Assembly (NCBI GenBank): GCA_024691085.1
Contig: JAILNX010000027.1
Coordinates: 83,769-147,768 of the forward strand
Direction: 5' to 3'
DNA: 64,000 nucleotides
From: Clostridiales bacterium
Lineage (GTDB): Bacteria > Bacillota > Clostridia > Christensenellales > CAG-138
The position numbers and the translations under genes were made by a program. The notes below the pieces were generated by a model, which saw only the letters and a list, made by a program, of their open reading frames with translations, did no database searches and was not told the origin of the DNA. Position 1 is the first letter of the stretch, and every line of letters begins with the position of its first letter. This document shows, in pieces, positions 1 through 64,000 of this stretch.

Positions 1-234
1 CCCGACGGCGACCGTTATGCCCATTGAAAAGCTCACGATAAGGTTCGTGAGCGTCATGATCATCTGCGAACCGGTCGAGACGGCGGAAACGTCGGCGTTA
101 GTGCAGAACCTGCCCACTACAAGCAGGTCGACGGCTCCGTACATTGCCTGCAAAAACATCGCAAACAGCACCGGAAGCATGAACCTTATGAGCTTTCCCA
201 GTATCGCGCCGCTTGTAAAATCGTTGTTCTTCAT
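1..234 (-). CDS. MATE-family efflux pump, N-terminal fragment (runs off the window)
   Basis: The 78 visible codons run from an ATG at 234 to the window edge. The predicted protein starts MKNNDFTSGAILGKLIRFML and continues with hydrophobic stretches and a DLLVVGRF motif. This matches the first two helices of MATE/NorM multidrug-sodium antiporters (family start: small group, P-L-L-K-F-xxP, then a D-xxxVGR loop). It lies downstream of mutS2 on the same strand, separated by a hairpin and a repeat array. Substrate cannot be assigned. A complete second MATE gene lies at 53129-54514. Only the N-terminus is seen. Confidence 0.8.
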   Translation of the reverse strand, partial: MKNNDFTSGAILGKLIRFMLPVLFAMFLQAMYGAVDLLVVGRFCTNADVSAVSTGSQMIMTLTNLIVSFSMGITVAVG

Positions 235-251
235 ACGCCTGATTTGGTGAG

Positions 252-271
252 CTCCGCCCTGCGGGCGGGAG
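252..271 (-). terminator. GC-rich hairpin after mutS2
   Basis: CTCCGCCC and GGGCGGGAG pair around a 3-base loop with one bulged base. No T-run follows, so termination is uncertain. It is a degenerate relative of the ACTCCGC hairpins at 12716, 31650, 32836 and 49136, and like them is next to a 7-bp repeat array. Confidence 0.45.
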
Positions 272-279
272 AACACCTG

Positions 280-342
280 ACTGCTGATTGCTAATTGCTA
301 ATTGCTAATTGCTAATTCCTGACTCCTGACTCCTCACTTCAC
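280..342. repeat. Heptamer tandem array A
   Basis: Nine consecutive 7-bp units: actgctg, attgcta four times, attcctg, actcctg, actcctc, acttcac. The array covers the mutS2 stop codon (334-336) and lies between it and the hairpin at 252-271. Same family as arrays at 12754, 29766, 31614, 32869, 34940, 49097 and 49163. Confidence 0.9.
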
Positions 343-2688
343 CGTCACCACGGTCACGCCGTAGTCGCCCTCGCCGTAGTTGCCGTTCCGGAAAGCCTTC
401 ACGCGAGGGTGATTCTTAAGGTAAAGCTGGATGCCGGCGCGGAGCGCGCCCGTGCCCTTGCCGTGGATTATCGAGACCTCGGTGAGCCCCTGGCGCCTGC
501 AGCCGTCGAGGTACCTGTCCACGACGGGCTTCGCGTCCTCGACCATCATGCCCCTTATGTCGAGCTCGAGCCCGACCGTGCTCTCGGGGGAGTATTCGAC
601 CTTGGTGTTCCCCGCCGCCTGCTCCTTCGCCATTATCTCGCGGAGATCGTTGAGCTTCACGTTCAGCTTGATTATTCCGACCTGCACGGGCACCTCGCCG
701 TTTTTGGCCTTGCCGATGACGGTGCCGTCCTTATCGAGCGAAACGACGTGGACGCTCTGACCCGGAGTAACGAACTTCGGCGCCTCGCCATAGGCGGCCT
801 TCTCGTCCTGAGCGGTCTCGTAAAGCTCCTTATCCTTCTCCCTTACGGCGTCGCGCGCCTTCTGGATCGCCCTGTCGGCGGCCCTCTGGTCGATGTTCTT
901 CATGGAGCGGATCTCGTTGACGACGCTCTCGAGCTCGCGCTTGGCGTCGAGGACGATCTTCCTTGCCTCCTCCTTGGCCTTAAGGCGCATCTCGGCCTTG
1001 TCCCTTTCGAACTTCTTAAGCTCCTCGCGCATATCGGCGCGGAGCGCGTCGAGCTCGCGCCTTGCGTTTTCGGCCTCGAGGCGTTCCTTTTCCGCCTTCT
1101 GCTTCTCGTTCTCGGCGCTCGTGAGTACCGACTCGAAATCGACGTTCTCGGTGGATAAAAACTCCCTCGCGCGGTCGATGATGTAATCGCTCATGCCGAG
1201 GCGCTTCGAGATCTCGAAGGCGTTCGACTTGCCGGGTATGCCGATGAACAGGCGGTAGGTCGGGGCGAGGCGGTCGACGTCGAACTCCATCGACGCGTTC
1301 TGCATGCCCTCGTGCGTGAGCGCAAACGCCTTGATCTCGGAATAGTGCGTTGTTGCGGCGGTGCGGCAGTTCCTCGAATGGAGCTCCTCAAGTATGCTCA
1401 TAGCGAGCGCGGCGCCCTCTACGGGATCCGTGCCGGCTCCGAGCTCGTCAAGGAGTATGAGCGAGCGGTCGTCCGCGTTTTCGAGTATCGACACAATGTT
1501 CTTCATGTGGCTCGAGAAGGTGGAGAGGCTCTGCTCGATCGACTGCTCGTCGCCGATGTCCGCCGCGACGTTTTCGAAAATCGCCATCTCTGTGCCGACG
1601 TCCGCGGGGACGAAGAGTCCCGCCTGCGCCATCAGCGTGAAGAGGCCGATCGTCTTTAGGGTGACCGTTTTGCCGCCCGTGTTGGGGCCCGTCACGATGA
1701 GCGTCGTGAAGTCGCCGCCCAGCCACACGTCGATGGGAACGACCTTCTCGCGCGGGATGAGCGGGTGCCTGCCCCTCTTTATCATTATCCTGCCCTCGGA
1801 GTTCAGCTTCGGGCTGACGGCGCGCATATCCTTCGCTAGCTTGGCTTTCGCAAACGAAAGGTCGATCACGCCGAGAGTCATAAGATCCTGATAGATGTCG
1901 TTCGCGGAGGGCTTCAGCATCTCGGTCAGCTCGGTAAGTATGCGCTCGACCTCCGCCGCCTCCTCCATGACCAGCTTCTTGTACTCGTTTCCGAGCTCCA
2001 CGACCGCCGACGGCTCGATGAAGAGCGTCGCGCCCGTGCCCGACTGGTCGTGTATGAGGCCGGGTATGTTCTGGCGGTATTCCTGCTTTACGGGCACGAC
2101 GAAGCGCCCGTTCCTTATCGTCACCAGCGCGTCCTGGAGGTATTTCGAATAGGTCGGCGAGTGGATCATGTCGTTCAGCTTCTGCCTGACCTTTTCGTTC
2201 GCGAGCTTCATCTGCCGCCTTATCCTCGAAAGCGCGGGCGACGCCCCGTCGAAAACCTCGTCCTCGGAAAGGATACAGCGGTTGATCTCGTCCTCGATCG
2301 CGCTGAAGGTCATAAGCCCGCCCGCGAGGTTATAAAGCCCCGGCGTCTTTTCGGACGCGTCATTAGTCAGAAGCTGCTCGCGGCAGACGCGTATCGCCCT
2401 TAAGCACTTCGCGACGGAAAGAAGCTCGCCGCAGCCCAGGTGCAGTACGGCGTTCACCCTTTTTAGCGCGGAGCGCATATCGGGGTAGTCGTCGACCGGG
2501 GACGTCCCCGTCCTTAAAAAGTGCGTTTCCGCCTCCTCGGTGAGCTTGAGCTCCGCGCGCACGTCGTCGGGCTCGTCGAAGGGCTTCAGCGCGTCCGCAA
2601 GCTCGCGGCTCACGCAGCAGCCGCATTTTAAGCGGAGCTCGGCCTTTATCTTGTTGAATTCAAGCGTGTTTAAAACCTTTTCGTTCAT
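334..2688 (-). CDS. mutS2: Endonuclease MutS2
   Basis: 784 aa, normal MutS2 length. MutS2 is an ATPase with a C-terminal Smr nuclease domain; in Firmicutes it acts in recombination control and in rescue of collided ribosomes. Seen: the MutS core with Walker A GPNTGGKT near residue 330, Walker B (LILLDELGAGTDP) about 80 residues later, a long charged coiled coil (roughly 500-640), and a C-terminal Smr domain with LDIRG and HGKGTGALR motifs. The ATG at 2688 is chosen because it overlaps the upstream stop by 4 bp (ATGA) and begins the family N-terminus MNEKVLNTLEFNKIK. The open frame extends further upstream but that part is Arg-rich and antisense-like. Translationally coupled to the U32 gene. 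Confidence 0.96.
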   Translation of the reverse strand: MNEKVLNTLEFNKIKAELRLKCGCCVSRELADALKPFDEPDDVRAELKLTEEAETHFLRTGTSPVDDYPDMRSALKRVNAVLHLGCGELLSVAKCLRAIRVCREQLLTNDASEKTPGLYNLAGGLMTFSAIEDEINRCILSEDEVFDGASPALSRIRRQMKLANEKVRQKLNDMIHSPTYSKYLQDALVTIRNGRFVVPVKQEYRQNIPGLIHDQSGTGATLFIEPSAVVELGNEYKKLVMEEAAEVERILTELTEMLKPSANDIYQDLMTLGVIDLSFAKAKLAKDMRAVSPKLNSEGRIMIKRGRHPLIPREKVVPIDVWLGGDFTTLIVTGPNTGGKTVTLKTIGLFTLMAQAGLFVPADVGTEMAIFENVAADIGDEQSIEQSLSTFSSHMKNIVSILENADDRSLILLDELGAGTDPVEGAALAMSILEELHSRNCRTAATTHYSEIKAFALTHEGMQNASMEFDVDRLAPTYRLFIGIPGKSNAFEISKRLGMSDYIIDRAREFLSTENVDFESVLTSAENEKQKAEKERLEAENARRELDALRADMREELKKFERDKAEMRLKAKEEARKIVLDAKRELESVVNEIRSMKNIDQRAADRAIQKARDAVREKDKELYETAQDEKAAYGEAPKFVTPGQSVHVVSLDKDGTVIGKAKNGEVPVQVGIIKLNVKLNDLREIMAKEQAAGNTKVEYSPESTVGLELDIRGMMVEDAKPVVDRYLDGCRRQGLTEVSIIHGKGTGALRAGIQLYLKNHPRVKAFRNGNYGEGDYGVTVVTVK

Positions 2689-4712
2689 AGTACCTGTCTC
2701 TTGAAATGTCCTCTTGTCACTTCTTTGTTTTCGCCGCGGTCGGGGGTCTCGGCGACGGCAAACGCGCCTATCCCGGATCCCGCGAACGCATCCCTTATAT
2801 CCGTCACGGCGGAGTTCAAAAGCCTTACCAGGCAGTATCCGCCGGGAAACCTTACGTTTTCGAGCGGGAACCTCCGCCCCTCGCCGTCCGCGAGAACGCC
2901 CGCGGAGCCAGAACATCCCCGGCAGCCGCGGTATTCCTTAACGGGGCAGTGCATGAGCTGCATGAGCGGCGCGCGCCCAAATGTGTTCACGATCATCACG
3001 CTCCCGAAATCCTTCGAAAGCCCGCCGAGCTCCCTCGCGGTCAGCTCCAAGGACGGCATTATATGCGTGAATCCGAGGCTGAAAAGGAACGTGAACGCCG
3101 CGCCGTTGAAGGCGTTCATGCCGACGCCGGCTATGCGGATGGGAAGCTCCCGTCCCATATCCCATTGACCTATATTATTTGCCTCGACGCCGGAAAAAAC
3201 GCCGCTCGCGAGTAGTTTTTTATAAGCCTCCCTCGCCCCCTCGGTCATCAATACGTTCGGGAGGATGAGTATGAGCTTCCCACGGACGCCTTTGAGCGCG
3301 TTTAGATCCGCCTTCTCCGCGTTCACGGGATCGAAGCCGACGAGCTCCGCGCCTAATGATACCGCCTCCGCCTCCGTCCTCACCCTTACATAGCGCTTGG
3401 GAGCGTCTGCCGCTCCCCCCGCGGGGGAAACGTAAGAGGAAACACAGCCGGGATCTATGGCGGCCTCAGCGCGGTCAAGGCGAAGTATGTTCCTTTCGAG
3501 CTCCTCAGCAGATGAGCGCCTCATGGCGTTGAGCGCGGAAACGGGCACGAAGCCGTCCCCGATAAGCTCAAGCTCCTTTACCGTAAACGGCGTGTCGCCC
3601 AGCTTGTTCACGAGGGAATAAAGCCTCGCCTTGTCGGGCGGCGTTATCGCCTCTTCGGCGGCGACGCCTTCGGCCTTTCCCGAAAAGCCCTCCGTTTCAA
3701 ATAAAAGCTCCGCCTCCTCGCCCGGAACGAGCCTGAGCTTCGCCGAAAGCTCCCATTTGGGGAGCTCCTTCCTTACCGCTTCGTGCGCCTCGGCGATAAG
3801 CTCCTTATCGGGCTTCGCGGAGCCGACGTGCCCCGTGGTGACGCTGTCGCCCCTCAAATGGGAGGTTGAGAACTCCCCCCTGTTGAATATCGAAAACAGC
3901 TTCTTTTTCGCCGCGGGATCCCTCTCGCCGTCGAGCGCGCGGCGGTAGATGCGCGTCACGGTCGCGACGTACTCGGGGCTCTTCATGCGCCCCTCTATCT
4001 TGAAAGAGCATACGCCCGCGTCGATAAGCGCGGGAAGCTCGCGGATCATGCAGATATCGTTGGTCGAAAGCGCGAACTCGTCCCTGCCGGCTTTGGGTTT
4101 TAAAACGCTCGCGTTCTTGCGGCAGGGCTGGGCGCAGGTGCCGCGGTTGCCGCTCCGCTCGCCCGCCATGGACGAATAAAGGCAGCTTCCCGAAAAGCTC
4201 ATGCACAGGGCTCCGTGGCAGAAAAACTCAAGCTCCACAGGGCTTTCCTCATGCATCCTTCTTATCTCGTCAAGCGGCACCTCGCGCGCGAGCACGGCGC
4301 GGCTTATCCCCATTTTCTCAAGGAGCTTCAGCCCCCCGGGGGTGTGTATGCCCATCTGCGTGGACGCGTGGACGGGAAGATGCGGAAGCTCCCGTCTTAT
4401 GAGCGCCGCGAGGCCTAAGTCCTGCACGATGACCGCGTCCGCGCCGATATTATAAAGGTGCGCCGCGAAGGAAAGCGCCTCGGGAAGCTCCCTGTCGAAG
4501 AGCAGGGTGTTGAGCGTGATATTCGTCCTTACCTTGCGAAGGCGGCAGTATTCGACCGCCTCGTCGAGCTCTTCTCCCACGAAGTTCTTCGCGCCCCTGC
4601 GCGCGTTGAAAGCTCCGCCGCCGAAGTACACGGCGTCGGCGCCGGAGAGGACTGCCGCCTTGAGGCAGTCGATATTTCCCGCCGGAGCGAGAAGTTCGGG
4701 TCTTAAGATCAT
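2685..4712 (-). CDS. U32 family peptidase / RlhA-type protein with DUF3656
   Basis: 675 aa. The N-terminal half has the U32 pattern LLAPAGNIDCLKAAVLSGAD, the VYFGG motif and the Cys-rich signature RGTCAQPCRK near residue 200. The C-terminal half fits DUF3656. The E. coli member RlhA hydroxylates 23S rRNA C2501; other U32 proteins hydroxylate tRNA uridine or act as collagenases, so RNA modification is the better guess than proteolysis. The order zapA - U32 - mutS2 is common in Clostridia. An intrinsic terminator (4721-4743) separates it from zapA and the Shine-Dalgarno before the ATG is weak, so its expression may be low or depend on read-through. Confidence 0.9.
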   Translation of the reverse strand: MILRPELLAPAGNIDCLKAAVLSGADAVYFGGGAFNARRGAKNFVGEELDEAVEYCRLRKVRTNITLNTLLFDRELPEALSFAAHLYNIGADAVIVQDLGLAALIRRELPHLPVHASTQMGIHTPGGLKLLEKMGISRAVLAREVPLDEIRRMHEESPVELEFFCHGALCMSFSGSCLYSSMAGERSGNRGTCAQPCRKNASVLKPKAGRDEFALSTNDICMIRELPALIDAGVCSFKIEGRMKSPEYVATVTRIYRRALDGERDPAAKKKLFSIFNRGEFSTSHLRGDSVTTGHVGSAKPDKELIAEAHEAVRKELPKWELSAKLRLVPGEEAELLFETEGFSGKAEGVAAEEAITPPDKARLYSLVNKLGDTPFTVKELELIGDGFVPVSALNAMRRSSAEELERNILRLDRAEAAIDPGCVSSYVSPAGGAADAPKRYVRVRTEAEAVSLGAELVGFDPVNAEKADLNALKGVRGKLILILPNVLMTEGAREAYKKLLASGVFSGVEANNIGQWDMGRELPIRIAGVGMNAFNGAAFTFLFSLGFTHIMPSLELTARELGGLSKDFGSVMIVNTFGRAPLMQLMHCPVKEYRGCRGCSGSAGVLADGEGRRFPLENVRFPGGYCLVRLLNSAVTDIRDAFAGSGIGAFAVAETPDRGENKEVTRGHFKRQVL

Positions 4713-4720
4713 TTCTTAAA

Positions 4721-4743
4721 CAAAAGGGGCGTTTCGCCGCCCC
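4721..4743 (-). terminator. Intrinsic terminator between zapA and the U32 gene
   Basis: On the minus strand a GGGGCG/CGCCCC hairpin is followed by TTTTGTTT. It lies after the zapA stop (4765) and just before the U32 start (4712), so it probably attenuates rather than isolates the downstream genes. Confidence 0.65.
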
Positions 4744-4764
4744 ATGGGTACAAGTTTTTTAAGG

Positions 4765-5100
4765 TCACACGCCGACCGGTTTCTTCCTTTCGAAAGGACG
4801 CTTCACGGGCGCTTCGAAGCCGCTCTCCGTCCTCTTTTCGCCCATGCGGACGCGCTTCAATTCCTCGATCTTCCTGTCGACCGAGTTCACCTCGTTAGAG
4901 AGCCTCTTAAGCTCGTCCTCCATTTCGAGCATGGCGAGCAGCACGCAGCGCGACGCCGATTCGCCCCTGTACTTTTCCTTCGCCTTCCTAACGCGCCTGT
5001 TCAGATCCTCCTCAAGCGAACGGAGATATTCGGGATCGCTCACGGAGGCTATCCTGAACTCCTGCCCGGCAAGGTTCACGCTGATCCTGTTCCTTTCCAT
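4765..5100 (-). CDS. zapA: Cell division protein ZapA
   Basis: 111 aa. ZapA binds FtsZ and promotes bundling at the division ring. The protein begins MERNRISVNLAGQEFRI and continues with SDPEYLRSLEEDLNRRV, the typical ZapA N-terminal strand pair and helix. A coiled-coil segment (about 60-90, EMEDELKRLSNEVNSVDRKI) and a basic tail rich in Lys/Arg/Pro follow. Position upstream of the U32 and mutS2 genes is the usual clostridial one. A promoter is visible upstream at 5131-5159. Confidence 0.92.
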   Translation of the reverse strand: MERNRISVNLAGQEFRIASVSDPEYLRSLEEDLNRRVRKAKEKYRGESASRCVLLAMLEMEDELKRLSNEVNSVDRKIEELKRVRMGEKRTESGFEAPVKRPFERKKPVGV

Positions 5101-5130
5101 ACCCGCACCTCGACATGTTTTTACATTTAT

Positions 5131-5159
5131 ATTCTATCATGCCGAAGGCTCCATTGCAA
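5131..5159 (-). promoter_or_regulatory. Sigma-A promoter of zapA
   Basis: Minus strand TTGCAA (5154-5159), 17-bp spacer, TAGAAT (5131-5136), about 30 bp upstream of the zapA start. Confidence 0.65.
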
Positions 5160-5164
5160 TAAAA

Positions 5165-5303
5165 ACGGATACGGAAATAATAATATTATCTATAGATTGA
5201 TCAATACTATTTTTTCATCTATGTTTTTTTCTATAGATGAATCAATAGATGAATCAATACTATGTTTTTCTATAGATGGATCTATAATCTATATATATAG
5301 GCA
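5165..5303. repeat. AT-rich tract with imperfect direct repeats
   Basis: A roughly 140-bp stretch that is far more AT-rich than its surroundings. The element CTATAGAT recurs at about 5190, 5231 and 5271, followed by GATCAATACTAT or AATCAATACTAT and by runs of T. It contains no gene and lies between the stop of the cation-efflux gene (5423) and the zapA promoter. Confidence 0.8.
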
Positions 5304-5323
5304 TTTTCAAAAAACGCATGCGG

Positions 5324-5354
5324 GAACAAAGCTCGAAGGAGCTTTCGTTTTTTG
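5324..5354. terminator. Hairpin with T-rich tail downstream of the CDF gene
   Basis: AAAGCTC GAAG GAGCTTT hairpin, followed on the plus strand by CGTTTTTTG. On the minus strand, the direction of the neighbouring genes, the stem is present but the T-run is displaced. It is a plausible but weak end for the peroxide operon. Confidence 0.4.
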
Positions 5355-5422
5355 TTCTTCGGGTACCTCTGTTAATATTATAGCACATTTGTTCCTATTG
5401 TGTCAAGCCCTTACGGGAGCTT

Positions 5423-6535
5423 TCAGTCGGAAATATCCACGTCGGGAGCGATCATGACGCTGTACCCGGGGAGGATCCCCGCGATCTCGTCCCGTATCTC
5501 CTCCGTGAGCTTTGCGGGATCCGCGTCGAAGCCGAACACGAGGTCGAAGCGCAGATCCTTCTTCTCACGGTCGAGGTAGAAGCCGTGCATCTGGAGCACG
5601 CCCTCGCGGGAGAGGGCGATGCGGGAGACCTCCGCGCGGAGCCTTACCGCCTCCTCGTCGTCCGTATTGAAGGAATAGACGCCGATGCCCGTGAGTATTA
5701 TGCCGGTCTTACCGTGAACGCGCGCCTGGATGCTCCTGGTCATGCGGTCTATCTCCGAGGCTTTGATCCCATCGGGCACCTCGATATGCACGGACGCGTA
5801 GTTCCTGCCGGGGCCGTAGTTGTTGATTATCAGATCGTACGCGCCCATCACGCCCTCTTCCTCGGCTATCAGCTCCTTGACAAAGCGGCTGACCTCGGGA
5901 TCGGTGCGTTTTCCGAGAATCTCGTTGACCGTTTCGATCATCATCTCTATCGAGGATTTGATTATGAAGCCGGCTATCACGACGCCGACGTACGCCTCTA
6001 TCGAAACGCGGGTCGTCATATAAAGTATCGCGGAGAGCAGTACGGACGCCGAGAGCACCGCGTCAAACAGCGCGTCGGAGCCCGCGGCGATGAGCGAGCC
6101 GGAATCGGCCTTCTTGCCCTCGCCCTTGACGTATCTGCCGAGGACGATCTTCACGGCGACCGCCGCGCCGATGAGTATCAGCGAGAGCACCGAATACTCC
6201 GGCGTTCCGGGGTTTATGATCTTCTTCACCGACTCGACGAGAGCGGTCACGCCGGCGTACATGACGAGCGCCGCGACGATCATCGCGCTTAAGTATTCGA
6301 TGCGCCCGTAGCCAAGGGGATGCTTCCTGTCGGGGCGCTTCGCGGAGAGCTTTGCCCCAATGATGGTGATGACGCTCGAGAGCGCGTCGGAGAGGTTGTT
6401 CACCGCGTCGAGCACGACCGCGACCGAGCCCGCTATGAGTCCGACCGCCGCCTTCATGCCGGCAAGCAGTACGTTAACGACGATGCCGATGACGCCCGTC
6501 CTTACGATAACTTTGTTTCTTTCGTGTTCGTTCAT
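5423..6535 (-). CDS. Cation diffusion facilitator family transporter
   Basis: 370 aa. CDF proteins export divalent metals (Zn, Fe, Mn, Co) in exchange for protons. The first 210 residues hold about six membrane helices with the TM2 metal motif LDAVNNLSDALSS and the TM5 motif DALFDAVLS. The segment after TM2 (RPDRKHPLGYGRIEYL) is a family signature. A cytoplasmic C-terminal dimer domain follows, here longer than in FieF, with a second ferredoxin-like part. It starts 3 bp after the OhrR-like gene, so metal export appears tied to the peroxide response. Export of iron or manganese would make sense but the metal is not determined. Confidence 0.93.
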   Translation of the reverse strand: MNEHERNKVIVRTGVIGIVVNVLLAGMKAAVGLIAGSVAVVLDAVNNLSDALSSVITIIGAKLSAKRPDRKHPLGYGRIEYLSAMIVAALVMYAGVTALVESVKKIINPGTPEYSVLSLILIGAAVAVKIVLGRYVKGEGKKADSGSLIAAGSDALFDAVLSASVLLSAILYMTTRVSIEAYVGVVIAGFIIKSSIEMMIETVNEILGKRTDPEVSRFVKELIAEEEGVMGAYDLIINNYGPGRNYASVHIEVPDGIKASEIDRMTRSIQARVHGKTGIILTGIGVYSFNTDDEEAVRLRAEVSRIALSREGVLQMHGFYLDREKKDLRFDLVFGFDADPAKLTEEIRDEIAGILPGYSVMIAPDVDISD

Positions 6536-6538
6536 GTT

Positions 6539-6994
6539 TTATTTCTCCTGTTCGGCTCCGATGATCCCGTACAAAAGCGACCGGAGCGCGAGCGCTTCTT
6601 CCCCGTCTATACCCAGGCAGTTACCCACCTTTTCGGGAATGCCGAGCGCCCTTTCACGAAGCGCCATGCCGCTCTCCGACGGCGCCACGATAACGCTCCT
6701 TTCGTCCTTCTCGCTCCGTTTTTTCACGATGAGGCCCTTCTTCTCCATGCTTTTCAAGAGCGGCGTAAGCGTGCCGGAGTCGAGATACAACCTCCTGCCA
6801 AGCTCCTTTACGCTCTCGCTGCCCTCCTGCCAGAGCACCATCAGAGTTATGTACTGTGTGTAGGTAAGATCGAGCGCGGATAAGTACGGGTGATAGAGCC
6901 CGATCACCTTCCTCGACGCGGCGTACAGCGGGAAGCAGAGCTGGCGCTCCAGCTTCAGCGCGTCGTATTTCCCTGTTTCGCGCTTCTTATCCAA
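6539..6994 (-). CDS. MarR-family regulator of the OhrR (peroxide-sensing) type
   Basis: 151 aa. The N-terminal helix has LERQLCFPLY; the Cys at residue 20 matches the redox-sensing Cys of OhrR, which releases DNA when oxidised by organic peroxide. The winged helix has the OhrR-type stretches LTYTQYITLMVLW and LDSGTLTPLLKSMEKKGL. The start is TTG at 6994: it has GGAGG 8 bp upstream, lies just after the peroxidase stop (7009), and puts the Cys at the usual distance from the N-terminus. Upstream ATG codons lie inside the peroxidase gene. Its likely site is the palindrome at 7577-7591, so it should repress its own operon. Confidence 0.9.
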   Translation of the reverse strand: MDKKRETGKYDALKLERQLCFPLYAASRKVIGLYHPYLSALDLTYTQYITLMVLWQEGSESVKELGRRLYLDSGTLTPLLKSMEKKGLIVKKRSEKDERSVIVAPSESGMALRERALGIPEKVGNCLGIDGEEALALRSLLYGIIGAEQEK

Positions 6995-7008
6995 AGCCCG
7001 CCCCTCCG

Positions 7009-7551
7009 TTACAGCAGCTTTTCGACGGCCTTCTCCACGTTCTTCATGCTGTGGGTCGGCTCGTACCTTTCGACCACGTTCCCCTCGCGGTCGACGAGGA
7101 ACTTTGTGAAGTTCCACTTGATGTCGGGATTCTTCTTATAATCCTTGTCGATGCCCTTGAGCATCGCCGTCATCGCCGCGGCGGCGGGGCCGAAGCCGAA
7201 GCCGTTAAAGCCCTTCCGCTCCTTGAGCCATGCGTAGAGCGGCAGAGCGTTTTCGCCGTTCACGTCGGACTTTTTCATCTGCGGGAACTTCGTATTGTAA
7301 CGGAGCGTGCAGAACTCGTGTATCTCCTCGTCCGTTCCCGGCGTCTGTCCCGCGAACTGGTTGCAGGGGATATCGAGTATCTCGAAGCCCCTGTCGTGAT
7401 ACTTCTCGTACATCTCCTCCATGGGCTTGTAGTGGGGCGTGAAGCCGCAGCCCGTCGCCGTGTTGACCACGAGCACCACCTTGCCGCGAAGCGCCTCGAG
7501 AGGATAGTCCTCTCCCCTGCCGTCCTTAAGCGTAAAATCGTAAAAAGTCAT
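7009..7551 (-). CDS. Thiol peroxidase of the glutathione-peroxidase family
   Basis: 180 aa. Reduces hydrogen peroxide and organic hydroperoxides. Active-site residues: Cys35 (NTATGCGFTP) in the place of selenocysteine, Gln64 (CNQF) and Trp145 (WNFTKF). Cys80 (HEFC) aligns with the resolving Cys of yeast Gpx3-type enzymes, so the electron donor is probably thioredoxin, not glutathione. First gene of an operon with the OhrR-like regulator and the CDF transporter. Shine-Dalgarno AAAGGAGGAAA precedes the ATG. Confidence 0.95.
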   Translation of the reverse strand: MTFYDFTLKDGRGEDYPLEALRGKVVLVVNTATGCGFTPHYKPMEEMYEKYHDRGFEILDIPCNQFAGQTPGTDEEIHEFCTLRYNTKFPQMKKSDVNGENALPLYAWLKERKGFNGFGFGPAAAAMTAMLKGIDKDYKKNPDIKWNFTKFLVDREGNVVERYEPTHSMKNVEKAVEKLL

Positions 7552-7576
7552 TGCCGTTTCCTCCTTTTATATTTTA

Positions 7577-7591
7577 TTCAATTTAATTGTA
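7577..7591. promoter_or_regulatory. OhrR-type operator
   Basis: On the minus strand TACAATTAAATTGAA, 13 of 15 matches to the OhrR box TACAATTNAATTGTA. It overlaps the -10 hexamer (7586-7591), as expected for repression by blocking RNA polymerase. Confidence 0.8.
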
Positions 7592-7614
7592 CACAATCTA
7601 TTTGGGCTTGTCAA
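7586..7614 (-). promoter_or_regulatory. Sigma-A promoter of the peroxidase-ohrR-CDF operon
   Basis: Minus strand TTGACA (7609-7614), exactly 17 bp, TACAAT (7586-7591). The -10 lies inside the OhrR-like operator. Confidence 0.88.
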
Positions 7615-7717
7615 GCGTTGTTTTTATAAGCAAAAGCCGCCGCGAAGGGGCTCCGGACGGCGTGAAAAATCAAGACGCGGCAAAGAAAAATATACGGAAT
7701 TATTTTGCTTTGTGCAC

Positions 7718-7746
7718 TTGACTTTGGGTAGGAATTGACATATCAT
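7718..7746 (+). promoter_or_regulatory. Promoter of the glutamate-mutase operon
   Basis: TTGACT (7718-7723), 17-bp spacer, TATCAT (7741-7746). The leader to glmS is about 90 nt. I see no cobalamin-riboswitch core in it. The 7623-7717 stretch holds no gene. Confidence 0.6.
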
Positions 7747-7842
7747 TAGGCAAGGTGGATATTGTGGAATCATATCGTTATTGCGCGGTATGGATCCGAC
7801 AAAAACAAAGCGACTCAATTGCTCAAAAAGCGAGGTTCTTTC

Positions 7843-8265
7843 ATGGAAAAGGAAAAGAAAACCCTGGTCATCGGCGTTATCGGCGCCGACGTTCACGCGG
7901 TAGGCAACCAGATCCTCTACCACGCCTTTACCGACGCGGGGTTCAACGTGATCAATCTGGGCGTTATGGTCTCCCAGGAGGAGTTCATCAACGCCGCTAT
8001 CGAGACCAACGCGGACGCCATCCTCGTTTCCTCCCTTTACGGTCAGGGCGAGCTCGACTGCCGCGGCCTTCGCGAGAAGTGCGACGAGGCGGGCCTCGAG
8101 GGCATACTCCTCTACGTCGGCGGCAATATCGTCATAGGCAAGCAGCCCTTCGACGAGGTCGAGAAGCGCTTCAAGGCCATGGGCTTTGACCGCTCGTTCC
8201 CTCCGGGAACTCCGCCCGAGGTAGACATCGAGGCTTTGAGGGAAGATCTTCACATCACGGACTGA
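7843..8265 (+). CDS. glmS: Glutamate (methylaspartate) mutase small subunit
   Basis: 140 aa. Binds adenosylcobalamin and, with GlmE, interconverts L-glutamate and L-threo-3-methylaspartate. The B12 motif DxHxxG is present as D16-V-H18-A-V-G21; His18 would be the lower axial cobalt ligand. Start at ATG 7843 gives the family N-terminus ([10 protein letters not shown]) and normal length. An in-frame upstream ATG at 7762 would add an unrelated 27 residues. First gene of glmS-glmL-glmE-mal. Confidence 0.97.
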
Positions 8266-8282
8266 TTCATTGAATAATCGTT

Positions 8283-9665
8283 ATGGATCCTGTTCTTCTG
8301 ATCGATTTTGGCAGTACATACACAAAGGTCACGGCGGTCGATATTGACGAGCCGCGTCTTTTGGGAACAGCAAATTCATACACCACAGTTCAGTCCGACA
8401 TAATGAACGGGCTTGCCGACGCGCTCACACAGCTTGAGAGCGTGACGGGCAGGCTCGATTTTTCTGCCCGTTACGCCTGCTCCTCGGCGGCGGGAGGCTT
8501 AAGGATGCTCGCGAGCGGGCTCGTGCCCGAGCTTACCGCAGAGGCCGCGAAGACCGCGAGTCTCGGCGCCGGAGCGAAGGTCTTAAAGACCTATTCCTTC
8601 AAGCTGACCGAGGACGACGCGGAGGAGATCCGCGCCATCGATCCCGACATATTCCTGCTCGTCGGCGGCACGGACGGCGGCAATTCGGACTGCATCACGC
8701 ACAACGCCCGCGTGCTTAAGGAGATCGGGGGAAGCTACCCCATCATACTCGCAGGCAACCGCAACGCCGCGCACGAGTGCGAGAGGATCTTATCCGGGCG
8801 CGAGGTGCATATCTGCGAGAACGTCATGCCGCGCTTCGGCACGCTCAATATCGAGCCCGTGCAAAAGCAGATCCGCGAGGTGTTTTTAAACCGCATAGTC
8901 CTCGCAAAAGGGCTCACGAAGGCTTCGGAGCTCATCGAGGGAATCATGATGCCGACGCCCAGCGCAGTTATGGACGCAATGAAGCTTCTTGCCGAGGGCA
9001 CCCGGGGTCAGAAGGGTATAGGCGATCTCGTCGCCGTTGACGTGGGCGGCGCGACCACCGACGTTTACTCCGTGGCGGAGGGGCTCCCCGACGATCCCCG
9101 GACGAGTCTTCGCGGGCTGCCCGAGCCCTACATCAAGCGCACGGTCGAGGGCGACATCGGCATGCGCTATTCCATCCGCGGCATAATCGACGCGGCGGGG
9201 CTCGACCGCGTGGCGGAGGCGGCGGGGCTTTCCCCCGAGAGGCTGTCGGAGATCGTCGATATGTTCGCCGAGAACACCGACATGCTGCCCTTCGACGATG
9301 AGACGAAGAGGGCGGACGAGGCGCTTGCGAGCTTTGCGGTGCGCGTTGCTTTAACGAGGCACGCGGGAAGGCTCGAGGAGATATTCGGTCTCGGCGGCTT
9401 AAAGCTCGTGCAGACGGGCAAAAATCTTGTAAATGTGGATAAGTTCATCGTCACCGGCGGTTCGCTCATCCACACCGAGCACACGGGAAGGATCGCTTCC
9501 TACGGCTTCTACGACGAGGAGGATCCCGGTTCCCTGAAGCCGCGCGCATGCGACGTGCTCGTCGACCGCAGTTATATTATCGCCGCAATGGGTCTCTTAA
9601 GCGCATATCATCCCGACGCGGCGCTCACAATTCTTAAGAGGGAGTTAATTGCCGAACGTGCTTAA
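8283..9665 (+). CDS. glmL: Methylaspartate mutase accessory protein GlmL
   Basis: 460 aa. ASKHA-fold ATPase (the MutL of glutamate-mutase operons), thought to be a reactivating chaperone for B12-dependent mutase. The phosphate-1 motif LLIDFGSTYTKVTAVD lies at residues 5-20, an adenosine-type motif (LVGGTDGG) near 130, and a second phosphate motif (VAVDVGGATTDVYSV) near 255. It follows glmS by 17 bp without a strong Shine-Dalgarno, so translation may be coupled. Confidence 0.95.
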   Translation: MDPVLLIDFGSTYTKVTAVDIDEPRLLGTANSYTTVQSDIMNGLADALTQLESVTGRLDFSARYACSSAAGGLRMLASGLVPELTAEAAKTASLGAGAKVLKTYSFKLTEDDAEEIRAIDPDIFLLVGGTDGGNSDCITHNARVLKEIGGSYPIILAGNRNAAHECERILSGREVHICENVMPRFGTLNIEPVQKQIREVFLNRIVLAKGLTKASELIEGIMMPTPSAVMDAMKLLAEGTRGQKGIGDLVAVDVGGATTDVYSVAEGLPDDPRTSLRGLPEPYIKRTVEGDIGMRYSIRGIIDAAGLDRVAEAAGLSPERLSEIVDMFAENTDMLPFDDETKRADEALASFAVRVALTRHAGRLEEIFGLGGLKLVQTGKNLVNVDKFIVTGGSLIHTEHTGRIASYGFYDEEDPGSLKPRACDVLVDRSYIIAAMGLLSAYHPDAALTILKRELIAERA

Positions 9666-9896
9666 TAAGAGCCGGACGGAGACGACCTAAGCGACCGAAG
9701 GGAGCTTGCGAGCCATGCGAGCCGCGCGGGCCAGCGCGTACGCGCCGCGATAGGCGCGGAACCGCGATAAGCCAAGAAAGTAAGGCTGCTCCTGCGAGAC
9801 ATATCCCCGCAGCTGACAGCCTCGGCCGAAAGAAGAACGCAGCTTTTGCTGAACACATAAATAAGATCAAAGATTATTACTTTAAAGGAGTTTTCA
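9666..9896. other. 231-bp gene-free spacer with nested inverted repeats
   Basis: Between glmL and glmE. It holds GC-rich inverted repeats (GCGCGTACGCGC, CCGCGATAGGCGCGG) and a nested stem with an outer AGGCTG/CAGCCT and an inner CTGCG/CGCAG at about 9781-9824. No plausible gene is seen on either strand. The glmE Shine-Dalgarno AAAGGAG is at its end. It could be an RNA processing or attenuation element, or a palindromic repeat. Confidence 0.5.
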
Positions 9897-11351
9897 ATGA
9901 GCAGTCTTCAGAATAAACGGATCCCCGACGATGAGTTCAATTCCATTCGCGAAGAGGTCCTGAAGCAGTGGCCTACCGGCGCCGAGGTCGATCTTGACGA
10001 GGCGATCGCGTTCCACAAGTCCATGCCCGATCACAAGATCTTCTCGAAGAAGCTTATCGACGCGAAGGAAAAGGGCATAACCCTTATACAGCCCCGCGCG
10101 GGCGTCGCGCTGATCGACGCGCATATCGAACTTCTGACCTATCTGCAGGACAAGGGCGAGGCGGACCTTCTGCCCACCACCATCGACAGCTATACCCGTC
10201 AGAACCGCTATCAGGAGGCTGAGAACGGCATTCGCGAGTCCATGAAGGAGCGCCGCAGTATGCTGAACGGCTTCCCGGCGGTCAACCACGGCGTATCGGG
10301 CTGCCGCAGGCTCATCAACGCCCTCAACACCCCGCTCCAGGTGCGTCACGGCACCCCCGACGCGAGGCTCCTGACCGAGATCACCTACGCCGGCGGCTTC
10401 ACCAGCTATGAGGGCGGCGGCATCTCCTATAACCTGCCCTACGCGAAGAACGTTCCGATGGAGAAGACCATACGCGACTGGCAGTACGTCGACAGGCTCA
10501 CCGGCATCTACGAGGAGCGCGGCGTTTCCATCAACCGCGAGCCCTACGGTCCCCTCACCGGCACCCTCGTTCCCGCCTGCATTTCGCACGCTGTCGCGAT
10601 AATCGAGGCGCTCCTCGCCGCCGAGCAGGGCGTCAAGAACATCACCGTCGGCTACGGCCAGTGCGGAAACCTCGTGCAGGACGTCGCCGCGATCCGCGTG
10701 CTTGAGGAGCTCACCAACGAGTACCTCGAGAAGAACGGCTATCACGACGTCTGCGTCACCACCGTATTCCATCAGTGGATGGGCGGCTTCCCCGCCGACG
10801 AAGCGAAGGCTTTCGGCGTTATCAGCTGGGGCTCCGCTACCGCCGCGCTTTCGAAAGCGACCAAGGTCATCGTCAAGACCCCGCACGAGGCCGCGGGCGT
10901 TCCCACCATGGAGGCCAACGCCGAGGGACTTCGCTGCACCAAGCAGGTCATCTCGATGCTCGCCGACCAGGTCTGCACCGCCGCGAACCTCGAGGAGGAG
11001 AAGGAAATGATCCGCATGGAGACCCGCTGCATCGTCGACAAGTGCTTCGAGCTCGGCGAGGGCGACATCGCCGACGGCACCGTTAAGGCGGTCATGACCG
11101 GCGTTCTCGACATCCCCTTCGCTCCCAGCCGCTTCAACGCGGGCAAGATGCTCCCCGCGCGCGACAACGACGGCGCGATCCGCATTCTCGAGATGGGTCA
11201 TCTCCCCTTCACCGACGAGATCAAGGCCTACCACCGCGCGAAGATCGCCGAGAGGGCGAAGGCCGAGAAGCGCAACGCCTCGTTCCAGATGGTCATCGAC
11301 GACGTTTACGCGATCTCGAAGGGCCGTCTGGTCGGCCGTCCCCGCGGCTGA
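9897..11351 (+). CDS. glmE: Glutamate (methylaspartate) mutase large subunit
   Basis: 484 aa, the usual length. Catalytic TIM-barrel subunit; forms the radical carbon-skeleton rearrangement site with GlmS. Recognisable family stretches are [41 protein letters not shown] (Arg in the substrate carboxylate clamp region) and [14 protein letters not shown]. Shine-Dalgarno AAAGGAG lies 9 bp before the ATG. Followed by mal. Confidence 0.97.
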
Positions 11352-11449
11352 AAAATCGAAAGATTATAAGACGCATGCGCTTTTTACCGCGTTCGGCGCG
11401 GCTCTCATGAAATAAATAATGATCACAACATAACGAAAGGCAGTACATC

Positions 11450-12697
11450 ATGAAAATCACAAACCTTATCTGCTCCGCAGGCCGCACAGGCTTCTACTTT
11501 GACGATCAGCGCGCCATAAAGGCAGGCGCGCGCTCCGACGGCGCCGCCTACTTCGGCGAGCCCAAGACCGAAGGCTTCACCTCCGTCCGTCAGCCCGGCG
11601 AATCCATCTCCGTCATGCTCGTTCTCGAGGACGGTCAGATCGCGACCGGCGACTGCGCCGCCGTTCAGTATTCCGGCTGCGGCGGACGCGATCCCCTGTT
11701 CCTCGCGAAGGACTTCATTCCCGTCATCGAGAAGTACATTAAGCCCGCCCTCATCGGCCGCGAGGCGGATAATTTCCGCGAGCTCGCGAAGGATCTCGAG
11801 GCCATCACCGTCGACGGCAAGCGCCTCCACACCGCCATCCGCTACGGCATGACGCAGGCCCTCCTCGACGCCGTCGCGAAGGCCACCCACCGCATGATGT
11901 ACGAAGTCGTCGCGGACGAGTACGGCCTCACCTTCGAGGCGAAGCCCCTCGACATCTTCACCCAGTCGGGCGACGACCGCTACACCAATTCCGATAAGAT
12001 GATCATCAAGGGCGCTCAGATCCTCCCCCATGCCCTCATCAACAACGTAAAGACCAAGCTCGGCGAGCACGGCGAGAAGCTCCTTGAGTACGTCAAGTGG
12101 CTGCGCGACCGCGTGCTGCAGTTAAGGACCAGCGAGGACTACAACCCCATTTTCCACATCGACGTTTACGGCACCATCGGCGCCGCCTTCGGCAACGACA
12201 ACTACAAGGCGATGGCCGACTATATGAAGGAGCTCGAGGAGGCCGCGAAGCCCTTCCACCTCCGCATAGAGGGCCCGATGGACGTCGAGGACCGCGAGAA
12301 GCAGATGCTTGCTCTGAAGGCCATCACCAAGGAGCTCGACGACCGCGGCATCAACGTGGAGATCGTAGCCGACGAGTGGTGCAACACCCTCGAGGACATC
12401 AAGTACTTCGCCGACAACAAAGCCGGTCACATGGTCCAGATCAAGACCCCCGACCTCGGCGGCATCAACAACACCATCGAGGCCGTCCTCTACTGCAAGG
12501 AGCGCGGCATCGGCGCCTATCAGGGCGGTACCTGCAACGAGACCGACCGTTCCGCTCAGGTCTGCGTACAGTGCGCCATGGCGACCCGTCCCGATCAGAT
12601 CCTCGCGAAGCCCGGTATGGGCGTTGACGAGGGCTACATGATCGTCTATAACGAGATGCAGAGGATCCTCGCTTACGCGGCGGCTAAGCAGAACTGA
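11450..12697 (+). CDS. mal: Methylaspartate ammonia-lyase
   Basis: 415 aa. Enolase-superfamily enzyme that removes ammonia from L-threo-3-methylaspartate to give mesaconate, step two of the methylaspartate route. Seen: the FHIDVYGTIG segment (catalytic His region), metal-ligand acid residues in the barrel (EGPMDVED and VADEWCN segments), and the general-base Lys in MVQIKTPDLGG near residue 332. Shine-Dalgarno AAAGG precedes the ATG. A terminator at 12716 closes the operon. Genes for the later steps (mesaconase, citramalate lyase) are not in this window. Confidence 0.97.
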   Translation: MKITNLICSAGRTGFYFDDQRAIKAGARSDGAAYFGEPKTEGFTSVRQPGESISVMLVLEDGQIATGDCAAVQYSGCGGRDPLFLAKDFIPVIEKYIKPALIGREADNFRELAKDLEAITVDGKRLHTAIRYGMTQALLDAVAKATHRMMYEVVADEYGLTFEAKPLDIFTQSGDDRYTNSDKMIIKGAQILPHALINNVKTKLGEHGEKLLEYVKWLRDRVLQLRTSEDYNPIFHIDVYGTIGAAFGNDNYKAMADYMKELEEAAKPFHLRIEGPMDVEDREKQMLALKAITKELDDRGINVEIVADEWCNTLEDIKYFADNKAGHMVQIKTPDLGGINNTIEAVLYCKERGIGAYQGGTCNETDRSAQVCVQCAMATRPDQILAKPGMGVDEGYMIVYNEMQRILAYAAAKQN

Positions 12698-12715
12698 TCT
12701 TAACTGAATAACGGC

Positions 12716-12749
12716 AAAAACTCCGCGCCGTTCGGCGCGGAGTTTTTTC
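12716..12749 (+). terminator. Terminator of the glm-mal operon
   Basis: AAAAACTCCGCGCC / GGCGCGGAGTTTTTT hairpin. It has flanking A and T runs, so it works in both directions. Member of the ACTCCGC hairpin family paired with heptamer arrays. Confidence 0.92.
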
Positions 12750-12753
12750 ATTA

Positions 12754-12795
12754 ATTGCTAATTGCTAATTCCTAATTGCCAATTGCTCATTTCCC
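12754..12795. repeat. Heptamer tandem array B
   Basis: Six 7-bp units: attgcta twice, attccta, attgcca, attgctc, atttccc. It lies just after the terminator, which is the reverse of the usual order relative to the plus-strand gene. Read on the minus strand it is array then hairpin, as elsewhere. Confidence 0.85.
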
Positions 12796-12797
12796 TC

Positions 12798-12826
12798 TTG
12801 CAATCCATCCCGTTTCATTGCATAAT
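12798..12826 (+). promoter_or_regulatory. Candidate promoter of the divIC-ppx-chr cluster
   Basis: TTGCAA (12798-12803), 17-bp spacer, CATAAT (12821-12826), 40 bp upstream of the start at 12866. Confidence 0.5.
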
Positions 12827-12865
12827 ATAGATGTTAAAACATGCCCGAAAAGGAGGTACGGATCC

Positions 12866-13153
12866 ATGAGCGGCAAGACCTTACGGCTTATCGCCTTCAT
12901 CGCGGCGGCGCTCTTCTTCGTGGGCTTCGTCGTGTTCATCGCCGTGGAGTTCCACCAGCAGAAGGAGAAGCTGACCGAGCTCAACCAGGAGCGCTGGCGC
13001 CTTCAGGAGCGCGTGGACGAGCTTACGCGCGAGCAGGAGCGGCTCCAGTCAGACATCGAGTTCACCAAGAGCCTCGAGGGGCTTTTGCAGTACGCGAGGG
13101 ATCATCTGGGCTACATCGAGCCCGGCGACACGAGGATAGACGACGGTGAATAA
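12866..13153 (+). CDS. Septum formation initiator (FtsB/DivIC-like)
   Basis: 95 aa. One N-terminal membrane helix (LRLIAFIAAALFFVGFVVFI, residues 6-25), then a coiled coil (QQKEKLTELNQERWRLQERV onward) and a short conserved end with ARDHLGYIEPGD, the typical FtsB/DivIC layout. These proteins link FtsL and FtsQ/DivIB in the divisome. ATG 12866 has AGGAGGT upstream. Overlaps the next gene by 8 bp. Confidence 0.88.
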   Translation: MSGKTLRLIAFIAAALFFVGFVVFIAVEFHQQKEKLTELNQERWRLQERVDELTREQERLQSDIEFTKSLEGLLQYARDHLGYIEPGDTRIDDGE

Positions 13154-14030
13154 ATACGCTGTCATCGACATTGGCTCGAACTCCGTAAGATACGGCGAGG
13201 AGGCTTCCGGCCGAATCCCCGTGAAGGAGGTCTATACCACGCGCCTCGGGGGCGGCCTTGCAAAGACGGGGCTCCTCCCGGACGAGGCGATGGAAAAGAG
13301 CCTTGAAGTGATGAAGGAGCTTTCGCGCCGCGCGAAGGAAAACGGCTTCGTTCCCGTCGGCTACGCCACGAGCGCGGTGCGAGACGCGGTGAACGGGCGT
13401 GAATTTGCCGAAAGAGTCGAATCTGAGTGCGGCTTTCCCGTCGAGATACTCCCGGGCGAGTTCGAGGCGCGGCTCGCTTTTCTCGGCGCGTCGGGAAGCG
13501 GCGGCTTCGACACCATGATCGACATAGGAGGCGCGTCCATGCAGGTCGTGACGCGTGACTTCGGCGCGAGCTTCCGCGCGGGGTGCGTCCGCTGTTCGGA
13601 CATCGCCCGTGAAAAATCCGGTGCCTCCTCCCCCGACGAGGATCCCCTTGCCCAGAGGCAGGCGGTGAACGAATACATAGACGGCATTTTCTCGCTTCCC
13701 GAGTTCGCCGTCGGAAGGCTCGTCGGCGTGGGCGGCACCATAACGACGCTCGCGGCGCTTGAAGCGGGGCTTCGCGACTTCGACGCGAGGACCGTCGAGA
13801 ACACCGTCCTCACTCCCGATTCCCTCGAGAAGCTGATCGCCCGCCTTATCGAAGAGGGCGGCGCGCGCAGGGAGCATCCGCTTTTAAGGGAGCGGCACGA
13901 CGTCATACTTTACGGCGCGTACATTCTGGCGTACGCTCTTAAAAAGCTCAACGCATACGAGCTCTCCGTAAGCTGCGCAGACGGCATGGAGGGCTATCTT
14001 ATGAAGGTCAAAAACCATGGAAACATCTGA
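13146..14030 (+). CDS. Ppx/GppA family phosphatase
   Basis: 294 aa. ASKHA-fold exopolyphosphatase/pppGpp phosphatase family. Begins NKYAVIDIGSNSVRYGE (P-loop-like phosphate 1 motif), with ATSAVRDAVNG, a MIDIGGASMQVV phosphate-2 motif and GVGGTITTLAAL. GTG start at 13146 overlaps the divIC stop. It is shorter than E. coli Ppx/GppA (no C-terminal HD domain), as common in Clostridia. The divIC-ppx linkage is also seen in other Firmicutes. Confidence 0.9.
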   Translation: MNKYAVIDIGSNSVRYGEEASGRIPVKEVYTTRLGGGLAKTGLLPDEAMEKSLEVMKELSRRAKENGFVPVGYATSAVRDAVNGREFAERVESECGFPVEILPGEFEARLAFLGASGSGGFDTMIDIGGASMQVVTRDFGASFRAGCVRCSDIAREKSGASSPDEDPLAQRQAVNEYIDGIFSLPEFAVGRLVGVGGTITTLAALEAGLRDFDARTVENTVLTPDSLEKLIARLIEEGGARREHPLLRERHDVILYGAYILAYALKKLNAYELSVSCADGMEGYLMKVKNHGNI

Positions 14031-14625
14031 GAAAACGGAGCGCGTATCCCTTTTTAAGCTGTTCACGGCTTTCATGCGCATAGGCGCGTTTACGTTCGGC
14101 GGCGGCTACGCCATGCTGCCCATGCTCGAGCGCGAGTGCGTCGAGAAGACGGGCTGGGTCACGCACGACGAGCTCCTTGATTATTTCGCGATAGGTCAGT
14201 GCACGCCCGGCGTCATCGCGGTAAACACCGCGACGTTCGTGGGCAAAAAGCACCGCGGGATCCTCGGCGCGCTCGTGACGACCGCGGGAGTGGTGCTCCC
14301 CTCCTTCGTCATCATCTGCGTCCTCACCGCGCTCCTCGCGAACTTCGCCGACATACCCGTCGTGAAGTACGCCCTGCACGGCATACACGTCGCGGTCGGC
14401 GTGCTGATAATCAACACTGTGATCAAGCTCGTCAAGGAGAAGATCAAGGACGCCCTCGGGTACGTCCTCGCGGCGCTCGCGTTCGTGCTGGTCGCGCTCC
14501 CCGTGACGCTTAAGCTCCCGTTCCGCATCTCCCCCGTATTCGTCGTGATCGGCGCGGCGGTCATCGGCATCGTCCGCATGCTCATCACGGACAGCCGGAA
14601 AAAGAGGGGAGGCGGGGATAAATGA
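14017..14625 (+). CDS. Chromate transporter, short-chain subunit 1
   Basis: 202 aa. CHR family, one half of a two-gene transporter. Typical motifs: FTFGGGYAMLPMLERE near residue 28, GWVTHDELLDYFAIGQCTPG near 48, and NTATFVGKKHRGILGAL. About six membrane segments. It overlaps the ppx end by 14 bp and the next gene by 4 bp. The natural substrate may be chromate, sulfate or another anion. Confidence 0.9.
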   Translation: METSEKTERVSLFKLFTAFMRIGAFTFGGGYAMLPMLERECVEKTGWVTHDELLDYFAIGQCTPGVIAVNTATFVGKKHRGILGALVTTAGVVLPSFVIICVLTALLANFADIPVVKYALHGIHVAVGVLIINTVIKLVKEKIKDALGYVLAALAFVLVALPVTLKLPFRISPVFVVIGAAVIGIVRMLITDSRKKRGGGDK

Positions 14626-15224
14626 TGCTCTACCTCACTCTGATATTCGAGTTCTTCAAGATCGGTCTCTTCGCGGCGGGCGGCGGACTATCTACGCTCC
14701 CGTTCCTTTCCGAGCTTGCGGACAAATACCCCTGGCTGACACAGGACATGATAAGCCAGATGGTCGCCCTCTCGGAGTCGACTCCGGGTCCCTTGGGCAT
14801 AAACATGGCGACCTACGCGGGGTATATGGCGGGCTATGAAACGTTCGGCAGCCCCATACTCGGCGTGACGACCGCCCTCACCGCGACGGCGTCGCTCGTC
14901 GCCCCGTCGTTCATAATCATATTGATCGTAGCGAAGATGCTCGACAGGTACAAGAACTCCCGCTTCGTGAGCGCGGCGTTCTCCACCCTCCGCCCCGCCG
15001 TCGCGGGACTCATCGCCGCAGCCGCGTGGTCGGTCATCGGCACGGTGCTTTTTAACTTTTCGGCCGCGACATTCGGCGAGGCGTTCAGGATCCCGGAGCT
15101 CATACTCTTTGCCGTGATGATGGTCTTAACGAACATAAAACCCCTCAAGAAGCTCCATCCGCTCGTGTTCATCGCCTTCGCCGCCGTCTGCGGCATCGTG
15201 ATCGGATACACTGTCGGCTGGTAA
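14622..15224 (+). CDS. Chromate transporter, short-chain subunit 2
   Basis: 200 aa. The second CHR half: FKIGLFAAGGGLSTLPFL near residue 11, SESTPGPLGINMATYAGY near 50, then four hydrophobic helices. ATG overlaps the partner stop (ATGA), which implies fixed stoichiometry. The two halves are expected to form one antiparallel transporter. Confidence 0.9.
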   Translation: MMLYLTLIFEFFKIGLFAAGGGLSTLPFLSELADKYPWLTQDMISQMVALSESTPGPLGINMATYAGYMAGYETFGSPILGVTTALTATASLVAPSFIIILIVAKMLDRYKNSRFVSAAFSTLRPAVAGLIAAAAWSVIGTVLFNFSAATFGEAFRIPELILFAVMMVLTNIKPLKKLHPLVFIAFAAVCGIVIGYTVGW

Positions 15225-15244
15225 ACGCAGAAAGGCAGCAGAAT

Positions 15245-16228
15245 ATGGAACAGAATCTCAATAACGCTCTTAACGATTTTATTCTTTACCGCGACACGAT
15301 AAAGCGCGCGATCCGCTGGCAGAGCGACTACATATACCCCGTCGCCGCCGCCGTGTTTCTTTCCGCCGGAAAGAAGCCGGACGCCGAAAAGCTTAAAGAC
15401 GTAAGAAAGCTCGTCCGCGGTTCCGTGTCGGCATTTTCGAACTTCCGCGGGAACACCGAGCTCCCGCTGATCGCCATCCTCGCGGCGGGAGACGATCCCG
15501 AGGGCGACTTCGGGCGCGTGAAGGCGAACTACTCGCTTCTTAAGGAGCGCTTCATGGCGAGCGAGTTCCTGGCTCTCGCGGCGGCCATGACCGGCACGGG
15601 AAGCGGCGAGGACTTCTCCAAACTTGCCGCCCGCGCGAAGGGCATCTATAAGCGCATGCGCAGAGAGCATCCCTTCCTGACCGGCTCCGAGGATTCGGTA
15701 TTCGCCCTGCTCTTCGCGAAGGATCCGCGTCCGGACGACGAGCTTATCAACGACATGGAGGAATGCTACCGCCTTCTCGACCTGAAGTTCCCGAAGGGCA
15801 ACGGCATGCAGGCGGCGTCCCACGTTCTCGCGCTCGACGTTAGGCTCGCCCGCGACAAGGCGGAGCGCATGACGGAGCTCTTCGACGAGATCCGAAGCCT
15901 TGGAGGCAAGTTCGGAAAGGACATTGAGCTTGCCCAGCTTGCCGCGCTTTCCGTATGCGAGGGCGAGGTAAACGAGCTTGCGGCGCTCGTGATGGAGGCG
16001 GACGCGTTCCTTAAAAAGCAGAAGGGCTACCGCCCCGTATTCGGGCACACGGTAAAGGAGAGGCTCATGCACGCCGCGATGATCGTTTCGGTCGTGCTCG
16101 GCGGGAGCACCGCCAGCACCGTCGCCGGTCAGACCGCCCTTTCGCTTATCGCGGCTCAGCAGGCGGCGATGTGCGCCGCGATCATGGCTTCATCATCCGC
16201 GGCGGCGGCTTCTGCCGGCGCGCACTGA
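15245..16228 (+). CDS. DUF4003 family protein
   Basis: 327 aa. Mostly helical. Recognisable DUF4003 features are an N-terminal helix bundle, SVSAFSNFRGNTELPLIAIL, and MRREHPFLTGSEDSVFALL. The last 60 residues are hydrophobic and rich in Ala/Ser/Met (two possible helices ending AAAASAGAH). Function unknown; related proteins are often annotated only as DUF4003. Starts 20 bp after the chromate transporter with an AAAGGCAG Shine-Dalgarno, so it is probably in the same transcript. Confidence 0.75.
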   Translation: MEQNLNNALNDFILYRDTIKRAIRWQSDYIYPVAAAVFLSAGKKPDAEKLKDVRKLVRGSVSAFSNFRGNTELPLIAILAAGDDPEGDFGRVKANYSLLKERFMASEFLALAAAMTGTGSGEDFSKLAARAKGIYKRMRREHPFLTGSEDSVFALLFAKDPRPDDELINDMEECYRLLDLKFPKGNGMQAASHVLALDVRLARDKAERMTELFDEIRSLGGKFGKDIELAQLAALSVCEGEVNELAALVMEADAFLKKQKGYRPVFGHTVKERLMHAAMIVSVVLGGSTASTVAGQTALSLIAAQQAAMCAAIMASSSAAAASAGAH

Positions 16229-16280
16229 GGCTTCAAACGTAAAAAATACCCCCGTTCCTGTACAAATATTGTGTAACGTA

Positions 16281-16309
16281 TTGCATTGAGACCGCATATG
16301 TTGTATAAT
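16281..16309 (+). promoter_or_regulatory. Promoter of the tryptophanase-like gene
   Basis: TTGCAT (16281-16286), 17-bp spacer, perfect TATAAT (16304-16309), then a 30-nt leader with AAAGGAGA. Confidence 0.75.
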
Positions 16310-16346
16310 AACTATTCAGGAACACAAAAAGGAGACCCTGTTTTTA

Positions 16347-17789
16347 ATGAGCAAAGTAAAACTGTTTTCCGGCGGTGAGATCCCCGTCGAGATGCACCGC
16401 GCATACACCGTCCAGAACATAAGGCTTATCCCCGTAAAGGAGCGCCTTCGCGCCCTCGACGAGGCGGGCAACTGCTCCTACAATTTAAAGAGCGAGGACG
16501 TCTTCATCGACATGCTGACGGATTCCGGCTGCAACGCCATGAGCGACCGTCAGTCCGCCGCCTTCCACGAGGCGGACTTCGCCTACGCAGGCGGCGCGAG
16601 CTATTACCGCCTTGCGGCGAAGATCAAGGAGCTTCTGGGCAAGGACTACTTCCTCCCCGTACATCAGGGCAGGGCGTGCGAGCACATGCTGGCGAAGAGC
16701 TTCGTCAAGCCCGGCGACTTCGTCCCGACCAATTTCCATTTCTGCACCATACTGACGCAGGTCAGGCTTGCCGGCGGCACGGTGGTCGAGATGCTTCAGG
16801 ACAAGGGCGTTTCCACCCTCGGTGAGGACGGCTTCAAGGGCGATTACGACCTTGAGAAGCTCGAGAAGTTCCTGAACGAGACCCCGTCCGAAAAGGTCCC
16901 CTTCCTCCGCATCGAGGCGGGCACGAACCTTATCGGCGGTCAGCCCATTTCGATGGACAACATCAACGCCGTATCGAAGCTCGCCCGCGCGCACGGCGTA
17001 AGGGTGCTCCTCGATATGAGCCTTGCGATGGACAATATCCACTTCATCCGCACGCGCGACGAAAAGCGCAAGAACATGACCGTCCGCGAGATCACCCGCG
17101 AGCTCGCCGACGCCGCCGACATAATCTATTTCAGCGGCAGGAAGCTCGGCTTCGCGAGGGGCGGCGGCATCTGCATGAACGATAAGGCCGATTTCCTTAA
17201 GGTTCGCGGCAACGTGACGACCTTCGAGGGCTTCCCCACTTTCGGCGGCGTAAGCTCCGCGGAGCTCGAGGTCATGCGCGTCGGTCTTGACGACACGATG
17301 GATCCCGACGTCATCTCCCAGGGGCCCGATTTCATCGAGTACATGACCGAGGAGTTCGTTAAGCGCGGCGTTCCCGTGGTCACTCCGGCGGGCGGACTCG
17401 GCTGCCATCTCGACGCCGACAGGTTCTGCGCTCACTTGGGACGCAGGGACTTCCGCGGCGCGGCGCTCGCGGCGGCGATCTATATCGTAAGCGGCGCCCG
17501 CGGCATGGAGCGCGGTCTTTCAAGCGAGATGCCCGAGGATTCCATCGCTCCGTTCGAGCTCGTAAGGCTTGCCGTGCCCCGCAGGGTCTACACCCTTTCG
17601 CACATCATGTACGTCATCGACCGCGTGACCTGGCTGTATCAGCACCGTGAGCTGATCGGCGCGCTCCGCTGGGAGGACGAGGCTCAGGGCGAGTACAACA
17701 AGGAGCACTCCTTCATCGACTTCCTGCGTCCCGTAGGCGACTGGCAGGAGAAACTCGCCGAGGAGTACTTAAAGACCGGTCTTGAATAA
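16347..17789 (+). CDS. Beta-eliminating lyase, tryptophanase / tyrosine phenol-lyase family
   Basis: 480 aa. PLP enzyme. Family stretches present: SEDVFIDMLTDSG, GGASYYRLAAKI, PVHQGRACEHML, and the PLP-lysine region YFSGRKLGFARGGG. Compared from memory with E. coli TnaA, several active-site surroundings differ. The FDTT segment, where TnaA has Asp and TPL has Thr, reads FCTI. The DSARFAEN segment reads DMSLAMDN and loses the Arg. The enzyme therefore keeps the fold and lysine but may not cleave tryptophan or tyrosine in the standard way. Own promoter; followed closely by rdgB. Confidence 0.85.
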   Translation: MSKVKLFSGGEIPVEMHRAYTVQNIRLIPVKERLRALDEAGNCSYNLKSEDVFIDMLTDSGCNAMSDRQSAAFHEADFAYAGGASYYRLAAKIKELLGKDYFLPVHQGRACEHMLAKSFVKPGDFVPTNFHFCTILTQVRLAGGTVVEMLQDKGVSTLGEDGFKGDYDLEKLEKFLNETPSEKVPFLRIEAGTNLIGGQPISMDNINAVSKLARAHGVRVLLDMSLAMDNIHFIRTRDEKRKNMTVREITRELADAADIIYFSGRKLGFARGGGICMNDKADFLKVRGNVTTFEGFPTFGGVSSAELEVMRVGLDDTMDPDVISQGPDFIEYMTEEFVKRGVPVVTPAGGLGCHLDADRFCAHLGRRDFRGAALAAAIYIVSGARGMERGLSSEMPEDSIAPFELVRLAVPRRVYTLSHIMYVIDRVTWLYQHRELIGALRWEDEAQGEYNKEHSFIDFLRPVGDWQEKLAEEYLKTGLE

Positions 17790-17791
17790 AA

Positions 17792-18403
17792 ATGAAGCTC
17801 ATCATCGCGTCGAACAATTCACATAAGATCGCGGAGATCAAGTCGATACTCGGCGAAAGATTCGAGGACGTCCTCGGCATGCGCGAGGCGGGGCTCGAGC
17901 TTGACGTTGAGGAAAACGCCCCGACGCTCGAAGGAAACGCCCGCAAGAAGGCCGAAGAGGTCTACGCCCTCGCCGATTCAATGGGCGTCCTTTCCTTTGG
18001 CGACGCGGTGCTCGCGGACGATACCGGGCTTCTGGTCGACGCGCTTAACGGCGCTCCCGGCGTGCGCTCCGCAAGGTTTGCGACCGACGGTCACGACGAC
18101 GCCGCCAACAGAAAAAAGCTCCTTGAGGAGCTTCGCGGCGTTCCCGACGAAGAGCGCTCGGCGCATTTTGCGACGGCGATGGTACTGAAGATCAAGGGCG
18201 CGAAGGACATCGAGGCGACAGGCCGCGTGTTCGGGCGCATCACGAATGAGGAGCGCGGCGAGAACGGCTTCGGCTACGACTCGCTCTTCCTCTACGAGCC
18301 CTGGGGAAAGACCTTTGCCGAGGTCGGCCCAGAAGGGAAGAATCTGGTAAGCCACAGGAAGAACGCGCTCGCGCTCGTCCTTGCGGCGTTAAAAGAGGCA
18401 TGA
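17792..18403 (+). CDS. rdgB: XTP/dITP diphosphatase
   Basis: 203 aa. Ham1/RdgB enzyme that hydrolyses non-canonical purine NTPs (XTP, dITP) to the monophosphate. Motifs: IIASNNSHKIAEIKSIL at the start, TLEGNARKKAEE, LADDTGLLVDALNGAPGVRS, ENGFGYDSLF, and the end VSHRKNAL. Starts 2 bp after the lyase stop and overlaps the phosphodiesterase start by 4 bp. Confidence 0.95.
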   Translation: MKLIIASNNSHKIAEIKSILGERFEDVLGMREAGLELDVEENAPTLEGNARKKAEEVYALADSMGVLSFGDAVLADDTGLLVDALNGAPGVRSARFATDGHDDAANRKKLLEELRGVPDEERSAHFATAMVLKIKGAKDIEATGRVFGRITNEERGENGFGYDSLFLYEPWGKTFAEVGPEGKNLVSHRKNALALVLAALKEA

Positions 18404-18918
18404 CGCGGATAGGCGTCATATCGGATACGCACGGGTCGCCCGCGTCCATTTCCGCCGCTGTACGGGCGGCGGGCGAGGTCGACGGCTGGTTTCATTTGGG
18501 GGACTGCGCCTCGGACGCGAAGCGGCTCCGCGAACTGACGGGCTTGCCCGTCTTTTCCGTTTTGGGAAACTGCGACGGGTATTCCGTCCCCGACGCGGTC
18601 GAGGACAGCTTCCTTTCGGGTGAAAAAGGGCCCGCTTCCGAGCGCGTCGTCACCGTGGAGAGAGCGCGGATATTCCTCACTCACGGGCATCACTACGACG
18701 TGGACATGGGCCCGTGGACGCTCTCCTACCGCGCAGAGGAGCTAAACGCCTCCGCCGCGCTTTATGGGCACACGCACAGGGCTTTTCTTTCGGCATACGG
18801 GAAGGTATTGATACTGAATCCCGGCAGCCCCTCCCGCCCGCGCGGGCTTTCGAAGCCCGGCTTCGCGATACTCGAGGTGAACGGGAGCGACGTGAATGCG
18901 AGGCTTATTACATTATAA
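18400..18918 (+). CDS. YfcE/MJ0936-type metallophosphoesterase
   Basis: 172 aa. Small calcineurin-like phosphodiesterase. Metal motifs: GVISDTHG (residues 5-12), LGDC near 38, GNCD near 57, THGHHYDV near 94 and YGHTHRA near 122. It commonly sits next to rdgB in Firmicutes. Ends just upstream of the disrupted terminator and MITE-like element. Confidence 0.93.
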   Translation: MTRIGVISDTHGSPASISAAVRAAGEVDGWFHLGDCASDAKRLRELTGLPVFSVLGNCDGYSVPDAVEDSFLSGEKGPASERVVTVERARIFLTHGHHYDVDMGPWTLSYRAEELNASAALYGHTHRAFLSAYGKVLILNPGSPSRPRGLSKPGFAILEVNGSDVNARLITL

Positions 18919-18920
18919 AC

Positions 18921-19212
18921 AAAAAAAGCGGTTTTGGGCGCATTCACATAAGGATACACAGCCTCAAAAGGTATCTTTTCGCGCCGCGCTTCGTTGAAAA
19001 TGCTCGAAAGACTCTCCGAGTATTCCTGCGCTTTTCGCCTTGCGCGGCACAAAAATCTCCTCTTTTGAGACGCTTCGCGGTTTTCGGCGGACATAAAAAA
19101 TACCTGAAGTGCAATTGATTGCACTCCGGGTATTTTGTTTTATCTAAGCCATTTTTCACCGCCGAAAACCTATGTCTCCTTAAGTGAATGCACCCTTGAT
19201 AACCGCTTTTTT
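18921..19212. terminator. Bidirectional terminator split by an insertion
   Basis: The arms AAAAAAAGCGGTT (18921-18933) and AACCGCTTTTTT (19201-19212) are complementary. With the 260-bp element between them removed, plus one copy of TT, they form one compact terminator with loop TTGAT between the convergent phosphodiesterase and greA genes. Confidence 0.75.
18936..19195. mobile_element. MITE-like element, 260 bp
   Basis: Terminal inverted repeats of about 26 bp. The left end starts GGGCGCATTCACATAAGGAT; the right end, reversed, starts GGGTGCATTCACTTAAGGAG. They agree at about 23 of 26 positions. TT occurs on both sides and may be a 2-bp target duplication. Inside are a GGTTTTCGGCGG/CCGCCGAAAACC pair and a hairpin around GTGCAATTGATTGCAC. 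No coding capacity. Confidence 0.75.
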
Positions 19213-19222
19213 ATTTCTCTTA

Positions 19223-19693
19223 TCAGTCCTTGACGGCCTTGATCGCAAGGTGGACAATACCGCCCGGAGTCGCGACCTCGACGGTCTCGCCGACCTTATG
19301 CCCGATGAGAGCGGCGCCGACGGGAGAGTTGTTGGAGATGCGGCCCTTGAAGGGATCTGCCTCGGCCGCGCCGACGATCTGATACTCGAGCTCGCGCTTC
19401 AGCTCCTTGTGACGGAGCGTGACGGTGGAGCCGACCGCGACGGTATTCTTTGCGGAAGCCTCGCTGCCAATGACGATGGCGTTTTTGAGCATCGCCTCGA
19501 CCTCGGCGATCTCATACTCGTTCTTCGCCTGAAGCTCCTTCGCGGCGTCGTACTCGGCGTTCTCGGACAGGTCGCCCTGCGCCCTCGCCTCGGAAATGAG
19601 CTCCGCTATCTCGGTGCGGCGAATGTTTTTAAGGTATGCAAGCTTATCGTCCAGTTCTTTCTTGCCTTCCGGAGTCAAATAAACCTCTGCCAT
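19223..19693 (-). CDS. greA: Transcription elongation factor GreA
   Basis: 156 aa, standard length. GreA enters the RNA polymerase secondary channel and stimulates cleavage of backtracked RNA. The coiled-coil N-domain ends in the acidic tip ARAQGDLSENAEYDAAKE; the C-terminal FKBP-like domain has DPFKGRISNNSPVGAALIG and GETVEVATPGG. A perfect consensus promoter lies upstream. Confidence 0.97.
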   Translation of the reverse strand: MAEVYLTPEGKKELDDKLAYLKNIRRTEIAELISEARAQGDLSENAEYDAAKELQAKNEYEIAEVEAMLKNAIVIGSEASAKNTVAVGSTVTLRHKELKRELEYQIVGAAEADPFKGRISNNSPVGAALIGHKVGETVEVATPGGIVHLAIKAVKD

Positions 19694-19743
19694 TTAAGTA
19701 TTCCTTTCGAAAAAACAAAGTGAAGCGGGATGTCCGCCTATGC

Positions 19744-19772
19744 ATTATAGTAAGCTATTCCTGCGTTGTCAA
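19744..19772 (-). promoter_or_regulatory. Consensus promoter of greA
   Basis: Minus strand TTGACA (19767-19772), 17-bp spacer, TATAAT (19744-19749). The -35 lies inside the last codons of dus (stop 19755). Confidence 0.9.
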
Positions 19773-20738
19773 GAGCGAATCCCGGTATTTTCTCAATATG
19801 CCGAGCATTTCGTCGGGGGTTTTCGCGGTATTGACCGCCCTTCTTACGTCGAGCGCGCCCCGCATGCCCTTCGTGTACCACGACATGTGCTTCCTAAGCT
19901 CCGGGAAGAGCCTCGGATCCTTCCACTCAAGGAAGCGCTCCGCGTGGCGCACCGCCTCGCTCATGCGTTCAAAATCGGTCGGCGGCGTGTACGGCCCGCC
20001 CGAAAGCGCGGCGCGTATCTCTTCGAAAATAAAGGGATTCCCCTCGGCGCCCCTCGCGACCATAACGCCCGCGCAGCCGGTCTCTTCAAGCATACGCTTC
20101 GCCGACTCGCCCGAGAAGATATCGCCGTTCCCGAGTACGGGGATCGAGACCGCGTTCACGACCTCCCCGATGATCTCCCTGTCCGCCTCGCCGTGATAGA
20201 GCTGCTCGCGCGTGCGTCCGTGAACGGAGACGAGGCTCGCGCCGCTCTCCTCCATCGCCCTCGCGAACTCGACGGCGTTGACGTGATCGTCGTCCCAGCC
20301 CTTTCTGAACTTGCAGCTTACGGGGAGGGCGGTCGCCCTTGCCGCGGCGTACATGACGGCAGCCGCCTTTTTCACGTCGAGCATCAGCGCGGAGCCCTCG
20401 CCGTTTCCCGTTATCTTCGGCATGGGGCAGCCCATGTTGATGTCGATCATGGAAACGTCGCCCGGGTACCCATCTGCGATCCTCTTTATCATATCCGCGA
20501 CGATCTTAGGCTCCGAGCCGAAGAGCTGCACGGCGCAGGGCTTTTCGTTTTCGGCGGCGTGAAGCAGCGCCTCGGTCTTTTTTCCGCCGTACATGAGCCC
20601 CTTGGCGCTGACCATTTCGGTGTAAGTGAAATCACAGCCGTGCTCAACGCAGATACTGCGGAACACGGCGTCGGTTACTCCCGCCATCGGCGCGAGCACC
20701 GCGGGCGGATCGTGTTTTTTGAATACGGGAAGCGTCAA
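19755..20738 (-). CDS. dus: tRNA-dihydrouridine synthase (Dus family)
   Basis: 327 aa. FMN enzyme that reduces uridines in tRNA. Motifs: LAPMAGVTDAVFRSIC at the start, FTYTEMVSAKGL, INMGCPMPKI (active-site Cys), SCKFRKGWDD, SVHGRTREQLYHG, VLGNGDI. No ATG fits. A TTG at 20738 overlaps the upstream stop (TTGA) with GGAGA 10 bp before it and gives the family N-terminus LPVFKKHDPPAVLAPMAG. Last gene of the dapF operon. Confidence 0.92.
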   Translation of the reverse strand: MTLPVFKKHDPPAVLAPMAGVTDAVFRSICVEHGCDFTYTEMVSAKGLMYGGKKTEALLHAAENEKPCAVQLFGSEPKIVADMIKRIADGYPGDVSMIDINMGCPMPKITGNGEGSALMLDVKKAAAVMYAAARATALPVSCKFRKGWDDDHVNAVEFARAMEESGASLVSVHGRTREQLYHGEADREIIGEVVNAVSIPVLGNGDIFSGESAKRMLEETGCAGVMVARGAEGNPFIFEEIRAALSGGPYTPPTDFERMSEAVRHAERFLEWKDPRLFPELRKHMSWYTKGMRGALDVRRAVNTAKTPDEMLGILRKYRDSLLTTQE

Positions 20739-21310
20739 TTCGATTGCGTCTCCATTTTGCTCATGTCGGGCGTAGCCGCGGGCTCCGCCTCGGGTTCGAC
20801 CTCGATGACGTCGATCGAGTCGATGAGCCAGCGCCCGTCGACCTTGATAAGGTGCACGCGGGAAAGGGTACTCGTCCACGCGGGCATGGGCGCGGTTATC
20901 TCCTCGGAAACGGGAGCGCCGGTGATGGTCGGGATCCTCTCCTCATAGGTGATATAGCCGGACTTCGACCACGGGAAGACGCTCACGCCCTTGATCTCAT
21001 ACCTGTAATCGAAGTTGTCTACGATGAAATCCGAATACGGCTTTTCGTTCAGAAGCGAGTCGTAGATCAGAAAGTTCAGCGTGAAGTGCTGCTCGAGATC
21101 GGAGGACGAGCCGTTTTTTAAAATCGTATCGGCGCGAAGCTCCATGCCCTCGGTCACGATAATGTACATATTGCTTATGTACATCGCCTCGGTAAAAACG
21201 GCGAAAGCCGCCGCGAGCAGCAGACTTACGATTATTACTGCGCGGAGCACGAACCATATTGAGCGCCGGACGGTGCCGAGCGGGTTGGATCTTTCCCTGT
21301 TTTTAGCCAT
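20735..21310 (-). CDS. Hypothetical membrane-anchored protein
   Basis: 191 aa, no family recognised. A basic start is followed by one membrane helix (about 19-45, WFVLRAVIIVSLLLAAAFAV). The rest is an extracytoplasmic region rich in Tyr/Ser/Thr with a LIKVDGRWLIDSIDV segment typical of small alpha-beta (SnoaL/NTF2-like) lipoprotein domains, then an acidic Pro/Glu tail. Overlaps the TSCPD gene by 8 bp and dus by 4 bp, so it is in the dapF operon. Role unknown. Confidence 0.6.
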   Translation of the reverse strand: MAKNRERSNPLGTVRRSIWFVLRAVIIVSLLLAAAFAVFTEAMYISNMYIIVTEGMELRADTILKNGSSSDLEQHFTLNFLIYDSLLNEKPYSDFIVDNFDYRYEIKGVSVFPWSKSGYITYEERIPTITGAPVSEEITAPMPAWTSTLSRVHLIKVDGRWLIDSIDVIEVEPEAEPAATPDMSKMETQSN

Positions 21311-21551
21311 TTATCGCCTTTTTGATCGCCCTTGCGAGCTGGTCGCCGCAGGAGGTGGGGCCGCCGCCGCAGCTGATGCCCTCGAGCCTTTCGACGGCGA
21401 AATCGGTGGAAGCGCCCTCGAGGAGGGAGCCGATCGCCTTAAGATTGCCGTTGCAGCCGTTGGTGAAGACTATGTTGTGGAGCTTGCCGTCCACGATGTC
21501 GAAATCGATCATGGTGGAGCAGGTGCCCGAAGTTTTGTAGGTGTAATGCAT
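21303..21551 (-). CDS. TIGR03905-type TSCPD domain protein
   Basis: 82 aa. Contains VFTNGCNGNLKAIGSLLEG and CGGGPTSCGDQLARAI, matching the TSCPD domain, which also occurs at the end of some vitamin B12-dependent ribonucleotide reductases. The small stand-alone proteins have no proven function; the Cys residues could bind metal. Between dapF (15 bp away) and the membrane protein. Confidence 0.85.
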   Translation of the reverse strand: MHYTYKTSGTCSTMIDFDIVDGKLHNIVFTNGCNGNLKAIGSLLEGASTDFAVERLEGISCGGGPTSCGDQLARAIKKAING

Positions 21552-21566
21552 ATTCAGCCTTTCCTT

Positions 21567-22409
21567 TTAGATAATGACCCTGCCCTCGAAAACCCTTTCG
21601 GCGGGGCCGGACATGAAGATATTGTTTTCGCCGTCCCATTCGATGCGAAGAGCGCCTAACGGAACGCGTACGGTGACGACCTTGTCGGTGAGTCCCGACC
21701 TTATGCACGCCGCCGCCGCGGCGGTCGCGCCCGTGCCGCAGCAGAGGGTGACTCCGCAGCCGCGCTCCCAGGTCCTCAATACGACGGTTCGGCGGTCCTC
21801 AACCTCGACGAACGAGACGTTGGTCTTTTCGGGGAAGTAGGGATGATGCTCGAGCGGGAGCCCGTATTTTTCAAGGTCGAGCGTGCGTACGTCGTCGACG
21901 AATACGATGAGCTGCGGTATGCCCGAATTGACGGCGGTCGCGATGAAGGTCCTGTCCGCCGACTCGATGGGCTGCATTATGAACTCGTCCATGCCGCAGT
22001 CCATGGGGATGTCGCCCGTTAAAAACTTCGGCACGCCCATATCGACGCGGACAGCCTTGACCTCGCCGTCCATAGTTAATAGCTGCGGACGCTTTACGCC
22101 CGAGAGCGTTTCGACGGTGAACCCGTCGTGCGGTATCATGCCCGACTCGAACACCACGCGCGAGAAGCAGCGGATGCCGTTGCCGCACATCTCGGCCTGC
22201 GTGCCGTCGGAGTTGTAGACCAGCATCGCGATATCCGCGATATCCGAATCCTTCGCTACCAAGAGGCAGTCGCCGCCGATGCCCGTGCGCCTGTTGCACA
22301 GTTTTCTCGCCACGCGGGGCATATCGTAGGGGGCTATCTCGCCCGCGCGGTCGTCGATGACGATCATATCGTTGCCGAGACCGTGGAGCTTATAAAAATA
22401 CTTTTCCAT
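21567..22409 (-). CDS. dapF: Diaminopimelate epimerase
   Basis: 280 aa. Converts LL- to meso-diaminopimelate for lysine and peptidoglycan. The two catalytic Cys are seen in AEMCGNGIRCF (Cys74) and in RGCGVTLCCGTGATA near residue 220. N-terminus KYFYKLHGLGNDMIVID is typical. First gene of dapF - TSCPD - membrane protein - dus. GGAGG lies before the ATG. Confidence 0.97.
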   Translation of the reverse strand: MEKYFYKLHGLGNDMIVIDDRAGEIAPYDMPRVARKLCNRRTGIGGDCLLVAKDSDIADIAMLVYNSDGTQAEMCGNGIRCFSRVVFESGMIPHDGFTVETLSGVKRPQLLTMDGEVKAVRVDMGVPKFLTGDIPMDCGMDEFIMQPIESADRTFIATAVNSGIPQLIVFVDDVRTLDLEKYGLPLEHHPYFPEKTNVSFVEVEDRRTVVLRTWERGCGVTLCCGTGATAAAAACIRSGLTDKVVTVRVPLGALRIEWDGENNIFMSGPAERVFEGRVII

Positions 22410-22442
22410 ATTTCCTCCGGTTCAAAAAGAGCCTGTCTTAGT

Positions 22443-22471
22443 ATTATAACCCTATTAGGCTCAGTCCGCAA
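22443..22471 (-). promoter_or_regulatory. Promoter of the dapF operon
   Basis: Minus strand TTGCGG (22466-22471), 17-bp spacer, TATAAT (22443-22448). The -35 region overlaps the end of the upstream amylase gene (stop at 22461). Confidence 0.75.
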
Positions 22472-24416
22472 GTCCCCGTTCCCTCAAAAGCACGGCGAAG
22501 CCGTTCGCGGGGACGGTGACGGTCAGCCTGCCGTCAAACGAGGCGCGCCTGCCGGTCACGGCGTTTAAGTATTCGCCCCGAAGGAGCGGATCGGTCTCGC
22601 CCTCATGAAAATCGTCCGCCGTCAGCGCGACTGTGCGGGCGGCGCCGCGGTTCACGACCGTTATCGTCTCGTCCTCCCCCAGCCTCCTCAATATCGCGAA
22701 AACGTCCCTCCCGGAAACGGCAAAGGCGGTAAGTCCCTCGCGGAACGCCCGGTTGCCCGCGCGGACGGAGGTCAGCGATCGGTAATGCGCGAGGAGCTCG
22801 GGATCCTCTTCTCCCCACGGGTAGGGCCTTCTGCAGAACGGATCGGAAAGTCCGGTGAGCCCGGCCTCGTCGCCGTAATAGATGCAGGGCGTAAAGGGCA
22901 TGGCAAACTGCAGGGCGGAAGCCTGCTTGAGCCGCTTTTTGCCGAGCGCCGCGTTTTCGGGCGAAGGCTCCCAGGCAGCCTGTTTTTCACGGGGCAGCGC
23001 GTCCTTTTCGGGAGCGCCGGAGAGCACGGAGAGTATGCGCATCGTGTCGTGCGAGCCCAAAAACCCCAGCTGCGCGCGCATGAAGTCCCTGGGATACCCC
23101 TCGAGCTGGGCGCCGAGCGCCGCCCTTATGCCGTTCGCGTCCGTTTTCCCCATAAGGAAATCGACAGTCGCCTCCATGAAGGGGTAGTCCATTACGCCGT
23201 CCAGCTCCTCGCCGTTCACGTATTCGCGGCGGCGCCCGAAGCAGTCGGTCTTCAATACCGCGTCCTCCCAGACCTCGCCGATCAGCACGGCCTCGGGGTC
23301 TATCGCCTTGAGCCTCAGCCTTAAAAACTTTATGAACTCGTCGGGGAGCTCGTCGGCGACGTCGAGCCGCCAGCCGTTCGCCCCGAGCCTGATCCATTTT
23401 TCGAGCACCTTCGCGACGAAATCCATGTAGGACGGCGTCAGCTCGTTGACCTCGGGAAGCGTCTCGAAGTCCCACCAGCAGCGGAAGCCGTTCTTATAGC
23501 GCGGGGAGAAATCGTACCACTCGCGGTAGGGCGAGGTCTTGTTTCCGAACGCGCCCTTGCCGTAGGTGCCGCGCCTGTCGAAGTAGCGGCTGTCGTCGCC
23601 CGTATGGGAGAACACGCCGTCGAGTATCAGCTTTATGCCCGCCTTCTTAAGCTCCTCGCAGAGATCGGTGAAATCCTCCTCGGTGCCGAGAAGCGGGTCT
23701 ATCCGCATGTAATCCGATATCGAATAGCGGTGGTTATACGGCGATTCGAAAATGGGATTTAAGTATAAAACGTCAACGAAAAGGGACTTAAAATACGGAA
23801 TACGGTCAATTATGCCCCTAATGTTGCCCAAATAGTAGTCGGATGGGCTGTAGTACTTTTCGCCCGCGCGTGGCAGGAAGTCGACCTCCTCGTTCCAGCG
23901 CTTCTCGGTGATGCGCCTGCCCATGCTCCTGTGATACGCGAGAGCGGACGAAAGAGATGGATACGCGCCGACGGCGAAGCGGTCGGGGAACGCCTGGTAG
24001 GCGATCCCGCCCATGAACGCCTCGGGAGCCTTGAAATCCTTCTTGACGACCGTTATGCGGAAATCGTGCGGAACGTCCTTCGTGAGCCTGCACTCGCCCG
24101 AGCGGAGCACGCCGTCCTTCGCGCCTGCATAGAAGAGCTCGCCGTTCACCGTGACGCGGAAATTGTACCACATTATCGCCGGCGCCGCGGGAGCCTCGGC
24201 CGTGAACTCGAACACGGTGAAGCCGTCCTTAACGTACCGCGCGCCGTCAAGATAGCGGTCGGTCCTGTCCCATATGCGGAGCACGACGGAAGCGTTCGCG
24301 GCGTCTGCGCCCGAAAGATAAAGTCTGAGCGTGACCTCTTCGCCCTCTTTGAGCGCGCCGAAGGGCTCGCGGTAAACGCGCGACCTTGAATCATGAATTG
24401 CGTGAAGATCCGGCAT
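22461..24416 (-). CDS. GH13 alpha-glucan hydrolase (neopullulanase / alpha-amylase type), intracellular
   Basis: 651 aa. No signal peptide. Residues 1-130 look like a CBM34-type beta domain, as in neopullulanase/cyclomaltodextrinase. The barrel carries region I LDGVFSHTG, region II GWRLDVADE (Asp nucleophile), region III GEVWED (Glu acid/base) and region IV FLGSHDT. A short beta C-domain ends the protein. Likely trims maltodextrins or pullulan fragments taken into the cell. It follows the secreted-type pullulanase (24532-27159), with a terminator between them. Confidence 0.92.
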   Translation of the reverse strand: MPDLHAIHDSRSRVYREPFGALKEGEEVTLRLYLSGADAANASVVLRIWDRTDRYLDGARYVKDGFTVFEFTAEAPAAPAIMWYNFRVTVNGELFYAGAKDGVLRSGECRLTKDVPHDFRITVVKKDFKAPEAFMGGIAYQAFPDRFAVGAYPSLSSALAYHRSMGRRITEKRWNEEVDFLPRAGEKYYSPSDYYLGNIRGIIDRIPYFKSLFVDVLYLNPIFESPYNHRYSISDYMRIDPLLGTEEDFTDLCEELKKAGIKLILDGVFSHTGDDSRYFDRRGTYGKGAFGNKTSPYREWYDFSPRYKNGFRCWWDFETLPEVNELTPSYMDFVAKVLEKWIRLGANGWRLDVADELPDEFIKFLRLRLKAIDPEAVLIGEVWEDAVLKTDCFGRRREYVNGEELDGVMDYPFMEATVDFLMGKTDANGIRAALGAQLEGYPRDFMRAQLGFLGSHDTMRILSVLSGAPEKDALPREKQAAWEPSPENAALGKKRLKQASALQFAMPFTPCIYYGDEAGLTGLSDPFCRRPYPWGEEDPELLAHYRSLTSVRAGNRAFREGLTAFAVSGRDVFAILRRLGEDETITVVNRGAARTVALTADDFHEGETDPLLRGEYLNAVTGRRASFDGRLTVTVPANGFAVLLRERGLAD

Positions 24417-24485
24417 AGCCGCCTCCTGATCCGTTATTTCCTAGGATTATATCACATTTTTCGCTTCCGCTCAACAGTAAGCGTC

Positions 24486-24516
24486 AAAAAGCCGCGCAGG
24501 GGAAAACCCGCGCGGC
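24486..24516 (-). terminator. Terminator of the pullulanase gene
   Basis: GCCGCGC/GCGCGGC hairpin (24491-24516), then TTTTT on the minus strand. Confidence 0.88.
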
Positions 24517-24531
24517 ATAAATACTGTTCCG

Positions 24532-27159
24532 TTATTTAACGAGTATCATCACGCCCATGGCCATGACCTCGCCCGTGCCCTCATAGAAGGGGAGCTCCGC
24601 GCTGCCCGCGGCGACCTCAAGGCCGTTCATAAGCAGCGTGTACCTGCCTTCGACGGTGTATTCATAAGCCTCGGCGTTCGGGTTGATGACCGCCCTTGCG
24701 ACCTCCTCGCCGTCGACCGTCCAGACGACCTCGATGACGTTTGCGTCAAGCACCGTGCAGGTGACGTCGGCCTTCGTAAAGAAGTCGTACGAGCGGCGCA
24801 TATGTATCAGCGCGCGCATGAAGTCGCGCATCCTCATCGCGTCGGAGCCCTGCGTGAGCGCGTCCCAGTCGATGTTGTTGACGCTGTCGGGGGAGTTGTA
24901 GGAGTTATGGTCTCCGCCTTTCGTCCTTAACATCTCCTCGCCCGCGAGCATGAACGGCGTGCCCTTCGAGAGCATTATTATCGCCTCGCCAAACGTGTAC
25001 ATGATGAAGCGTTCCTCGTCCGTCGCGTCGGGGTTCGAGAGGATGAGCTTATCGTAGAGCGTGTTGTTGTCGTGGCAGGCCATGTAGTTTATGACCTCGT
25101 TCCGCTCGACGCCCCACGAGGAGGTCTGCGTCTTTTTGCCGCCCTCGATGCCGAATATGACGTTCGCGGTCATGCTCGGTTTTCCGTTGATGTAGCCCTT
25201 GTCGGCCGCATTGAACACGGAGCCCTTAAGGCCGTCCCTTATCGTGTCGTTGAACACCGCGACGCCGCCGATGCCGTGCGGAACGATCTTGTGGATGTTC
25301 TTCTGGTTCGCCATCTTGTTCTCCATCAGCGTCGTCGAGCCGCCCGTCCAGCCCTCGCCGTAGATGATCGCGTGGGGGTTCAGCGCGTGCACGGCCTCCT
25401 CGATCTCTTGCATGGTGTCGACGTCGTGCAGCGCCATAAGGTCGAAGCGGAAGCCGTCAAGGTGATACTCCTTCGCCCAGTAGGTCACGGAGTCGACCAT
25501 GAACTTTCTGAACATCGCGCGCTCGGAGGCGGTCTCGTTGCCGCAGCCGGAGCCGTTCGAGAGATCGCCCGACGGGGTGTAGCGGTAGTAGTAATAGGGA
25601 ACTGTCTTGGTGAAATTGGAGTCTGCGGAGTAGGTGTGGTTATAGACGACGTCCATTATAACGCCGATGCCCGCGTTGTGGAGAGCCTGCACCATCTGCT
25701 TGAACTCCGTTATCCTGACCTCGCCGTGATACGGGTCGGTGGAGTAGCTGCCCTCGGGCACGTTGTAGTTCTTGGGATCGTAGCCCCAGTTGAACTGCGG
25801 CGCGTCCGACGATTCGTCGACCGTCGCGTAGTCGTAGACCGGCTGGAGGTGAACGTGGGTGATGCCGAGATCGACAAGGTAATCAAGGCCGACCGGCTCG
25901 CCCGCCTCGTTCACGAGGCCGTTCTCGGTGAAGGCAAGGTACTTGCCGGGGAACCTGGAACTGGTGATCCTGTTCGAGAAATCGCGGACGTGCACCTCCC
26001 AGATGACCGCCTCGTTGTAGGCCTCGATGCCCGTATAGTAGGTATCGTTCTCCCAGCCCTCGGGATCGGTGGCGGAAAGATCGACGACCATGCCGCGGTC
26101 GCCGTTCACGCCGACGGCCTTCGCATACGGATCGACCGTTTCAAAGGTGCCCGCCGCGGTGGTGACGGTGTAGGTGTAATAGACGCCGGGACCATAGCTG
26201 CTCTCAGCACGCCATACGCCCCTGTCGCCCCTCTCCATATCGAAAGTGCCGATGAGGTTGTCGCCGTCGCCCGCGGTGTAGAGGTTCAGCTTGACACTGC
26301 TCGCGGTCGGAGCCCATAACTTGAACACGGCGCCGTCGGGGAAGCAGGAGGCGCCGAGATCCGCGCCGTCGTAACAATACTTCTCGATGAACTCGGGCGT
26401 GTCGAACACGGCGGTCGGGACGGCGTTCTTCCTCTCGTAGCCGTCGATCCAGACCGTGTAGACCTTCGAAATGTCGAGCTCCTCCTTAAGAGTGATTATG
26501 CCCGTCACGACCTCGTTATCAAGGCTCGAAACTTCCTCGATCTCTATCTCGCGGTCGCCCTCATAGACCTTGATCTGGTCGAGCGAGGTAATGCGGAGCG
26601 CGGGGGTGATATTGTACTTTATTTTGTTCATGGCGACTATGCCCGCCAGATTGAATTCCTTCTCCTGATACAAGGTCTTGCCTCCGTCATTCGACTTGTA
26701 CTGCGCGCCGTCGCCCGCCTTAAGATAGATCTCGGTGACGTCGCCCTCGATCTTCGCCCAGCGGTCGCCGTCGTAATCCTTCTCCGCGTCGCCCCACGAG
26801 GCTCCGCCCGGATCGGAGCAGTTCTTTCTGACGATGAAGCCGACCTCGGTGACGTCCTCGGGGACGTTCAGCATGACCTTCACGCCGTATTCGCAGCGAT
26901 GGAACAGATACCCGTGACCGTCGGCGTTGGGATACCATATCCACATATCGCATTTGTCGTAGTTAACGCCCTCGGCCGTCCAGTAGAACACCAGGCGGTT
27001 CGTGCCGGGCTCGCGCGGAAGGTCGTACTCCTCATACGGCTCCGCCGTCGGGTCGCCGGCCGGAGCCTCCGTGGGATCCGCCGGCTTGTCCGGGTCCTTT
27101 ACGCAGCCGTATGCAGCAAGCATAACAACAACAAGCAGTATTGCCAAAAATCTTTTCAT
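24532..27159 (-). CDS. pulA: Type I pullulanase, cell-surface lipoprotein
   Basis: 875 aa. Splits alpha-1,6 branches of pullulan and limit dextrins outside the cell. Lipoprotein signal with lipobox AAYGC at residues 15-19, then a Pro/Thr/Asp linker. A CBM41-like domain (PGTNRLVFYW) follows, then a CBM48-like domain (AVFKLWAPTASSVKLNLY). The catalytic part has NWGYDPKNYNVPEGSYS, DVVYNHT, GFRFDLMALHD, YGEGW and CHDNNTL, the type I pullulanase set. Shine-Dalgarno AAGGAGGG. Feeds the intracellular GH13 enzyme next door. Confidence 0.95.
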   Translation of the reverse strand: MKRFLAILLVVVMLAAYGCVKDPDKPADPTEAPAGDPTAEPYEEYDLPREPGTNRLVFYWTAEGVNYDKCDMWIWYPNADGHGYLFHRCEYGVKVMLNVPEDVTEVGFIVRKNCSDPGGASWGDAEKDYDGDRWAKIEGDVTEIYLKAGDGAQYKSNDGGKTLYQEKEFNLAGIVAMNKIKYNITPALRITSLDQIKVYEGDREIEIEEVSSLDNEVVTGIITLKEELDISKVYTVWIDGYERKNAVPTAVFDTPEFIEKYCYDGADLGASCFPDGAVFKLWAPTASSVKLNLYTAGDGDNLIGTFDMERGDRGVWRAESSYGPGVYYTYTVTTAAGTFETVDPYAKAVGVNGDRGMVVDLSATDPEGWENDTYYTGIEAYNEAVIWEVHVRDFSNRITSSRFPGKYLAFTENGLVNEAGEPVGLDYLVDLGITHVHLQPVYDYATVDESSDAPQFNWGYDPKNYNVPEGSYSTDPYHGEVRITEFKQMVQALHNAGIGVIMDVVYNHTYSADSNFTKTVPYYYYRYTPSGDLSNGSGCGNETASERAMFRKFMVDSVTYWAKEYHLDGFRFDLMALHDVDTMQEIEEAVHALNPHAIIYGEGWTGGSTTLMENKMANQKNIHKIVPHGIGGVAVFNDTIRDGLKGSVFNAADKGYINGKPSMTANVIFGIEGGKKTQTSSWGVERNEVINYMACHDNNTLYDKLILSNPDATDEERFIMYTFGEAIIMLSKGTPFMLAGEEMLRTKGGDHNSYNSPDSVNNIDWDALTQGSDAMRMRDFMRALIHMRRSYDFFTKADVTCTVLDANVIEVVWTVDGEEVARAVINPNAEAYEYTVEGRYTLLMNGLEVAAGSAELPFYEGTGEVMAMGVMILVK

Positions 27160-27191
27160 CAGCTTGTCCCTCCTTGGGGTTTAATATATTT

Positions 27192-27220
27192 ATTGTAGCG
27201 CAATTCGGGGATAATTGCAA
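27192..27220 (-). promoter_or_regulatory. Promoter of pulA
   Basis: Minus strand TTGCAA (27215-27220), 17-bp spacer, TACAAT (27192-27197). Confidence 0.7.
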
Positions 27221-27230
27221 GAGCACAATA

Positions 27231-27253
27231 AAAAGGCCTGAAGCGGCCTTTTT
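27231..27253 (-). terminator. Terminator between the 27304 lipoprotein gene and pulA
   Basis: AAAAGGCC TGAAGC GGCCTTTTT, symmetrical A and T runs, so active in both directions. Confidence 0.85.
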
Positions 27254-27303
27254 ACAATGTTTCTTCAGTTGTTTCCGTCAGCCGGTGATTGCCGCGCTTT
27301 AAG

Positions 27304-27870
27304 TCAGTCCTTAAGGCTGAAAACCAGCCAATAGCTCACAGCAGGCGATGCGGCAAAGCTGAACCGATCCTCTCCCTGCCACAGGATACATGGCCCGCTT
27401 TCGTTCTCCGGGCCGTCTTCGCCGCCGAAGAACCAAATGTCTTCCGTTTCATTTCTCCACATTCGCCCGCTGAGGGGTAAACTCGCGCAGGCGGTCTCAA
27501 AATACGGACCGGGATCCTTCATAACATAAGTCCAGCCTTCCCAGATAAAGCCGGTCGCCTCGTCGGTCTCGGATATCCCGCTTTCCGGCTCGATCAGTAT
27601 GATGGTCCAGGTGTATTCCTCCTCCGCGTCTTCTCCCCAGAGGTAGGTGCATGTATAGACCTTTCCGCCGGGGTAAGTTTCCTCCGTTTCATCGGGCGCC
27701 GCGGAAGGATCGGCGGGATCCGTCGGAACGGACGTTTCCGCAATATCCGTCTTAACGGGAGTCTCGTCATTATTGCCTGCGGGCGCTTTCGGATCAACGG
27801 CGCATCCGCATGTCAAAAGAACAAAAGCCATGATCAGAAGCATGCTGAAAACCGTCAGCATTTTTTTCAT
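27304..27870 (-). CDS. Hypothetical lipoprotein
   Basis: 188 aa, family not recognised. Signal MKKMLTVFSMLLIMAFVLLT, lipobox CGC, then an acidic Thr/Pro/Asp linker (to about residue 65). The globular part has many aromatic residues (TYTCTYLWGEDAEEEYTWTI, FIWEGWTYV) and no catalytic motif. The layout is like a secreted protease-inhibitor or ligand-binding lipoprotein. Single gene with its own terminator. Confidence 0.7.
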   Translation of the reverse strand: MKKMLTVFSMLLIMAFVLLTCGCAVDPKAPAGNNDETPVKTDIAETSVPTDPADPSAAPDETEETYPGGKVYTCTYLWGEDAEEEYTWTIILIEPESGISETDEATGFIWEGWTYVMKDPGPYFETACASLPLSGRMWRNETEDIWFFGGEDGPENESGPCILWQGEDRFSFAASPAVSYWLVFSLKD

Positions 27871-27955
27871 ATCGTCAACCCCTTTGTTTTAGAGTATTAT
27901 GCTGAATATATTATGCACATTGTGAAAATGCAATACTTTTAAGTTCAGATGCTAA

Positions 27956-27980
27956 AAAACCGTTTTGTCCGCACGGCTCC
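27956..27980 (-). terminator. Weak terminator after the lipase-like gene
   Basis: On the minus strand CCGT/ACGG with a 9-nt loop, then GTTTTTTAG. The stem is short, so low confidence. Confidence 0.4.
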
Positions 27981-28011
27981 GTTCGCTTTGAGTCTGCGTT
28001 CCGCGAAGGGT

Positions 28012-28755
28012 TCAGCGGCTGTCCCGATAGAGCTCGTTCGAATCGTAATGCGTGTGATACTTTACAGGGTGCAGGAGCTTGAAGAAGGAGCGTTTCCCCT
28101 CCGTCCCGACGTCCACACGGTTTATCATGGAAAAGCCGCGGAAGGGCGGCAGATACGATATGAGGTCGTTCACGTCGGCGAAGTTCTTGCAGACAGTGCA
28201 GAGGGTTGCGAAATACCGGAGCGTCGCTTCCCTGTTGCGGTGCGTGTACTTGAACGGGCGTACGCTGCCGAACGTGTAAAGATAGGGCTTAACGCCGAAG
28301 TTATAGTTGAGGTCCTGCGCCGAGAGACAGGCTATCCCCGCACCGAGCGACCAGCCGATTATCTCCGTCGCCGCTTCGGGATGGAGCGCGTGGAGCTCCT
28401 TCCAGCCCTCGCGCACCTCGTGCTTGACCGCCATGTACATATTCCCCCAGCCGTGATGCACGCGGAGCTGCAGTGGCTCGCCCTCGAAGTCGATCGCCTT
28501 GTAGTAGCGGCTCGAGAACTCGAAAATGTTCGCGATCCAGTCGGTGAAGCCGTTGGTGCACTGGAAATTGATCTGGATGACGTCGCGGTCCTCCTCGTAG
28601 TGGATCTCGTAATTGACCTCGTGCTCTATGCGGAAAAGACCGCTCCTGTACTTTTTGGCGGTATAGTCTACGCTGTACGTACGCGTGCCCGTGTGCGTAT
28701 AGTCCTCGCTGGTGTTGATGAAGTATTCGGAATAGGGAAGATGTCGGTAATCCAT
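28012..28755 (-). CDS. Lipase-like (class 3) alpha/beta hydrolase
   Basis: 247 aa. GWSLGAG near residue 133 is a GxSxG nucleophile elbow. Upstream VHHGWGNMY matches the class 3 lipase oxyanion region (xHxGxxxxxxxxxxxL). A later Asp (DVNDLISYLPP) and His (KYHTHYD) could complete the triad. No signal peptide. ATG 28755 has AAAGGA upstream; a TTG at 28791 overlapping the glsA stop is an alternative start. It follows glsA on the same strand. Substrate unknown. Confidence 0.78.
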   Translation of the reverse strand: MDYRHLPYSEYFINTSEDYTHTGTRTYSVDYTAKKYRSGLFRIEHEVNYEIHYEEDRDVIQINFQCTNGFTDWIANIFEFSSRYYKAIDFEGEPLQLRVHHGWGNMYMAVKHEVREGWKELHALHPEAATEIIGWSLGAGIACLSAQDLNYNFGVKPYLYTFGSVRPFKYTHRNREATLRYFATLCTVCKNFADVNDLISYLPPFRGFSMINRVDVGTEGKRSFFKLLHPVKYHTHYDSNELYRDSR

Positions 28756-28787
28756 TTTGCTTTTCCTTTGACGGAAGCTCTCCCGTC

Positions 28788-29717
28788 TCAATCGAAGACG
28801 TGCAGCTTAAGCTCGCGGGAGATATGTTCCATGGCCTTGACCGCGGCCTTGCTGTTGCCGAACTTGTCGAGCGCGGGACCGTAGAAGCCGATGCCCATCG
28901 GGCCCTTCGCCGCGCAGGTGAGACCTCCGCCGACGCCGCTCTTCGACGGAACGCCGACGCGAACGCCGTATTTGCCCGAGTAGTCGTACATGCCGCAGGT
29001 GAACATTATGCTCTTTATCGTGCGCGCGTGATCCTCGGAGACGAGCCTCTCGCCAGATATGGGATCGACGCCGCCGTTCGCGAGAATCAGACCGAGCGCG
29101 GCGAGGGACTTCGCCGTGACGGACAGCGAGCACATTCTGAAATAGAGGTCGACCGTCCTCTTCGGATCGGACTGAAGCACGCCCTTCGATTTTAAAAGAT
29201 ACCCGATCGCGCGGTTCCTGTCGCCGGTCATGAACTCGCTCCGGAACACCCTTTCGTCAACGGTGATGCCGTCGTCGCGGCAGAGCTTGCGCGCGAAGTC
29301 CATAAGATCCGCGAAGCTCACCTCGTCTGTCAAAAGGCTGACTGTCTGGATGGCTCCCGCGTTTATCATGGGGTTGAAGGGCAGATTGCTCCTGGTGTCG
29401 AGCTTTAATATCGAGTTGAACGAGTCGCCCGACGGCTCCATCATGACGTGGGAGAATGTCTCGTCGAAGCCCTTGAACTTCAAAGCCGCCGCGAGCACGA
29501 TGACCTTGCTGACGGACTGCGCCGAGAAGCGCACACCGACGTCTCCGAAGGAAAGGCTCTCCCCGTTCTTATCAAGCATGTACATGCCGAACGCCTTGGG
29601 GTCCGCCTTGGCAAGCTCCGGAATATAGTCCGCGACCGCGCCGGAAGACGCGGCTGCGAGGCCGATATCATAAGCCTCGCCGAATACGCGCTTTACGTTT
29701 TCCTTATCGAGAGTCAT
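28788..29717 (-). CDS. glsA: Glutaminase
   Basis: 309 aa. Hydrolyses glutamine to glutamate and ammonia. Serine-dependent fold with the SxxK pair Ser68-Lys71 in SAQSVSK, FNPMINAGAI near residue 115, the Tyr-rich CGMYDYSG segment and VPSKSGVGGG near 255. In this organism it may feed glutamate into the methylaspartate fermentation at 7843-12697, although the genes are not adjacent. Confidence 0.95.
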   Translation of the reverse strand: MTLDKENVKRVFGEAYDIGLAAASSGAVADYIPELAKADPKAFGMYMLDKNGESLSFGDVGVRFSAQSVSKVIVLAAALKFKGFDETFSHVMMEPSGDSFNSILKLDTRSNLPFNPMINAGAIQTVSLLTDEVSFADLMDFARKLCRDDGITVDERVFRSEFMTGDRNRAIGYLLKSKGVLQSDPKRTVDLYFRMCSLSVTAKSLAALGLILANGGVDPISGERLVSEDHARTIKSIMFTCGMYDYSGKYGVRVGVPSKSGVGGGLTCAAKGPMGIGFYGPALDKFGNSKAAVKAMEHISRELKLHVFD

Positions 29718-29738
29718 TTAAAACGCCGTTTCCTTCCC

Positions 29739-29758
29739 GCTTATTAAAGAGCGGGAGC
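29739..29758 (-). terminator. Hairpin between pfk and glsA
   Basis: CCCGCT TATTAA AGAGCGGG. No T-run follows, so perhaps a processing or weak stop site. Next to heptamer array C. Confidence 0.4.
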
Positions 29759-29765
29759 AAGGATA

Positions 29766-29786
29766 ACTCCTCACTCCTCACTCCCG
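29766..29786. repeat. Heptamer tandem array C
   Basis: Three 7-bp units, actcctc, actcctc, actcccg, 10 bp downstream of the pfk stop codon and followed by the hairpin at 29739-29758. Shares units with array A. Confidence 0.75.
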
Positions 29787-29795
29787 GATCGTCAA

Positions 29796-30857
29796 TTATT
29801 TGAAGTACAGTGAAGCCGCGTCGTAGAACTCCTTGTCGACCTCCTTGCGGACGGTGACGGCGCGGTCGAGATCCGCCGCGACGATCTGGTTGCCGGACAT
29901 GCCGACCATGTTGCCGTAGTTCTTCTCGACGACCAGCTCGCCCGCCTTGATGCCGAGGCGCGTGCCGAGCACGCGGTCAAAGGCGCACGGAGCGCCGCCG
30001 CGCTGAACGTGACCGAGCACGACGGGACGGCACTCGAAATACTGCGCGTCCTGACCGAGAAGCGGATCGTTCTTCATCGCGTCCTCGATCATGTCGGAAA
30101 GATGCTTGGCAAGGTTCTTCTGGAGGAGCAGTTTGTTGCCGAACGCGTCGGTGCCGACGTCGATCGACTCGCCGTCCTTGAGCTCAAAGCCCTCCGCGAC
30201 CACGATGATGGTGTAGTGATCGCCGCGCAGATACCTGCGCCTTACAAGGGAGACGATCTCATCGAAGGTCTTGGGGAACTCGGGGATCAGCACGAGGTGC
30301 GCGTTCGCGGCAAGACCCGCCTGGAGCGCGATCCAGCCGGTGTGACGGCCCATGCACTCGACGACTATGCAGCGGGAATGCGCCTTCGCGGTTGTCTGCA
30401 GGCGGTCGATCGCCTCCATCGCGATGTTCGAAGCGGTCTCGAAGCCGAACGTGTAGTCCGTGCAGGAAAGATCGTTGTCAATGGTCTTGGGAACGCCGAT
30501 GACGTTGATGCCGCGCTTACGAAGCTCGTTCGCGACGCCGAGCGTATCGTCGCCGCCGATCGCGACGACGCCCTCGAGATCGAGAGCCTTCAAAACCTCG
30601 ATGATGGTCTCGGGGCCGTTCGGATCCGCCATTACGTTCGTGCGGGACGAACCGATGATCGTGCCGCCCAGGGTCTGTATGCCCTCCACCTCCGCGGGGG
30701 TGAGCCAGCGGCCCTTCGCGTTCAGGGCTCCGCGCCAGCCGTTATGGAAGCCGAAAACCTCCATGCCCGCCTCGGTGCACTTCTCAACGACGCCGCGGAT
30801 GACCGCGTTAAGACCCGGACAGTCGCCGCCGCCGGTAAGAATACCTATTTTCCTCAT
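29796..30857 (-). CDS. 6-phosphofructokinase, pyrophosphate-dependent type signature
   Basis: 353 aa. Phosphorylates fructose 6-phosphate. Motifs GILTGGGDCPGLN, GGDDT and PKTIDND. Counted from the ATG at 30857, the key positions are Asp104 and Lys124, the residues that mark PPi-dependent enzymes (E. coli ATP-PFK has Gly at both). MGRHTGWIAL is also seen. So the phosphate donor is probably pyrophosphate, or the enzyme is of mixed type. GAGGAG lies 6 bp before this ATG; an upstream in-frame ATG would add a Lys-rich tail not seen in the family. Confidence 0.92.
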   Translation of the reverse strand: MRKIGILTGGGDCPGLNAVIRGVVEKCTEAGMEVFGFHNGWRGALNAKGRWLTPAEVEGIQTLGGTIIGSSRTNVMADPNGPETIIEVLKALDLEGVVAIGGDDTLGVANELRKRGINVIGVPKTIDNDLSCTDYTFGFETASNIAMEAIDRLQTTAKAHSRCIVVECMGRHTGWIALQAGLAANAHLVLIPEFPKTFDEIVSLVRRRYLRGDHYTIIVVAEGFELKDGESIDVGTDAFGNKLLLQKNLAKHLSDMIEDAMKNDPLLGQDAQYFECRPVVLGHVQRGGAPCAFDRVLGTRLGIKAGELVVEKNYGNMVGMSGNQIVAADLDRAVTVRKEVDKEFYDAASLYFK

Positions 30858-30943
30858 ATCAGTCTCCTCGCCTTTCGGCCTTTTTTTAGTGGATTTTTTC
30901 ATTATTTTTCCTTGCTTTATGTCAAAGGATGCTTAATCACGTA

Positions 30944-30972
30944 ATTATAGTATACCGACTTCAAAAAATCAA
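30944..30972 (-). promoter_or_regulatory. Promoter of pfk
   Basis: Minus strand TTGATT (30967-30972), 17-bp spacer, TATAAT (30944-30949). Confidence 0.7.
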
Positions 30973-31005
30973 GGGCTAATTAAAAAAGAAAAATATATAA
31001 ATATA

Positions 31006-31032
31006 TTAGCACTCAACGCTTGACAGTGCTAA
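31006..31032. promoter_or_regulatory. CIRCE element (HrcA operator)
   Basis: TTAGCACTC, 9 bp, CAGTGCTAA: 17 of 18 arm positions match the CIRCE consensus. It includes the -35 box of the hsp20 promoter, so HrcA should repress hsp20. Confidence 0.92.
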
Positions 31033-31047
31033 CAACAGTGATATAAT
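31020..31047 (+). promoter_or_regulatory. Promoter of hsp20
   Basis: TTGACA (31020-31025), 16-bp spacer, TATAAT (31042-31047). The -35 is inside CIRCE. Confidence 0.88.
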
Positions 31048-31160
31048 AAGGTCAAACAAAGGAACAGAGACCGAATGAGGGCCGAAATGCCCGAAATGGA
31101 GAATGATCTCCGCTTCCCTTGCGCATAATAAAAGTGTTATGGGTAAAGGAGGAATGACTT

Positions 31161-31604
31161 ATGTTGTACCCGACTATTTTCAATGACAGGCTTTTTGACG
31201 ATCTGTTTGACATGACCTTCCCGACCATGGACGTCGAGAGGAAGCTTTACGGCAAGAACGCCGCCCACGTTATGAGGACGGACGTTCACGAGAACGAGAA
31301 CGGCTTTGAGGTCGATATCGATCTGCCCGGTTTCAAGAAGGACGAGATCAGCCTCTCCCTCGAGAACGGCTGCCTCACCATTACCGCCGCGAAGGGCCTT
31401 GACAAGGACGAGGAGGACAAGCGCGGCCGCCTGATAAGGAGCGAGCGTTACGCCGGCACGATGCAGAGGAGCTTCTACATCGGCAAGAACGTGACCGAGG
31501 ACGAGATCAAGGCGAGGTTCGAGGACGGCGTTCTGAAGCTCACGATCCCCAAGAAGGACGAGAAGAAGCTGCCCGAGAAGAAGACCATAATGATCGAAGG
31601 CTGA
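31161..31604 (+). CDS. Small heat-shock protein, Hsp20/alpha-crystallin family
   Basis: 147 aa. ATP-independent holdase chaperone. Alpha-crystallin domain from about residue 38 (RTDVHENENGFEVDIDLPGF, KKDEISLSLENGCLTITA) to FEDGVLKLTIPK near 130, with an Arg-rich turn (GRLIRSERYAGTMQRSFYI). Shine-Dalgarno AAAGGAGG. HrcA/CIRCE control is inferred from the upstream element. Ends in heptamer array E and a strong terminator. Confidence 0.95.
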   Translation: MLYPTIFNDRLFDDLFDMTFPTMDVERKLYGKNAAHVMRTDVHENENGFEVDIDLPGFKKDEISLSLENGCLTITAAKGLDKDEEDKRGRLIRSERYAGTMQRSFYIGKNVTEDEIKARFEDGVLKLTIPKKDEKKLPEKKTIMIEG

Positions 31605-31613
31605 GAGAGAAAA

Positions 31614-31648
31614 AAAGAATACTTAAGACTTAAAACTTAAGAATCATG
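31614..31648. repeat. Heptamer tandem array E
   Basis: Units aaagaat, acttaag, acttaaa, acttaag, aatcatg between the hsp20 stop (31604) and its terminator. Together with the hairpin it is a near-identical inverted copy of 32836-32906. Confidence 0.85.
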
Positions 31649-31649
31649 G

Positions 31650-31676
31650 AAAAACTCCGCTTCGGCGGAGTTTTTT
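31650..31676 (+). terminator. Terminator of hsp20
   Basis: AAAAACTCCGC TTCG GCGGAGTTTTTT. Stable UUCG-like loop, strong T-run. Confidence 0.93.
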
Positions 31677-31694
31677 CGTTCGGACAGTCATGAT

Positions 31695-31723
31695 TTGAAT
31701 CAAGAACGATAACATGGTATAAT
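31695..31723 (+). promoter_or_regulatory. Promoter of the 31747 lipoprotein gene
   Basis: TTGAAT (31695-31700), 17-bp spacer, TATAAT (31718-31723). Confidence 0.75.
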
Positions 31724-31746
31724 ATCGAGAGGAGGTGTTTTCCCGG

Positions 31747-32226
31747 ATGAGAAAAAACATTGTTGCCTTGCTTTCTTTATTTATGCTTTTGTCCTTGATC
31801 GCCTGTTCAAAGACAACGGCTCCCGACGTTGAACCGACTGCGGCGCCGATCGGCGGCGAGACCGGGAGCCCGTCGGCCCTTCCATCGGAGACTGCTTCGG
31901 CAGATCCTGCGTATACCCCCTCTCCCACCGAGGCCGAACTGTCGGAACAGCCGACGTCATATTTAGGAGCGCTTTCCGATGAGGAAAAGGCGCGGATACT
32001 GGCTTTCGCGGCAGAATGGTATGCCGAGTATTTCTTCGAGTACGAAGTCCTTTCAATGAAGTTCGCCGACGATGACGATTTAGGCTACGACTATTATTCG
32101 CAGTATAAACCGGGCGAGATAATAATACTGCTTGTCGAGACAACCCACGGAGGCCGCGGAGTGTATCGGAAATGCTTTATAACGATATCGGGATCCGGTT
32201 ATGAAGTTATAAACGACGGTTATTGA
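31747..32226 (+). CDS. Hypothetical lipoprotein
   Basis: 159 aa, no family recognised. Signal with lipobox LIAC (Cys near residue 19), a Pro/Thr/Ser linker to about 70, then a small acidic domain with Tyr-rich FAAEWYAEYFFEYEVL and GEIIILLVETTHGGRGVY. ATG 31747 has AGGAGG at good distance; a GTG 12 bp earlier is too close to it. A promoter stands directly upstream. It lies between two inverted copies of the heptamer-hairpin unit. Confidence 0.7.
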   Translation: MRKNIVALLSLFMLLSLIACSKTTAPDVEPTAAPIGGETGSPSALPSETASADPAYTPSPTEAELSEQPTSYLGALSDEEKARILAFAAEWYAEYFFEYEVLSMKFADDDDLGYDYYSQYKPGEIIILLVETTHGGRGVYRKCFITISGSGYEVINDGY

Positions 32227-32262
32227 TCCGTTTGTATATTTTGGCTTTTTCGCAAATTGTGC

Positions 32263-32291
32263 TTGACTTTTATTCGCGCCCGTCGTATAAT
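32263..32291 (+). promoter_or_regulatory. Promoter of tRNA-Gly
   Basis: TTGACT (32263-32268), 17-bp spacer, TATAAT (32286-32291), 33 bp before the tRNA 5' end. Confidence 0.85.
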
Positions 32292-32324
32292 AGCTTTCGT
32301 TCCGAAAGGAAAAACCGATTATTC

Positions 32325-32400
32325 GCGGGAATAGCTCATTTGGTAGAGCGCCGCCTTGCCAAGGCGGAGGTGGCGGGTTCGAGCCCCGTTTCCCGCTCCA
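32325..32400 (+). tRNA. tRNA-Gly (anticodon GCC)
   Basis: 76 nt with encoded CCA. Acceptor GCGGGAA pairs with TTCCCGC, D-loop TAGCTCATTTGGTAGAGC, anticodon loop TTGCCAA with GCC on a CCGCC/GGCGG stem, T-arm GGGTTCGAGCCCC. Own promoter and terminator. Confidence 0.97.
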
Positions 32401-32402
32401 AT

Positions 32403-32435
32403 AACAAAGGAGACAGCAACGCTGTCTCCTTTGTT
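32403..32435 (+). terminator. Terminator of tRNA-Gly
   Basis: AACAAAGGAGACAGC AAC GCTGTCTCCTTTGTT, a perfect 15-bp stem. The outer arm serves as the U-rich tail. Confidence 0.85.
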
Positions 32436-32456
32436 ATTCAAGAGAGATATTGCGAT

Positions 32457-32540
32457 GAACCCCGAATTCGGCTGACGCCGAATTCGTCGATTTCGCTCAC
32501 TCGACCCGGTTTGAACTCAATTAATGCGAAATCGGGGTTC
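32457..32540. repeat. Palindromic repeat-like stem-loop
   Basis: The outer arms GAACCCCGA (32457-32465) and TCGGGGTTC (32532-32540) enclose a perfect GAATTCGGC TGAC GCCGAATTC hairpin and more dyads. No coding sense. Probably a small palindromic intergenic repeat. Confidence 0.6.
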
Positions 32541-32541
32541 A

Positions 32542-32557
32542 GAGCCCCGTTTCCCGC
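32542..32557. repeat. Duplicated tRNA-Gly 3' end (att-like)
   Basis: GAGCCCCGTTTCCCGC repeats exactly the T-arm/acceptor part of tRNA-Gly at 32381-32396, 161 bp downstream. Preceded by GGTTC with one extra A. Such copies are left when an element integrates at a tRNA end. Confidence 0.6.
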
Positions 32558-32560
32558 ATC

Positions 32561-32730
32561 GGGGGAAGGTGTCGGCGCAAGCCGACGGATGAGGGATCCG
32601 GAAAAAGAATCCGGGGCTTTCGCGTCGGTCAGGTGATGCTGCCGCAGTTTGCGTTCGTTCCGCTTTGTGTGTTAAAAGGCAGCAGCCCGGACGCATCCCT
32701 CATCAGTCACCTTCGGTGACAGCTTCCCCC
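32561..32730. mobile_element. 170-bp MITE/ERIC-like palindromic element
   Basis: Left end starts GGGGGAAGGTGTC and later GATGAGGGAT; right end reversed starts GGGGGAAGCTGTC and later GATGAGGGAT. Ends are about 40 bp imperfect inverted repeats with extra hairpins (GTCGGCGCAAGCCGAC, GTCACCTTCGGTGAC). No open frame. This type resembles repeats I associate with gut Clostridia. Confidence 0.7.
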
Positions 32731-32745
32731 AAGGGAAGCCTTTTT
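32722..32745 (+). terminator. Terminator-like hairpin at the right end of the palindromic element
   Basis: GCTTCCC CCAA GGGAAGC then CTTTTT. Confidence 0.6.
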
Positions 32746-32835
32746 GACGCAGCTCTCAATAGTCTCACGAGAATCCGCAGGATCCTCGCCAAGCAAAAGG
32801 CTTGCCTTTTGCGGGAGTCCGCCCCGTGGACTTTT

Positions 32836-32863
32836 AAAAAACTCCGCTCAAGCGGAGTTTTTT
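32836..32863 (-). terminator. Terminator of metG
   Basis: AAAAAACTCCGC TCAA GCGGAGTTTTTT, usable on both strands. On the minus strand it follows the metG stop (32927) and array F. Confidence 0.92.
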
Positions 32864-32868
32864 CCACA

Positions 32869-32910
32869 ATTCTTAAGTTTTAAGTCTTAAGTTTTCATTT
32901 TTCATTTGCC
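32869..32910. repeat. Heptamer tandem array F
   Basis: Six units: attctta, agtttta, agtctta, agttttc, atttttc, atttgcc, between the metG stop and its terminator. Confidence 0.88.
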
Positions 32911-32926
32911 TAAGGTCTGTCGGCTC

Positions 32927-34927
32927 TTACCTTATCAGGTTTCCGCTGCCGATCTCCTTCATGGTGGTGAGCGGTACGACGTCGGCGTCGCCGGGAGTCG
33001 AGGCGCAGAGTATCATGCCCTGCGATTCGATGCCGCACATCTTCCTCGGCGCGAGGTTGTAGACGATGACGACGTTTTTGCCGATAAGCTCAGAGGGGCT
33101 AACCCAGTCCCTTATGCCCGAGAGCACGGTGCGCTTCTCGTTCCCGAGCTCGACCGTTAAGTTATAGAGGTGGTTCGACTTCTTGACCTCGGTGCAGTCT
33201 ATGACCTTCGCGACGCGAAGATCGAGCTTTGCGAAATCGTCATAGGTGATGAGGGGCTTATCGTCCTTCTTCTCCTCCGCGGGCGCGTGTTCGGCGGGAG
33301 CGGGCGTTCCCTCTTCAGCCGCTTTCATAGCGGCGGCCTTCTTCCTCTGCTCCGCGATCATGTTGTCGAGGAACTCCATCTCGGCCTTCGCGTCGATCCT
33401 CGGGAATATCGCTTCGCCCTTCGTGACTACGGTGCCGGCGGGGATGAGCCCGAATTCCTTTACGCTCTCCCAGGTCCTGAGCGCCTCGTCCTTAACGCCG
33501 AGCTGCGCGAACATCTTCGGGCTCGTATTCGGCATGAAGGGCTGTACCGCGATCGCGATGATGCGGAGCGCCTCCGCGAGGTTATAGAGCACCGTGCCGA
33601 GACGGGCCTTCTTCGCCTCGTCCTTCGCGAGCACCCACGGCGCGGTCACGTCGATGTACTTGTTGCATATCGCGATGAGCTTCCATATCTCGGAAAGGGC
33701 GATATGGGGATGGATCTCGTCCATCGCCTTGTCCATGCGCGTAAAGAGCGTCTTCGCGTTCGAGACGACCGGTTCATCCTCCTCGGGCACGGGAGCGGTG
33801 TTTTCGGGGACTTTCCCTTCGAAATACTTGCCTATCATGGCGACCGTGCGGGACAGGAGGTTGCCGAGGTCGTTCGCGAGGTCGGAATTGATCCTCGTGA
33901 TGAGCGTCGCGTTATCGAAATTGCCGTCGTTGCCGAACGGGAACTCGGAGAGCAGGAAATAGCGTACCGCGTCCACGCCGTACCTTTCGACCAGAACGAA
34001 CGGGTCGACGACGTTGCCCTTGGACTTCGACATCTTGTCGCCGTCAAAGAGGAGCCAGCCGTGGCCGTAGATCTTTTTGGGGAGCGGGAGGCCCAGCGCC
34101 ATCAGCATGATCGGCCAGATTATGGTGTGGAACCTGATTATCTCCTTGCCGACGATGTGCACGTCCGCCGGCCAGAACTTCCTGTAAAGGGAGTCGTCGT
34201 CCGTAAGATATCCGATCGCGGAGAGGTAGTTGACGAGCGCGTCCACCCAGACGTAGATGACGTGCCTTTCGTCGAACGGCACGGGCACGCCCCACTTGAA
34301 GGTGCTTCTCGTTACGCAGAGATCCTCGCAGCCGGGAAGCAGGAAGTTGTTGAGCATCTCGTTCGCCCTCGACACGGGCTGTATGAAGTCGGGATTCTCC
34401 CTGATGTACTCGATGAGCCGCGGCGCGTACTTCGAAACGCGGAGGAAGTACGCCTCCTCTTTGGCGAGCTCGGTCTTTCTGCCGCAGTCGGGGCAGACGC
34501 CGCCCGCCTCCTTGAGCTGCGTCTCGGTCCAGAACGCCTCGCACTGGGTGCAGTAATGGCCCTCGTACTCGGACTTGTAGATGTCGCCCTGCTCGTAGAG
34601 CTTTTTGAACACCTTCTGAACGCACTCCATATGATGCTTGTCGGTCGTCCTGATGAAGCCGTCGTTCGAGACGTCCATGAGCTCCCACAGCTTTTTGAAG
34701 CCGTCGGTGATCCTGTCGGCGTACTCCTGCGGAGCGCATCCCGCCTTTTCGGCGTATCTTTCGATCTTCTGACCGTGCTCGTCGGTGCCGGTGAGGAAGA
34801 AGACCTCGTGCCCCGTCATGCGCTTATAGCGCGCGAGGGCGTCGGTGTTGACCGTGCAGTACGTGTGCCCGATATGCGGGTTCGCACTGGGATAATAGAT
34901 CGGTGTTGTGATGTAGTACTTTTCCAT
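32927..34927 (-). CDS. metG: Methionyl-tRNA synthetase
   Basis: 666 aa. Class I synthetase. N-terminus YYITTPIYYPSANPHIGH with the HIGH motif at 18-21; zinc knuckle CTQC...CPDC near 127-147; KMSKS motif in DGDKMSKSKGN near residue 300. An Ala/Glu-rich linker leads to a C-terminal tRNA-binding (Trbp111/EMAP-II) domain (about 565-666: FAKLDLRVAKVIDC, IVYNLAPRKMCGIESQGMIL). This is the long dimeric Firmicute form. The class I LysRS at 51049 carries a related C-terminal domain. Confidence 0.97.
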   Translation of the reverse strand: MEKYYITTPIYYPSANPHIGHTYCTVNTDALARYKRMTGHEVFFLTGTDEHGQKIERYAEKAGCAPQEYADRITDGFKKLWELMDVSNDGFIRTTDKHHMECVQKVFKKLYEQGDIYKSEYEGHYCTQCEAFWTETQLKEAGGVCPDCGRKTELAKEEAYFLRVSKYAPRLIEYIRENPDFIQPVSRANEMLNNFLLPGCEDLCVTRSTFKWGVPVPFDERHVIYVWVDALVNYLSAIGYLTDDDSLYRKFWPADVHIVGKEIIRFHTIIWPIMLMALGLPLPKKIYGHGWLLFDGDKMSKSKGNVVDPFVLVERYGVDAVRYFLLSEFPFGNDGNFDNATLITRINSDLANDLGNLLSRTVAMIGKYFEGKVPENTAPVPEEDEPVVSNAKTLFTRMDKAMDEIHPHIALSEIWKLIAICNKYIDVTAPWVLAKDEAKKARLGTVLYNLAEALRIIAIAVQPFMPNTSPKMFAQLGVKDEALRTWESVKEFGLIPAGTVVTKGEAIFPRIDAKAEMEFLDNMIAEQRKKAAAMKAAEEGTPAPAEHAPAEEKKDDKPLITYDDFAKLDLRVAKVIDCTEVKKSNHLYNLTVELGNEKRTVLSGIRDWVSPSELIGKNVVIVYNLAPRKMCGIESQGMILCASTPGDADVVPLTTMKEIGSGNLIR

Positions 34928-34939
34928 ATGTAAAACCTT

Positions 34940-34981
34940 TCAGCTAATTGCTAATTGCTAATTCCTAATTGCTAATTCTTA
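34940..34981. repeat. Heptamer tandem array D
   Basis: Units tcagcta, attgcta twice, attccta, attgcta, attctta. It fills the gap between the exonuclease stop (34979-34981) and the metG start and includes the stop codon. No hairpin here. Confidence 0.88.
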
Positions 34982-35968
34982 TTCCGCCTTTATCTGCCCG
35001 TGGCCGTGGCGGTAGAGCTGGCGGTTGTCGAGCGCCCACTGGCGTTCGGTGAACTGCCCCGGAGCGACGCCGGAAAGAACGTCGAACATCTCGAACATCC
35101 GGGCGTCGAGCATATCGATATCGGAAACGATCTCCGCCTCGGGGAACATCGGGAACTTGGGCGAGCCGAAATCCGGCTGGCCGTGGTGCGCGAGCAGTAT
35201 GTGCGAAACGAGCGTCGTGAGCTCCTCGGGTATCGAGAGCTCCGCCGCCGCCTGCTCGACCATGCATACGCCCATGTTGATATGCCCCAGAAGCTGACCG
35301 CGCGCCGAGTACGCCGTGGCGATGCCGAGCTCCGAGACCTCAAGCTCCTCGGTCTTCGCGATATCGTGAAGTATCACGCCCGCGTAGACGAGCTCCTCGG
35401 AAAGCTCGGGATAATAGGGCTTGTAGACCTCGACGAGCTTCTTCGCGACCTCGAGCATCGTGCCCGTGTGGAACATGAGCCCGCCGCGCATCGCGTGATG
35501 GAGCCGAAGCGCCGCGGGATAGCTTTCGATCCTGTCCTTCCTTCCGCGCAGGAGATACTGCGTGAGGCGGGCAAGGTCTTCGTCCCTGAACGTGCCGGCG
35601 AAGTCGTAGATCTTTTTGAACGTGGTTTCGCCGTCGACGGGCGAGCTCGATACTATCGCGCTCATGTCGATAACGTCGTCGTCCCTTTTCTGGCGGATGC
35701 GGTCGATCTTGAGCTGCTCAACGTCCTTCCAGACGTTGACCGTGCCCCTGACCTTGATTATGTCGCCGACCGCGAAGGTGCCGTGCGCCGCCGTGGAGTA
35801 ATCCCACAGCTTCGCGTTGACCTCGCCGCCCGCGTCAGCAAGCGTAAAGTCGAGATAATCCGCGCCCTTGATATTGTTTTTGACCGCAACGCTCTTGACT
35901 ATGCAGAAGCCCTGCACCTGCCCGGACTGATTGCTGACATAGTTCGATAAGAGGTTCATCCTGCCCAT
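34979..35968 (-). CDS. YhaM-type 3'-5' exoribonuclease (OB + HD domains)
   Basis: 329 aa. N-terminal OB-fold (about 15-100: SGQVQGFCIVKSVAVKNN, FTLADAGGEVNAKLWD) and C-terminal HD phosphohydrolase domain (LHHAMRGGLMFHTGTML near 155, GVILHDIAKTEEL near 195, SHILLAHHGQPDFGSP near 255), the layout of YhaM/CBF1, a Mn-dependent 3'-5' exonuclease. GAGGTGG 4 bp before the ATG. Upstream of metG on the same strand and separated only by array D, so they are probably co-transcribed. Confidence 0.92.
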   Translation of the reverse strand: MGRMNLLSNYVSNQSGQVQGFCIVKSVAVKNNIKGADYLDFTLADAGGEVNAKLWDYSTAAHGTFAVGDIIKVRGTVNVWKDVEQLKIDRIRQKRDDDVIDMSAIVSSSPVDGETTFKKIYDFAGTFRDEDLARLTQYLLRGRKDRIESYPAALRLHHAMRGGLMFHTGTMLEVAKKLVEVYKPYYPELSEELVYAGVILHDIAKTEELEVSELGIATAYSARGQLLGHINMGVCMVEQAAAELSIPEELTTLVSHILLAHHGQPDFGSPKFPMFPEAEIVSDIDMLDARMFEMFDVLSGVAPGQFTERQWALDNRQLYRHGHGQIKAE

Positions 35969-35977
35969 TTTTCCACC

Positions 35978-36580
35978 TCACTCGTAATACTGCACTTCGC
36001 ACTTTCTGACCGTGAAGACGAACATATCGTCGTCCTTAAGCGTGAGCGACAGGCTGAAGACGCCCGCCGCGCCCGTGACCTTCACGATCGCCTTTACGCC
36101 CTCTCTCTCGCCGGCTTCGTTAAGAACGAGGTCCGCGCGCGTGATCTCGAAGACGTACTTCGACGAATCGGAGCGGAAGACGCAATAGCTGTCGCCGACC
36201 GTATAGATGAGCTGCACCTCGCTCGGCTTATACTTCGTCCTCATCATGGCCTTAGCGTCGAAGCCGATCATGCGCTTTATAAGCTCGTCGGTCTCGGATA
36301 TCGCGACCTTGCCGTAGCCCCTTACGTCGCTCTCGGGGAGCACGCAGGTGTAGATGCAGTAGATAAGCTCCTCCGCCTTGCTTGCGGGAACGCCCTTATC
36401 GGCGTCGTACGCGCCGTATATGCGGAAGGCCTTCGCGAGCTCCGTGATCTTTTTCGCCTCCTTCGCGGTAGGCGTGTAGGCGGTATCCGCCGCGGGCGTT
36501 TTGCCCCTGCACGCGGAAAGGCCCATAAGCAGAGCGGCGGCAAGCAGTAATGCCAGCGCTCTTGTTATCGCACGATACAT
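35978..36580 (-). CDS. Hypothetical lipoprotein
   Basis: 200 aa. Start ATG 36580 (AAGGAGGG upstream) gives a signal ALALLLAAALLMGLSAC with Cys near residue 24. The mature part begins with a helical segment (PTAKEAKKITELAKAFRIYG) and has ISETDELIKRMIGFDAKAMM, then beta-rich sequence with VKVTGAAGVFSLSLTLKDDD. No family recognised. It ends 9 bp before the YhaM gene on the same strand. Confidence 0.68.
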   Translation of the reverse strand: MYRAITRALALLLAAALLMGLSACRGKTPAADTAYTPTAKEAKKITELAKAFRIYGAYDADKGVPASKAEELIYCIYTCVLPESDVRGYGKVAISETDELIKRMIGFDAKAMMRTKYKPSEVQLIYTVGDSYCVFRSDSSKYVFEITRADLVLNEAGEREGVKAIVKVTGAAGVFSLSLTLKDDDMFVFTVRKCEVQYYE

Positions 36581-36662
36581 CGTATCCCTCCTTATATACA
36601 TATCCATTTTATATGATACCATACAGTCCCGTTTATGTCAAAGGGTATTAATAAATCCGGTC

Positions 36663-36691
36663 TTTACCTCAAAGCGAAAATGGTGTAAAAT
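36663..36691 (+). promoter_or_regulatory. Candidate promoter of murG
   Basis: TTTACC (36663-36668), 17-bp spacer, TAAAAT (36686-36691); leader of about 65 nt. Confidence 0.5.
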
Positions 36692-36763
36692 AAACAGGTT
36701 GGGAATGGCGGTTTTCAGCGCCGCCGAATAGATTTTAGTAATGACGCCTTTTAAGGAGATTAT

Positions 36764-37840
36764 ATGAAAAAAATATTGATGACGGGCGGCGGCAGCGCCG
36801 GGCACGTTACGCCGAATATCGCTCTCTTTCCCGAGCTTCGCGCTCACGGCTTCGAGATACACTACGCCGGCCTTAAGGACGGCATAGAGCACGATCTCAT
36901 CACCCGCGAGGAGGGCGTAACCTATCACGAGATAGAGTCCGGCAAGCTGAGAAGGTATCTTTCCTTAAAGAACCTCGCAAGCCCGTTTAAGGTGATAAAG
37001 GGCGTGAGCCGGGCGAAGAAGCTCGTTAAGGAATTGAAGCCCGACGTGGTCTTTTCGAAGGGCGGCTTCGTAAGCGTTCCGGTCGTCATGGCCGCCGCGG
37101 GGAAATGTCCCGTCGTCTGCCACGAATCGGACTATACCCCCGGTCTTGCCAACAAGATCGCGGCGAGATACGCGGACACGGTCTGCGTGACGTTTGAGGA
37201 CACGATCGGCCTTTCGAAGCCGAAGATCGCGAAGAAGATGGTGCATACCGGCACCCCGATAAGGCCGGAGCTTTACAAGGGCGTGCGCTCCATGGGGCTC
37301 TGGCACATGGGCTTCGACGGAGAAAAGCCGGTGCTGATGGTGATGGGCGGCAGCCTCGGCGCGGTCGCTCTGAACGAAGGAGTGCGCGGAGCGCTCGACG
37401 AGCTTACAAAGACGTTCGATATAGTGCATCTCTGCGGCAAGGGCAAGGTCGACGAAACGATCTCCCGCCCCGGTTACCGCCAGTTCGAATACGTCGGCGC
37501 GGAGCTTCCCGATATGCTTGCCGCGACGGACGTCGTGGTATCGCGCGCCGGCGCGAACGCGGTGTTCGAGTTCATATCCCTCGGCATACCCGCGCTCCTC
37601 GTTCCCCTGCCCCTTGAGGTCAGCCGCGGCGACCAGATACTGAACGCGGACTACGTTACGAAGAAGGGCTACGCCGCGAAGCTCGACCAGGCGGACATAA
37701 CCCCCGAAAGGCTCACGCGCGAGGTGCTTTCGCTCTACGCCCGCAGGGACGAGATGCGAAAAGCAATGCTCGCCGATCCCCTCGTCGACGGCACGGAAGA
37801 GGTGCTCGACGAGATATTCAAGGCCGCGAAGGTAAAATAG
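36764..37840 (+). CDS. murG: UDP-GlcNAc : lipid I N-acetylglucosaminyltransferase
   Basis: 358 aa. Adds GlcNAc to lipid I to form lipid II on the inner membrane face. GT28 motifs: TGGGSAGHVTPN (7-18), GGFVSVPVVMAA near 105, HESDYTPGLANKIAARYAD near 126, VMGGSLGAVALNE near 200, VVSRAGANAVFEF near 262 and SRGDQILNA near 290. Stands alone, not in a division-cell-wall cluster. Starts a tight run of four genes with gaps of 1 to 14 bp. Confidence 0.93.
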   Translation: MKKILMTGGGSAGHVTPNIALFPELRAHGFEIHYAGLKDGIEHDLITREEGVTYHEIESGKLRRYLSLKNLASPFKVIKGVSRAKKLVKELKPDVVFSKGGFVSVPVVMAAAGKCPVVCHESDYTPGLANKIAARYADTVCVTFEDTIGLSKPKIAKKMVHTGTPIRPELYKGVRSMGLWHMGFDGEKPVLMVMGGSLGAVALNEGVRGALDELTKTFDIVHLCGKGKVDETISRPGYRQFEYVGAELPDMLAATDVVVSRAGANAVFEFISLGIPALLVPLPLEVSRGDQILNADYVTKKGYAAKLDQADITPERLTREVLSLYARRDEMRKAMLADPLVDGTEEVLDEIFKAAKVK

Positions 37841-37841
37841 G

Positions 37842-39389
37842 ATGAAAAGATTCACCGAAGAAGAGATACTTAAAATAATTGGAGAGCCGAACGGCGCCGA
37901 TAAGCTCGTAAACATGAACGCCGATCCGGACGATCTCTTTGAAAAAGCCGTCTCGCTCTTTGAAAAAAGCGGGCTCGCCTCCGCGCTCATCGTAAGGCTT
38001 CTGAACAAAAAGCAGTACCTTATTAAGCTCTCGGAGGACGGGGATTTCTTAAGCGCCGTAAGCAGGAACCTTACGGGCGAAAACGCGAAGCTCCGCAGGA
38101 ACTCCGCGAGGCTCGCGGGAGCGTTAAAGCGCGGGAGCTTCGTTCCGGAGCTTATTTCCGCGCTCGAAAACGAAACGCAGAGGTTTGTCCGTCCGAGCTT
38201 CATACTCGCCCTCGGCTCGATAGGCGGTGAGGAGGCGAAGGCTTACCTTGCGAATTATAAGGTCGCTCCCCCCGCGGACGAAACGGAGGAAAAGCATTTC
38301 AGAGAGGAGACCGAGGCTTTGAAGACCGCGCTCCGCTCCTTCGCGCCGAAGGAGGAGCACGCGTTCACGGGGTTCACCGAACCTTATGCCGTCGAGCTCC
38401 GCGCGCCGGATCTTCTTACGCAGCAGCTTAGGGAGGAGCTTTCGGAGCTCGGCTTCGAGCCCTACGACGACCGTCACGACAGCATAAAGGTCAAGACCGC
38501 GGATTACCCCGCGCTGTTCGGGGCAAGGTGCTTCATTGAGGCGCTCTTCCCCGTGGGAACGGCCGACTGCGTACCCTCCGCCGTTGCGAAAAAGGCCGCG
38601 CCGTTCATGTATAAACTCATGCGCTCGTCGCATTCGGGCAACCCGCCGTTCAGGTTCCGCGTGGAGCTTAAGGCCGAGATACGGGATCCCGAGAGAAGGC
38701 AGACGCTCGTCCGCGAGATCGCTGATATGTGCGAATCCGACGGGCTCGTCAACGCGCCGTCCGATTACGAGGCGGAGCTCCGCATCGAGGGAAACGAGAA
38801 GGGCGTACGCCTGTTCGTAAAGCTCTATACCGTTAAGGATACACGCTTTTCGTACCGCAGGGAATCCATTCCCGCGTCCATAAATCCCGCCGTCGCGGCG
38901 AGCGTTTTAAGGTTCGCCCAGGAGCATTTCAAGGTCGGCGCGAGGGTCATCGACCCCTGCTGCGGCTCGGGCACGATGCTGATCGAGCGCGCCATGCTCT
39001 CGCCCTGTCAGAGCCTTACGGGCGTCGACATCGCCCACCGCGCGATCGACGCGGCGAGGACGAACACATCTCTCGCGGGCGTCAACGCCAAATACATCGT
39101 GAACGACATACTGAGGTTCGAGTGCCACAGGCCGTACGACGAGCTTATCGCGAATCTTCCCTTCGGGAACCGCGTCGGCACGCATTCGTCCTGCGAAAAG
39201 CTCTACCGCGGGCTTATAGAGAAGCTGCCCGAGCTATTAAAAAAGGGCGGCGTCGCGGTGCTCTACACGATGGAGTTCACGCTTTTAAAGAAGATAATCA
39301 AGGAAAATCCGCGCGTTACGCTTATAAAGCAGCAGCGCACCGAGGCGGGCGGGCTCACGCCCATGATATTCATCGTGGAGGTGAACTGA
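37842..39389 (+). CDS. UPF0020-type RNA methyltransferase with N-terminal helical (HEAT-like) part
   Basis: 515 aa. The C-terminal 150 residues are a SAM-dependent N-methyltransferase: FKVGARVIDPCCGSGTMLIE (motif I) and DELIANLPFGNRVG (N-L-P-F motif IV as in Trm14/RlmL). The middle part (about 185-345) looks like the THUMP-type region with YRRESIPASINP. The first about 130 residues are helical with HEAT-like spacing (ARLAGALKRGSFVPELISAL, RPSFILALGSIGGEEAKAYL). Likely target is guanosine-N2 of tRNA or rRNA. Second gene of the murG run. Confidence 0.8.
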   Translation: MKRFTEEEILKIIGEPNGADKLVNMNADPDDLFEKAVSLFEKSGLASALIVRLLNKKQYLIKLSEDGDFLSAVSRNLTGENAKLRRNSARLAGALKRGSFVPELISALENETQRFVRPSFILALGSIGGEEAKAYLANYKVAPPADETEEKHFREETEALKTALRSFAPKEEHAFTGFTEPYAVELRAPDLLTQQLREELSELGFEPYDDRHDSIKVKTADYPALFGARCFIEALFPVGTADCVPSAVAKKAAPFMYKLMRSSHSGNPPFRFRVELKAEIRDPERRQTLVREIADMCESDGLVNAPSDYEAELRIEGNEKGVRLFVKLYTVKDTRFSYRRESIPASINPAVAASVLRFAQEHFKVGARVIDPCCGSGTMLIERAMLSPCQSLTGVDIAHRAIDAARTNTSLAGVNAKYIVNDILRFECHRPYDELIANLPFGNRVGTHSSCEKLYRGLIEKLPELLKKGGVAVLYTMEFTLLKKIIKENPRVTLIKQQRTEAGGLTPMIFIVEVN

Positions 39390-39390
39390 C

Positions 39391-40584
39391 TTGACGGAAA
39401 AGCTCTGGTACGCTTCGCCCATGCTGACCTCCTGCGAGGCCGAAGTCATCTCGAGCGAAGAGCGGGACGGGAAATACCTCTTAAGGCTCGACCGCACGGT
39501 CATATTCCCCGCGGGCGGAGGTCAGCCCTCCGACATGGGTTCGATAGGCGAGGCGAAGATAATTGAGGCGATCGAGGACGGGAACGAGGTCATTCACGTG
39601 ACCGACCGCGCGCTTCCGGTTGGCGCCCGCGTTACCGCCCGGCTCGACGTTCCCCGCAGGCTCGACCACTCCGAGCAGCACACCGGCGAGCACATACTCT
39701 CCGGCCTTGCCGCGAAGCTCTTTGGCGCAAAGAACGTGGGCTTTCACATGGCGGAGGACTATTCGACGCTCGACCTCGACGTGTGTCTCGACGCGGACTC
39801 GTTAGCGCTCCTCGAGCGTGAGGCGAACGCCGCCGTAAGGCGGAACGTGCCGGTCACCTGTGAGATAATGGATCGCGAGAAGTTCGATTCCATCACGATA
39901 AGAAAGAAATCCGAAGTCAAGTCCGACGAGATACGCGTCGTCTTCATCGGGGGCGGCGAGGTCGATTCCTGCACCTGCTGCGGCACGCACTGCGCTTCCT
40001 CCGGCGAGGTCGGCTTTATAAGGATCGCCGATTCCCAGAAATACAAGGGCGGCACGAGGATATGGTTTTCGGCAGGCGGCCGCGCCGTGAACGAGGCGAA
40101 CGGGATGACCCGCGAGCTCAAGACGATCGCGAAGAGCTTCTCCACCTCGTGTGAGGAGCTGCCCGCGGCAATAAAAAAACAGTCGGACGAGCTGGCGAAC
40201 TTAAAGCGCGAGCTTAAGTCCCGCACGCAGGCGCTCTGCCGCCTCATCGCGGAGGCGAATACCGACGAGGCGCCCGTCATGATGATGGAGGGCTTCGGCG
40301 CGAACGACGTAAAGCTCCTGACCGACAGCCTCATCGATTCAGGCGCGCGCGTCGCGCTCGTATTCGGGAGACGCGGCAGCGCGGTCAGCTACCGCGCCGT
40401 AAGGAAGCAGGGCGAAAAGATACCCATGAACGATATAGCCTTAGCCGTGAACGCGCTTAAAAACGGCAAGGGCGGCGGAAGTCCCGATTTCGCGCAGGGG
40501 GCGGTTCCTTCTCCCTTGACCGAGGAGGAGCTTGATACGCTTCGCGATTACATCAAAAGAAGAATAAAGACCCAAAGGGTTTGA
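39391..40584 (+). CDS. AlaX-type alanyl-tRNA editing protein (DHHA1 domain)
   Basis: 397 aa. Free-standing relative of the AlaRS editing domain; clears Ser/Gly from tRNA-Ala. N-terminal domain with FPAGGGQPSDMG (residues 39-50), zinc ligands His93 and His97 in HSEQHTGEH, and the second half-site CTCCGTHC near 195. A coiled coil (about 225-270) and a C-terminal DHHA1 domain with GGGSPDFAQGA follow: the long AlaX form. Start is TTG 39391 with GGAGGTGA upstream. Confidence 0.9.
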   Translation: MTEKLWYASPMLTSCEAEVISSEERDGKYLLRLDRTVIFPAGGGQPSDMGSIGEAKIIEAIEDGNEVIHVTDRALPVGARVTARLDVPRRLDHSEQHTGEHILSGLAAKLFGAKNVGFHMAEDYSTLDLDVCLDADSLALLEREANAAVRRNVPVTCEIMDREKFDSITIRKKSEVKSDEIRVVFIGGGEVDSCTCCGTHCASSGEVGFIRIADSQKYKGGTRIWFSAGGRAVNEANGMTRELKTIAKSFSTSCEELPAAIKKQSDELANLKRELKSRTQALCRLIAEANTDEAPVMMMEGFGANDVKLLTDSLIDSGARVALVFGRRGSAVSYRAVRKQGEKIPMNDIALAVNALKNGKGGGSPDFAQGAVPSPLTEEELDTLRDYIKRRIKTQRV

Positions 40585-40598
40585 TTGGAGGAAAAAAC

Positions 40599-42371
40599 AT
40601 GAACAGCTGCTGGTCACTCGACGTGCTCTACAAGGGGTACGACACTCCCGAATTCAAGAACGACCTGGCCGCCGCGGACGCGATCGTAAGCGAGATCAAC
40701 GCCGCCGCGAAGGAGCTGGATCCCACGGATCCCAAGGACTCTCTCCTTAAGATCATCGCGCTCAAGGAGAAGCGTTCCGAGCTATTTTCCAAGCTCTTCG
40801 AGTTCTGCTCATTAAGCCAGTCCGTCAACACCAAGGACGAGAACGCCGCCGCGTACATGGGCCAGCTTATGGCCAAGTACAGCGCCATGACGAAGGCCGA
40901 CACCGTTTTCGACAAGTTCGTCGCCGCGATCGACGATCTTGAAGCGGTCATCGCTTCGGATGAAATACTTACGGAATACGCCCACATGCTCCGCAGGATC
41001 AAGGCAAGCGCAGAGCACCTCCTTTCCGAGGAGGCCGAGGAGATCATGTCCCTTTACGACATCTCCGGCGGTTCCGCGTGGGGAGACCTTCAGAGCCAGC
41101 TCACCTCCTCCGTCACCGCTGATTTCCGCGGCGAGAAGCTGGGGCTTTCGGCGATAAGGAACAAGGCTTACGATCCCGATCCCGCCGTCCGCAAGGAGGC
41201 GTACGAGGCGGAGCTCGAATGCTATAAGAAGATCGAGGAGCCCGTCGCCGCCGCGCTGAACAACATTAAGCTCCAGGTCATCAACGAGTCAAGGCTCCGC
41301 GGCTTCAAGTCGCCGCTTGAGCAGACGCTCTTTTACGAGGACATGAAGCGCGAAACGCTCGACGCGCTCTTTAGCGCCATGGACGAGTACATGCCCATGT
41401 TCCGCGAGTACTTAAAGACCAAGGCCGAGGCGCTCGGACACAGGAACGGTCTGCCCTGGTACGACCTCTTCGCGCCGATGGGCAAGAACGACCGCACCTA
41501 TACCGCCGAGGACGCGAAGGAGTATCTGCTGAACACCTTCAAGGGCTTCGACAGGGATCTTCACGACATGGTCGAGCGCGCGTTCGACGAGAGCTGGATC
41601 GACTTTTACCCCCGTGAGGGCAAGGTCGGCGGCGCGTTCTGCGCGGGCGTACGCTCCGCTAAGCAGAGCCGCGTGCTCACGAACTTCGACGGCTCGTTCA
41701 GCGACGTCGTCACCCTCGCCCACGAATTAGGGCATGCCTTCCACAACCTTAACATACTCGACCACCGTCCCCTTAACGACGATTACTCCATGCCCGTCGC
41801 GGAGACCGCCTCGACCTTCAACGAGCACGTCATCATGGACGCGGCGATCGCGAACGCGAAGGATCCGGGCGAGAAGCTCGCGCTGATCGAGAGCCAGCTT
41901 ATGGACACCACCCAGATCATCGTGGACATCTACTCGAGGTACCTTATCGAGAGCGCGGTATTCGAGAACCGCGAGGAGAGCTATATGTTCCCCGGCACAC
42001 TCTGCGATATGATGCTGGACGCTCAGAGGAAGGCCTACGGCGACGGTCTCGATCCCGAGTATCTTCACAAGTACATGTGGGTCTGCAAGAGCCATTACTA
42101 TTCGAGCGGACTATCCTTCTACAACTTCCCGTACGCCTTCGGCGGACTCTTCGCCCGCGGACTTTACTCCAAGTACTTAAAGGAGGGCGCCGCGTTCGTC
42201 CCGAAGTACAAGGCGCTCCTTCACGCCACTCCCGTCAAGAACGTCGAGGACACCGCTCTCGTATGCGGCATCGATCTGACCGACAAGGAGTTCTGGCGCA
42301 TGGGTCTTGAATCCTACCGCGCGAAGATCGACGAGTTCAAGAGGCTCGTCAAAGAGGTCTACGGGGTGTAA
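40599..42371 (+). CDS. Oligoendopeptidase F family M3 metallopeptidase
   Basis: 590 aa. Cytoplasmic zinc peptidase that degrades peptides. HExxH in LAHELGHAFHNLN near residue 375, with the downstream zinc ligand Glu in AETASTFNEHVIMD near 405. The M3 C-terminal pattern SHYYSSGLSFYNFPYAFG is typical of PepF. ATG 40599 has GGAGG upstream. Confidence 0.94.
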   Translation: MNSCWSLDVLYKGYDTPEFKNDLAAADAIVSEINAAAKELDPTDPKDSLLKIIALKEKRSELFSKLFEFCSLSQSVNTKDENAAAYMGQLMAKYSAMTKADTVFDKFVAAIDDLEAVIASDEILTEYAHMLRRIKASAEHLLSEEAEEIMSLYDISGGSAWGDLQSQLTSSVTADFRGEKLGLSAIRNKAYDPDPAVRKEAYEAELECYKKIEEPVAAALNNIKLQVINESRLRGFKSPLEQTLFYEDMKRETLDALFSAMDEYMPMFREYLKTKAEALGHRNGLPWYDLFAPMGKNDRTYTAEDAKEYLLNTFKGFDRDLHDMVERAFDESWIDFYPREGKVGGAFCAGVRSAKQSRVLTNFDGSFSDVVTLAHELGHAFHNLNILDHRPLNDDYSMPVAETASTFNEHVIMDAAIANAKDPGEKLALIESQLMDTTQIIVDIYSRYLIESAVFENREESYMFPGTLCDMMLDAQRKAYGDGLDPEYLHKYMWVCKSHYYSSGLSFYNFPYAFGGLFARGLYSKYLKEGAAFVPKYKALLHATPVKNVEDTALVCGIDLTDKEFWRMGLESYRAKIDEFKRLVKEVYGV

Positions 42372-42375
42372 AGCC

Positions 42376-42714
42376 ATGGTCACGGATATTTTCGAACAGT
42401 ATTTCAAGGCGGATTGCGTATTTAACGAAGTCAAGCGCAGGGCGGCGGCCGTAAAGCTCACCTCGGATTCCGAGGCGGGCAGCATCCGCTATACGGTCAG
42501 CGTGAACTTCTTCCCCCACGCTGACGACGAGGACTACGCAATATCCTGCGACGCTTACGCCGAAAAGGAGATATTCTCGGCAAAGGGCCGCCGCTCGAAG
42601 AAGCGCGAGGCGGCGTTCCTCGATATCCTCCGCGAGGAGGCGAACGCGCTGGCAAACGAAATGGACGGCGCGATATTCTGGGACGAGCCCCTTATCGAGG
42701 CAAGGCGCGCGTAA
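42376..42714 (+). CDS. Hypothetical protein
   Basis: 112 aa, not recognised. Soluble, acidic, with SIRYTVSVNFFPHADDEDYA and a helical end (AAFLDILREEANALANEMDG). It starts 4 bp after pepF and ends 14 bp before the ABC ATPase gene, so it is carried in the same run. Codon use looks like its neighbours. No signal peptide. Confidence 0.65.
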   Translation: MVTDIFEQYFKADCVFNEVKRRAAAVKLTSDSEAGSIRYTVSVNFFPHADDEDYAISCDAYAEKEIFSAKGRRSKKREAAFLDILREEANALANEMDGAIFWDEPLIEARRA

Positions 42715-42728
42715 CAAAGAGGTGCGAA

Positions 42729-43838
42729 ATGAACGTCAGACTTGAAGGGTTGACAAAGCATTTCCCGTCAAGGAACAAGAAGTCGAAGGAGGTAGTCGTC
42801 GCAGTCGACGACTTCTCCTTCGAGATACCCGACGGAAAGCTCGTGGGGCTTTTGGGCCCGTCCGGCTGCGGAAAATCCACGATGCTGAACATGATATCCG
42901 GACTTGAAAAGCCGACTTCGGGCAGGGTATTCTTCGGCGACGACGACGTGACCGACGTCCCGCCCGAGCTGCGCGGCGTGGGGCTGGTGTTCCAGAACTA
43001 CGCGCTTTATCCGCATATGACGGCGCTTCAGAACATTCTCTTTCCGCTCGAGAACCTTAAGGGCGCGAAGAAGCTTTCAAAGGACGAGATGCTGAAAAGA
43101 GCGAACGAGGCCGCACGCCTCGTGCAGATAACGGAGCTTATGGAAAGAAAGCCCTCGGCGCTCTCCGGCGGACAGCAGCAGCGCGTCGCCATCGCCCGCG
43201 CTCTCGTCAAGATGCCGAAGATACTCCTTCTGGACGAGCCATTGTCGAACCTCGACGCGAGGCTCCGCCTTCAGACGCGTGAGGAGCTTCGCCGCATACA
43301 GCGCGAAACCGGGATAACCACCGTGTTCGTCACCCACGACCAGGAGGAGGCGATGAGCATATCCGACATGATCGTGGTCATGAAAAAGGGTGTGCTGAAT
43401 CAGATCGGCCGCCCGCAGGACGTTTACGACGATCCCGTGAACCTGTTCGTCGCAAAGTTCCTGGGCAATCCCCCGATCAATGTGTTCGAGGGCTCGGTGC
43501 GCGGCGGAAAGCTCTTTATAGGCGACGAGGATGTCATGGACGCGGAGGGCGTATCTGACGCTCCCGTTTCGGTCGGCATACGTCCCGAGGGCTTCGTTCC
43601 GAAGGAAGGCGGGCGCTTCACCTGCGATCTCGTCGGCGTGGAGGTCATGGGCAGGGACACGAGCGTCATCTGCAACCATCCCGCGTTCGACGGCGCGAAC
43701 ATCCGTGCGATAGTCAGCGCCGAGAACCGCATCGACACGGAGAAGGAGACCGTCTCGTTCGATTTGAAGCCGAACAAGGTGTTCCTGTTTGACAAGGAGA
43801 CCGGACGCCGAATAAGGCCCGGCGAGGAAAACAGATGA
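42729..43838 (+). CDS. ABC transporter ATP-binding protein (MsmK/UgpC-like)
   Basis: 369 aa. Walker A GPSGCGKST near residue 45, Q-loop FQNYALYPHM, signature LSGGQQQRVAIARAL, Walker B ILLLDEPLSNLDARLR, switch His FVTHDQEEAM. C-terminal regulatory MOP/TOBE-like domain (about 245-369). Powers the two permeases that follow; members of this type energise sugar, sugar-alcohol or glycerol-phosphate uptake. Confidence 0.93.
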   Translation: MNVRLEGLTKHFPSRNKKSKEVVVAVDDFSFEIPDGKLVGLLGPSGCGKSTMLNMISGLEKPTSGRVFFGDDDVTDVPPELRGVGLVFQNYALYPHMTALQNILFPLENLKGAKKLSKDEMLKRANEAARLVQITELMERKPSALSGGQQQRVAIARALVKMPKILLLDEPLSNLDARLRLQTREELRRIQRETGITTVFVTHDQEEAMSISDMIVVMKKGVLNQIGRPQDVYDDPVNLFVAKFLGNPPINVFEGSVRGGKLFIGDEDVMDAEGVSDAPVSVGIRPEGFVPKEGGRFTCDLVGVEVMGRDTSVICNHPAFDGANIRAIVSAENRIDTEKETVSFDLKPNKVFLFDKETGRRIRPGEENR

Positions 43839-44725
43839 AAAAGAACGGTTTGAAAGCGTGGCTGTATCTTCTGCCCTCCCTGATATTCCTGGGCTTTTTC
43901 ATGGTGTATCCCCTCGTCGACGTTCTCATCTACTCGCTCGAGGAGGGCTACAACTCCGCCTCGCAGACATTCACGGGCGTGGGGCTTTATAACTACGCCT
44001 ACGTGCTCCGCGATCCCTACTTCATGCAGGCGGTCAAGAATACCTTCATACTCGTCATGATAACCGTGCCCGTGTCGACGGGGCTCGCGCTCCTAATTTC
44101 TCTCGGCTTAAGCTCCATCGGAAAGCTCCGCGAGCTTTATCAGACGATCTATTTCCTGCCCTACGTCACCAACACGCTCGCCGTCGGCCTGGTCTTCATG
44201 ATCCTGTTCAAGAAGACGCCCTACACGGACGGTATGGTGAACCTTCTTATCGGGCTTTTCGGAGGCAGGTCCGTCGACTTCATCGAGGGGCCATACTGGG
44301 CGAAGATGTTCGTTCTGAGCTTCTATACGGTCTGGATAGTCCTGCCGTTCAAGATACTGATCCTCACGAGCGCGCTCGCCTCCGTCAAGAAGGATTATTA
44401 CAGCGCGGCGAGGATCGACGGCGCTTCCGGCTTTAAGATCTTCACAAGGATCACCGTGCCCATGATATCCCCCATGATATTCTACCTTATCATCACGGGC
44501 TTCATCGGCGCGTTCAAGGCGTATTCCGACTCGGTCGCGCTGTTCGGCACCAACCTCAACGCCGCGGGCATGAACACGATCGTCGGCTACATCTACGACA
44601 TGCTCTACGGCGACAGCGGCGGATACCCCTCCTACGCTTCGGCGGCGGCGCTCATACTGTTCGCCATCGTGTTCACGATAACGGTGATCAACCTTCTTAT
44701 AAGCAGAAAGAAGGTGAACGCGTAA
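43835..44725 (+). CDS. ABC sugar-type permease, MalF/UgpA-like
   Basis: 296 aa. Six membrane helices; the cytoplasmic coupling motif is DYYSAARIDGASGFKIFTRI near residue 188 (EAA loop). Overlaps the ATPase gene by 4 bp and abuts the next permease. Forms a heterodimer with it. Confidence 0.92.
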   Translation: MKKNGLKAWLYLLPSLIFLGFFMVYPLVDVLIYSLEEGYNSASQTFTGVGLYNYAYVLRDPYFMQAVKNTFILVMITVPVSTGLALLISLGLSSIGKLRELYQTIYFLPYVTNTLAVGLVFMILFKKTPYTDGMVNLLIGLFGGRSVDFIEGPYWAKMFVLSFYTVWIVLPFKILILTSALASVKKDYYSAARIDGASGFKIFTRITVPMISPMIFYLIITGFIGAFKAYSDSVALFGTNLNAAGMNTIVGYIYDMLYGDSGGYPSYASAAALILFAIVFTITVINLLISRKKVNA

Positions 44726-45592
44726 ATGAACGACTACGAAAAGATCGAGCGGCGCGCAGCGAAAAGAAAGCGCGCGGTAAGAATAATCACGATAATACTG
44801 CTCTCGGTCTGGGCGCTTATCGTGCTTTTCCCGTTCTACTGGATGGTGCTCTCGTCGATAAAGAGCTACAGCTCGTACAATTCCGAGCGCATCCCCAAAT
44901 TCATCGCCGAGGCGCCGACTTTTAAGAACTACGTTTCCGCGTTCACTGAGGTGCCGCTCGCGAAGTACTTCGTGAACACGCTCATTTTCACCGTCATCAC
45001 GACTGCGCTGATGCTGGTCGTGACGGTGCTTGCGGCGTTCGCGTTCGCGAGGCTCGATTTCCGCGGCAAGAACGTCGTGTTCGCGCTGTTCCTCGCCCTC
45101 ATGATGATCCCGAACGAGCTGGTCATTATCACGAATTTCCAGACGATAACGAATCTCGGCATGCGGAACACCTTCCACGGCTTGATACTGCCCTCAGTCA
45201 CGTCGGTGTTCTATATCTATCTTTTAAAGGAAAACTTCGAGAGCATCCCCGACGAGCTGTATAAAGCCGCCAAGGTGGACGGAACGAGCGACCTTAAGTA
45301 TCTTCTTAAGGTCATGATACCGATCTCCCGCCCGACGCTCGTCACGATAACGATACTCAAGGTCATCGAATGCTGGAACTCCTACGTCTGGCCGAGGCTC
45401 ATCACCGACGACCGCGCGCGGTTCCTCGTTTCGAACGGCATTCAGGAGATTCGCGAGAACGGCTTCGGCCGCGAGAACATACCCGCCATGATGGCGGCGG
45501 TCGTGGTCATCTCCGTTCCGCTGATAGTTCTGTTCCTCGTATTCCGCAAAAAGATCATGGAGGGCGTTTCGAGAGGAGGCACCAAGGGATGA
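44726..45592 (+). CDS. ABC sugar-type permease, MalG/UgpE-like
   Basis: 288 aa. Six membrane helices with EAA loop ELYKAAKVDGTSDLKYLLKV near residue 178 and the typical FPFYWMVLSSIKS segment near 36. ATGA overlap with the solute-binding gene. Confidence 0.92.
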   Translation: MNDYEKIERRAAKRKRAVRIITIILLSVWALIVLFPFYWMVLSSIKSYSSYNSERIPKFIAEAPTFKNYVSAFTEVPLAKYFVNTLIFTVITTALMLVVTVLAAFAFARLDFRGKNVVFALFLALMMIPNELVIITNFQTITNLGMRNTFHGLILPSVTSVFYIYLLKENFESIPDELYKAAKVDGTSDLKYLLKVMIPISRPTLVTITILKVIECWNSYVWPRLITDDRARFLVSNGIQEIRENGFGRENIPAMMAAVVVISVPLIVLFLVFRKKIMEGVSRGGTKG

Positions 45593-47175
45593 AAAGAGCT
45601 GTCTGTCTTATCCTTTCCGTGCTTATGCTCGTCCCCTTCCTCTCCGCATGTCACGGCTCGAAGGGCTTGAAGGCGTTTGAGATGCCCGACGGGCTCGACG
45701 AAAACAAGGAGTACAGGATCACGTTCTGGGCCAAGAACGACACCAACAAGACTCAGGTCAACATCTATAAAAACGCGATAGCGGACTTCGAGGCGCTTTA
45801 TCCCAACATTCACGTCGAGCTTCGCCTTTACACAGATTACGGCAAGATCTACAACGACGTAATCACGAACATCTCGACAGGCACAACGCCGAATGTCTGC
45901 ATCACCTACCCCGACCATATCGCGACATACATGACGGGCGAAAACGTAATGGTGCCGCTCGACGGGCTGATGGACGATCCGCGTTTCGGGCTCGGCGGCA
46001 GCGAGGTAAGGTTCGACTCCCCCAAGAGGGACGAGGTCATCGCCCGCTACCTTGACGAGGGCGTCATCGGCGGAAAGCACTGGGCGCTCCCGTTCATGCG
46101 CTCGACCGAGGCGCTTTACGTCAACCGCGACTACGTCGAAAAGCTCGGCTACACACTGCCCGAGGTCGTCACCTGGGACTTCATCTGGGAGGTCTCCGAG
46201 GCGGCCTTAAGGAAGAACGACGACGGGACCTACTTCTTAAACGGCGGCAGCGTGATGATACCGTTCATCTACAAGTCCTCGGACAACATGATGATACAGT
46301 ATTTGAGGCAGGCGGGCGCGGACTATTCCGACGAGAACGGCAATATCGGGATCTTCTCGGACGCGACGAAGGACTTCCTGTTCACGGTCGCGGAGCATGC
46401 GGGGAGCCGCGCCTTCTCGACGTTCAAGATCTCAAGCTATCCCGGCAATTTCTTAAACGCGGGTCAGTGCGTATTCGGCATCGACTCGACCGCGGGCGCC
46501 ACTTGGATGGGCTCAAAGGCGGGACATCAGGACATTTCCTCGGACAAGCTGGTCGATTTCGAGATGGCGGTCCTGCCTATACCGCAGGTCGATCCCGATA
46601 ACCCCGTGATGATCTCGCAGGGGCCGTCGGTCGCGATATTCAACAAAAAGGATCCCGGCGAGGTGCTCGCCTCGTGGCTGTTCGCCCAGTTCCTTCTGAC
46701 GAACAAGGTGCAGATCGCCTACGCCGAGACCGAGGGCTACGTCCCCGTCACCGAAAAGGCGCGGAAGGATCCCGGGTACGAAGACTATCTCGCCCGCGCG
46801 GGCGAGGACAGCGAGCTTCACTATTCCGTAAAGCTCGCGGCGACGAAGCTACTTTTGGACAACGTGGACAACACGTTCATCACGCCCGTGTTCAACGGCT
46901 CGGCTTCCCTCCGCGACGCGGCGGGCGAACTTATCGAAGCCACGTCCAAATCCGCGCGAAGAAACGAGACCGTGGACGAAGCGTACATGGAGAAGCTGTT
47001 CAAGAGCGTAAACGCGCTTTACAGGCTCGACCAGCGCGGCGAAAGCGCTGCCGAAAGGTCGGAGCTGGGCAAACTGCCCGCGACCGCCGTCGTGCTCCTG
47101 TCCGCTCTCGGCGCCGCATGGCTCGGCATCGGAGCCTACGGAATAATGCATATTGCCAAAAAGAAGAAAAGGTAG
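45589..47175 (+). CDS. Extracellular solute-binding lipoprotein with C-terminal membrane segment
   Basis: 528 aa. Family 1 (sugar) binding protein: lipobox LSAC (Cys near residue 20), ITFWAKNDTNKTQVNIYKNA start, PFMRSTEALYVNRDYVEKLG near 165. Unusual: the end has LPATA, then a 20-residue hydrophobic helix and a KKKKR tail, which looks like a sortase sorting signal (variant LPxTA) or a second membrane anchor. Last of the four transporter genes. Substrate unknown; a carbohydrate is likely from the ATPase and permease types. Confidence 0.9.
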   Translation: MKRAVCLILSVLMLVPFLSACHGSKGLKAFEMPDGLDENKEYRITFWAKNDTNKTQVNIYKNAIADFEALYPNIHVELRLYTDYGKIYNDVITNISTGTTPNVCITYPDHIATYMTGENVMVPLDGLMDDPRFGLGGSEVRFDSPKRDEVIARYLDEGVIGGKHWALPFMRSTEALYVNRDYVEKLGYTLPEVVTWDFIWEVSEAALRKNDDGTYFLNGGSVMIPFIYKSSDNMMIQYLRQAGADYSDENGNIGIFSDATKDFLFTVAEHAGSRAFSTFKISSYPGNFLNAGQCVFGIDSTAGATWMGSKAGHQDISSDKLVDFEMAVLPIPQVDPDNPVMISQGPSVAIFNKKDPGEVLASWLFAQFLLTNKVQIAYAETEGYVPVTEKARKDPGYEDYLARAGEDSELHYSVKLAATKLLLDNVDNTFITPVFNGSASLRDAAGELIEATSKSARRNETVDEAYMEKLFKSVNALYRLDQRGESAAERSELGKLPATAVVLLSALGAAWLGIGAYGIMHIAKKKKR

Positions 47176-47181
47176 TATAAT
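47153..47181 (+). promoter_or_regulatory. Promoter inside the end of the binding-protein gene
   Basis: TTGCCA (47153-47158), 17-bp spacer, TATAAT (47176-47181). Drives the OB-fold lipoprotein gene separately. Confidence 0.75.
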
Positions 47182-47224
47182 TAGTAATTGTGCGATAATG
47201 CATATTAAAATTCGGAGGATTAAA

Positions 47225-47974
47225 ATGAAAAAGATCTTTGCACTCATTCTCGCGGTCCTTTGCGTCGCCGCCGTCTGCGCCGGCTGCAAAAAGCCCGCAC
47301 CCGAGCCTGAAAAGGACGTCAAGGGCGAAGGCGTTATGACCTACGCCGAGTACATGGCCGCCGCGATCGACGCTCCCGTCGTTATCGAGACCTACGTCCA
47401 GGCCAAGCAGTCCTGGTGGGAAAACAAGGCTACCCTCTACACCCAGGATCATGACGGCGCCTATTTCATCTACAACATGACCTGCTCCGAGGAGGACTAC
47501 GCGAAGCTCGTTCCCGGCACGAAGATCAAGGTCACCGGCTTCAAGGCCGAGTGGTCCGGCGAGATCGAGATCGCCGAGGGCGCGACCTTCGAGATCGAAG
47601 AGGGCTCCTACATCGCGACCCCTGTCGACCTCACCGCTCTCTTCGGGACCGATGAGCTCATCAAGCACCAGAACGAGATGTTCTCCGTTAAGGGCGCTGT
47701 CGTCGTGGCCATCGGCCAGAACGACGCCGGCGAGGACGCCGCCTTCTTCTATAAGTGGAACAACTCCGGCGAGGACGGCGACGACCTGTACTTCAAGGTC
47801 AAGATCGGCGAAAACGAGTTCACCTTCACCGTCGAGAGCTATCTCTGCGACAAGACCACCGAGGTCTACTCCGCGGTCAAGAACCTGAAGGTCGGCGACA
47901 CCATCGACGTCGAGGGCTTCCTTTATTGGTACGAGGGCGCGAACCCCCACATCACCAAGGTCACCGTTAAGTAA
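47225..47974 (+). CDS. Lipoprotein with tandem OB-like domains
   Basis: 249 aa. Lipobox CAGC after a signal (MKKIFALILAVLCVAAVCAGC). Two similar beta-rich halves: TYAEYMAAAIDAPVVIETYV... YAKLVPGTKIKVTGFKAEW and MFSVKGAVVVAIGQND... LKVGDTIDVEGFLYWYEG, each with the V-x-G-x-K-V/D-V-x-G pattern of OB-folds. No catalytic motif. Very Lys/Glu/Gly-rich and codon-biased, suggesting strong expression. Own promoter, Shine-Dalgarno GGAGG and terminator. Confidence 0.75.
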   Translation: MKKIFALILAVLCVAAVCAGCKKPAPEPEKDVKGEGVMTYAEYMAAAIDAPVVIETYVQAKQSWWENKATLYTQDHDGAYFIYNMTCSEEDYAKLVPGTKIKVTGFKAEWSGEIEIAEGATFEIEEGSYIATPVDLTALFGTDELIKHQNEMFSVKGAVVVAIGQNDAGEDAAFFYKWNNSGEDGDDLYFKVKIGENEFTFTVESYLCDKTTEVYSAVKNLKVGDTIDVEGFLYWYEGANPHITKVTVK

Positions 47975-47987
47975 TTAAAGCGCACAC

Positions 47988-48022
47988 AAAAGCCCGCTCA
48001 TACGAGCGGGCTTTTCCTTTTT
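47988..48022 (+). terminator. Terminator of the OB-fold lipoprotein gene
   Basis: AAAAGCCCGCTC ATAC GAGCGGGCTTTT, then CCTTTTT. Confidence 0.92.
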
Positions 48023-48040
48023 ACGCCTAAAATAATATAT

Positions 48041-48057
48041 TTTACGATAATCGTAAA
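48041..48057. promoter_or_regulatory. Operator 1 of the DUF2975/XRE pair
   Basis: TTTACGATAATCGTAAA, a 17-bp perfect palindrome apart from the centre base, 7 bp upstream of the -35 box. Core ACGATAATCGT is shared with operator 2. Confidence 0.8.
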
Positions 48058-48064
48058 AAAGGTG

Positions 48065-48093
48065 TTGACAAACGTTAATACCGGGTGTATTAT
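48065..48093 (+). promoter_or_regulatory. Promoter of the DUF2975/XRE pair
   Basis: TTGACA (48065-48070), 17-bp spacer, TATTAT (48088-48093), lying between the two operators. Confidence 0.85.
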
Positions 48094-48104
48094 ATGCCTG
48101 CAAG

Positions 48105-48121
48105 TTAACGATAATCGTTAA
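48105..48121. promoter_or_regulatory. Operator 2 of the DUF2975/XRE pair
   Basis: TTAACGATAATCGTTAA, same core as operator 1, centre-to-centre 64 bp (about six helix turns), downstream of the -10 box. Confidence 0.8.
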
Positions 48122-48151
48122 AAAATTAATGAAAAACTTGGGAGGTACAAA

Positions 48152-48862
48152 ATGAACGCTTCTATCAAGAAAAAGGTGAACGGCATCGGCCTTGCCGGAA
48201 AGATCGTCTCGATCATAATGATCGTCTGCATGGCTCTCGCCTGCTTCGGGCTTTCGGTCGCGACGATATTCTTCGCCGCCATCCCGAAGGACAAGGTCAC
48301 GCTCGACGTGAAGACCGATTTCAGCGTCATGATCAGCAAAGATCTGTTCAAGGACCAGTTCGACAAGATCACCGACGAGGAGATCTCGAAAGCGAATGAG
48401 GAGATGAAAAAGGAGTTCGACTCGGACGGTGACCCGATCGAAATGGAACTTAAAAAGACCGGCGAAGGCGTCACCGCGTCCGGCAAAACGGATAATTACA
48501 CCCTTTCCGCTTCGCAGCTCTTCCCCATATGCCTGTCCGGTCTGATCCGCTGCGCGGCGATACTGGTGATATTCGTCTTCCTGCTCCGTCTTTCCGACGC
48601 CTTCCGCACCTGCGATACTCCCTTTGACGAGGGTGTGATCAAAAAGATGATGACCTTCGCGTGGGTGCTCCTCGGCGGCGCGGTGCTTATGGGCTTAAGC
48701 TTCACCGGCTCGATCAGCGGCATGGGCATCTACAGCAAGCTCGGCGGGGTCAGTTACTCCGTGCGCTTTACTCCCGTTCTCGTCGCTCTCATCGTCCTCT
48801 TCCTCTCTTCCGTATTCCGCTACGGCGCGAAGCTCCAGAAGGAATCCGACGAAACTCTGTGA
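48152..48862 (+). CDS. DUF2975-like membrane protein
   Basis: 236 aa. Four predicted membrane helices (about 15-42, 125-145, 165-185, 205-225). A charged extracytoplasmic loop separates the first and second (KDLFKDQFDKITDEEISKAN). RTCDTPFDEGVIKKM is like the DUF2975 loop between helices 2 and 3. Such proteins are usually paired with a small XRE protein, as here (8 bp downstream). Function unknown. Confidence 0.72.
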   Translation: MNASIKKKVNGIGLAGKIVSIIMIVCMALACFGLSVATIFFAAIPKDKVTLDVKTDFSVMISKDLFKDQFDKITDEEISKANEEMKKEFDSDGDPIEMELKKTGEGVTASGKTDNYTLSASQLFPICLSGLIRCAAILVIFVFLLRLSDAFRTCDTPFDEGVIKKMMTFAWVLLGGAVLMGLSFTGSISGMGIYSKLGGVSYSVRFTPVLVALIVLFLSSVFRYGAKLQKESDETL

Positions 48863-48870
48863 GGCAGGCT

Positions 48871-49101
48871 ATGGGCAAGATAATCTTAAGGCTCGACCGC
48901 GTTATGGCCGACCGCAAGATGAGCCTGAACGAGCTTTCCGAAAAGGTCGGCGTCGCGAACGTGAACCTTTCCAAACTCAAGAACGGGCACATCTCCGCCG
49001 TGCGCTTCTCCACCCTCTCCGCGATCTGCGAGGCGCTTAACTGCCAGCCGGGAGACCTGCTGGAGTACGATCCCTCTGCCGAGGGATCGAATGAAGAATG
49101 A
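48871..49101 (+). CDS. Small XRE-family HTH regulator (YozG type)
   Basis: 76 aa, almost only an HTH: IILRLDRVMADRKMSLNELS, the helix-turn-helix VGVANVNLSKLKNG and LSAICEALNCQPGDLLEYDP. Typical of the Cro/CI-type YozG family. Probably represses the promoter at 48065 through the paired palindromes; this is inferred from the layout. Confidence 0.9.
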   Translation: MGKIILRLDRVMADRKMSLNELSEKVGVANVNLSKLKNGHISAVRFSTLSAICEALNCQPGDLLEYDPSAEGSNEE

Positions 49102-49138
49102 AGACTTAAAACTTAAAAAAGAAAAATGAAAGTGAGAA
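49097..49138. repeat. Heptamer tandem array G1
   Basis: Units aatgaag, acttaaa twice, aaagaaa, aatgaaa, gtgagaa between the XRE stop codon (which it includes) and the shared hairpin at 49136. Confidence 0.85.
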
Positions 49139-49158
49139 CTCCGCCTGAGGCGGAGTTC
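49136..49158. terminator. Shared terminator hairpin of converging genes
   Basis: GAACTCCGCC TGA GGCGGAGTTC, then TTACG. Member of the ACTCCGC family; the T-run is short. Confidence 0.7.
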
Positions 49159-49162
49159 TTAC

Positions 49163-49211
49163 GTTCATTATTAATAATTCATTCTTCAGTCTTCAGTTTT
49201 CATTTTTTAAT
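49163..49211. repeat. Heptamer tandem array G2
   Basis: Units gttcatt, attaata, attcatt, cttcagt twice, tttcatt, ttttaat, ending over the stop codon of the minus-strand lipoprotein gene (49207-49209). Confidence 0.85.
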
Positions 49212-50844
49212 CTGCGTAGGGTATATCCGCGTACTCGTCCTGTATGACGCCGTTCAGGTATACCGGGAAATATCCGTCCTCGCCGAAGCCGACCTTGATC
49301 TTTCCTATCCTGCCGTCCTCGAGTTTGACCTTGACCCAGCTCTTCCTGTCGGTGGAGTAAGCCGCGATGGCGGCGCCGACGGGAAGCGTGAGTTTTTTGC
49401 CGTTTTCGAGTGTGACGGTGAGCTCCTTTGTGAGCGTCAGCGGATAAACGTGATCGTAAGTGAACTCGTCGCTTAAGAACTTGATCCCGTCCTTCGTCAC
49501 GGTGAAATGATTCATTACGTACGTCGTGCCGAGTATCTCCGTGCGGATCATAAAGGGCAGCCCTTCGGACGCTCTGTAAACGTAGTCCTCGGGCAGACCG
49601 CGGTACTGCCAGCTCCCGTTTCCGAGCTCGATCGGCATCGCGAACGCGTCGAAGCCGGAGCCGTCGTCCTTAAGGCGGAAGACGTACGTCACGGGATCGT
49701 TGGAATCCTGCTCGAAGCTTACGATTATCTCGATGCGGCCGTCCTCCGTGTTCGTATCGACCGCCGCCGCGAAGATGTTGTACCCATGCTCGGCGTCGAG
49801 CACGAACGGCGCGTCGGGACGCGACGAGAGCGTCACCGTAACGGTTATGGTATCCTCACCGTACGAATACTCTTCGCACGACAAGAGCACGGTATCCTCC
49901 CGACCGTCGCCGTCGATATCGATGCTTGCGGGAGCGAAGGGCTTGAGCTCGCAGAAGAAGTCGCCCTCCGAAAGGGGATCCGGCGCCGAGGGCATGGCGA
50001 ACTTTGCAGTATAGCGGTGCTCGCCCGTTATTTTCCCAAGCTCGCCGCCCGAAAGCGCGAAATGCTTTTCGGTCGAAACAAGCTCCCCGTTTTCGTCGTA
50101 CCAGCCGAGTAATTCGGCGTAGTCGTCTGCGACCGCGGTCGCGGTGACGTGATAGCCGTCCTCGAGTATCGCGGCGGACGCCCTTATATAACCCGGGCCT
50201 TCCGAGTAAAGATCGAGCGTGAAGGGCTCTCCGTCGCTGCCCGTAAGATCGCAGCGGACGCGCTTGTCGCTCGCGGCGCTTAAGGCGCCGACGAAGCCCG
50301 CGGTTATATCGACCTCGCCCACCGCACGCGCGGTATAGACCGTGCCGAGCTTGGGGCAATCCTTAACTGTCACGGAATCGAATACGCCGCTTCCGAGACG
50401 GACCTCTTCGAGCCTCTCGAAGCCTACAAGCTCGAGCGCCGCGGGGAATCTGTCCGAACCGAGCATAGGGTAGAAGCTTATCTCCGTCACGTATCCTTCG
50501 GAGTCCCATTTCACGCCGAACGAGCCGGTCCTCCACGTTTCGGGGTCGCTTACCTTGAAGCTTGAGTCATAATAGCACACGTCGCCGACGGTCTCGCCGT
50601 TATCGCCGACGACCGTTCCGAAGAACGCCGCGAGCGCAAGGTAGTCGTGCGCGTTATAGCCCGAGGGGACGAAGGGCTCCTCGGTGGGATCGGCAGTCGG
50701 ATCGGGCGCGGGTTTTTCTGTCGGCACGGCCGTAGGCTGAGCCGGCGCTTGGGTGGGATCCTGCACTGCGGGTTTGTTTTCGCCGCACGCTGAAAGCGAG
50801 AATGCAAACAAGAGTATGAGTACGAATGATAAAACGCGTTTCAT
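49207..50844 (-). CDS. Large surface lipoprotein with YNxxDY N-terminal motif
   Basis: 545 aa. Lipobox LSAC (Cys near 20), then a 40-residue Pro/Thr linker. Starts its mature part with PSGYNAHDYLALAAFF and SDPETW, the same N-terminal motif as the leucine-rich-repeat/dockerin proteins at 54511 and 56814. A short LRR-like stretch follows (LVGFERLEEVRLGSG). Later come a bulky beta domain with FTGWY-like LLGWYDENGELV, a calcium-loop-like DIDGDGREDTVLL, and a C-terminal SH3-like part (LPVGAAIAAYSTDRKSWVKV). No enzyme motif. ATG 50844 has GGAGG upstream. Confidence 0.72.
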   Translation of the reverse strand: MKRVLSFVLILLFAFSLSACGENKPAVQDPTQAPAQPTAVPTEKPAPDPTADPTEEPFVPSGYNAHDYLALAAFFGTVVGDNGETVGDVCYYDSSFKVSDPETWRTGSFGVKWDSEGYVTEISFYPMLGSDRFPAALELVGFERLEEVRLGSGVFDSVTVKDCPKLGTVYTARAVGEVDITAGFVGALSAASDKRVRCDLTGSDGEPFTLDLYSEGPGYIRASAAILEDGYHVTATAVADDYAELLGWYDENGELVSTEKHFALSGGELGKITGEHRYTAKFAMPSAPDPLSEGDFFCELKPFAPASIDIDGDGREDTVLLSCEEYSYGEDTITVTVTLSSRPDAPFVLDAEHGYNIFAAAVDTNTEDGRIEIIVSFEQDSNDPVTYVFRLKDDGSGFDAFAMPIELGNGSWQYRGLPEDYVYRASEGLPFMIRTEILGTTYVMNHFTVTKDGIKFLSDEFTYDHVYPLTLTKELTVTLENGKKLTLPVGAAIAAYSTDRKSWVKVKLEDGRIGKIKVGFGEDGYFPVYLNGVIQDEYADIPYAD

Positions 50845-50939
50845 AAAACGCCTCCCGTATAAAAATCGAACGCTTTTCGTTCCGTCTATATAACGCGCGA
50901 GAGCGCCTTCCGGTTCCAAGAAAAGCCGTATTTTATAAA

Positions 50940-50968
50940 ATTATATCACGCCCGCGCGCGGCTGTAAA
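50940..50968 (-). promoter_or_regulatory. Promoter of the large lipoprotein gene
   Basis: Minus strand TTTACA (50963-50968), 17-bp spacer, TATAAT (50940-50945). Back-to-back with the lysS promoter. Confidence 0.8.
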
Positions 50969-50985
50969 CGGATCGAAAATCCGTC

Positions 50986-51014
50986 TTGCGGGGAAGCGTT
51001 CCCCATGGTATAAT
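50986..51014 (+). promoter_or_regulatory. Promoter of the class I LysRS gene
   Basis: TTGCGG (50986-50991), 17-bp spacer, TATAAT (51009-51014). The spacer holds a GGGGAA/TTCCCC dyad. No T-box is seen; the leader is only about 28 nt. Confidence 0.75.
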
Positions 51015-51048
51015 AAATTGTTATAATGTTCCCTTTGGAGGTAAACGT

Positions 51049-53079
51049 ATGCATTGGTCCTATGAGATAGCGAAAAAGATAATCGAGCGCCGTCCCGATA
51101 AGGAGGAGTACGTCTGCGCGGCGGGCATAAGCCCCTCGGGAAGCGTTCATATAGGCAATTTCCGCGACGTCGCGACGAGCTGGTTCGTCGTGAAGGCGCT
51201 CAGAAAAATGGGCAAAAAGGCAAGGATGCTCTTCTCCTGGGACGAGTACGACCGCATGAGGAAGGTCCCCGCAAACGTCGCCAAGGTGACCGAGGGCTTT
51301 GAAAAGTACATCGGCTGCCCCTACACCGCCGTGCCCAATCCCTTCGACGACGACGCGAAGACCTACGCCGAGCATTTCGAGCGCGAGTTCGAGCCCGCGA
51401 TGGAGGGCTTCGGCGTGCATATGGACTACCGCCATCAGTCCTATATGTACGAGAGCGGCAAGTACACCGACAAGATAATCCACGCTTTGAAGTGCCGCAA
51501 GGAGATATTCGACATACTTGACAGCTTCCGCACGCAGGACGCCAAGGAGGGTGAGCGCGACGCTTACGTTCCCGTCGCCATCTACTGCCCCAAGTGCGGA
51601 CGCGACACCACGCATATCGATCACGTTTCCGACGACTGCACGCACGCGCACTACACCTGCGACTGCGGACACGAGGGCGATTTCGACTTTGTGAATATGC
51701 ACAACGTAAAGCTCGCGTGGAAGGTCGACTGGGCGATGCGCTGGGCGTACGAGGGCGTCGATTTCGAGCCCGGCGGCAAGGATCACGCCGCCCCGACCGG
51801 CAGCTACCAGACCAGCCGCGTCATCTCCCGCGAGATATTCGGCTATGAGGCGCCTCTCTTCGTCGGCTACGAGTTCATAGGCATCAAGGGCACCACGGGC
51901 AAGATGAGCTCCTCGTCGGGCCTGAACCTCACGCCCGATTCGCTCCTCAAGATCTACGATCCCGAGATAATCATGTGGCTCTACGCCAAGACCGAGCCCG
52001 CGAAGGCGTTCGACTTCTGCTTCGACGACGGCATACTGCGCCAGTATTTCGAGTTCGACCGCATGTACAAGGACTTCTGCGACGGCAAAACGGACGAGTT
52101 CCTCTCCGTCGTAATGGACGACTGTCTTATCGATGGACGCCGCCCCGAGACCGTGCCGATGAGCCTGCTCGTGCAGTTCGGCTCGATAGTCGATTTCAAT
52201 ATCCCGATGCTAGAGAAGGTATTCGAAAAGGTCGGCACGCCCTATAAGGCGGACGATTTCAAGGAGAGGCTCCCCAAGGCGAAGTACTGGCTTGAGAACT
52301 GCTCGCCCGAGAGCGTCTACAAGCTCCGCCTCACCCGCAATTTCGAGGTCTATAACGCCCTCACCGAGCCCGAGAAGCAGGAGATCGCGCGTCTTTACGA
52401 GGTATTGAAGGCGGGCGGCTACGACCTCGACGGTCTGCAGACGCTGCTCTACGCCATCCCGAAGGAAGCGCTTCCCGAGGGCGCGGGCGACAAGGAGCTT
52501 AAGAACGCGCAGGGCGTGTTCTTCAAGAACGTCTACCGTCTTCTCATCGACAAGGAGCGCGGCCCGAGGCTTTACCTCTTCCTCTACGCGATCGACAAGG
52601 AGAGCTATATGAAGCTCCTCGACTTCTCGTTCCCGAAGACGGACGAGGAGGAGGCGATCGAGCAAGAGGCAGCTGAGGCCGAGGCTAAGAAGAACGCCGC
52701 TCCCGAAAAGAAGATCGAGTTCGGCGAGCCCGATCCCTTCGTGCCCGTAAAGCCCGAGATCAGCATCGACACGTTCCTTCTTCCCGATCTTCGCGTCGCG
52801 AAGGTCCTAAAGTGCCAGGAGATCAGGAAGTCTCACTCCTGCTACAAGATCACCCTGTTTGACGGCGAGGGTGAGCGCGTCATCGTATCGTCGATAAAGG
52901 CGTACTACACCCCCGAGGAGCTCGTGGGCAAAAAGCTCATCGTTGTCGCGAACCTCGCTCCCGCAAGGATCGCCGGCGTCGAAAGCCACGGCATGCTGCT
53001 TGCCGCCACGAACAACGCCTGCGGCTGCAAGGTCGTATTTGTCGACGACGCAGTGCCCGAGGGAACAGTGATCAAATAA
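51049..53079 (+). CDS. lysS: Class I lysyl-tRNA synthetase with fused C-terminal tRNA-binding domain
   Basis: 676 aa. LysRS1-type: GSVHIGNFRDVATSW with H-I-G-N at 34-37, KMSSSSG near residue 285, and a zinc-ribbon insert (CPKCGRD ... CDCGHEG) near 180-210. The class I core ends near 545; a Glu/Ala/Lys linker follows and then an EMAP-II/Trbp111-type OB domain (about 580-676: FLLPDLRVAKVLKC, VVANLAPARIAGVESHGMLL). The core belongs to the archaeal-type synthetase present in a minority of bacteria. I do not recall this fusion as standard. Symbol is the common bacterial name; lysK is used for class I forms. Confidence 0.93.
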   Translation: MHWSYEIAKKIIERRPDKEEYVCAAGISPSGSVHIGNFRDVATSWFVVKALRKMGKKARMLFSWDEYDRMRKVPANVAKVTEGFEKYIGCPYTAVPNPFDDDAKTYAEHFEREFEPAMEGFGVHMDYRHQSYMYESGKYTDKIIHALKCRKEIFDILDSFRTQDAKEGERDAYVPVAIYCPKCGRDTTHIDHVSDDCTHAHYTCDCGHEGDFDFVNMHNVKLAWKVDWAMRWAYEGVDFEPGGKDHAAPTGSYQTSRVISREIFGYEAPLFVGYEFIGIKGTTGKMSSSSGLNLTPDSLLKIYDPEIIMWLYAKTEPAKAFDFCFDDGILRQYFEFDRMYKDFCDGKTDEFLSVVMDDCLIDGRRPETVPMSLLVQFGSIVDFNIPMLEKVFEKVGTPYKADDFKERLPKAKYWLENCSPESVYKLRLTRNFEVYNALTEPEKQEIARLYEVLKAGGYDLDGLQTLLYAIPKEALPEGAGDKELKNAQGVFFKNVYRLLIDKERGPRLYLFLYAIDKESYMKLLDFSFPKTDEEEAIEQEAAEAEAKKNAAPEKKIEFGEPDPFVPVKPEISIDTFLLPDLRVAKVLKCQEIRKSHSCYKITLFDGEGERVIVSSIKAYYTPEELVGKKLIVVANLAPARIAGVESHGMLLAATNNACGCKVVFVDDAVPEGTVIK

Positions 53080-53087
53080 TCTATTCC

Positions 53088-53128
53088 GAAGGCCGAAAAG
53101 CATCCCTTTTCGGTCTTCATTTTCTTTT
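53088..53128 (+). terminator. Terminator of the LysRS gene
   Basis: GAAGGCCGAAAAG CATCC CTTTTCGGTCTTC, then ATTTTCTTTT. It runs up to the start codon of the MATE gene. Confidence 0.85.
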
Positions 53129-54514
53129 ATGGCAATGAGCGCGGAACAAAAGCATAAATGGATGACCGGGACTCCGATACCGAGGCTCGTGACTTCGCTC
53201 GCGATCCCGACGACGATAAGCCAGCTCATCACCATAATCTACAACACCGCGGACACCTATTTCGTTTCGCATATCTCCACCTCCGCCTCCGCCGCGGTCG
53301 GCGTGGCTTTCGCTCTGCAGGCGATAATACAGGCGCTCGGCTTCGGCATAAGCATGGGCTGCTCGAGCATCGTAAGCCGCAGGCTCGGCTCGAAGGATCT
53401 CGATTCCGCGGAGATGTACGCCTCAAGCTCCGTCGCGGCCGCGGTCGCGATGGGCTTTTTTCTGCTCGTTTCCGGGCTTTCGTTCCTTAAGCCACTCATG
53501 CGCCTTTTAGGCGCGACGGAGACGATACTCCCCTACGCCTGCGATTACACGAGGATAATCCTTTTGGGCGCGCCGGTCATGTGCACCTCGTTCATCTTGA
53601 GCGCGATATTAAAATCCGAGGGCGAGGCGCGGCTTTCGATGGTCGGCCTCACGGCGGGCGGACTTGTGAACATTGCGCTCGATCCCCTGTTCATATTCGT
53701 GTTCAGAATGGGCATCGCGGGCGCGGCGCTCGCGACGATCCTCAGCCAGGGCGTGAGCCTTGCGATACTCGCTTTGATGTTCACGGGGAAAAGGAGCATA
53801 ATAAAGCTCGATTTAAAAAAGGTTTCGGGCAAGTTCTCCGTCTATTGGGATCTTGTGAGGATCGGCTTCCCGACGATCTGCCGTCAGGGACTCGCCTCGG
53901 TATCGTCCGCGCTCCTCAACCACGGAGCCGCCGCCTGGGGCGGGGATTACGCCGACGCGACGGTCGCCGCCGTCACCATCTCGAACAAGATCTATATGCT
54001 CGTCAGGAGCGTCACGATAGGCATCGGCCAGGGCTTCCAGCCCGTCGCGGGGTACAATTACGGCGCTGGCCTCAATAAGCGCGTGAAAAAGGCGTTCTGG
54101 TTCGCGGTCGCGGTCGGCACGGTGATCTGCGTCGTCTGCGCCGTCTCGATCGGCTTCAACGCCTCCGCCGTCATGCGCTGGTTCCGCGACGACGACAAGG
54201 TGGTCGAGATAGGCTCCGTCGCCCTCAGGTTCGCGTGCGCGGTGATGCCGCTCCTCGCTTACTCCACGTTCGTCAATCAGCTTTACCAATGCTTAGGCTT
54301 CAGCATCCCCGCGACAGTGCTCGCCTCCTGCCGCCAGGGAATATTCTTCGTGCCGATAATACTTCTGGCTCCGAGGCTCATAGGTCTCACCGGCGTTCAG
54401 CTTGCCCAGCCGGGAGCCGACTTCGCGACCTTCCTCGTATCCGTTCCCTTCCACATAGTGTTCTTTAAAAAAGTGCTTTCAAGACCGACAAGACCCACGG
54501 AGGATCGACCATGA
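53129..54514 (+). CDS. MATE-family efflux pump
   Basis: 461 aa, 12 membrane helices. MATE motifs: GTPIPRLVTSLAIPTTISQL at the start, NTADTYFVSHIS near 38, and the inner duplicate ICRQGLASVSSALLNHGAAA. GFQPVAGYNYGA near 305 is family-typical. The first ATG (53129) is at the end of the LysRS terminator and has no Shine-Dalgarno; a second ATG follows at 53135. Expression may rely on read-through or re-initiation. Ends with a 4-bp overlap with the LRR-dockerin gene. Exported substrate unknown. Confidence 0.92.
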   Translation: MAMSAEQKHKWMTGTPIPRLVTSLAIPTTISQLITIIYNTADTYFVSHISTSASAAVGVAFALQAIIQALGFGISMGCSSIVSRRLGSKDLDSAEMYASSSVAAAVAMGFFLLVSGLSFLKPLMRLLGATETILPYACDYTRIILLGAPVMCTSFILSAILKSEGEARLSMVGLTAGGLVNIALDPLFIFVFRMGIAGAALATILSQGVSLAILALMFTGKRSIIKLDLKKVSGKFSVYWDLVRIGFPTICRQGLASVSSALLNHGAAAWGGDYADATVAAVTISNKIYMLVRSVTIGIGQGFQPVAGYNYGAGLNKRVKKAFWFAVAVGTVICVVCAVSIGFNASAVMRWFRDDDKVVEIGSVALRFACAVMPLLAYSTFVNQLYQCLGFSIPATVLASCRQGIFFVPIILLAPRLIGLTGVQLAQPGADFATFLVSVPFHIVFFKKVLSRPTRPTEDRP

Positions 54515-55398
54515 AACGACGTCTGATCGCCGCGGCCGCGGCCGCGATACTTTTCCTCGTCTGTCTGCCCCTTAAGCCGGCCTTTGCCGGCACGGAGCTT
54601 TCCACGCCCGAGGGGTATAACGAAAACGATTACTTAAAGCTCGCCGCGTTCCTCGAGACCGCCGACGAAAACGGCGTGAAGAACGGCGAGAAGCTTTCCG
54701 AAAGCTACGACCCCGCCGATCCCGCGACCTGGGACGGAGTCATGTGGACGGGCGACGAGGACAACCACGTCGGCTGGATATTCGTTTCCGACCGCGATCT
54801 CACGGGCGTGCTCGATCTTTCGGGCTGCACATTTTTAGAGCAGCTCGGCTGTTCCGGGAACAGGCTCACGGGCCTCGTGATCACAGGCTGCACCTCGCTC
54901 GAATACCTGTCGTGCGCGGGGAATCTCTTCACCTCGCTCGACCTTACCTCCTCCCCCTCCCTGCCCGTTTTCAAAAAGCTTTCGGCGGCGGGCCCCGGCA
55001 CGGTCTCCGCGTTCTTCGAGCTGGGCGGCTGGTTCACAGTTTCTCTTTACGCCGTTCCCGATGAAGGCGCGGTGTTCACGGGCTGGTATTCCGTTCTCGA
55101 CGGCTCGCCCGTTTCGTCCGAGCCTGCGATCACGATCGATCCCGACGTTCTTATGAGCGGCGTGGAGCTGCCCGACCTAACCGATCTTGAGGCGCGCTTT
55201 GCCTTTTTCGGCGACGCGGACGGAAACGGGAGGGTCGAAGCGGCGGACGCGCTTATCGTTCTCCGGATCGCGATGGGCATCCTGCCCGTTCCCGACGGCG
55301 CGAACGCGATCGACGTTGATAAAAGCGGCAAGGTCGAGGCGGCGGACGCGCTTTTGATACTGCGCCTCGCCATGGGGATAATCGCGAGTTTCGAGTGA
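54511..55398 (+). CDS. Secreted leucine-rich-repeat protein with type I dockerin
   Basis: 295 aa. Signal peptide (LIAAAAAAILFLVCLPLKPAFA). Mature start EGYNENDYLKLAAFLE and DPATWDGVMW, then two or three Cys-ladder LRR units (LDLSGCTFLEQLGCSGNRL, GCTSLEYLSCAGNLF), a bacterial-repeat-like GWFTVSLYAVPDEGAVFTGW, and a C-terminal dockerin of two calcium loops (DADGNGRVEAADALIVLRI, DVDKSGKVEAADALLILRL). Dockerins bind cohesins on scaffolds; no cohesin gene is in this window. Shorter sibling of the 56814 protein. GGAGG lies before the ATG; overlaps the MATE gene. Confidence 0.9.
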   Translation: MKRRLIAAAAAAILFLVCLPLKPAFAGTELSTPEGYNENDYLKLAAFLETADENGVKNGEKLSESYDPADPATWDGVMWTGDEDNHVGWIFVSDRDLTGVLDLSGCTFLEQLGCSGNRLTGLVITGCTSLEYLSCAGNLFTSLDLTSSPSLPVFKKLSAAGPGTVSAFFELGGWFTVSLYAVPDEGAVFTGWYSVLDGSPVSSEPAITIDPDVLMSGVELPDLTDLEARFAFFGDADGNGRVEAADALIVLRIAMGILPVPDGANAIDVDKSGKVEAADALLILRLAMGIIASFE

Positions 55399-55421
55399 AG
55401 AGCATTAACTTTCATTTTTCC

Positions 55422-55450
55422 TTGAAACGGCGGACGCGGTATGTTATAAT
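55422..55450 (+). promoter_or_regulatory. Promoter of the PRTase-like/xpt pair
   Basis: TTGAAA (55422-55427), 17-bp spacer, TATAAT (55445-55450). No purine riboswitch core seen before either gene. Confidence 0.8.
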
Positions 55451-55485
55451 GTAATTCAGCGATAATCACTCAAGGAGGCGCGATC

Positions 55486-56127
55486 ATGAATCCTACCACA
55501 TGGGAAGTCAGCTGCAAGAGCAACAAGCACATAAAGCTCAATATTTCCATCGGGCATTTTGCCACCAGTCATTCTCACATCGACCACTACATGGGTCTTA
55601 CCGAGATGCGCACCAACTGCCATGCGGCAATGCTCTGCGCCAGAGAGCTCGCGAAGTTCTATACCCTGTCGAAACCCATCGACACCATCATCTGCCTTGA
55701 GTACACCCAGGTGATCGGCTCCTACGTCGCGACGATACTGACCGAGCCGGGCTCGAGGGGCGTTAACGAGCGTCACCAGATCAGCGTAATCACCCCCGAG
55801 TCGAACTCCTCCGGTCAGCTCGTGTTCTCGGGCGACGTGCAGGACCTTGTGCAGAACAGGTCGGTGCTGGTTCTGATCTCCACCGTTTCCACCGGCAGGA
55901 GCCTTGAGCGCGCGCTCGAGTGCATCACCTATTACGGCGGTCATCTCGTGGGCGTCGCGGCGCTGTTCTCCACGGTCGAGGAGGCCGTCGGCGTCGAGGT
56001 ACATTCCCTCTTCTCCCCCGAGGACGTGCCCGAGTATCACTCCTATCAGTCGAACGAGTGCCCCTACTGCAAGAAGGGCAGGAAGCTCGACGGGCTCGTA
56101 AACGCCGCGGGACTTACAAGGATATAA
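55486..56127 (+). CDS. Phosphoribosyltransferase-like protein with C-terminal zinc knuckle
   Basis: 213 aa. Type I PRTase fold, closest in feel to orotate PRTase-like proteins: ATSHSHIDHYMGLTEMRTNC, IDTIICLEYTQVIGSYVA, and the PRPP-loop VLVLISTVSTGRSLERA near residue 128. The normally acidic pair before the loop (VDDVxxTG) is replaced by neutral residues (LISTVSTG), so PRPP catalysis is doubtful. The C-terminus has an NECPYCKKGRKLDG knuckle (only one CxxC). Upstream of xpt by 53 bp. Perhaps a regulator or specialised salvage protein. Confidence 0.75.
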   Translation: MNPTTWEVSCKSNKHIKLNISIGHFATSHSHIDHYMGLTEMRTNCHAAMLCARELAKFYTLSKPIDTIICLEYTQVIGSYVATILTEPGSRGVNERHQISVITPESNSSGQLVFSGDVQDLVQNRSVLVLISTVSTGRSLERALECITYYGGHLVGVAALFSTVEEAVGVEVHSLFSPEDVPEYHSYQSNECPYCKKGRKLDGLVNAAGLTRI

Positions 56128-56180
56128 AAAAAGCGCGGGGCGGTCGTCGATTGCCCCGATTTGATTATAAGGAGGTTCAG

Positions 56181-56753
56181 ATGAACATTCTTCAGGAGCG
56201 GATCGTAAACGAAGGCAAGGTCCTTCCCGGCGATATCATCAAGGTCGACGGCTTCATGAACCACCGCGTCGATATAAAGCTCATGCGCGAGATCGCAAGG
56301 GACATCGCCGAACACTTCTCAGGCCGCGAGATTACCAAGGTGATGACGGTCGAGGCCAGCGGCATACCCATGGCGACGATCACCGCGGACGAGCTGGGCG
56401 TGCCCCTTCTCTTCGCGAAGAAGGCCAAAAGCGACAATATCGAGGGCGGCCTCATCTGCTCGGAGATACACTCCTATACCTATAACAAAAAGGTCACGCT
56501 GATGGTCTCCGCCGAGTGGCTGCATCCCGAGGACAAGGTGCTTATCGTCGACGACTTCATGGCGAACGGCGAAGCGATCCGCGGCCTCACCGAGATAGTC
56601 GAAAAGGCGGGCGCGGAGCTCGTCGGCATCGGCATCGCGATCGAGAAGGGCTTCCAGGGCGGCGGCGACAGGCTCCGCGCAAGGGGCATAGACGTACACT
56701 CCCTCGCCATAATCGAGAAGGCCGAGCCCGGAAACATCGTGTTCAGGGAGTAA
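56181..56753 (+). CDS. xpt: Xanthine phosphoribosyltransferase
   Basis: 190 aa, normal length. Makes XMP from xanthine and PRPP. Motifs LPGDIIKVDGFMNHRVD, TVEASGIPMATITADELGVP, the PRPP site KVLIVDDFMANGEA near 125, and EKGFQGGGDRLRARGIDVHS. ATG 56181 has AAGGAGG upstream. The XMP formed would be used by GuaA (61409). Confidence 0.96.
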   Translation: MNILQERIVNEGKVLPGDIIKVDGFMNHRVDIKLMREIARDIAEHFSGREITKVMTVEASGIPMATITADELGVPLLFAKKAKSDNIEGGLICSEIHSYTYNKKVTLMVSAEWLHPEDKVLIVDDFMANGEAIRGLTEIVEKAGAELVGIGIAIEKGFQGGGDRLRARGIDVHSLAIIEKAEPGNIVFRE

Positions 56754-56763
56754 GCGCTTTTTA

Positions 56764-56809
56764 GCATAACAAACGACGCACGGCTTTTACCGTGCGTCGT
56801 TTGTTATGC
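56764..56809. terminator. Long perfect hairpin between converging xpt and LRR genes
   Basis: A 20-bp perfect stem GCATAACAAACGACGCACGG with a 6-nt loop. No T-run follows; the stem arm itself ends TTTGTTATGC, like the tRNA-Gly terminator. Confidence 0.75.
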
Positions 56810-56813
56810 ATAT

Positions 56814-58292
56814 TCACAGGCTGTCGATTATATCCATCGCGTACCTTAAGATCACAAGCGCCTCCGCCGCGGTGAGCACGCCGTCGCCGTCAAGATCGCA
56901 GGCGGCAAGCAGCTCGTCGGTCGTCGGGATTATGCCCATAGCCGCGCGGAGCACGATCAGCGCGTCCGCAGCCGTGACCTCGCCGTCGCCGTCCGCGTCG
57001 CCGGGAACGGTATCCCTTTCGAAGCGCGCTATGACGCGGGTGTGATTCGTATCCTTGCTGTACAGCTCGTACATTTCCGATATGAACGTCCCGTCCTCCG
57101 TGAACCAGCCGAGGAAGGCGCAGCCCTCCTTCGGCTGCGCGACGGCAATACCGTAGGAGCCGGAGGTTTTATAACCGACCGTGCCGCCCCCCTCGGAGCC
57201 TACATAGTCGAACAGAAGCTCGGCGTTATTCGTGAGGTCAAGCGCCCTAAGCGCGCCGTGATGACAGGAAAGGTTTTTGAGCCTCGTGCAGCCGGATACG
57301 TCGAGCTCCGCAAGCGATCCGCAGTAGTTTACGGTCAGCGTTCTGAGCGCGGGATGATCCCGAAGGACGAGCCTTTTGATCGCGGTGTGACTGCAAATGA
57401 GGGTTTTAAGCCCCGTGTTGTTCGATACGTCGAGCGCGGCGATCGCGTTTAACGAACAGTCGAGATATTCAAGCGCCGGATTGTTCGTTAAGTCAAGTTC
57501 CGTGAGCAGGTTGTCGCCGCACATGAGATACCTGAACGCGGGGTTTTTCGTTACGTCGAGCTTCGCGATATAATTGTTCGAGCAGTGAAGATACTCGAGC
57601 GCCGTATTCTTCGTTACGTCGAGCTCGGAAAGAGCGTTGTTCGTGCATTCGATAAAATACAGAAGCCCGTTTTCCGAAACGTCGAGCGCGGAAAGGAGGT
57701 TGTGCGAGCAGGAAAGCTCCTTAAGGGAGGAGTTCTTCGTAACGTCAAGCTCCGTAAGCCGGTTGTAGAAGCAGGTGAGCTTCCAAAGCGCCGTACAGCC
57801 CGATACGTCGAGATCCGAAAGAAAGTTGTCGGAGCAGTTGATCTTTTCAAGCTTCGTGCAGGCCGAGACGACGACCGAGGTCATCTCGTTGTACGCGCAG
57901 TTGAGTTCCTTGAGCGCCGTGCAGCCCGACGCGTCGAGCCCCGTCATATCGTTGTATGAGCAGCCGAGGGTCTCGAGCGCGGTGCAGCCCGATACGTCGA
58001 GCGCGCCGACGAGCCCGTGGTTGTCGATCGCCATGCTCTTGACCCTTTTCCCCCCGGCGGAGTCTGAAAAAGTTATGCCGCTCCATGTGGCGGGAGATGA
58101 GGGGCTGTAGCCTGATGAAAGCTTCTTTCCGTTCTTTACGCCGCCCTCGTCGGTCTGTTCGAGGAACGCAGAGAGCTTCTGATAGTCGTGAGCGTTGTAG
58201 CCGGCGGGGGTCGTTCCCTTAAGCGCAAGCGCGGGAACGGATATAACGATCAGCAGCGCGGCGATTAGAACGGCTGAAATGCGTTTTAACAA
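56814..58292 (-). CDS. Secreted leucine-rich-repeat protein with type I dockerin
   Basis: 492 aa. Signal peptide (AVLIAALLIVISVPALA). Mature start AGYNAHDYQKLSAFLE and SPATWSGITF as in the 54511 protein. About 13 tandem 21-residue LRR units follow with an LDVSxNxxLxxLxCxxNxL pattern, the internalin-J-like Cys ladder. Then a beta-repeat (GCAFLGWFTEDGTFI), and dockerin loops DADGDGEVTAADALIVLRA and DLDGDGVLTAAEALVILRY. Start is TTG 58292, with GGGAGG 9 bp upstream. Likely binds a surface scaffold through the dockerin and a partner protein through the LRR. Confidence 0.92.
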   Translation of the reverse strand: MLKRISAVLIAALLIVISVPALALKGTTPAGYNAHDYQKLSAFLEQTDEGGVKNGKKLSSGYSPSSPATWSGITFSDSAGGKRVKSMAIDNHGLVGALDVSGCTALETLGCSYNDMTGLDASGCTALKELNCAYNEMTSVVVSACTKLEKINCSDNFLSDLDVSGCTALWKLTCFYNRLTELDVTKNSSLKELSCSHNLLSALDVSENGLLYFIECTNNALSELDVTKNTALEYLHCSNNYIAKLDVTKNPAFRYLMCGDNLLTELDLTNNPALEYLDCSLNAIAALDVSNNTGLKTLICSHTAIKRLVLRDHPALRTLTVNYCGSLAELDVSGCTRLKNLSCHHGALRALDLTNNAELLFDYVGSEGGGTVGYKTSGSYGIAVAQPKEGCAFLGWFTEDGTFISEMYELYSKDTNHTRVIARFERDTVPGDADGDGEVTAADALIVLRAAMGIIPTTDELLAACDLDGDGVLTAAEALVILRYAMDIIDSL

Positions 58293-58389
58293 GATCGGGC
58301 ACCTCCCTGTTTTTTGCGCCGAAAGGCGCTGTACTCCCGTTTATTATATTTCATTTTGCCGTTAAGGTCAATCGGTTGAATGGCGGAAT

Positions 58390-58420
58390 GAAAAGCCCCC
58401 GGAGCGCCGGGGGCTTTTCG
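58390..58420 (-). terminator. Terminator of the tldD-tldE operon
   Basis: GAAAAGCCCCCGG AGCG CCGGGGGCTTTTC, symmetrical; also usable from the other side. Confidence 0.88.
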
Positions 58421-58433
58421 TATTTCAGTCATG

Positions 58434-59735
58434 TCATTTGCCGGAGATCGTGATGCCGTCGAACGCCATATAGGGAAGCACCGTCGAGCCGTCCGCGACC
58501 TGCTCCTTCGAGATCGCGCGGAGGTTCTTGAGCATCGCCGCCATGTTGCCGCTTATCATCGTTTCGGAGAGGGCGGGGCCGATCTTGCCGTTCTCGATGA
58601 TGAAGCTGTTCTTGGCTACGCCGGAGAAATCGCCGTTCGAGGAGGGCTGACCGCCGGAGAAACGGCCGACGATTATGCCGCGGTCGATCGAGGCGACGAT
58701 CTCGTCGATGCTCCTGTCGCCGGAGGCGATGATCATGTTCTGGCTGTCGTTTAAGCCCCTCTTTAAGCCGAGCTTGTTGGCAGAGTAGAGGCTCACGGCG
58801 AAGGCGTTCAGCCTGCCGTCCTTAATAATGTCGAAGTTTTCGGCGCGGAAGTCCTCGCCCGTTATGCGCTCGCCGCAGACTATCCTGTCGTCGAGCGGCG
58901 CGAGGCTTATCGTTACGCGCTCATCGGCGACCGTTTCGCCGAGGCTGTCCTTCCACGGGCTCGTGCCCGCGAGAAGGCCCTGATCGGAAGCGAAGCTCAT
59001 TATGAGCCCGCCTATGAGCTCGCCCGTGCAGGAGGGCATGAGCACCATCGTTCCCTCGAATTTGCCCTCGACGCTTACGGTCTCGATCTGCTTCTCGACG
59101 TTCGCGAGATCCTTTGCCAGCGATCCGAGCTCAATGAAGGGCGTGTCGAGGTTCGCGCAGGTGACGGCCGACACGAAGAACGAGGACGCCTTGTCGCCGT
59201 CGTGTCCGCTGAACATAAGCATCACCTCATAGCTGCCCTTGTGAGTGGAGAAGAGCACGCCGTTTGAATTGGCTCTTGCCGAGGTGATCTCCTTGTGGCT
59301 TACGATCATCTGCTCCATCATTATTCTGGGGAAGCGGATCTTTACGTCGTCCATGAGCTCCCTGCAGCGGGAAAAGAGCTTTTCGGTGTCGGGCTTCACT
59401 TCGCCGAGGACGAAATCCTCGTTCTCACCGAGGGGAGCAAAGTCCCAGCTCTCGTCCGGCATGGAGGACGCGGCGGACTCTATGCAGCTGTCCGCGGCGG
59501 AGGCGACGGTTTCGTCGTCAAAGCTGTTCTGGCTGACGGTGCCCTTGCGGGAGTCCTTAATGCACTCCATGACGAGTTTCTTGTCAAAGAGCGTGCGGAA
59601 GAGGCTGAATTCTCCTCCGTCCACGTTGAATTCATGGGTAACGGTTTCGGATACGCTCACGGACGCCTTGTCCGCGCCCTTGTTCATAAGGACGCCTACG
59701 GCGTTTTTTGCGGTGTTTTTCAATTCTTCAAGCAT
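58434..59735 (-). CDS. TldE/PmbA family peptidase subunit
   Basis: 433 aa. Partner of TldD. The subunit lacks the HExxxH zinc motif but keeps the fold: VSVSETVTHEFNVDGGEF near 28 and the C-terminal GRFSGGQPSSNGDFSGVAKNSF near 375. TldD/E process or degrade small peptides and antitoxins. Downstream of tldD by 12 bp, so one operon. Confidence 0.92.
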   Translation of the reverse strand: MLEELKNTAKNAVGVLMNKGADKASVSVSETVTHEFNVDGGEFSLFRTLFDKKLVMECIKDSRKGTVSQNSFDDETVASAADSCIESAASSMPDESWDFAPLGENEDFVLGEVKPDTEKLFSRCRELMDDVKIRFPRIMMEQMIVSHKEITSARANSNGVLFSTHKGSYEVMLMFSGHDGDKASSFFVSAVTCANLDTPFIELGSLAKDLANVEKQIETVSVEGKFEGTMVLMPSCTGELIGGLIMSFASDQGLLAGTSPWKDSLGETVADERVTISLAPLDDRIVCGERITGEDFRAENFDIIKDGRLNAFAVSLYSANKLGLKRGLNDSQNMIIASGDRSIDEIVASIDRGIIVGRFSGGQPSSNGDFSGVAKNSFIIENGKIGPALSETMISGNMAAMLKNLRAISKEQVADGSTVLPYMAFDGITISGK

Positions 59736-59747
59736 GTTTTTTCCTCC

Positions 59748-61133
59748 TTATCGTCCGCCGATATTGACTTTGCACTTGATCTCCGGGCCGCCCATGCTGA
59801 CTGTCATGGGCTGCTTCTTTCCGCACATGCCCGAGGATACCCACGTCATGCTGTCGGAGATCATATCCACCGTCTTGAGCATCTCGAATGCGACGCCCGA
59901 GATGGTCGTGTCGAGCAGCGCGCGCCCGAGCTTGCCGTTCTTGATCTCATAGCCGAAGGTCACGCCGTACATGAATTCGCCCGTGGTATCGGCCTGGCCG
60001 TTGTTGGTGTCGATCAGATAATAGCCGTCCTCGACGGAGGCGATCATGTCCTCGAGCTTCGAAGACCCCGGCAGGACGGCTGTGTTCCTCATACGGATGA
60101 GCGGCTCATCGGAGAACAGATACGCCCTCGCGTTGCCTGTGGGCGTCATTCCGAAGCGCTCCGCTGTCTCGCGGCTGTTCATATAGCCGACGAGTATGCC
60201 GTCCTTGATGAGCACGGCGTCCGTCGCCTCGGTACCCTCGTCGTCCGCGTATACGGGCAGAGGTACGGGCTTTCCGAAGGCGGTGTGGGCAAAGTCGACA
60301 AGGTTCACGAGCTCGGAGCCCACGCGCTTGTTGAGGTTCGGGCCGGCGACGGAGCCGCCGATGACGAGATCCGCCTCGACGGTGTGGCCGACGGCCTCGT
60401 GCGCGAGCATGCCCGCGAGCTCACCGCCTAATATGACGGTCTTGACGCCCGCCTCGGGGTACACGCCGTTCGCCTTCTGACGGAGCTTATCGTAAAGCCT
60501 GTCGATCCGTTCATAAGCGGAAGAGGGATCGGTGAAGTTCGCGTCGAACGCGCCGTAGCCGCCGATCACGTCATAAAGTTCCACGGGCTGACCGTCGGGG
60601 GCGGCCGCAGTCAGTATGATATACATGAAGCTTCTCGGCTGGAGCCAGTGAACGTCCGCGCCGTTCGATACTGCAATGAGCTTCTCGGAGGAGTCCGCCA
60701 TCGCGACCACCGTACGGCTCATAAGATCCGGATATTTGCCTGCGATGTACGCGTCGACAGCTTTGGCAAACTCGATATACGCCCTCTGCTCAAGGTCGTT
60801 GATTTCGCGGGCTGTGAAGCGCGCGGTATTGGGCATAGGCTTATTCGGGCCCTTTCCGCGGCCGGCATGCTTAGCGAGGAAAGCGGCGTTTTCGGAAGCC
60901 GCCTTCAGCACCTCGCGGACGGAATCGTCGGTGTACTCTGCGGTCGAGGAGAACCCGTACACGCCGTTCTCGTAAACACGCGCCGAAACGCCCATGTTCT
61001 CCGTCCGGACGTTGTTAACAAGATCGCCGTTGACGAGGGCCACTTGGCGCGACCGGTTGAGCTGAGCCCTCAGCTCGGTGTTCGCGCCCGAGGCAAACAG
61101 ATGCTTTTTGTCGGTCACAAGGTCATTGATCAT
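59748..61133 (-). CDS. tldD: TldD family zinc metalloprotease subunit
   Basis: 461 aa. The zinc motif HEAVGH (with the following EADL) is near residue 240, and the C-terminal DTTISGVAFEMLKTVDMI and CGKKQPMTVSMGG carry further ligands. ATG 61133 is chosen for AAAGGAG 7 bp upstream and the family N-terminus. Upstream in-frame codons lie in non-homologous sequence. Confidence 0.94.
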   Translation of the reverse strand: MINDLVTDKKHLFASGANTELRAQLNRSRQVALVNGDLVNNVRTENMGVSARVYENGVYGFSSTAEYTDDSVREVLKAASENAAFLAKHAGRGKGPNKPMPNTARFTAREINDLEQRAYIEFAKAVDAYIAGKYPDLMSRTVVAMADSSEKLIAVSNGADVHWLQPRSFMYIILTAAAPDGQPVELYDVIGGYGAFDANFTDPSSAYERIDRLYDKLRQKANGVYPEAGVKTVILGGELAGMLAHEAVGHTVEADLVIGGSVAGPNLNKRVGSELVNLVDFAHTAFGKPVPLPVYADDEGTEATDAVLIKDGILVGYMNSRETAERFGMTPTGNARAYLFSDEPLIRMRNTAVLPGSSKLEDMIASVEDGYYLIDTNNGQADTTGEFMYGVTFGYEIKNGKLGRALLDTTISGVAFEMLKTVDMISDSMTWVSSGMCGKKQPMTVSMGGPEIKCKVNIGGR

Positions 61134-61196
61134 ATTGTTTCTCCTTTGCTGGAATAATTTGCGATCACTCTCCGCCGCTGCGGAGTTTACAGTGTA

Positions 61197-61225
61197 ATTA
61201 TATTCGATAGGCACAGTCTTAACAA
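61197..61225 (-). promoter_or_regulatory. Promoter of tldD-tldE
   Basis: Minus strand TTGTTA (61220-61225), 17-bp spacer, TATAAT (61197-61202). Confidence 0.75.
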
Positions 61226-61349
61226 GCTATTCCAGTTTACATTTCAGAAAATATAGGTTGAATCTCTGTAAACCGTCGGTTGCGAAAGGCGGATCATCGG
61301 AAAACCGCACAGGGGACGCGCCGATTTTTTATATTTTTTTCCCGCGCTA

Positions 61350-61378
61350 TTGAAAACGCAGGCTTTTTGCGGTAAAAT
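61350..61378 (+). promoter_or_regulatory. Promoter of guaA
   Basis: TTGAAA (61350-61355), 17-bp spacer, TAAAAT (61373-61378). The leader is only about 25 nt, too short for a purine riboswitch. Confidence 0.75.
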
Positions 61379-61408
61379 TATGAAAATTATTAAGAAGGGA
61401 TAACCGTC

Positions 61409-62929
61409 ATGGAACGAATAGTGATCCTCGACTTCGGAGCCCAGTATAATCAGCTCATCGCGCGGCGTGTGCGCGAGCAGGGCGTTTATTCCGAGCTCCT
61501 CCCGCCCATGAGTCCCATCGAGCGGATAAAGGGCGACGGGCTCTCGGGCGTGATACTCTCGGGCTCCCCCGACAGCGTGTATTCGGAGACGGGCAGAAAG
61601 TGCCTGCCAGGGGTGTTCTCGCTGGGCGTGCCCGTGCTCGGCATCTGCTACGGCATGCAGCTCATGACGTATATGCTCGGCGGCGAGGTCGGAAAGGCCC
61701 CCGTGCGCGAGTACGCCGGCGTGCATACGCACTTCGAAAAGAGCCCTCTCTTCGACGGCATACCCGACTCCACCGTCTGGATGAGCCATAACGATATGGT
61801 CACAAAGATCCCCGAGGGATTCACCGTCACGGCAAGTACCGCAGACTGCCCCGTCGCCGCAATGCAGAACGAGGCAAAGAGACTCTACGCCGTGCAGTTC
61901 CATCCCGAGGTCGCGCATACCGAATACTGCGCACAGCTTTTCAATAATTTCGTTCACGGGATATGCGGCTGCGCGGGCGGCTGGAGTCCCGAAGGTCTCG
62001 TGGACGAGCTCGTCGCGGGCATCAGGAAGCAGGTCGGTTCCCGCCGCGTCGTCGCGGGACTCTCCGGCGGCGTCGATTCGTCCGTCGCGGCGGCGCTCGT
62101 AAGCCGCGCCGTCGGCGATAAGCTCACCTGCATCTTCGTCGATCACGGTCTGCTTCGAAAGAACGAGGCCGACGAGGTTATGCATTTCTACCGCGAAAAT
62201 ATGGGGCTCAACGTGATCGAGGTCGACGCTAAGGAGTACTTTTTAGGTCAGCTCGCGGGCGTCACCGAGCCCGAAAGAAAGCGTAAAATAATCGGCGAGA
62301 GCTTCGTCCGTGTGTTCGAGAGAGAGGCGAAAAAGATAGGCGGCGCCGAGCTTTTGCTGCAGGGCACCATCTATCCCGACGTCATCGAGTCCGGCTCCGG
62401 CGGCGCAAGCGTCATAAAGAGCCATCATAACGTCGGCGGCCTGCCCGAGAAGTTCGGCTTCGAGCTTCTGGAGCCCCTCCGTCCCTTCTTCAAGGACGAG
62501 GTGCGCGCGATCGGCGAGGCGCTCGGTATGCCGAAGGAGCTCGTCTGGCGCCAGCCCTTCCCCGGCCCCGGTCTCGGCATCCGCGTCCTCGGCGAGATCA
62601 CGGAGGACAAGCTCTCGATACTCCGCGACTCCGACTTCATACTCCGCGACGAGATCAAAAAAGCCGGCCTCGACCGCGCCATCTGGCAGTTTTTCACGGT
62701 ATTCACCGGTATGCGCTCCGTCGGCGTCATGGGCGACAGCCGCACCTACGACTACGCGATCGGCGTCCGCGCCGTCGTATCCACCGACGCAATGACCGTC
62801 GAGTTCGCCGATATCCCCGCCGATATCCTCCGCCGCATCTCGAACCGCATAATCGCCGAAGTCCCCCACGTCAACCGCGTCGTCTACGACATTACCGACA
62901 AACCCCCGGGAACGATCGAGTGGGAATGA
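61409..62929 (+). CDS. guaA: GMP synthase (glutamine-hydrolysing)
   Basis: 506 aa. Makes GMP from XMP using glutamine. Glutaminase domain: Cys80 in GICYGMQLM and VQFHPEVAHTE (His/Glu of the triad). ATP-PPase P-loop LSGGVDSSVAAAL near 215, and the dimer domain with GVMGDSRTYDYAI ending DKPPGTIEWE. AAGGGATA Shine-Dalgarno. A complete gene. Confidence 0.97.
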   Translation: MERIVILDFGAQYNQLIARRVREQGVYSELLPPMSPIERIKGDGLSGVILSGSPDSVYSETGRKCLPGVFSLGVPVLGICYGMQLMTYMLGGEVGKAPVREYAGVHTHFEKSPLFDGIPDSTVWMSHNDMVTKIPEGFTVTASTADCPVAAMQNEAKRLYAVQFHPEVAHTEYCAQLFNNFVHGICGCAGGWSPEGLVDELVAGIRKQVGSRRVVAGLSGGVDSSVAAALVSRAVGDKLTCIFVDHGLLRKNEADEVMHFYRENMGLNVIEVDAKEYFLGQLAGVTEPERKRKIIGESFVRVFEREAKKIGGAELLLQGTIYPDVIESGSGGASVIKSHHNVGGLPEKFGFELLEPLRPFFKDEVRAIGEALGMPKELVWRQPFPGPGLGIRVLGEITEDKLSILRDSDFILRDEIKKAGLDRAIWQFFTVFTGMRSVGVMGDSRTYDYAIGVRAVVSTDAMTVEFADIPADILRRISNRIIAEVPHVNRVVYDITDKPPGTIEWE

Positions 62930-63084
62930 TGACACGGCCTTAAAAAAGCCTTGTAAACACTGGGTTTTTTATGAGCCAAAACCCGATTTGATTGCATATT
63001 GATGTCGCTTGTGCATAAAGGACCGTTTTTCGGTCCGGCAAATGGCTTACGGGAAGGTTTTTCCCCTCCCGGCAAACGTATTGA

Positions 63085-63122
63085 AAGCCCCCGGCTGCTG
63101 CGAGCAGCCGAGGGCTTTTTTC
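63085..63122 (+). terminator. Terminator of guaA (bidirectional)
   Basis: AAAGCCCCCGGCTGCT GCG AGCAGCCGAGGGCTTTTTT. 62930-63084 holds further weaker dyads (GACCGTTTTTCGGTC) but no gene. Confidence 0.9.
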
Positions 63123-63141
63123 GTACCTTGAAAACCGAATA

Positions 63142-63633
63142 TCAGTCGACCGGAAGGTCAACGTCAATGGCCGGGCTTATCCTGTGAAAGAGCTTCCCGT
63201 GAAGCGGATATCGGTAACGCCATTCGTCGTATTCGTCGCGGCTCATCGCTCCCGAATCGAGCTTCTGCTTCTGCTCCGCCCACTCGCGCAGCAGAGGGAT
63301 CAGCTCAGTTCCCATCCCCTCGCTTTGAAAGCGCAGTTGGGGTTCGCCGCCGTTCAGCTCCACGGTGAGCCCGCAGCCGTCCTCCAGCGCGAACAGAGTG
63401 TGCATGAGCCCAATGAGTGAGTCGATATCGGGCACCGTGAGTGCGTTGGGAGAAACGCCCAGACAGCCCGCGAGCTTCTCCGTGAGCTCGTCCTTGGGCA
63501 CACGCAGCCCCGTCTCGTACTGCGCTATGCGCGAATCGGCCGTCGCTTCGCCGAAGCCCGCCTTCACCCCGAGATACTTCATGCTCATCCCGTTTTTCAT
63601 GCGGAAAAACCTGATCCTCTGCCCTATCGCCAT
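63142..63633 (-). CDS. XRE-family HTH regulator with a C-terminal sensor-like part
   Basis: 163 aa. HTH in GQRIRFFRMKNGMSMKYLGV and DSRIAQYETGLRVPKDEL near residue 34. The C-terminal 90 residues include LFALEDGCGLTVELNGGEPQ, a Met/Glu-rich helix and SGAMSRDEYDEWRYRYP. No membrane helix. AAGGAG lies 7 bp before the ATG. Target unknown; a repeat that may be its operator overlaps its own promoter. Confidence 0.88.
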   Translation of the reverse strand: MAIGQRIRFFRMKNGMSMKYLGVKAGFGEATADSRIAQYETGLRVPKDELTEKLAGCLGVSPNALTVPDIDSLIGLMHTLFALEDGCGLTVELNGGEPQLRFQSEGMGTELIPLLREWAEQKQKLDSGAMSRDEYDEWRYRYPLHGKLFHRISPAIDVDLPVD

Positions 63634-63662
63634 ACCAAAGCTCCTTCATGTTTGATGGGCCT

Positions 63663-63691
63663 ACTATAGCATATTTGTTAAGGTCGGGCAA
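63663..63691 (-). promoter_or_regulatory. Promoter of the XRE gene with repeat in the spacer
   Basis: Minus strand TTGCCC (63686-63691), 17-bp spacer, TATAGT (63663-63668). The spacer holds the 14-bp AGCATATTTGTTAA (63668-63681), which recurs exactly at 63972-63985. Confidence 0.6.
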
Positions 63692-64000
63692 GCCCGACAG
63701 GCGCGGAGAACAACGGATCGAGCATGAAGCGGTGGGTGCCGCAGAAATATATTTTGAAATTCGGCCGATTTTCTTCGGACACCCGCCTGTTTTATTGCCA
63801 GGTATAAGTGAGGGGACTTTTGAGGCAGAGAAGCTCGGCTTGAAAATATATTTCCCAAAAATATTTTTTTGGGGTTACACCCCCCTGATTTTTTTGCCAT
63901 AGAACTATAGAGGGACTTTTTCGACCGTATAGGACAATGAGCGAATTCGCGGACACAAGCGGCTGCCCCTAAGCATATTTGTTAACCGGGCGTCGGGCAT
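63692..64000. other. Gene-free end of the window with repeated operator-like sequence
   Basis: About 310 bp with AT-rich blocks (AATATATTTT, AAAAATATTTTTTTGG) and a second copy of AGCATATTTGTTAA at 63972. No convincing gene on either strand; a 78-codon minus-strand frame lacks a ribosome site and family features. Confidence 0.55.

Follow-up and report, generated by a model that had tools for sequence, protein, structure and literature searches.

The window, as we call the whole stretch of 64,000 nucleotides under analysis, contains eight arrays of tandem heptamers at seven places, next to genes for MutS2, methylaspartate ammonia-lyase, phosphofructokinase, an Hsp20 protein, methionyl-tRNA synthetase, an HD-domain protein, and an HTH protein (Table 1). 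All eight arrays named in the first-pass annotation could be read directly, and Tandem Repeats Finder reported each of them, several as two pieces. An autocorrelation scan returned seven of the eight as the sole period-7 tracts of the window; the array at 29766-29786 was missed because, with three units, it is too short for the scan. The order that had been proposed for the coding strand, namely stop codon, heptamers, and then a hairpin where one is present, was found at six of the seven places, with the exception of the array at 12754-12795, which lies beyond its hairpin. The four hairpins described as sharing ACTCCGC...GCGGAGT were likewise located (12717-12746, 31651-31674, 32838-32861, and 49135-49159), together with the degenerate form near the mutS2 gene. 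No match to the arrays was obtained in an Rfam gathering search of the window and four other stretches.

Table 1. Heptamer arrays and associated hairpins in the window
Feature	Position	Strand	Context
Degenerate hairpin CTCCGCCC TGC GGGCGGGAG	252..271	.	
Longest array of the window	272..345	-	Includes the MutS2 stop codon
ACTCCGC hairpin core	12717..12746	.	Behind methylaspartate ammonia-lyase gene 11450-12697; palindrome-model match 12703-12791
Heptad arm, far side of the 12717-12746 hairpin	12747..12793	-	Units TAATTGC on the + strand
Hairpin TCCCGCT...AGCGGGA	29735..29756	.	Beyond array 29766-29786
Short array, three units	29766..29786	-	Behind the phosphofructokinase stop codon
Single heptad arm	31617..31648	+	12 bp past the stop codon of Hsp20 gene 31164-31604
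Hairpin core AAAACTCCGC...GCGGAGTTTT	31651..31674	.	Palindrome-model match 31612-31681
Hairpin core AAAACTCCGC...GCGGAGTTTT	32838..32861	.	Palindrome-model match 32836-32909
Single heptad arm	32865..32910	-	Behind the stop codon of methionyl-tRNA synthetase gene 32927-34927 (-)
Array without hairpin	34935..34985	-	Between the HD-domain gene stop codon and the methionyl-tRNA synthetase gene
Left heptad arm	49087..49132	+	Includes the stop codon of HTH gene 48871-49101
Hairpin core AGAACTCCGCC...GGCGGAGTTCT	49135..49159	.	ACTCCGC-type
Right mirrored heptad arm	49167..49213	-	Includes the stop codon of gene 49207-50844 (-)

The units drift within an array, as in 272-345, where TGACTGC, TGATTGC, TAATTGC, TAATTCC, and TGACTCC occur on the + strand. 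The palindrome at 49087-49213 folds as one long hairpin (-47.5 kcal/mol, z -8.4). The segments 32836-32902 and 31611-31676 form an inverted repeat of 89.6% identity over 67 columns. We considered a possible carrier element between these half-elements at 31611-32910; the stretch contains a protein with sparse relatives and a Pfam match below the cut-off, as well as a tRNA. This protein (31747-32223) has some match in 21 of the 61 genomes searched, but the only other full-length relative is in G001 and one good partial relative is in G013, all further matches being short and weak, and the sub-cut-off match is its only one in Pfam.

We extended the analysis to 855,867 bp of the host genome (the window included; 64,000 bp, in the C23 pieces, are N), with genes taken from a simple in-house caller and not from an annotation. 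Period 7 was singled out, as had been claimed: the sample held 39 period-7 tracts, 36 of them noncoding, against 0 to 3 noncoding tracts at every other period except 14 and 21. A smaller sample (the window plus 391,867 bp) had given 37 tracts, of which 35 were noncoding, against 0 to 2 at the other periods with the same two exceptions. The 400,000 bp of the second addition (64,000 of them N) contributed few arrays because the arrays are unevenly spread: contig C8 has a single one in 200 kb, and the window and the C34, C32, and C38 pieces together have 34 in 304 kb. These densities are not genome averages, given that the contigs were picked for pattern matches. The best dnaA match in the genome lies on contig C12.

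A single degenerate code, TNANTNY on one strand, describes the units and was derived without prior assumption: an unsupervised seven-column model of 43 arrays, repeated with 47, gave T, N, A, not-A, T, N, and pyrimidine. The complementary strand reads RNANTNA and is the purine-rich strand in 46 of the 47 arrays. Four consecutive TNANTNN units matched 60 times in the 1.98-Mb genome (overlapping matches counted), compared to about 0.2 expected at equal base frequencies; a backward control is void for this pattern since it is identical when read backwards. Most host units are of the TAATTGC, TCACTCC, TAAGTCT, and TCATTTT types, with the TAATCCC type restricted to some of the arrays. The same code is found in species of this genus with differing favorite units, for example TAATTGC in G009 and TCATTAT in G005 and G011. 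Matches to the code occurred in at least 26 of 61 genomes, the host included, in a search that targeted the code and thus shows its presence and not the absence of other codes.

The first-pass annotation had tied the arrays to stop codons, and this preference holds in the host genome without being universal. Arrays lay at the stop end of 41 of 714 genes and at the start end of 11 of 722 (p 1.5e-5), and they occupied 13 of 73 convergent, 23 of 231 tandem, and 2 of 93 divergent gaps. In G030, which belongs to a second genus, the corresponding counts were 31 of 476 and 20 of 473, a difference that was not significant (p 0.15), and in other phyla arrays lie at start codons too (see below). The gene on the expected side ended toward the array in 33 of the 43 arrays of the smaller set and did not in 10. 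With short convergent gaps counted on both sides, the purine strand of stop-adjacent arrays was sense to the gene in 33 cases and antisense in 13 in the host (p 0.0045), and 25 versus 12 in G030 (p 0.047). Replication-strand bias is unlikely to be the cause of this orientation because convergent gaps contain both orientations. A facing sense stop codon at -40 to +60 bp was present for 33 of 47 host and 24 of 59 G030 arrays, and of these arrays 23 of 33 and 18 of 24, respectively, contained that stop codon. Within the free gap, the array edge lay at the end next to the stop codon (KS p 5e-16 for 28 host values and 2e-40 for 24 G030 values), with both p values overstated because arrays more than 60 bp from a stop codon had been excluded beforehand.

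The hairpins had been described as coupled to the arrays, and the link stands in a different form. In an array-model scan, a mirrored arm within 130 nt was found on the inner side of 21 of 47 host and 41 of 59 G030 arrays, compared to 0 of 47 and 1 of 59 on the outer side, at a threshold set to the 95% point of array-free gaps (14 of 267 and 9 of 162, about 5% by construction). Neighboring arrays no more than 120 bp apart pointed at each other in every case (7 of 7 in the host, 10 of 10 in G030). Hairpins of at least 7 pairs were seen on the inner side of 22 of 47 host arrays versus the outer side of 5, with 63 of 267 for array-free gaps; the G030 counts were 25 versus 9 of 59, with 36 of 162. 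The ACTCCGC hairpin occurs at nine places in the host sample, eight of them flanked by a clear arm on one or both sides and the ninth by short remnants only. We conclude that the picture of an independent 3'-end feature coupled to separate hairpins does not hold as stated; many arrays appear instead to form the arms of dispersed imperfect palindromes, with the hairpins as cores. A detectable mirrored arm is missing from 26 of the 47 host arrays, and 17 of 47 host and 14 of 59 G030 arrays have neither a mirrored arm nor a hairpin. The host arrays of the TAATTGC and TCACTCC types have other cores or none.

Two-armed elements of 62 to 165 bp numbered 46 in the two genomes (14 in the host and 32 in G030) and are short, multicopy, and dispersed. 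Their mirrored arms constitute terminal inverted repeats without fixed ends, and among aligned G030 copies the outer ends and the arm lengths differ. The window palindrome (49091-49207) has an 84% match in C32 over 117 columns and an 82% match in C23 over 115 columns. A palindrome model built from four full copies found 15 places in the host, those four included, as well as four in sister stretches and three weak ones in G030. When gaps were clustered by dispersed repeats, the largest host cluster comprised 21 gaps with an array in 19, and the next clusters (6, 5, and 3 gaps) had an array in 1, 0, and 0, so that dispersed repeats in this genome are not always heptad elements. The three largest G030 clusters held 21, 10, and 8 gaps with arrays in 19, 7, and 7. 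The aligned copies of the first (about 20, one further row being a tRNA stretch) and of the third (8) have an inner hairpin sequence and heptad arms in common, and the family of 10 has conserved arms around a variable loop.

Arms at the same locus were more alike than expected across loci (permutation p 1e-4 in G030 and 0.02 in the host). Within one G030 family, arms of the same copy agreed at 18.5 of 28 positions and arms of different copies at 17.7 of 28 (p 0.10), as judged with a pattern that was too loose (233 hits, 14 pairs, one false pair at C2:1369 included). Given that there was no within-family excess, the likeness across loci may reflect family membership only, and maintenance of arm pairing by compensatory change or by arm-to-arm copying was unsupported in the family tested.

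The window is largely syntenic with a sister species, G012. Across 96 syntenic neighboring gene pairs, a strict host array was present in three gaps, two of which also score in the sister; three further gaps score in the sister without a strict host array, and in two of these the host gap is above the threshold as well. It had been claimed that the period is kept while the sequence changes, and one orthologous site bears this out. At C34:61778, the core ACTCCGCC and a similar right flank are found in both species, and the right-arm units differ but still follow period 7, indicating that the arm was rewritten beside a kept core; the left arm is hardly recognizable in the sister. A related core and right arm are both kept in the sister at C34:48599. 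At 34940, the host has a plain TAATTGC-type array and the sister a GGAGTGA-type array with a mirrored part and a hairpin-like center. The leader of the next gene is conserved between the two species at this site. A drifted array follows the phosphofructokinase stop codon in the sister at the place of 29766-29786. Directly at the corresponding stop codon, G012 has no equivalent of the arrays at 280, 12754, 31614, 32869, and 49097/49163. An element does lie somewhat further behind the sister mutS2, and the genes next to the arrays at 31614, 32869, and 49163 lack an ortholog at this position in G012. By eye, the protein ends of the two species are the same for MutS2 and differ by one or two residues for the HD and HTH proteins.

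We consider it rather likely that much of the array set represents complete or incomplete copies of small dispersed imperfect palindromes, about 60 to 165 bp long, that have lodged directly behind stop codons. Such an element would have one or two hairpins as its core, with a heptad arm on one side and a mirrored one on the other. It could spread as MITE-like parasitic DNA through some enzyme and may survive behind stop codons because an insertion does no harm at that position, and slippage and recombination between a small number of unit types would renew its arms. Where the core has A and T tracts, as in AAAACTCCGC...GCGGAGTTTT, it may act as a two-way intrinsic terminator. A terminator scan of 31500-35100 listed neither ACTCCGC hairpin, and the terminator function is thus a reading of the sequence, from the A/T tracts around the stem. 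The sequence itself shows that the elements exist in multiple copies, have mirrored arms, and lie close to stop codons in the host genome, and that one right arm was rewritten; the simplest reading would be a parasitic or neutral element with a core able to end transcription both ways.

As to mobility, in a test for target-site duplication flank repeats of at least 6 were found at 2 of 14 host elements compared to 6 of 182 mismatched pairs, and at 0 of 32 G030 elements compared to 32 of 992, with the element ends only roughly located in both; no clear target-site duplication emerged from these counts. A profile search for Y1_Tnp (PF01797) gave three matches in G030 and none in the host genome (94% complete) or the sister G012. 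The lack of any PF01797 match in the host rules against REP-type mobilization by Y1 transposases.

We also weighed the possibility that the arrays arise in place, by 7-base replication slippage from stop codons or terminators, and are tolerated there. Arrays without any core, several of them in operons, are what this would produce, and variable arm length, the stop codon often inside the array, and the orthologous arrays of different unit type at 34940 agree with it as well; the pairing around hairpins would follow because convergent genes share one terminator. We nevertheless regard it as fairly unlikely. Slippage in place does not readily account for the inner sequence common to about 20 and to 8 G030 copies, for the ACTCCGC core with clear arms at eight of its nine places, or for a 26-base unit string that is identical at three places (C8, C12, and C31). 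Two-armed elements are found in tandem gaps too (6 of 14 in the host; 23 of 31 in G030 with both neighbors), where one arm faces a start codon and where most of the G030 elements span from approximately the stop codon to 5 to 65 bp before the next start.

A second alternative is that the heptads are iterated binding sites of a putative DNA- or RNA-binding regulator. Fixed T, A, and T positions interspersed with less constrained ones would suit such sites, and regulator binding has been proposed for the TAACTGA repeats of Beggiatoaceae (PMC4679880) and for heptanucleotide sites of Geobacter (PMC2700814). The favorite units differ among species of the genus, and the neighboring genes in the window (MutS2, phosphofructokinase, Hsp20, and methionyl-tRNA synthetase) have no common theme, which makes this explanation very doubtful. 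The TAACTGA repeats resemble the host arrays as intergenic direct heptamers and are reported also from cyanobacteria and Bacteroidetes, with other heptamers often mixed in in Microcystis (PMC4679880); in the Maribeggiatoa genome they sit for the most part directly before start codons, and related heptamers are scarce there. The Geobacter metallireducens sites are similar in comprising five tandem heptanucleotides in an alignment that loops from strand to strand, but they are predicted regulator binding sites for which the accessible part of the report describes no link to stop codons (PMC2700814).

The least credible explanation, which we disfavor, is that selection has retained the heptads as fail-safe stop codons. 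By column frequencies, most units contain a stop, reading TTA plus purine or TGA on the coding strand, and because 7 is a multiple of 3 plus 1, three units close all frames after a leaky stop. The position after stop codons, the orientation, and the number of frames closed (2.09 versus 1.63 for base-shuffled arrays in the host; 1.71 versus 1.47, and versus 0.78 on the opposite strand, in G030) favor this explanation, but the opposite strand does equally well in the host (2.04 versus 2.09), and all three frames are closed within 24 nt in 28% of host and 17% of G030 arrays versus 41% and 27% after column permutation. The arrays thus beat base shuffles and not column permutations, and the excess goes with base content and period, with no sign of a unit arranged for stops.

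Palindromes with heptad arms can be compared to several known systems. The first-pass annotation had presented stop-linked heptamers as undescribed in Clostridia; heptamers behind stop codons and in inverted pairs have already been published for Xanthomonas (PMC4692102). The GGGAATC/GGGGAYT heptamers of Xanthomonas and Nostoc are intergenic, composed of heterogeneous GGGANTN units, and under-represented between divergent genes, with closely spaced convergent pairs numbering 70 in Xcc and 75 in Xac, and few pairs in Nostoc (PMC4692102). The host arrays are like them in lying behind stop codons and in convergent inverted pairs. Those units are G-rich and G-quadruplex forming, whereas the host units mostly have no GGG(G) tract, and the available portion of that report describes no repeated hairpin core; its authors generally observed no association with mobile elements. 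The pneumococcal SPRITE, RUP, and BOX repeats share with the host elements small size, dispersal, predicted stem-loops, and enrichment in convergent gaps (PMC3049150), a placement that the host gap counts above reproduce. SPRITE is terminator-like and near gene ends, with target duplication not established, and BOX varies in module number; SPRITE ends in AAAA/TTTT and, in the accessible text, no heptad arms are described for these repeats, whereas the host elements have drifting ones (PMC3049150). REPINs are also hairpin-forming, extragenic, dispersed inverted pairs of short repeats, but they are tied to RAYT transposases (PMC3116915), and the host genome has no Y1 transposase match. The BrickBuilt element of Porphyromonas is a MITE-like element with tandem repeats, which are 23 nt long and inside the element according to the part of the report available (PMC4596501); in the host, 7-nt repeats form the arms. 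In a literature search that left most subscription journals outside, we found no report of dispersed elements that combine a conserved core with arms made of heptamer arrays. An origin as palindrome arms is a testable source for at least part of the unexplained 7-base repeats in many bacteria, and if many heptamer arrays are arms, then the mirrored arm, the core, the mobilizing enzyme, and unit turnover between strains all become testable.

We hypothesized more broadly that bacterial intergenic heptamers could be the trace left by a single widespread mode of foldback-like palindrome formation across many phyla, in which arms would be written or rewritten in 7-base steps, with T, A, and T fixed and the rest free, independently of the core; we regard this as quite improbable. 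A scan of named bacterial genomes for three consecutive ACTKAAR units gave at least 119 stretches, and the 80 loci listed fall in Planctomycetes, Bacteroidetes, Acidobacteria, Verrucomicrobia, Desulfobacterales, Gammaproteobacteria, Chloroflexi, Cyanobacteria, Clostridia, and others. Of the 87 arrays at these listed loci, 8 lie inside simple ORFs. The others had a same-strand neighbor on the 5' side in 50 of 70 cases and on the 3' side in 47 of 78, and the arrays at the 80 loci hug start codons as well as stop codons. Among the loci listed, direct copies accompanied 10 (outer side) and 8 (inner side) of 85 arrays. A mirrored copy (at least 15 of 21 bases) within 160 nt was found on the outer side of 24 of 85 and the inner side of 3 of 85, compared to 2 of 75 control windows 600 nt away, again among the loci listed. 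This gives an initial indication that inverted pairing is not confined to the host genus; beyond it, the pairing recurs with a polarity opposite to that seen in the host genus.

A second dispersed repeat, which begins with GGAAGGTGTCGGCG and ends with CGGTGACAGCTTCCCC, was recovered with 87% identity over 183 columns on C32, another contig of the same genome. Heptads were absent from this repeat, and the sequence adjoining it matched part of C34:77230-78334, on a further contig, at 71%. The interval between the Hsp20 and methionyl-tRNA synthetase genes, where a tRNA gene lies, is much shorter in the sister species than in the window. Two other intergenic stretches of the window are likewise repeated and free of arrays, one having 96% identity to a stretch of contig C38 and the other belonging to a cluster of repeats that occupies five gaps.

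Features of the window by position
Feature	Position	Strand	Location
Array-free repeat, five-gap cluster	9636-9926		intergenic
Array-free repeat, C38 match (263 bp)	18934-19196		intergenic
tRNA gene	32325-32397		between Hsp20 and methionyl-tRNA synthetase genes
Sequence with C34 match	32353-32556		adjoining second dispersed repeat
Second dispersed repeat	32561-32743		
Gene with weak, sub-threshold LapA match	49207-50844	-	

The only match found for the minus-strand gene was to LapA, and it was weak and below threshold. No counterpart was found at the corresponding place in the sister species; partial relatives are numerous within the genus, and some of them adjoin arrays on C32.

Within the genome itself, heptad arrays were strongly clustered by contig despite much the same composition between contigs. 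In G009, another species of the genus, the starts of two nearly identical TAATTGC-type arrays (L114, 9918-9971 and 10043-10089) are separated by 125 bp, an arrangement that looks like the duplication of a unit in which the array is contained, and in the sister species the arms of two adjacent arrays are directed away from one another (L107, 12609-12771). Outside the window, positions 1289-1370 of a further stretch, L039, matched Gut-1 RNA with a score just at the gathering cut-off.
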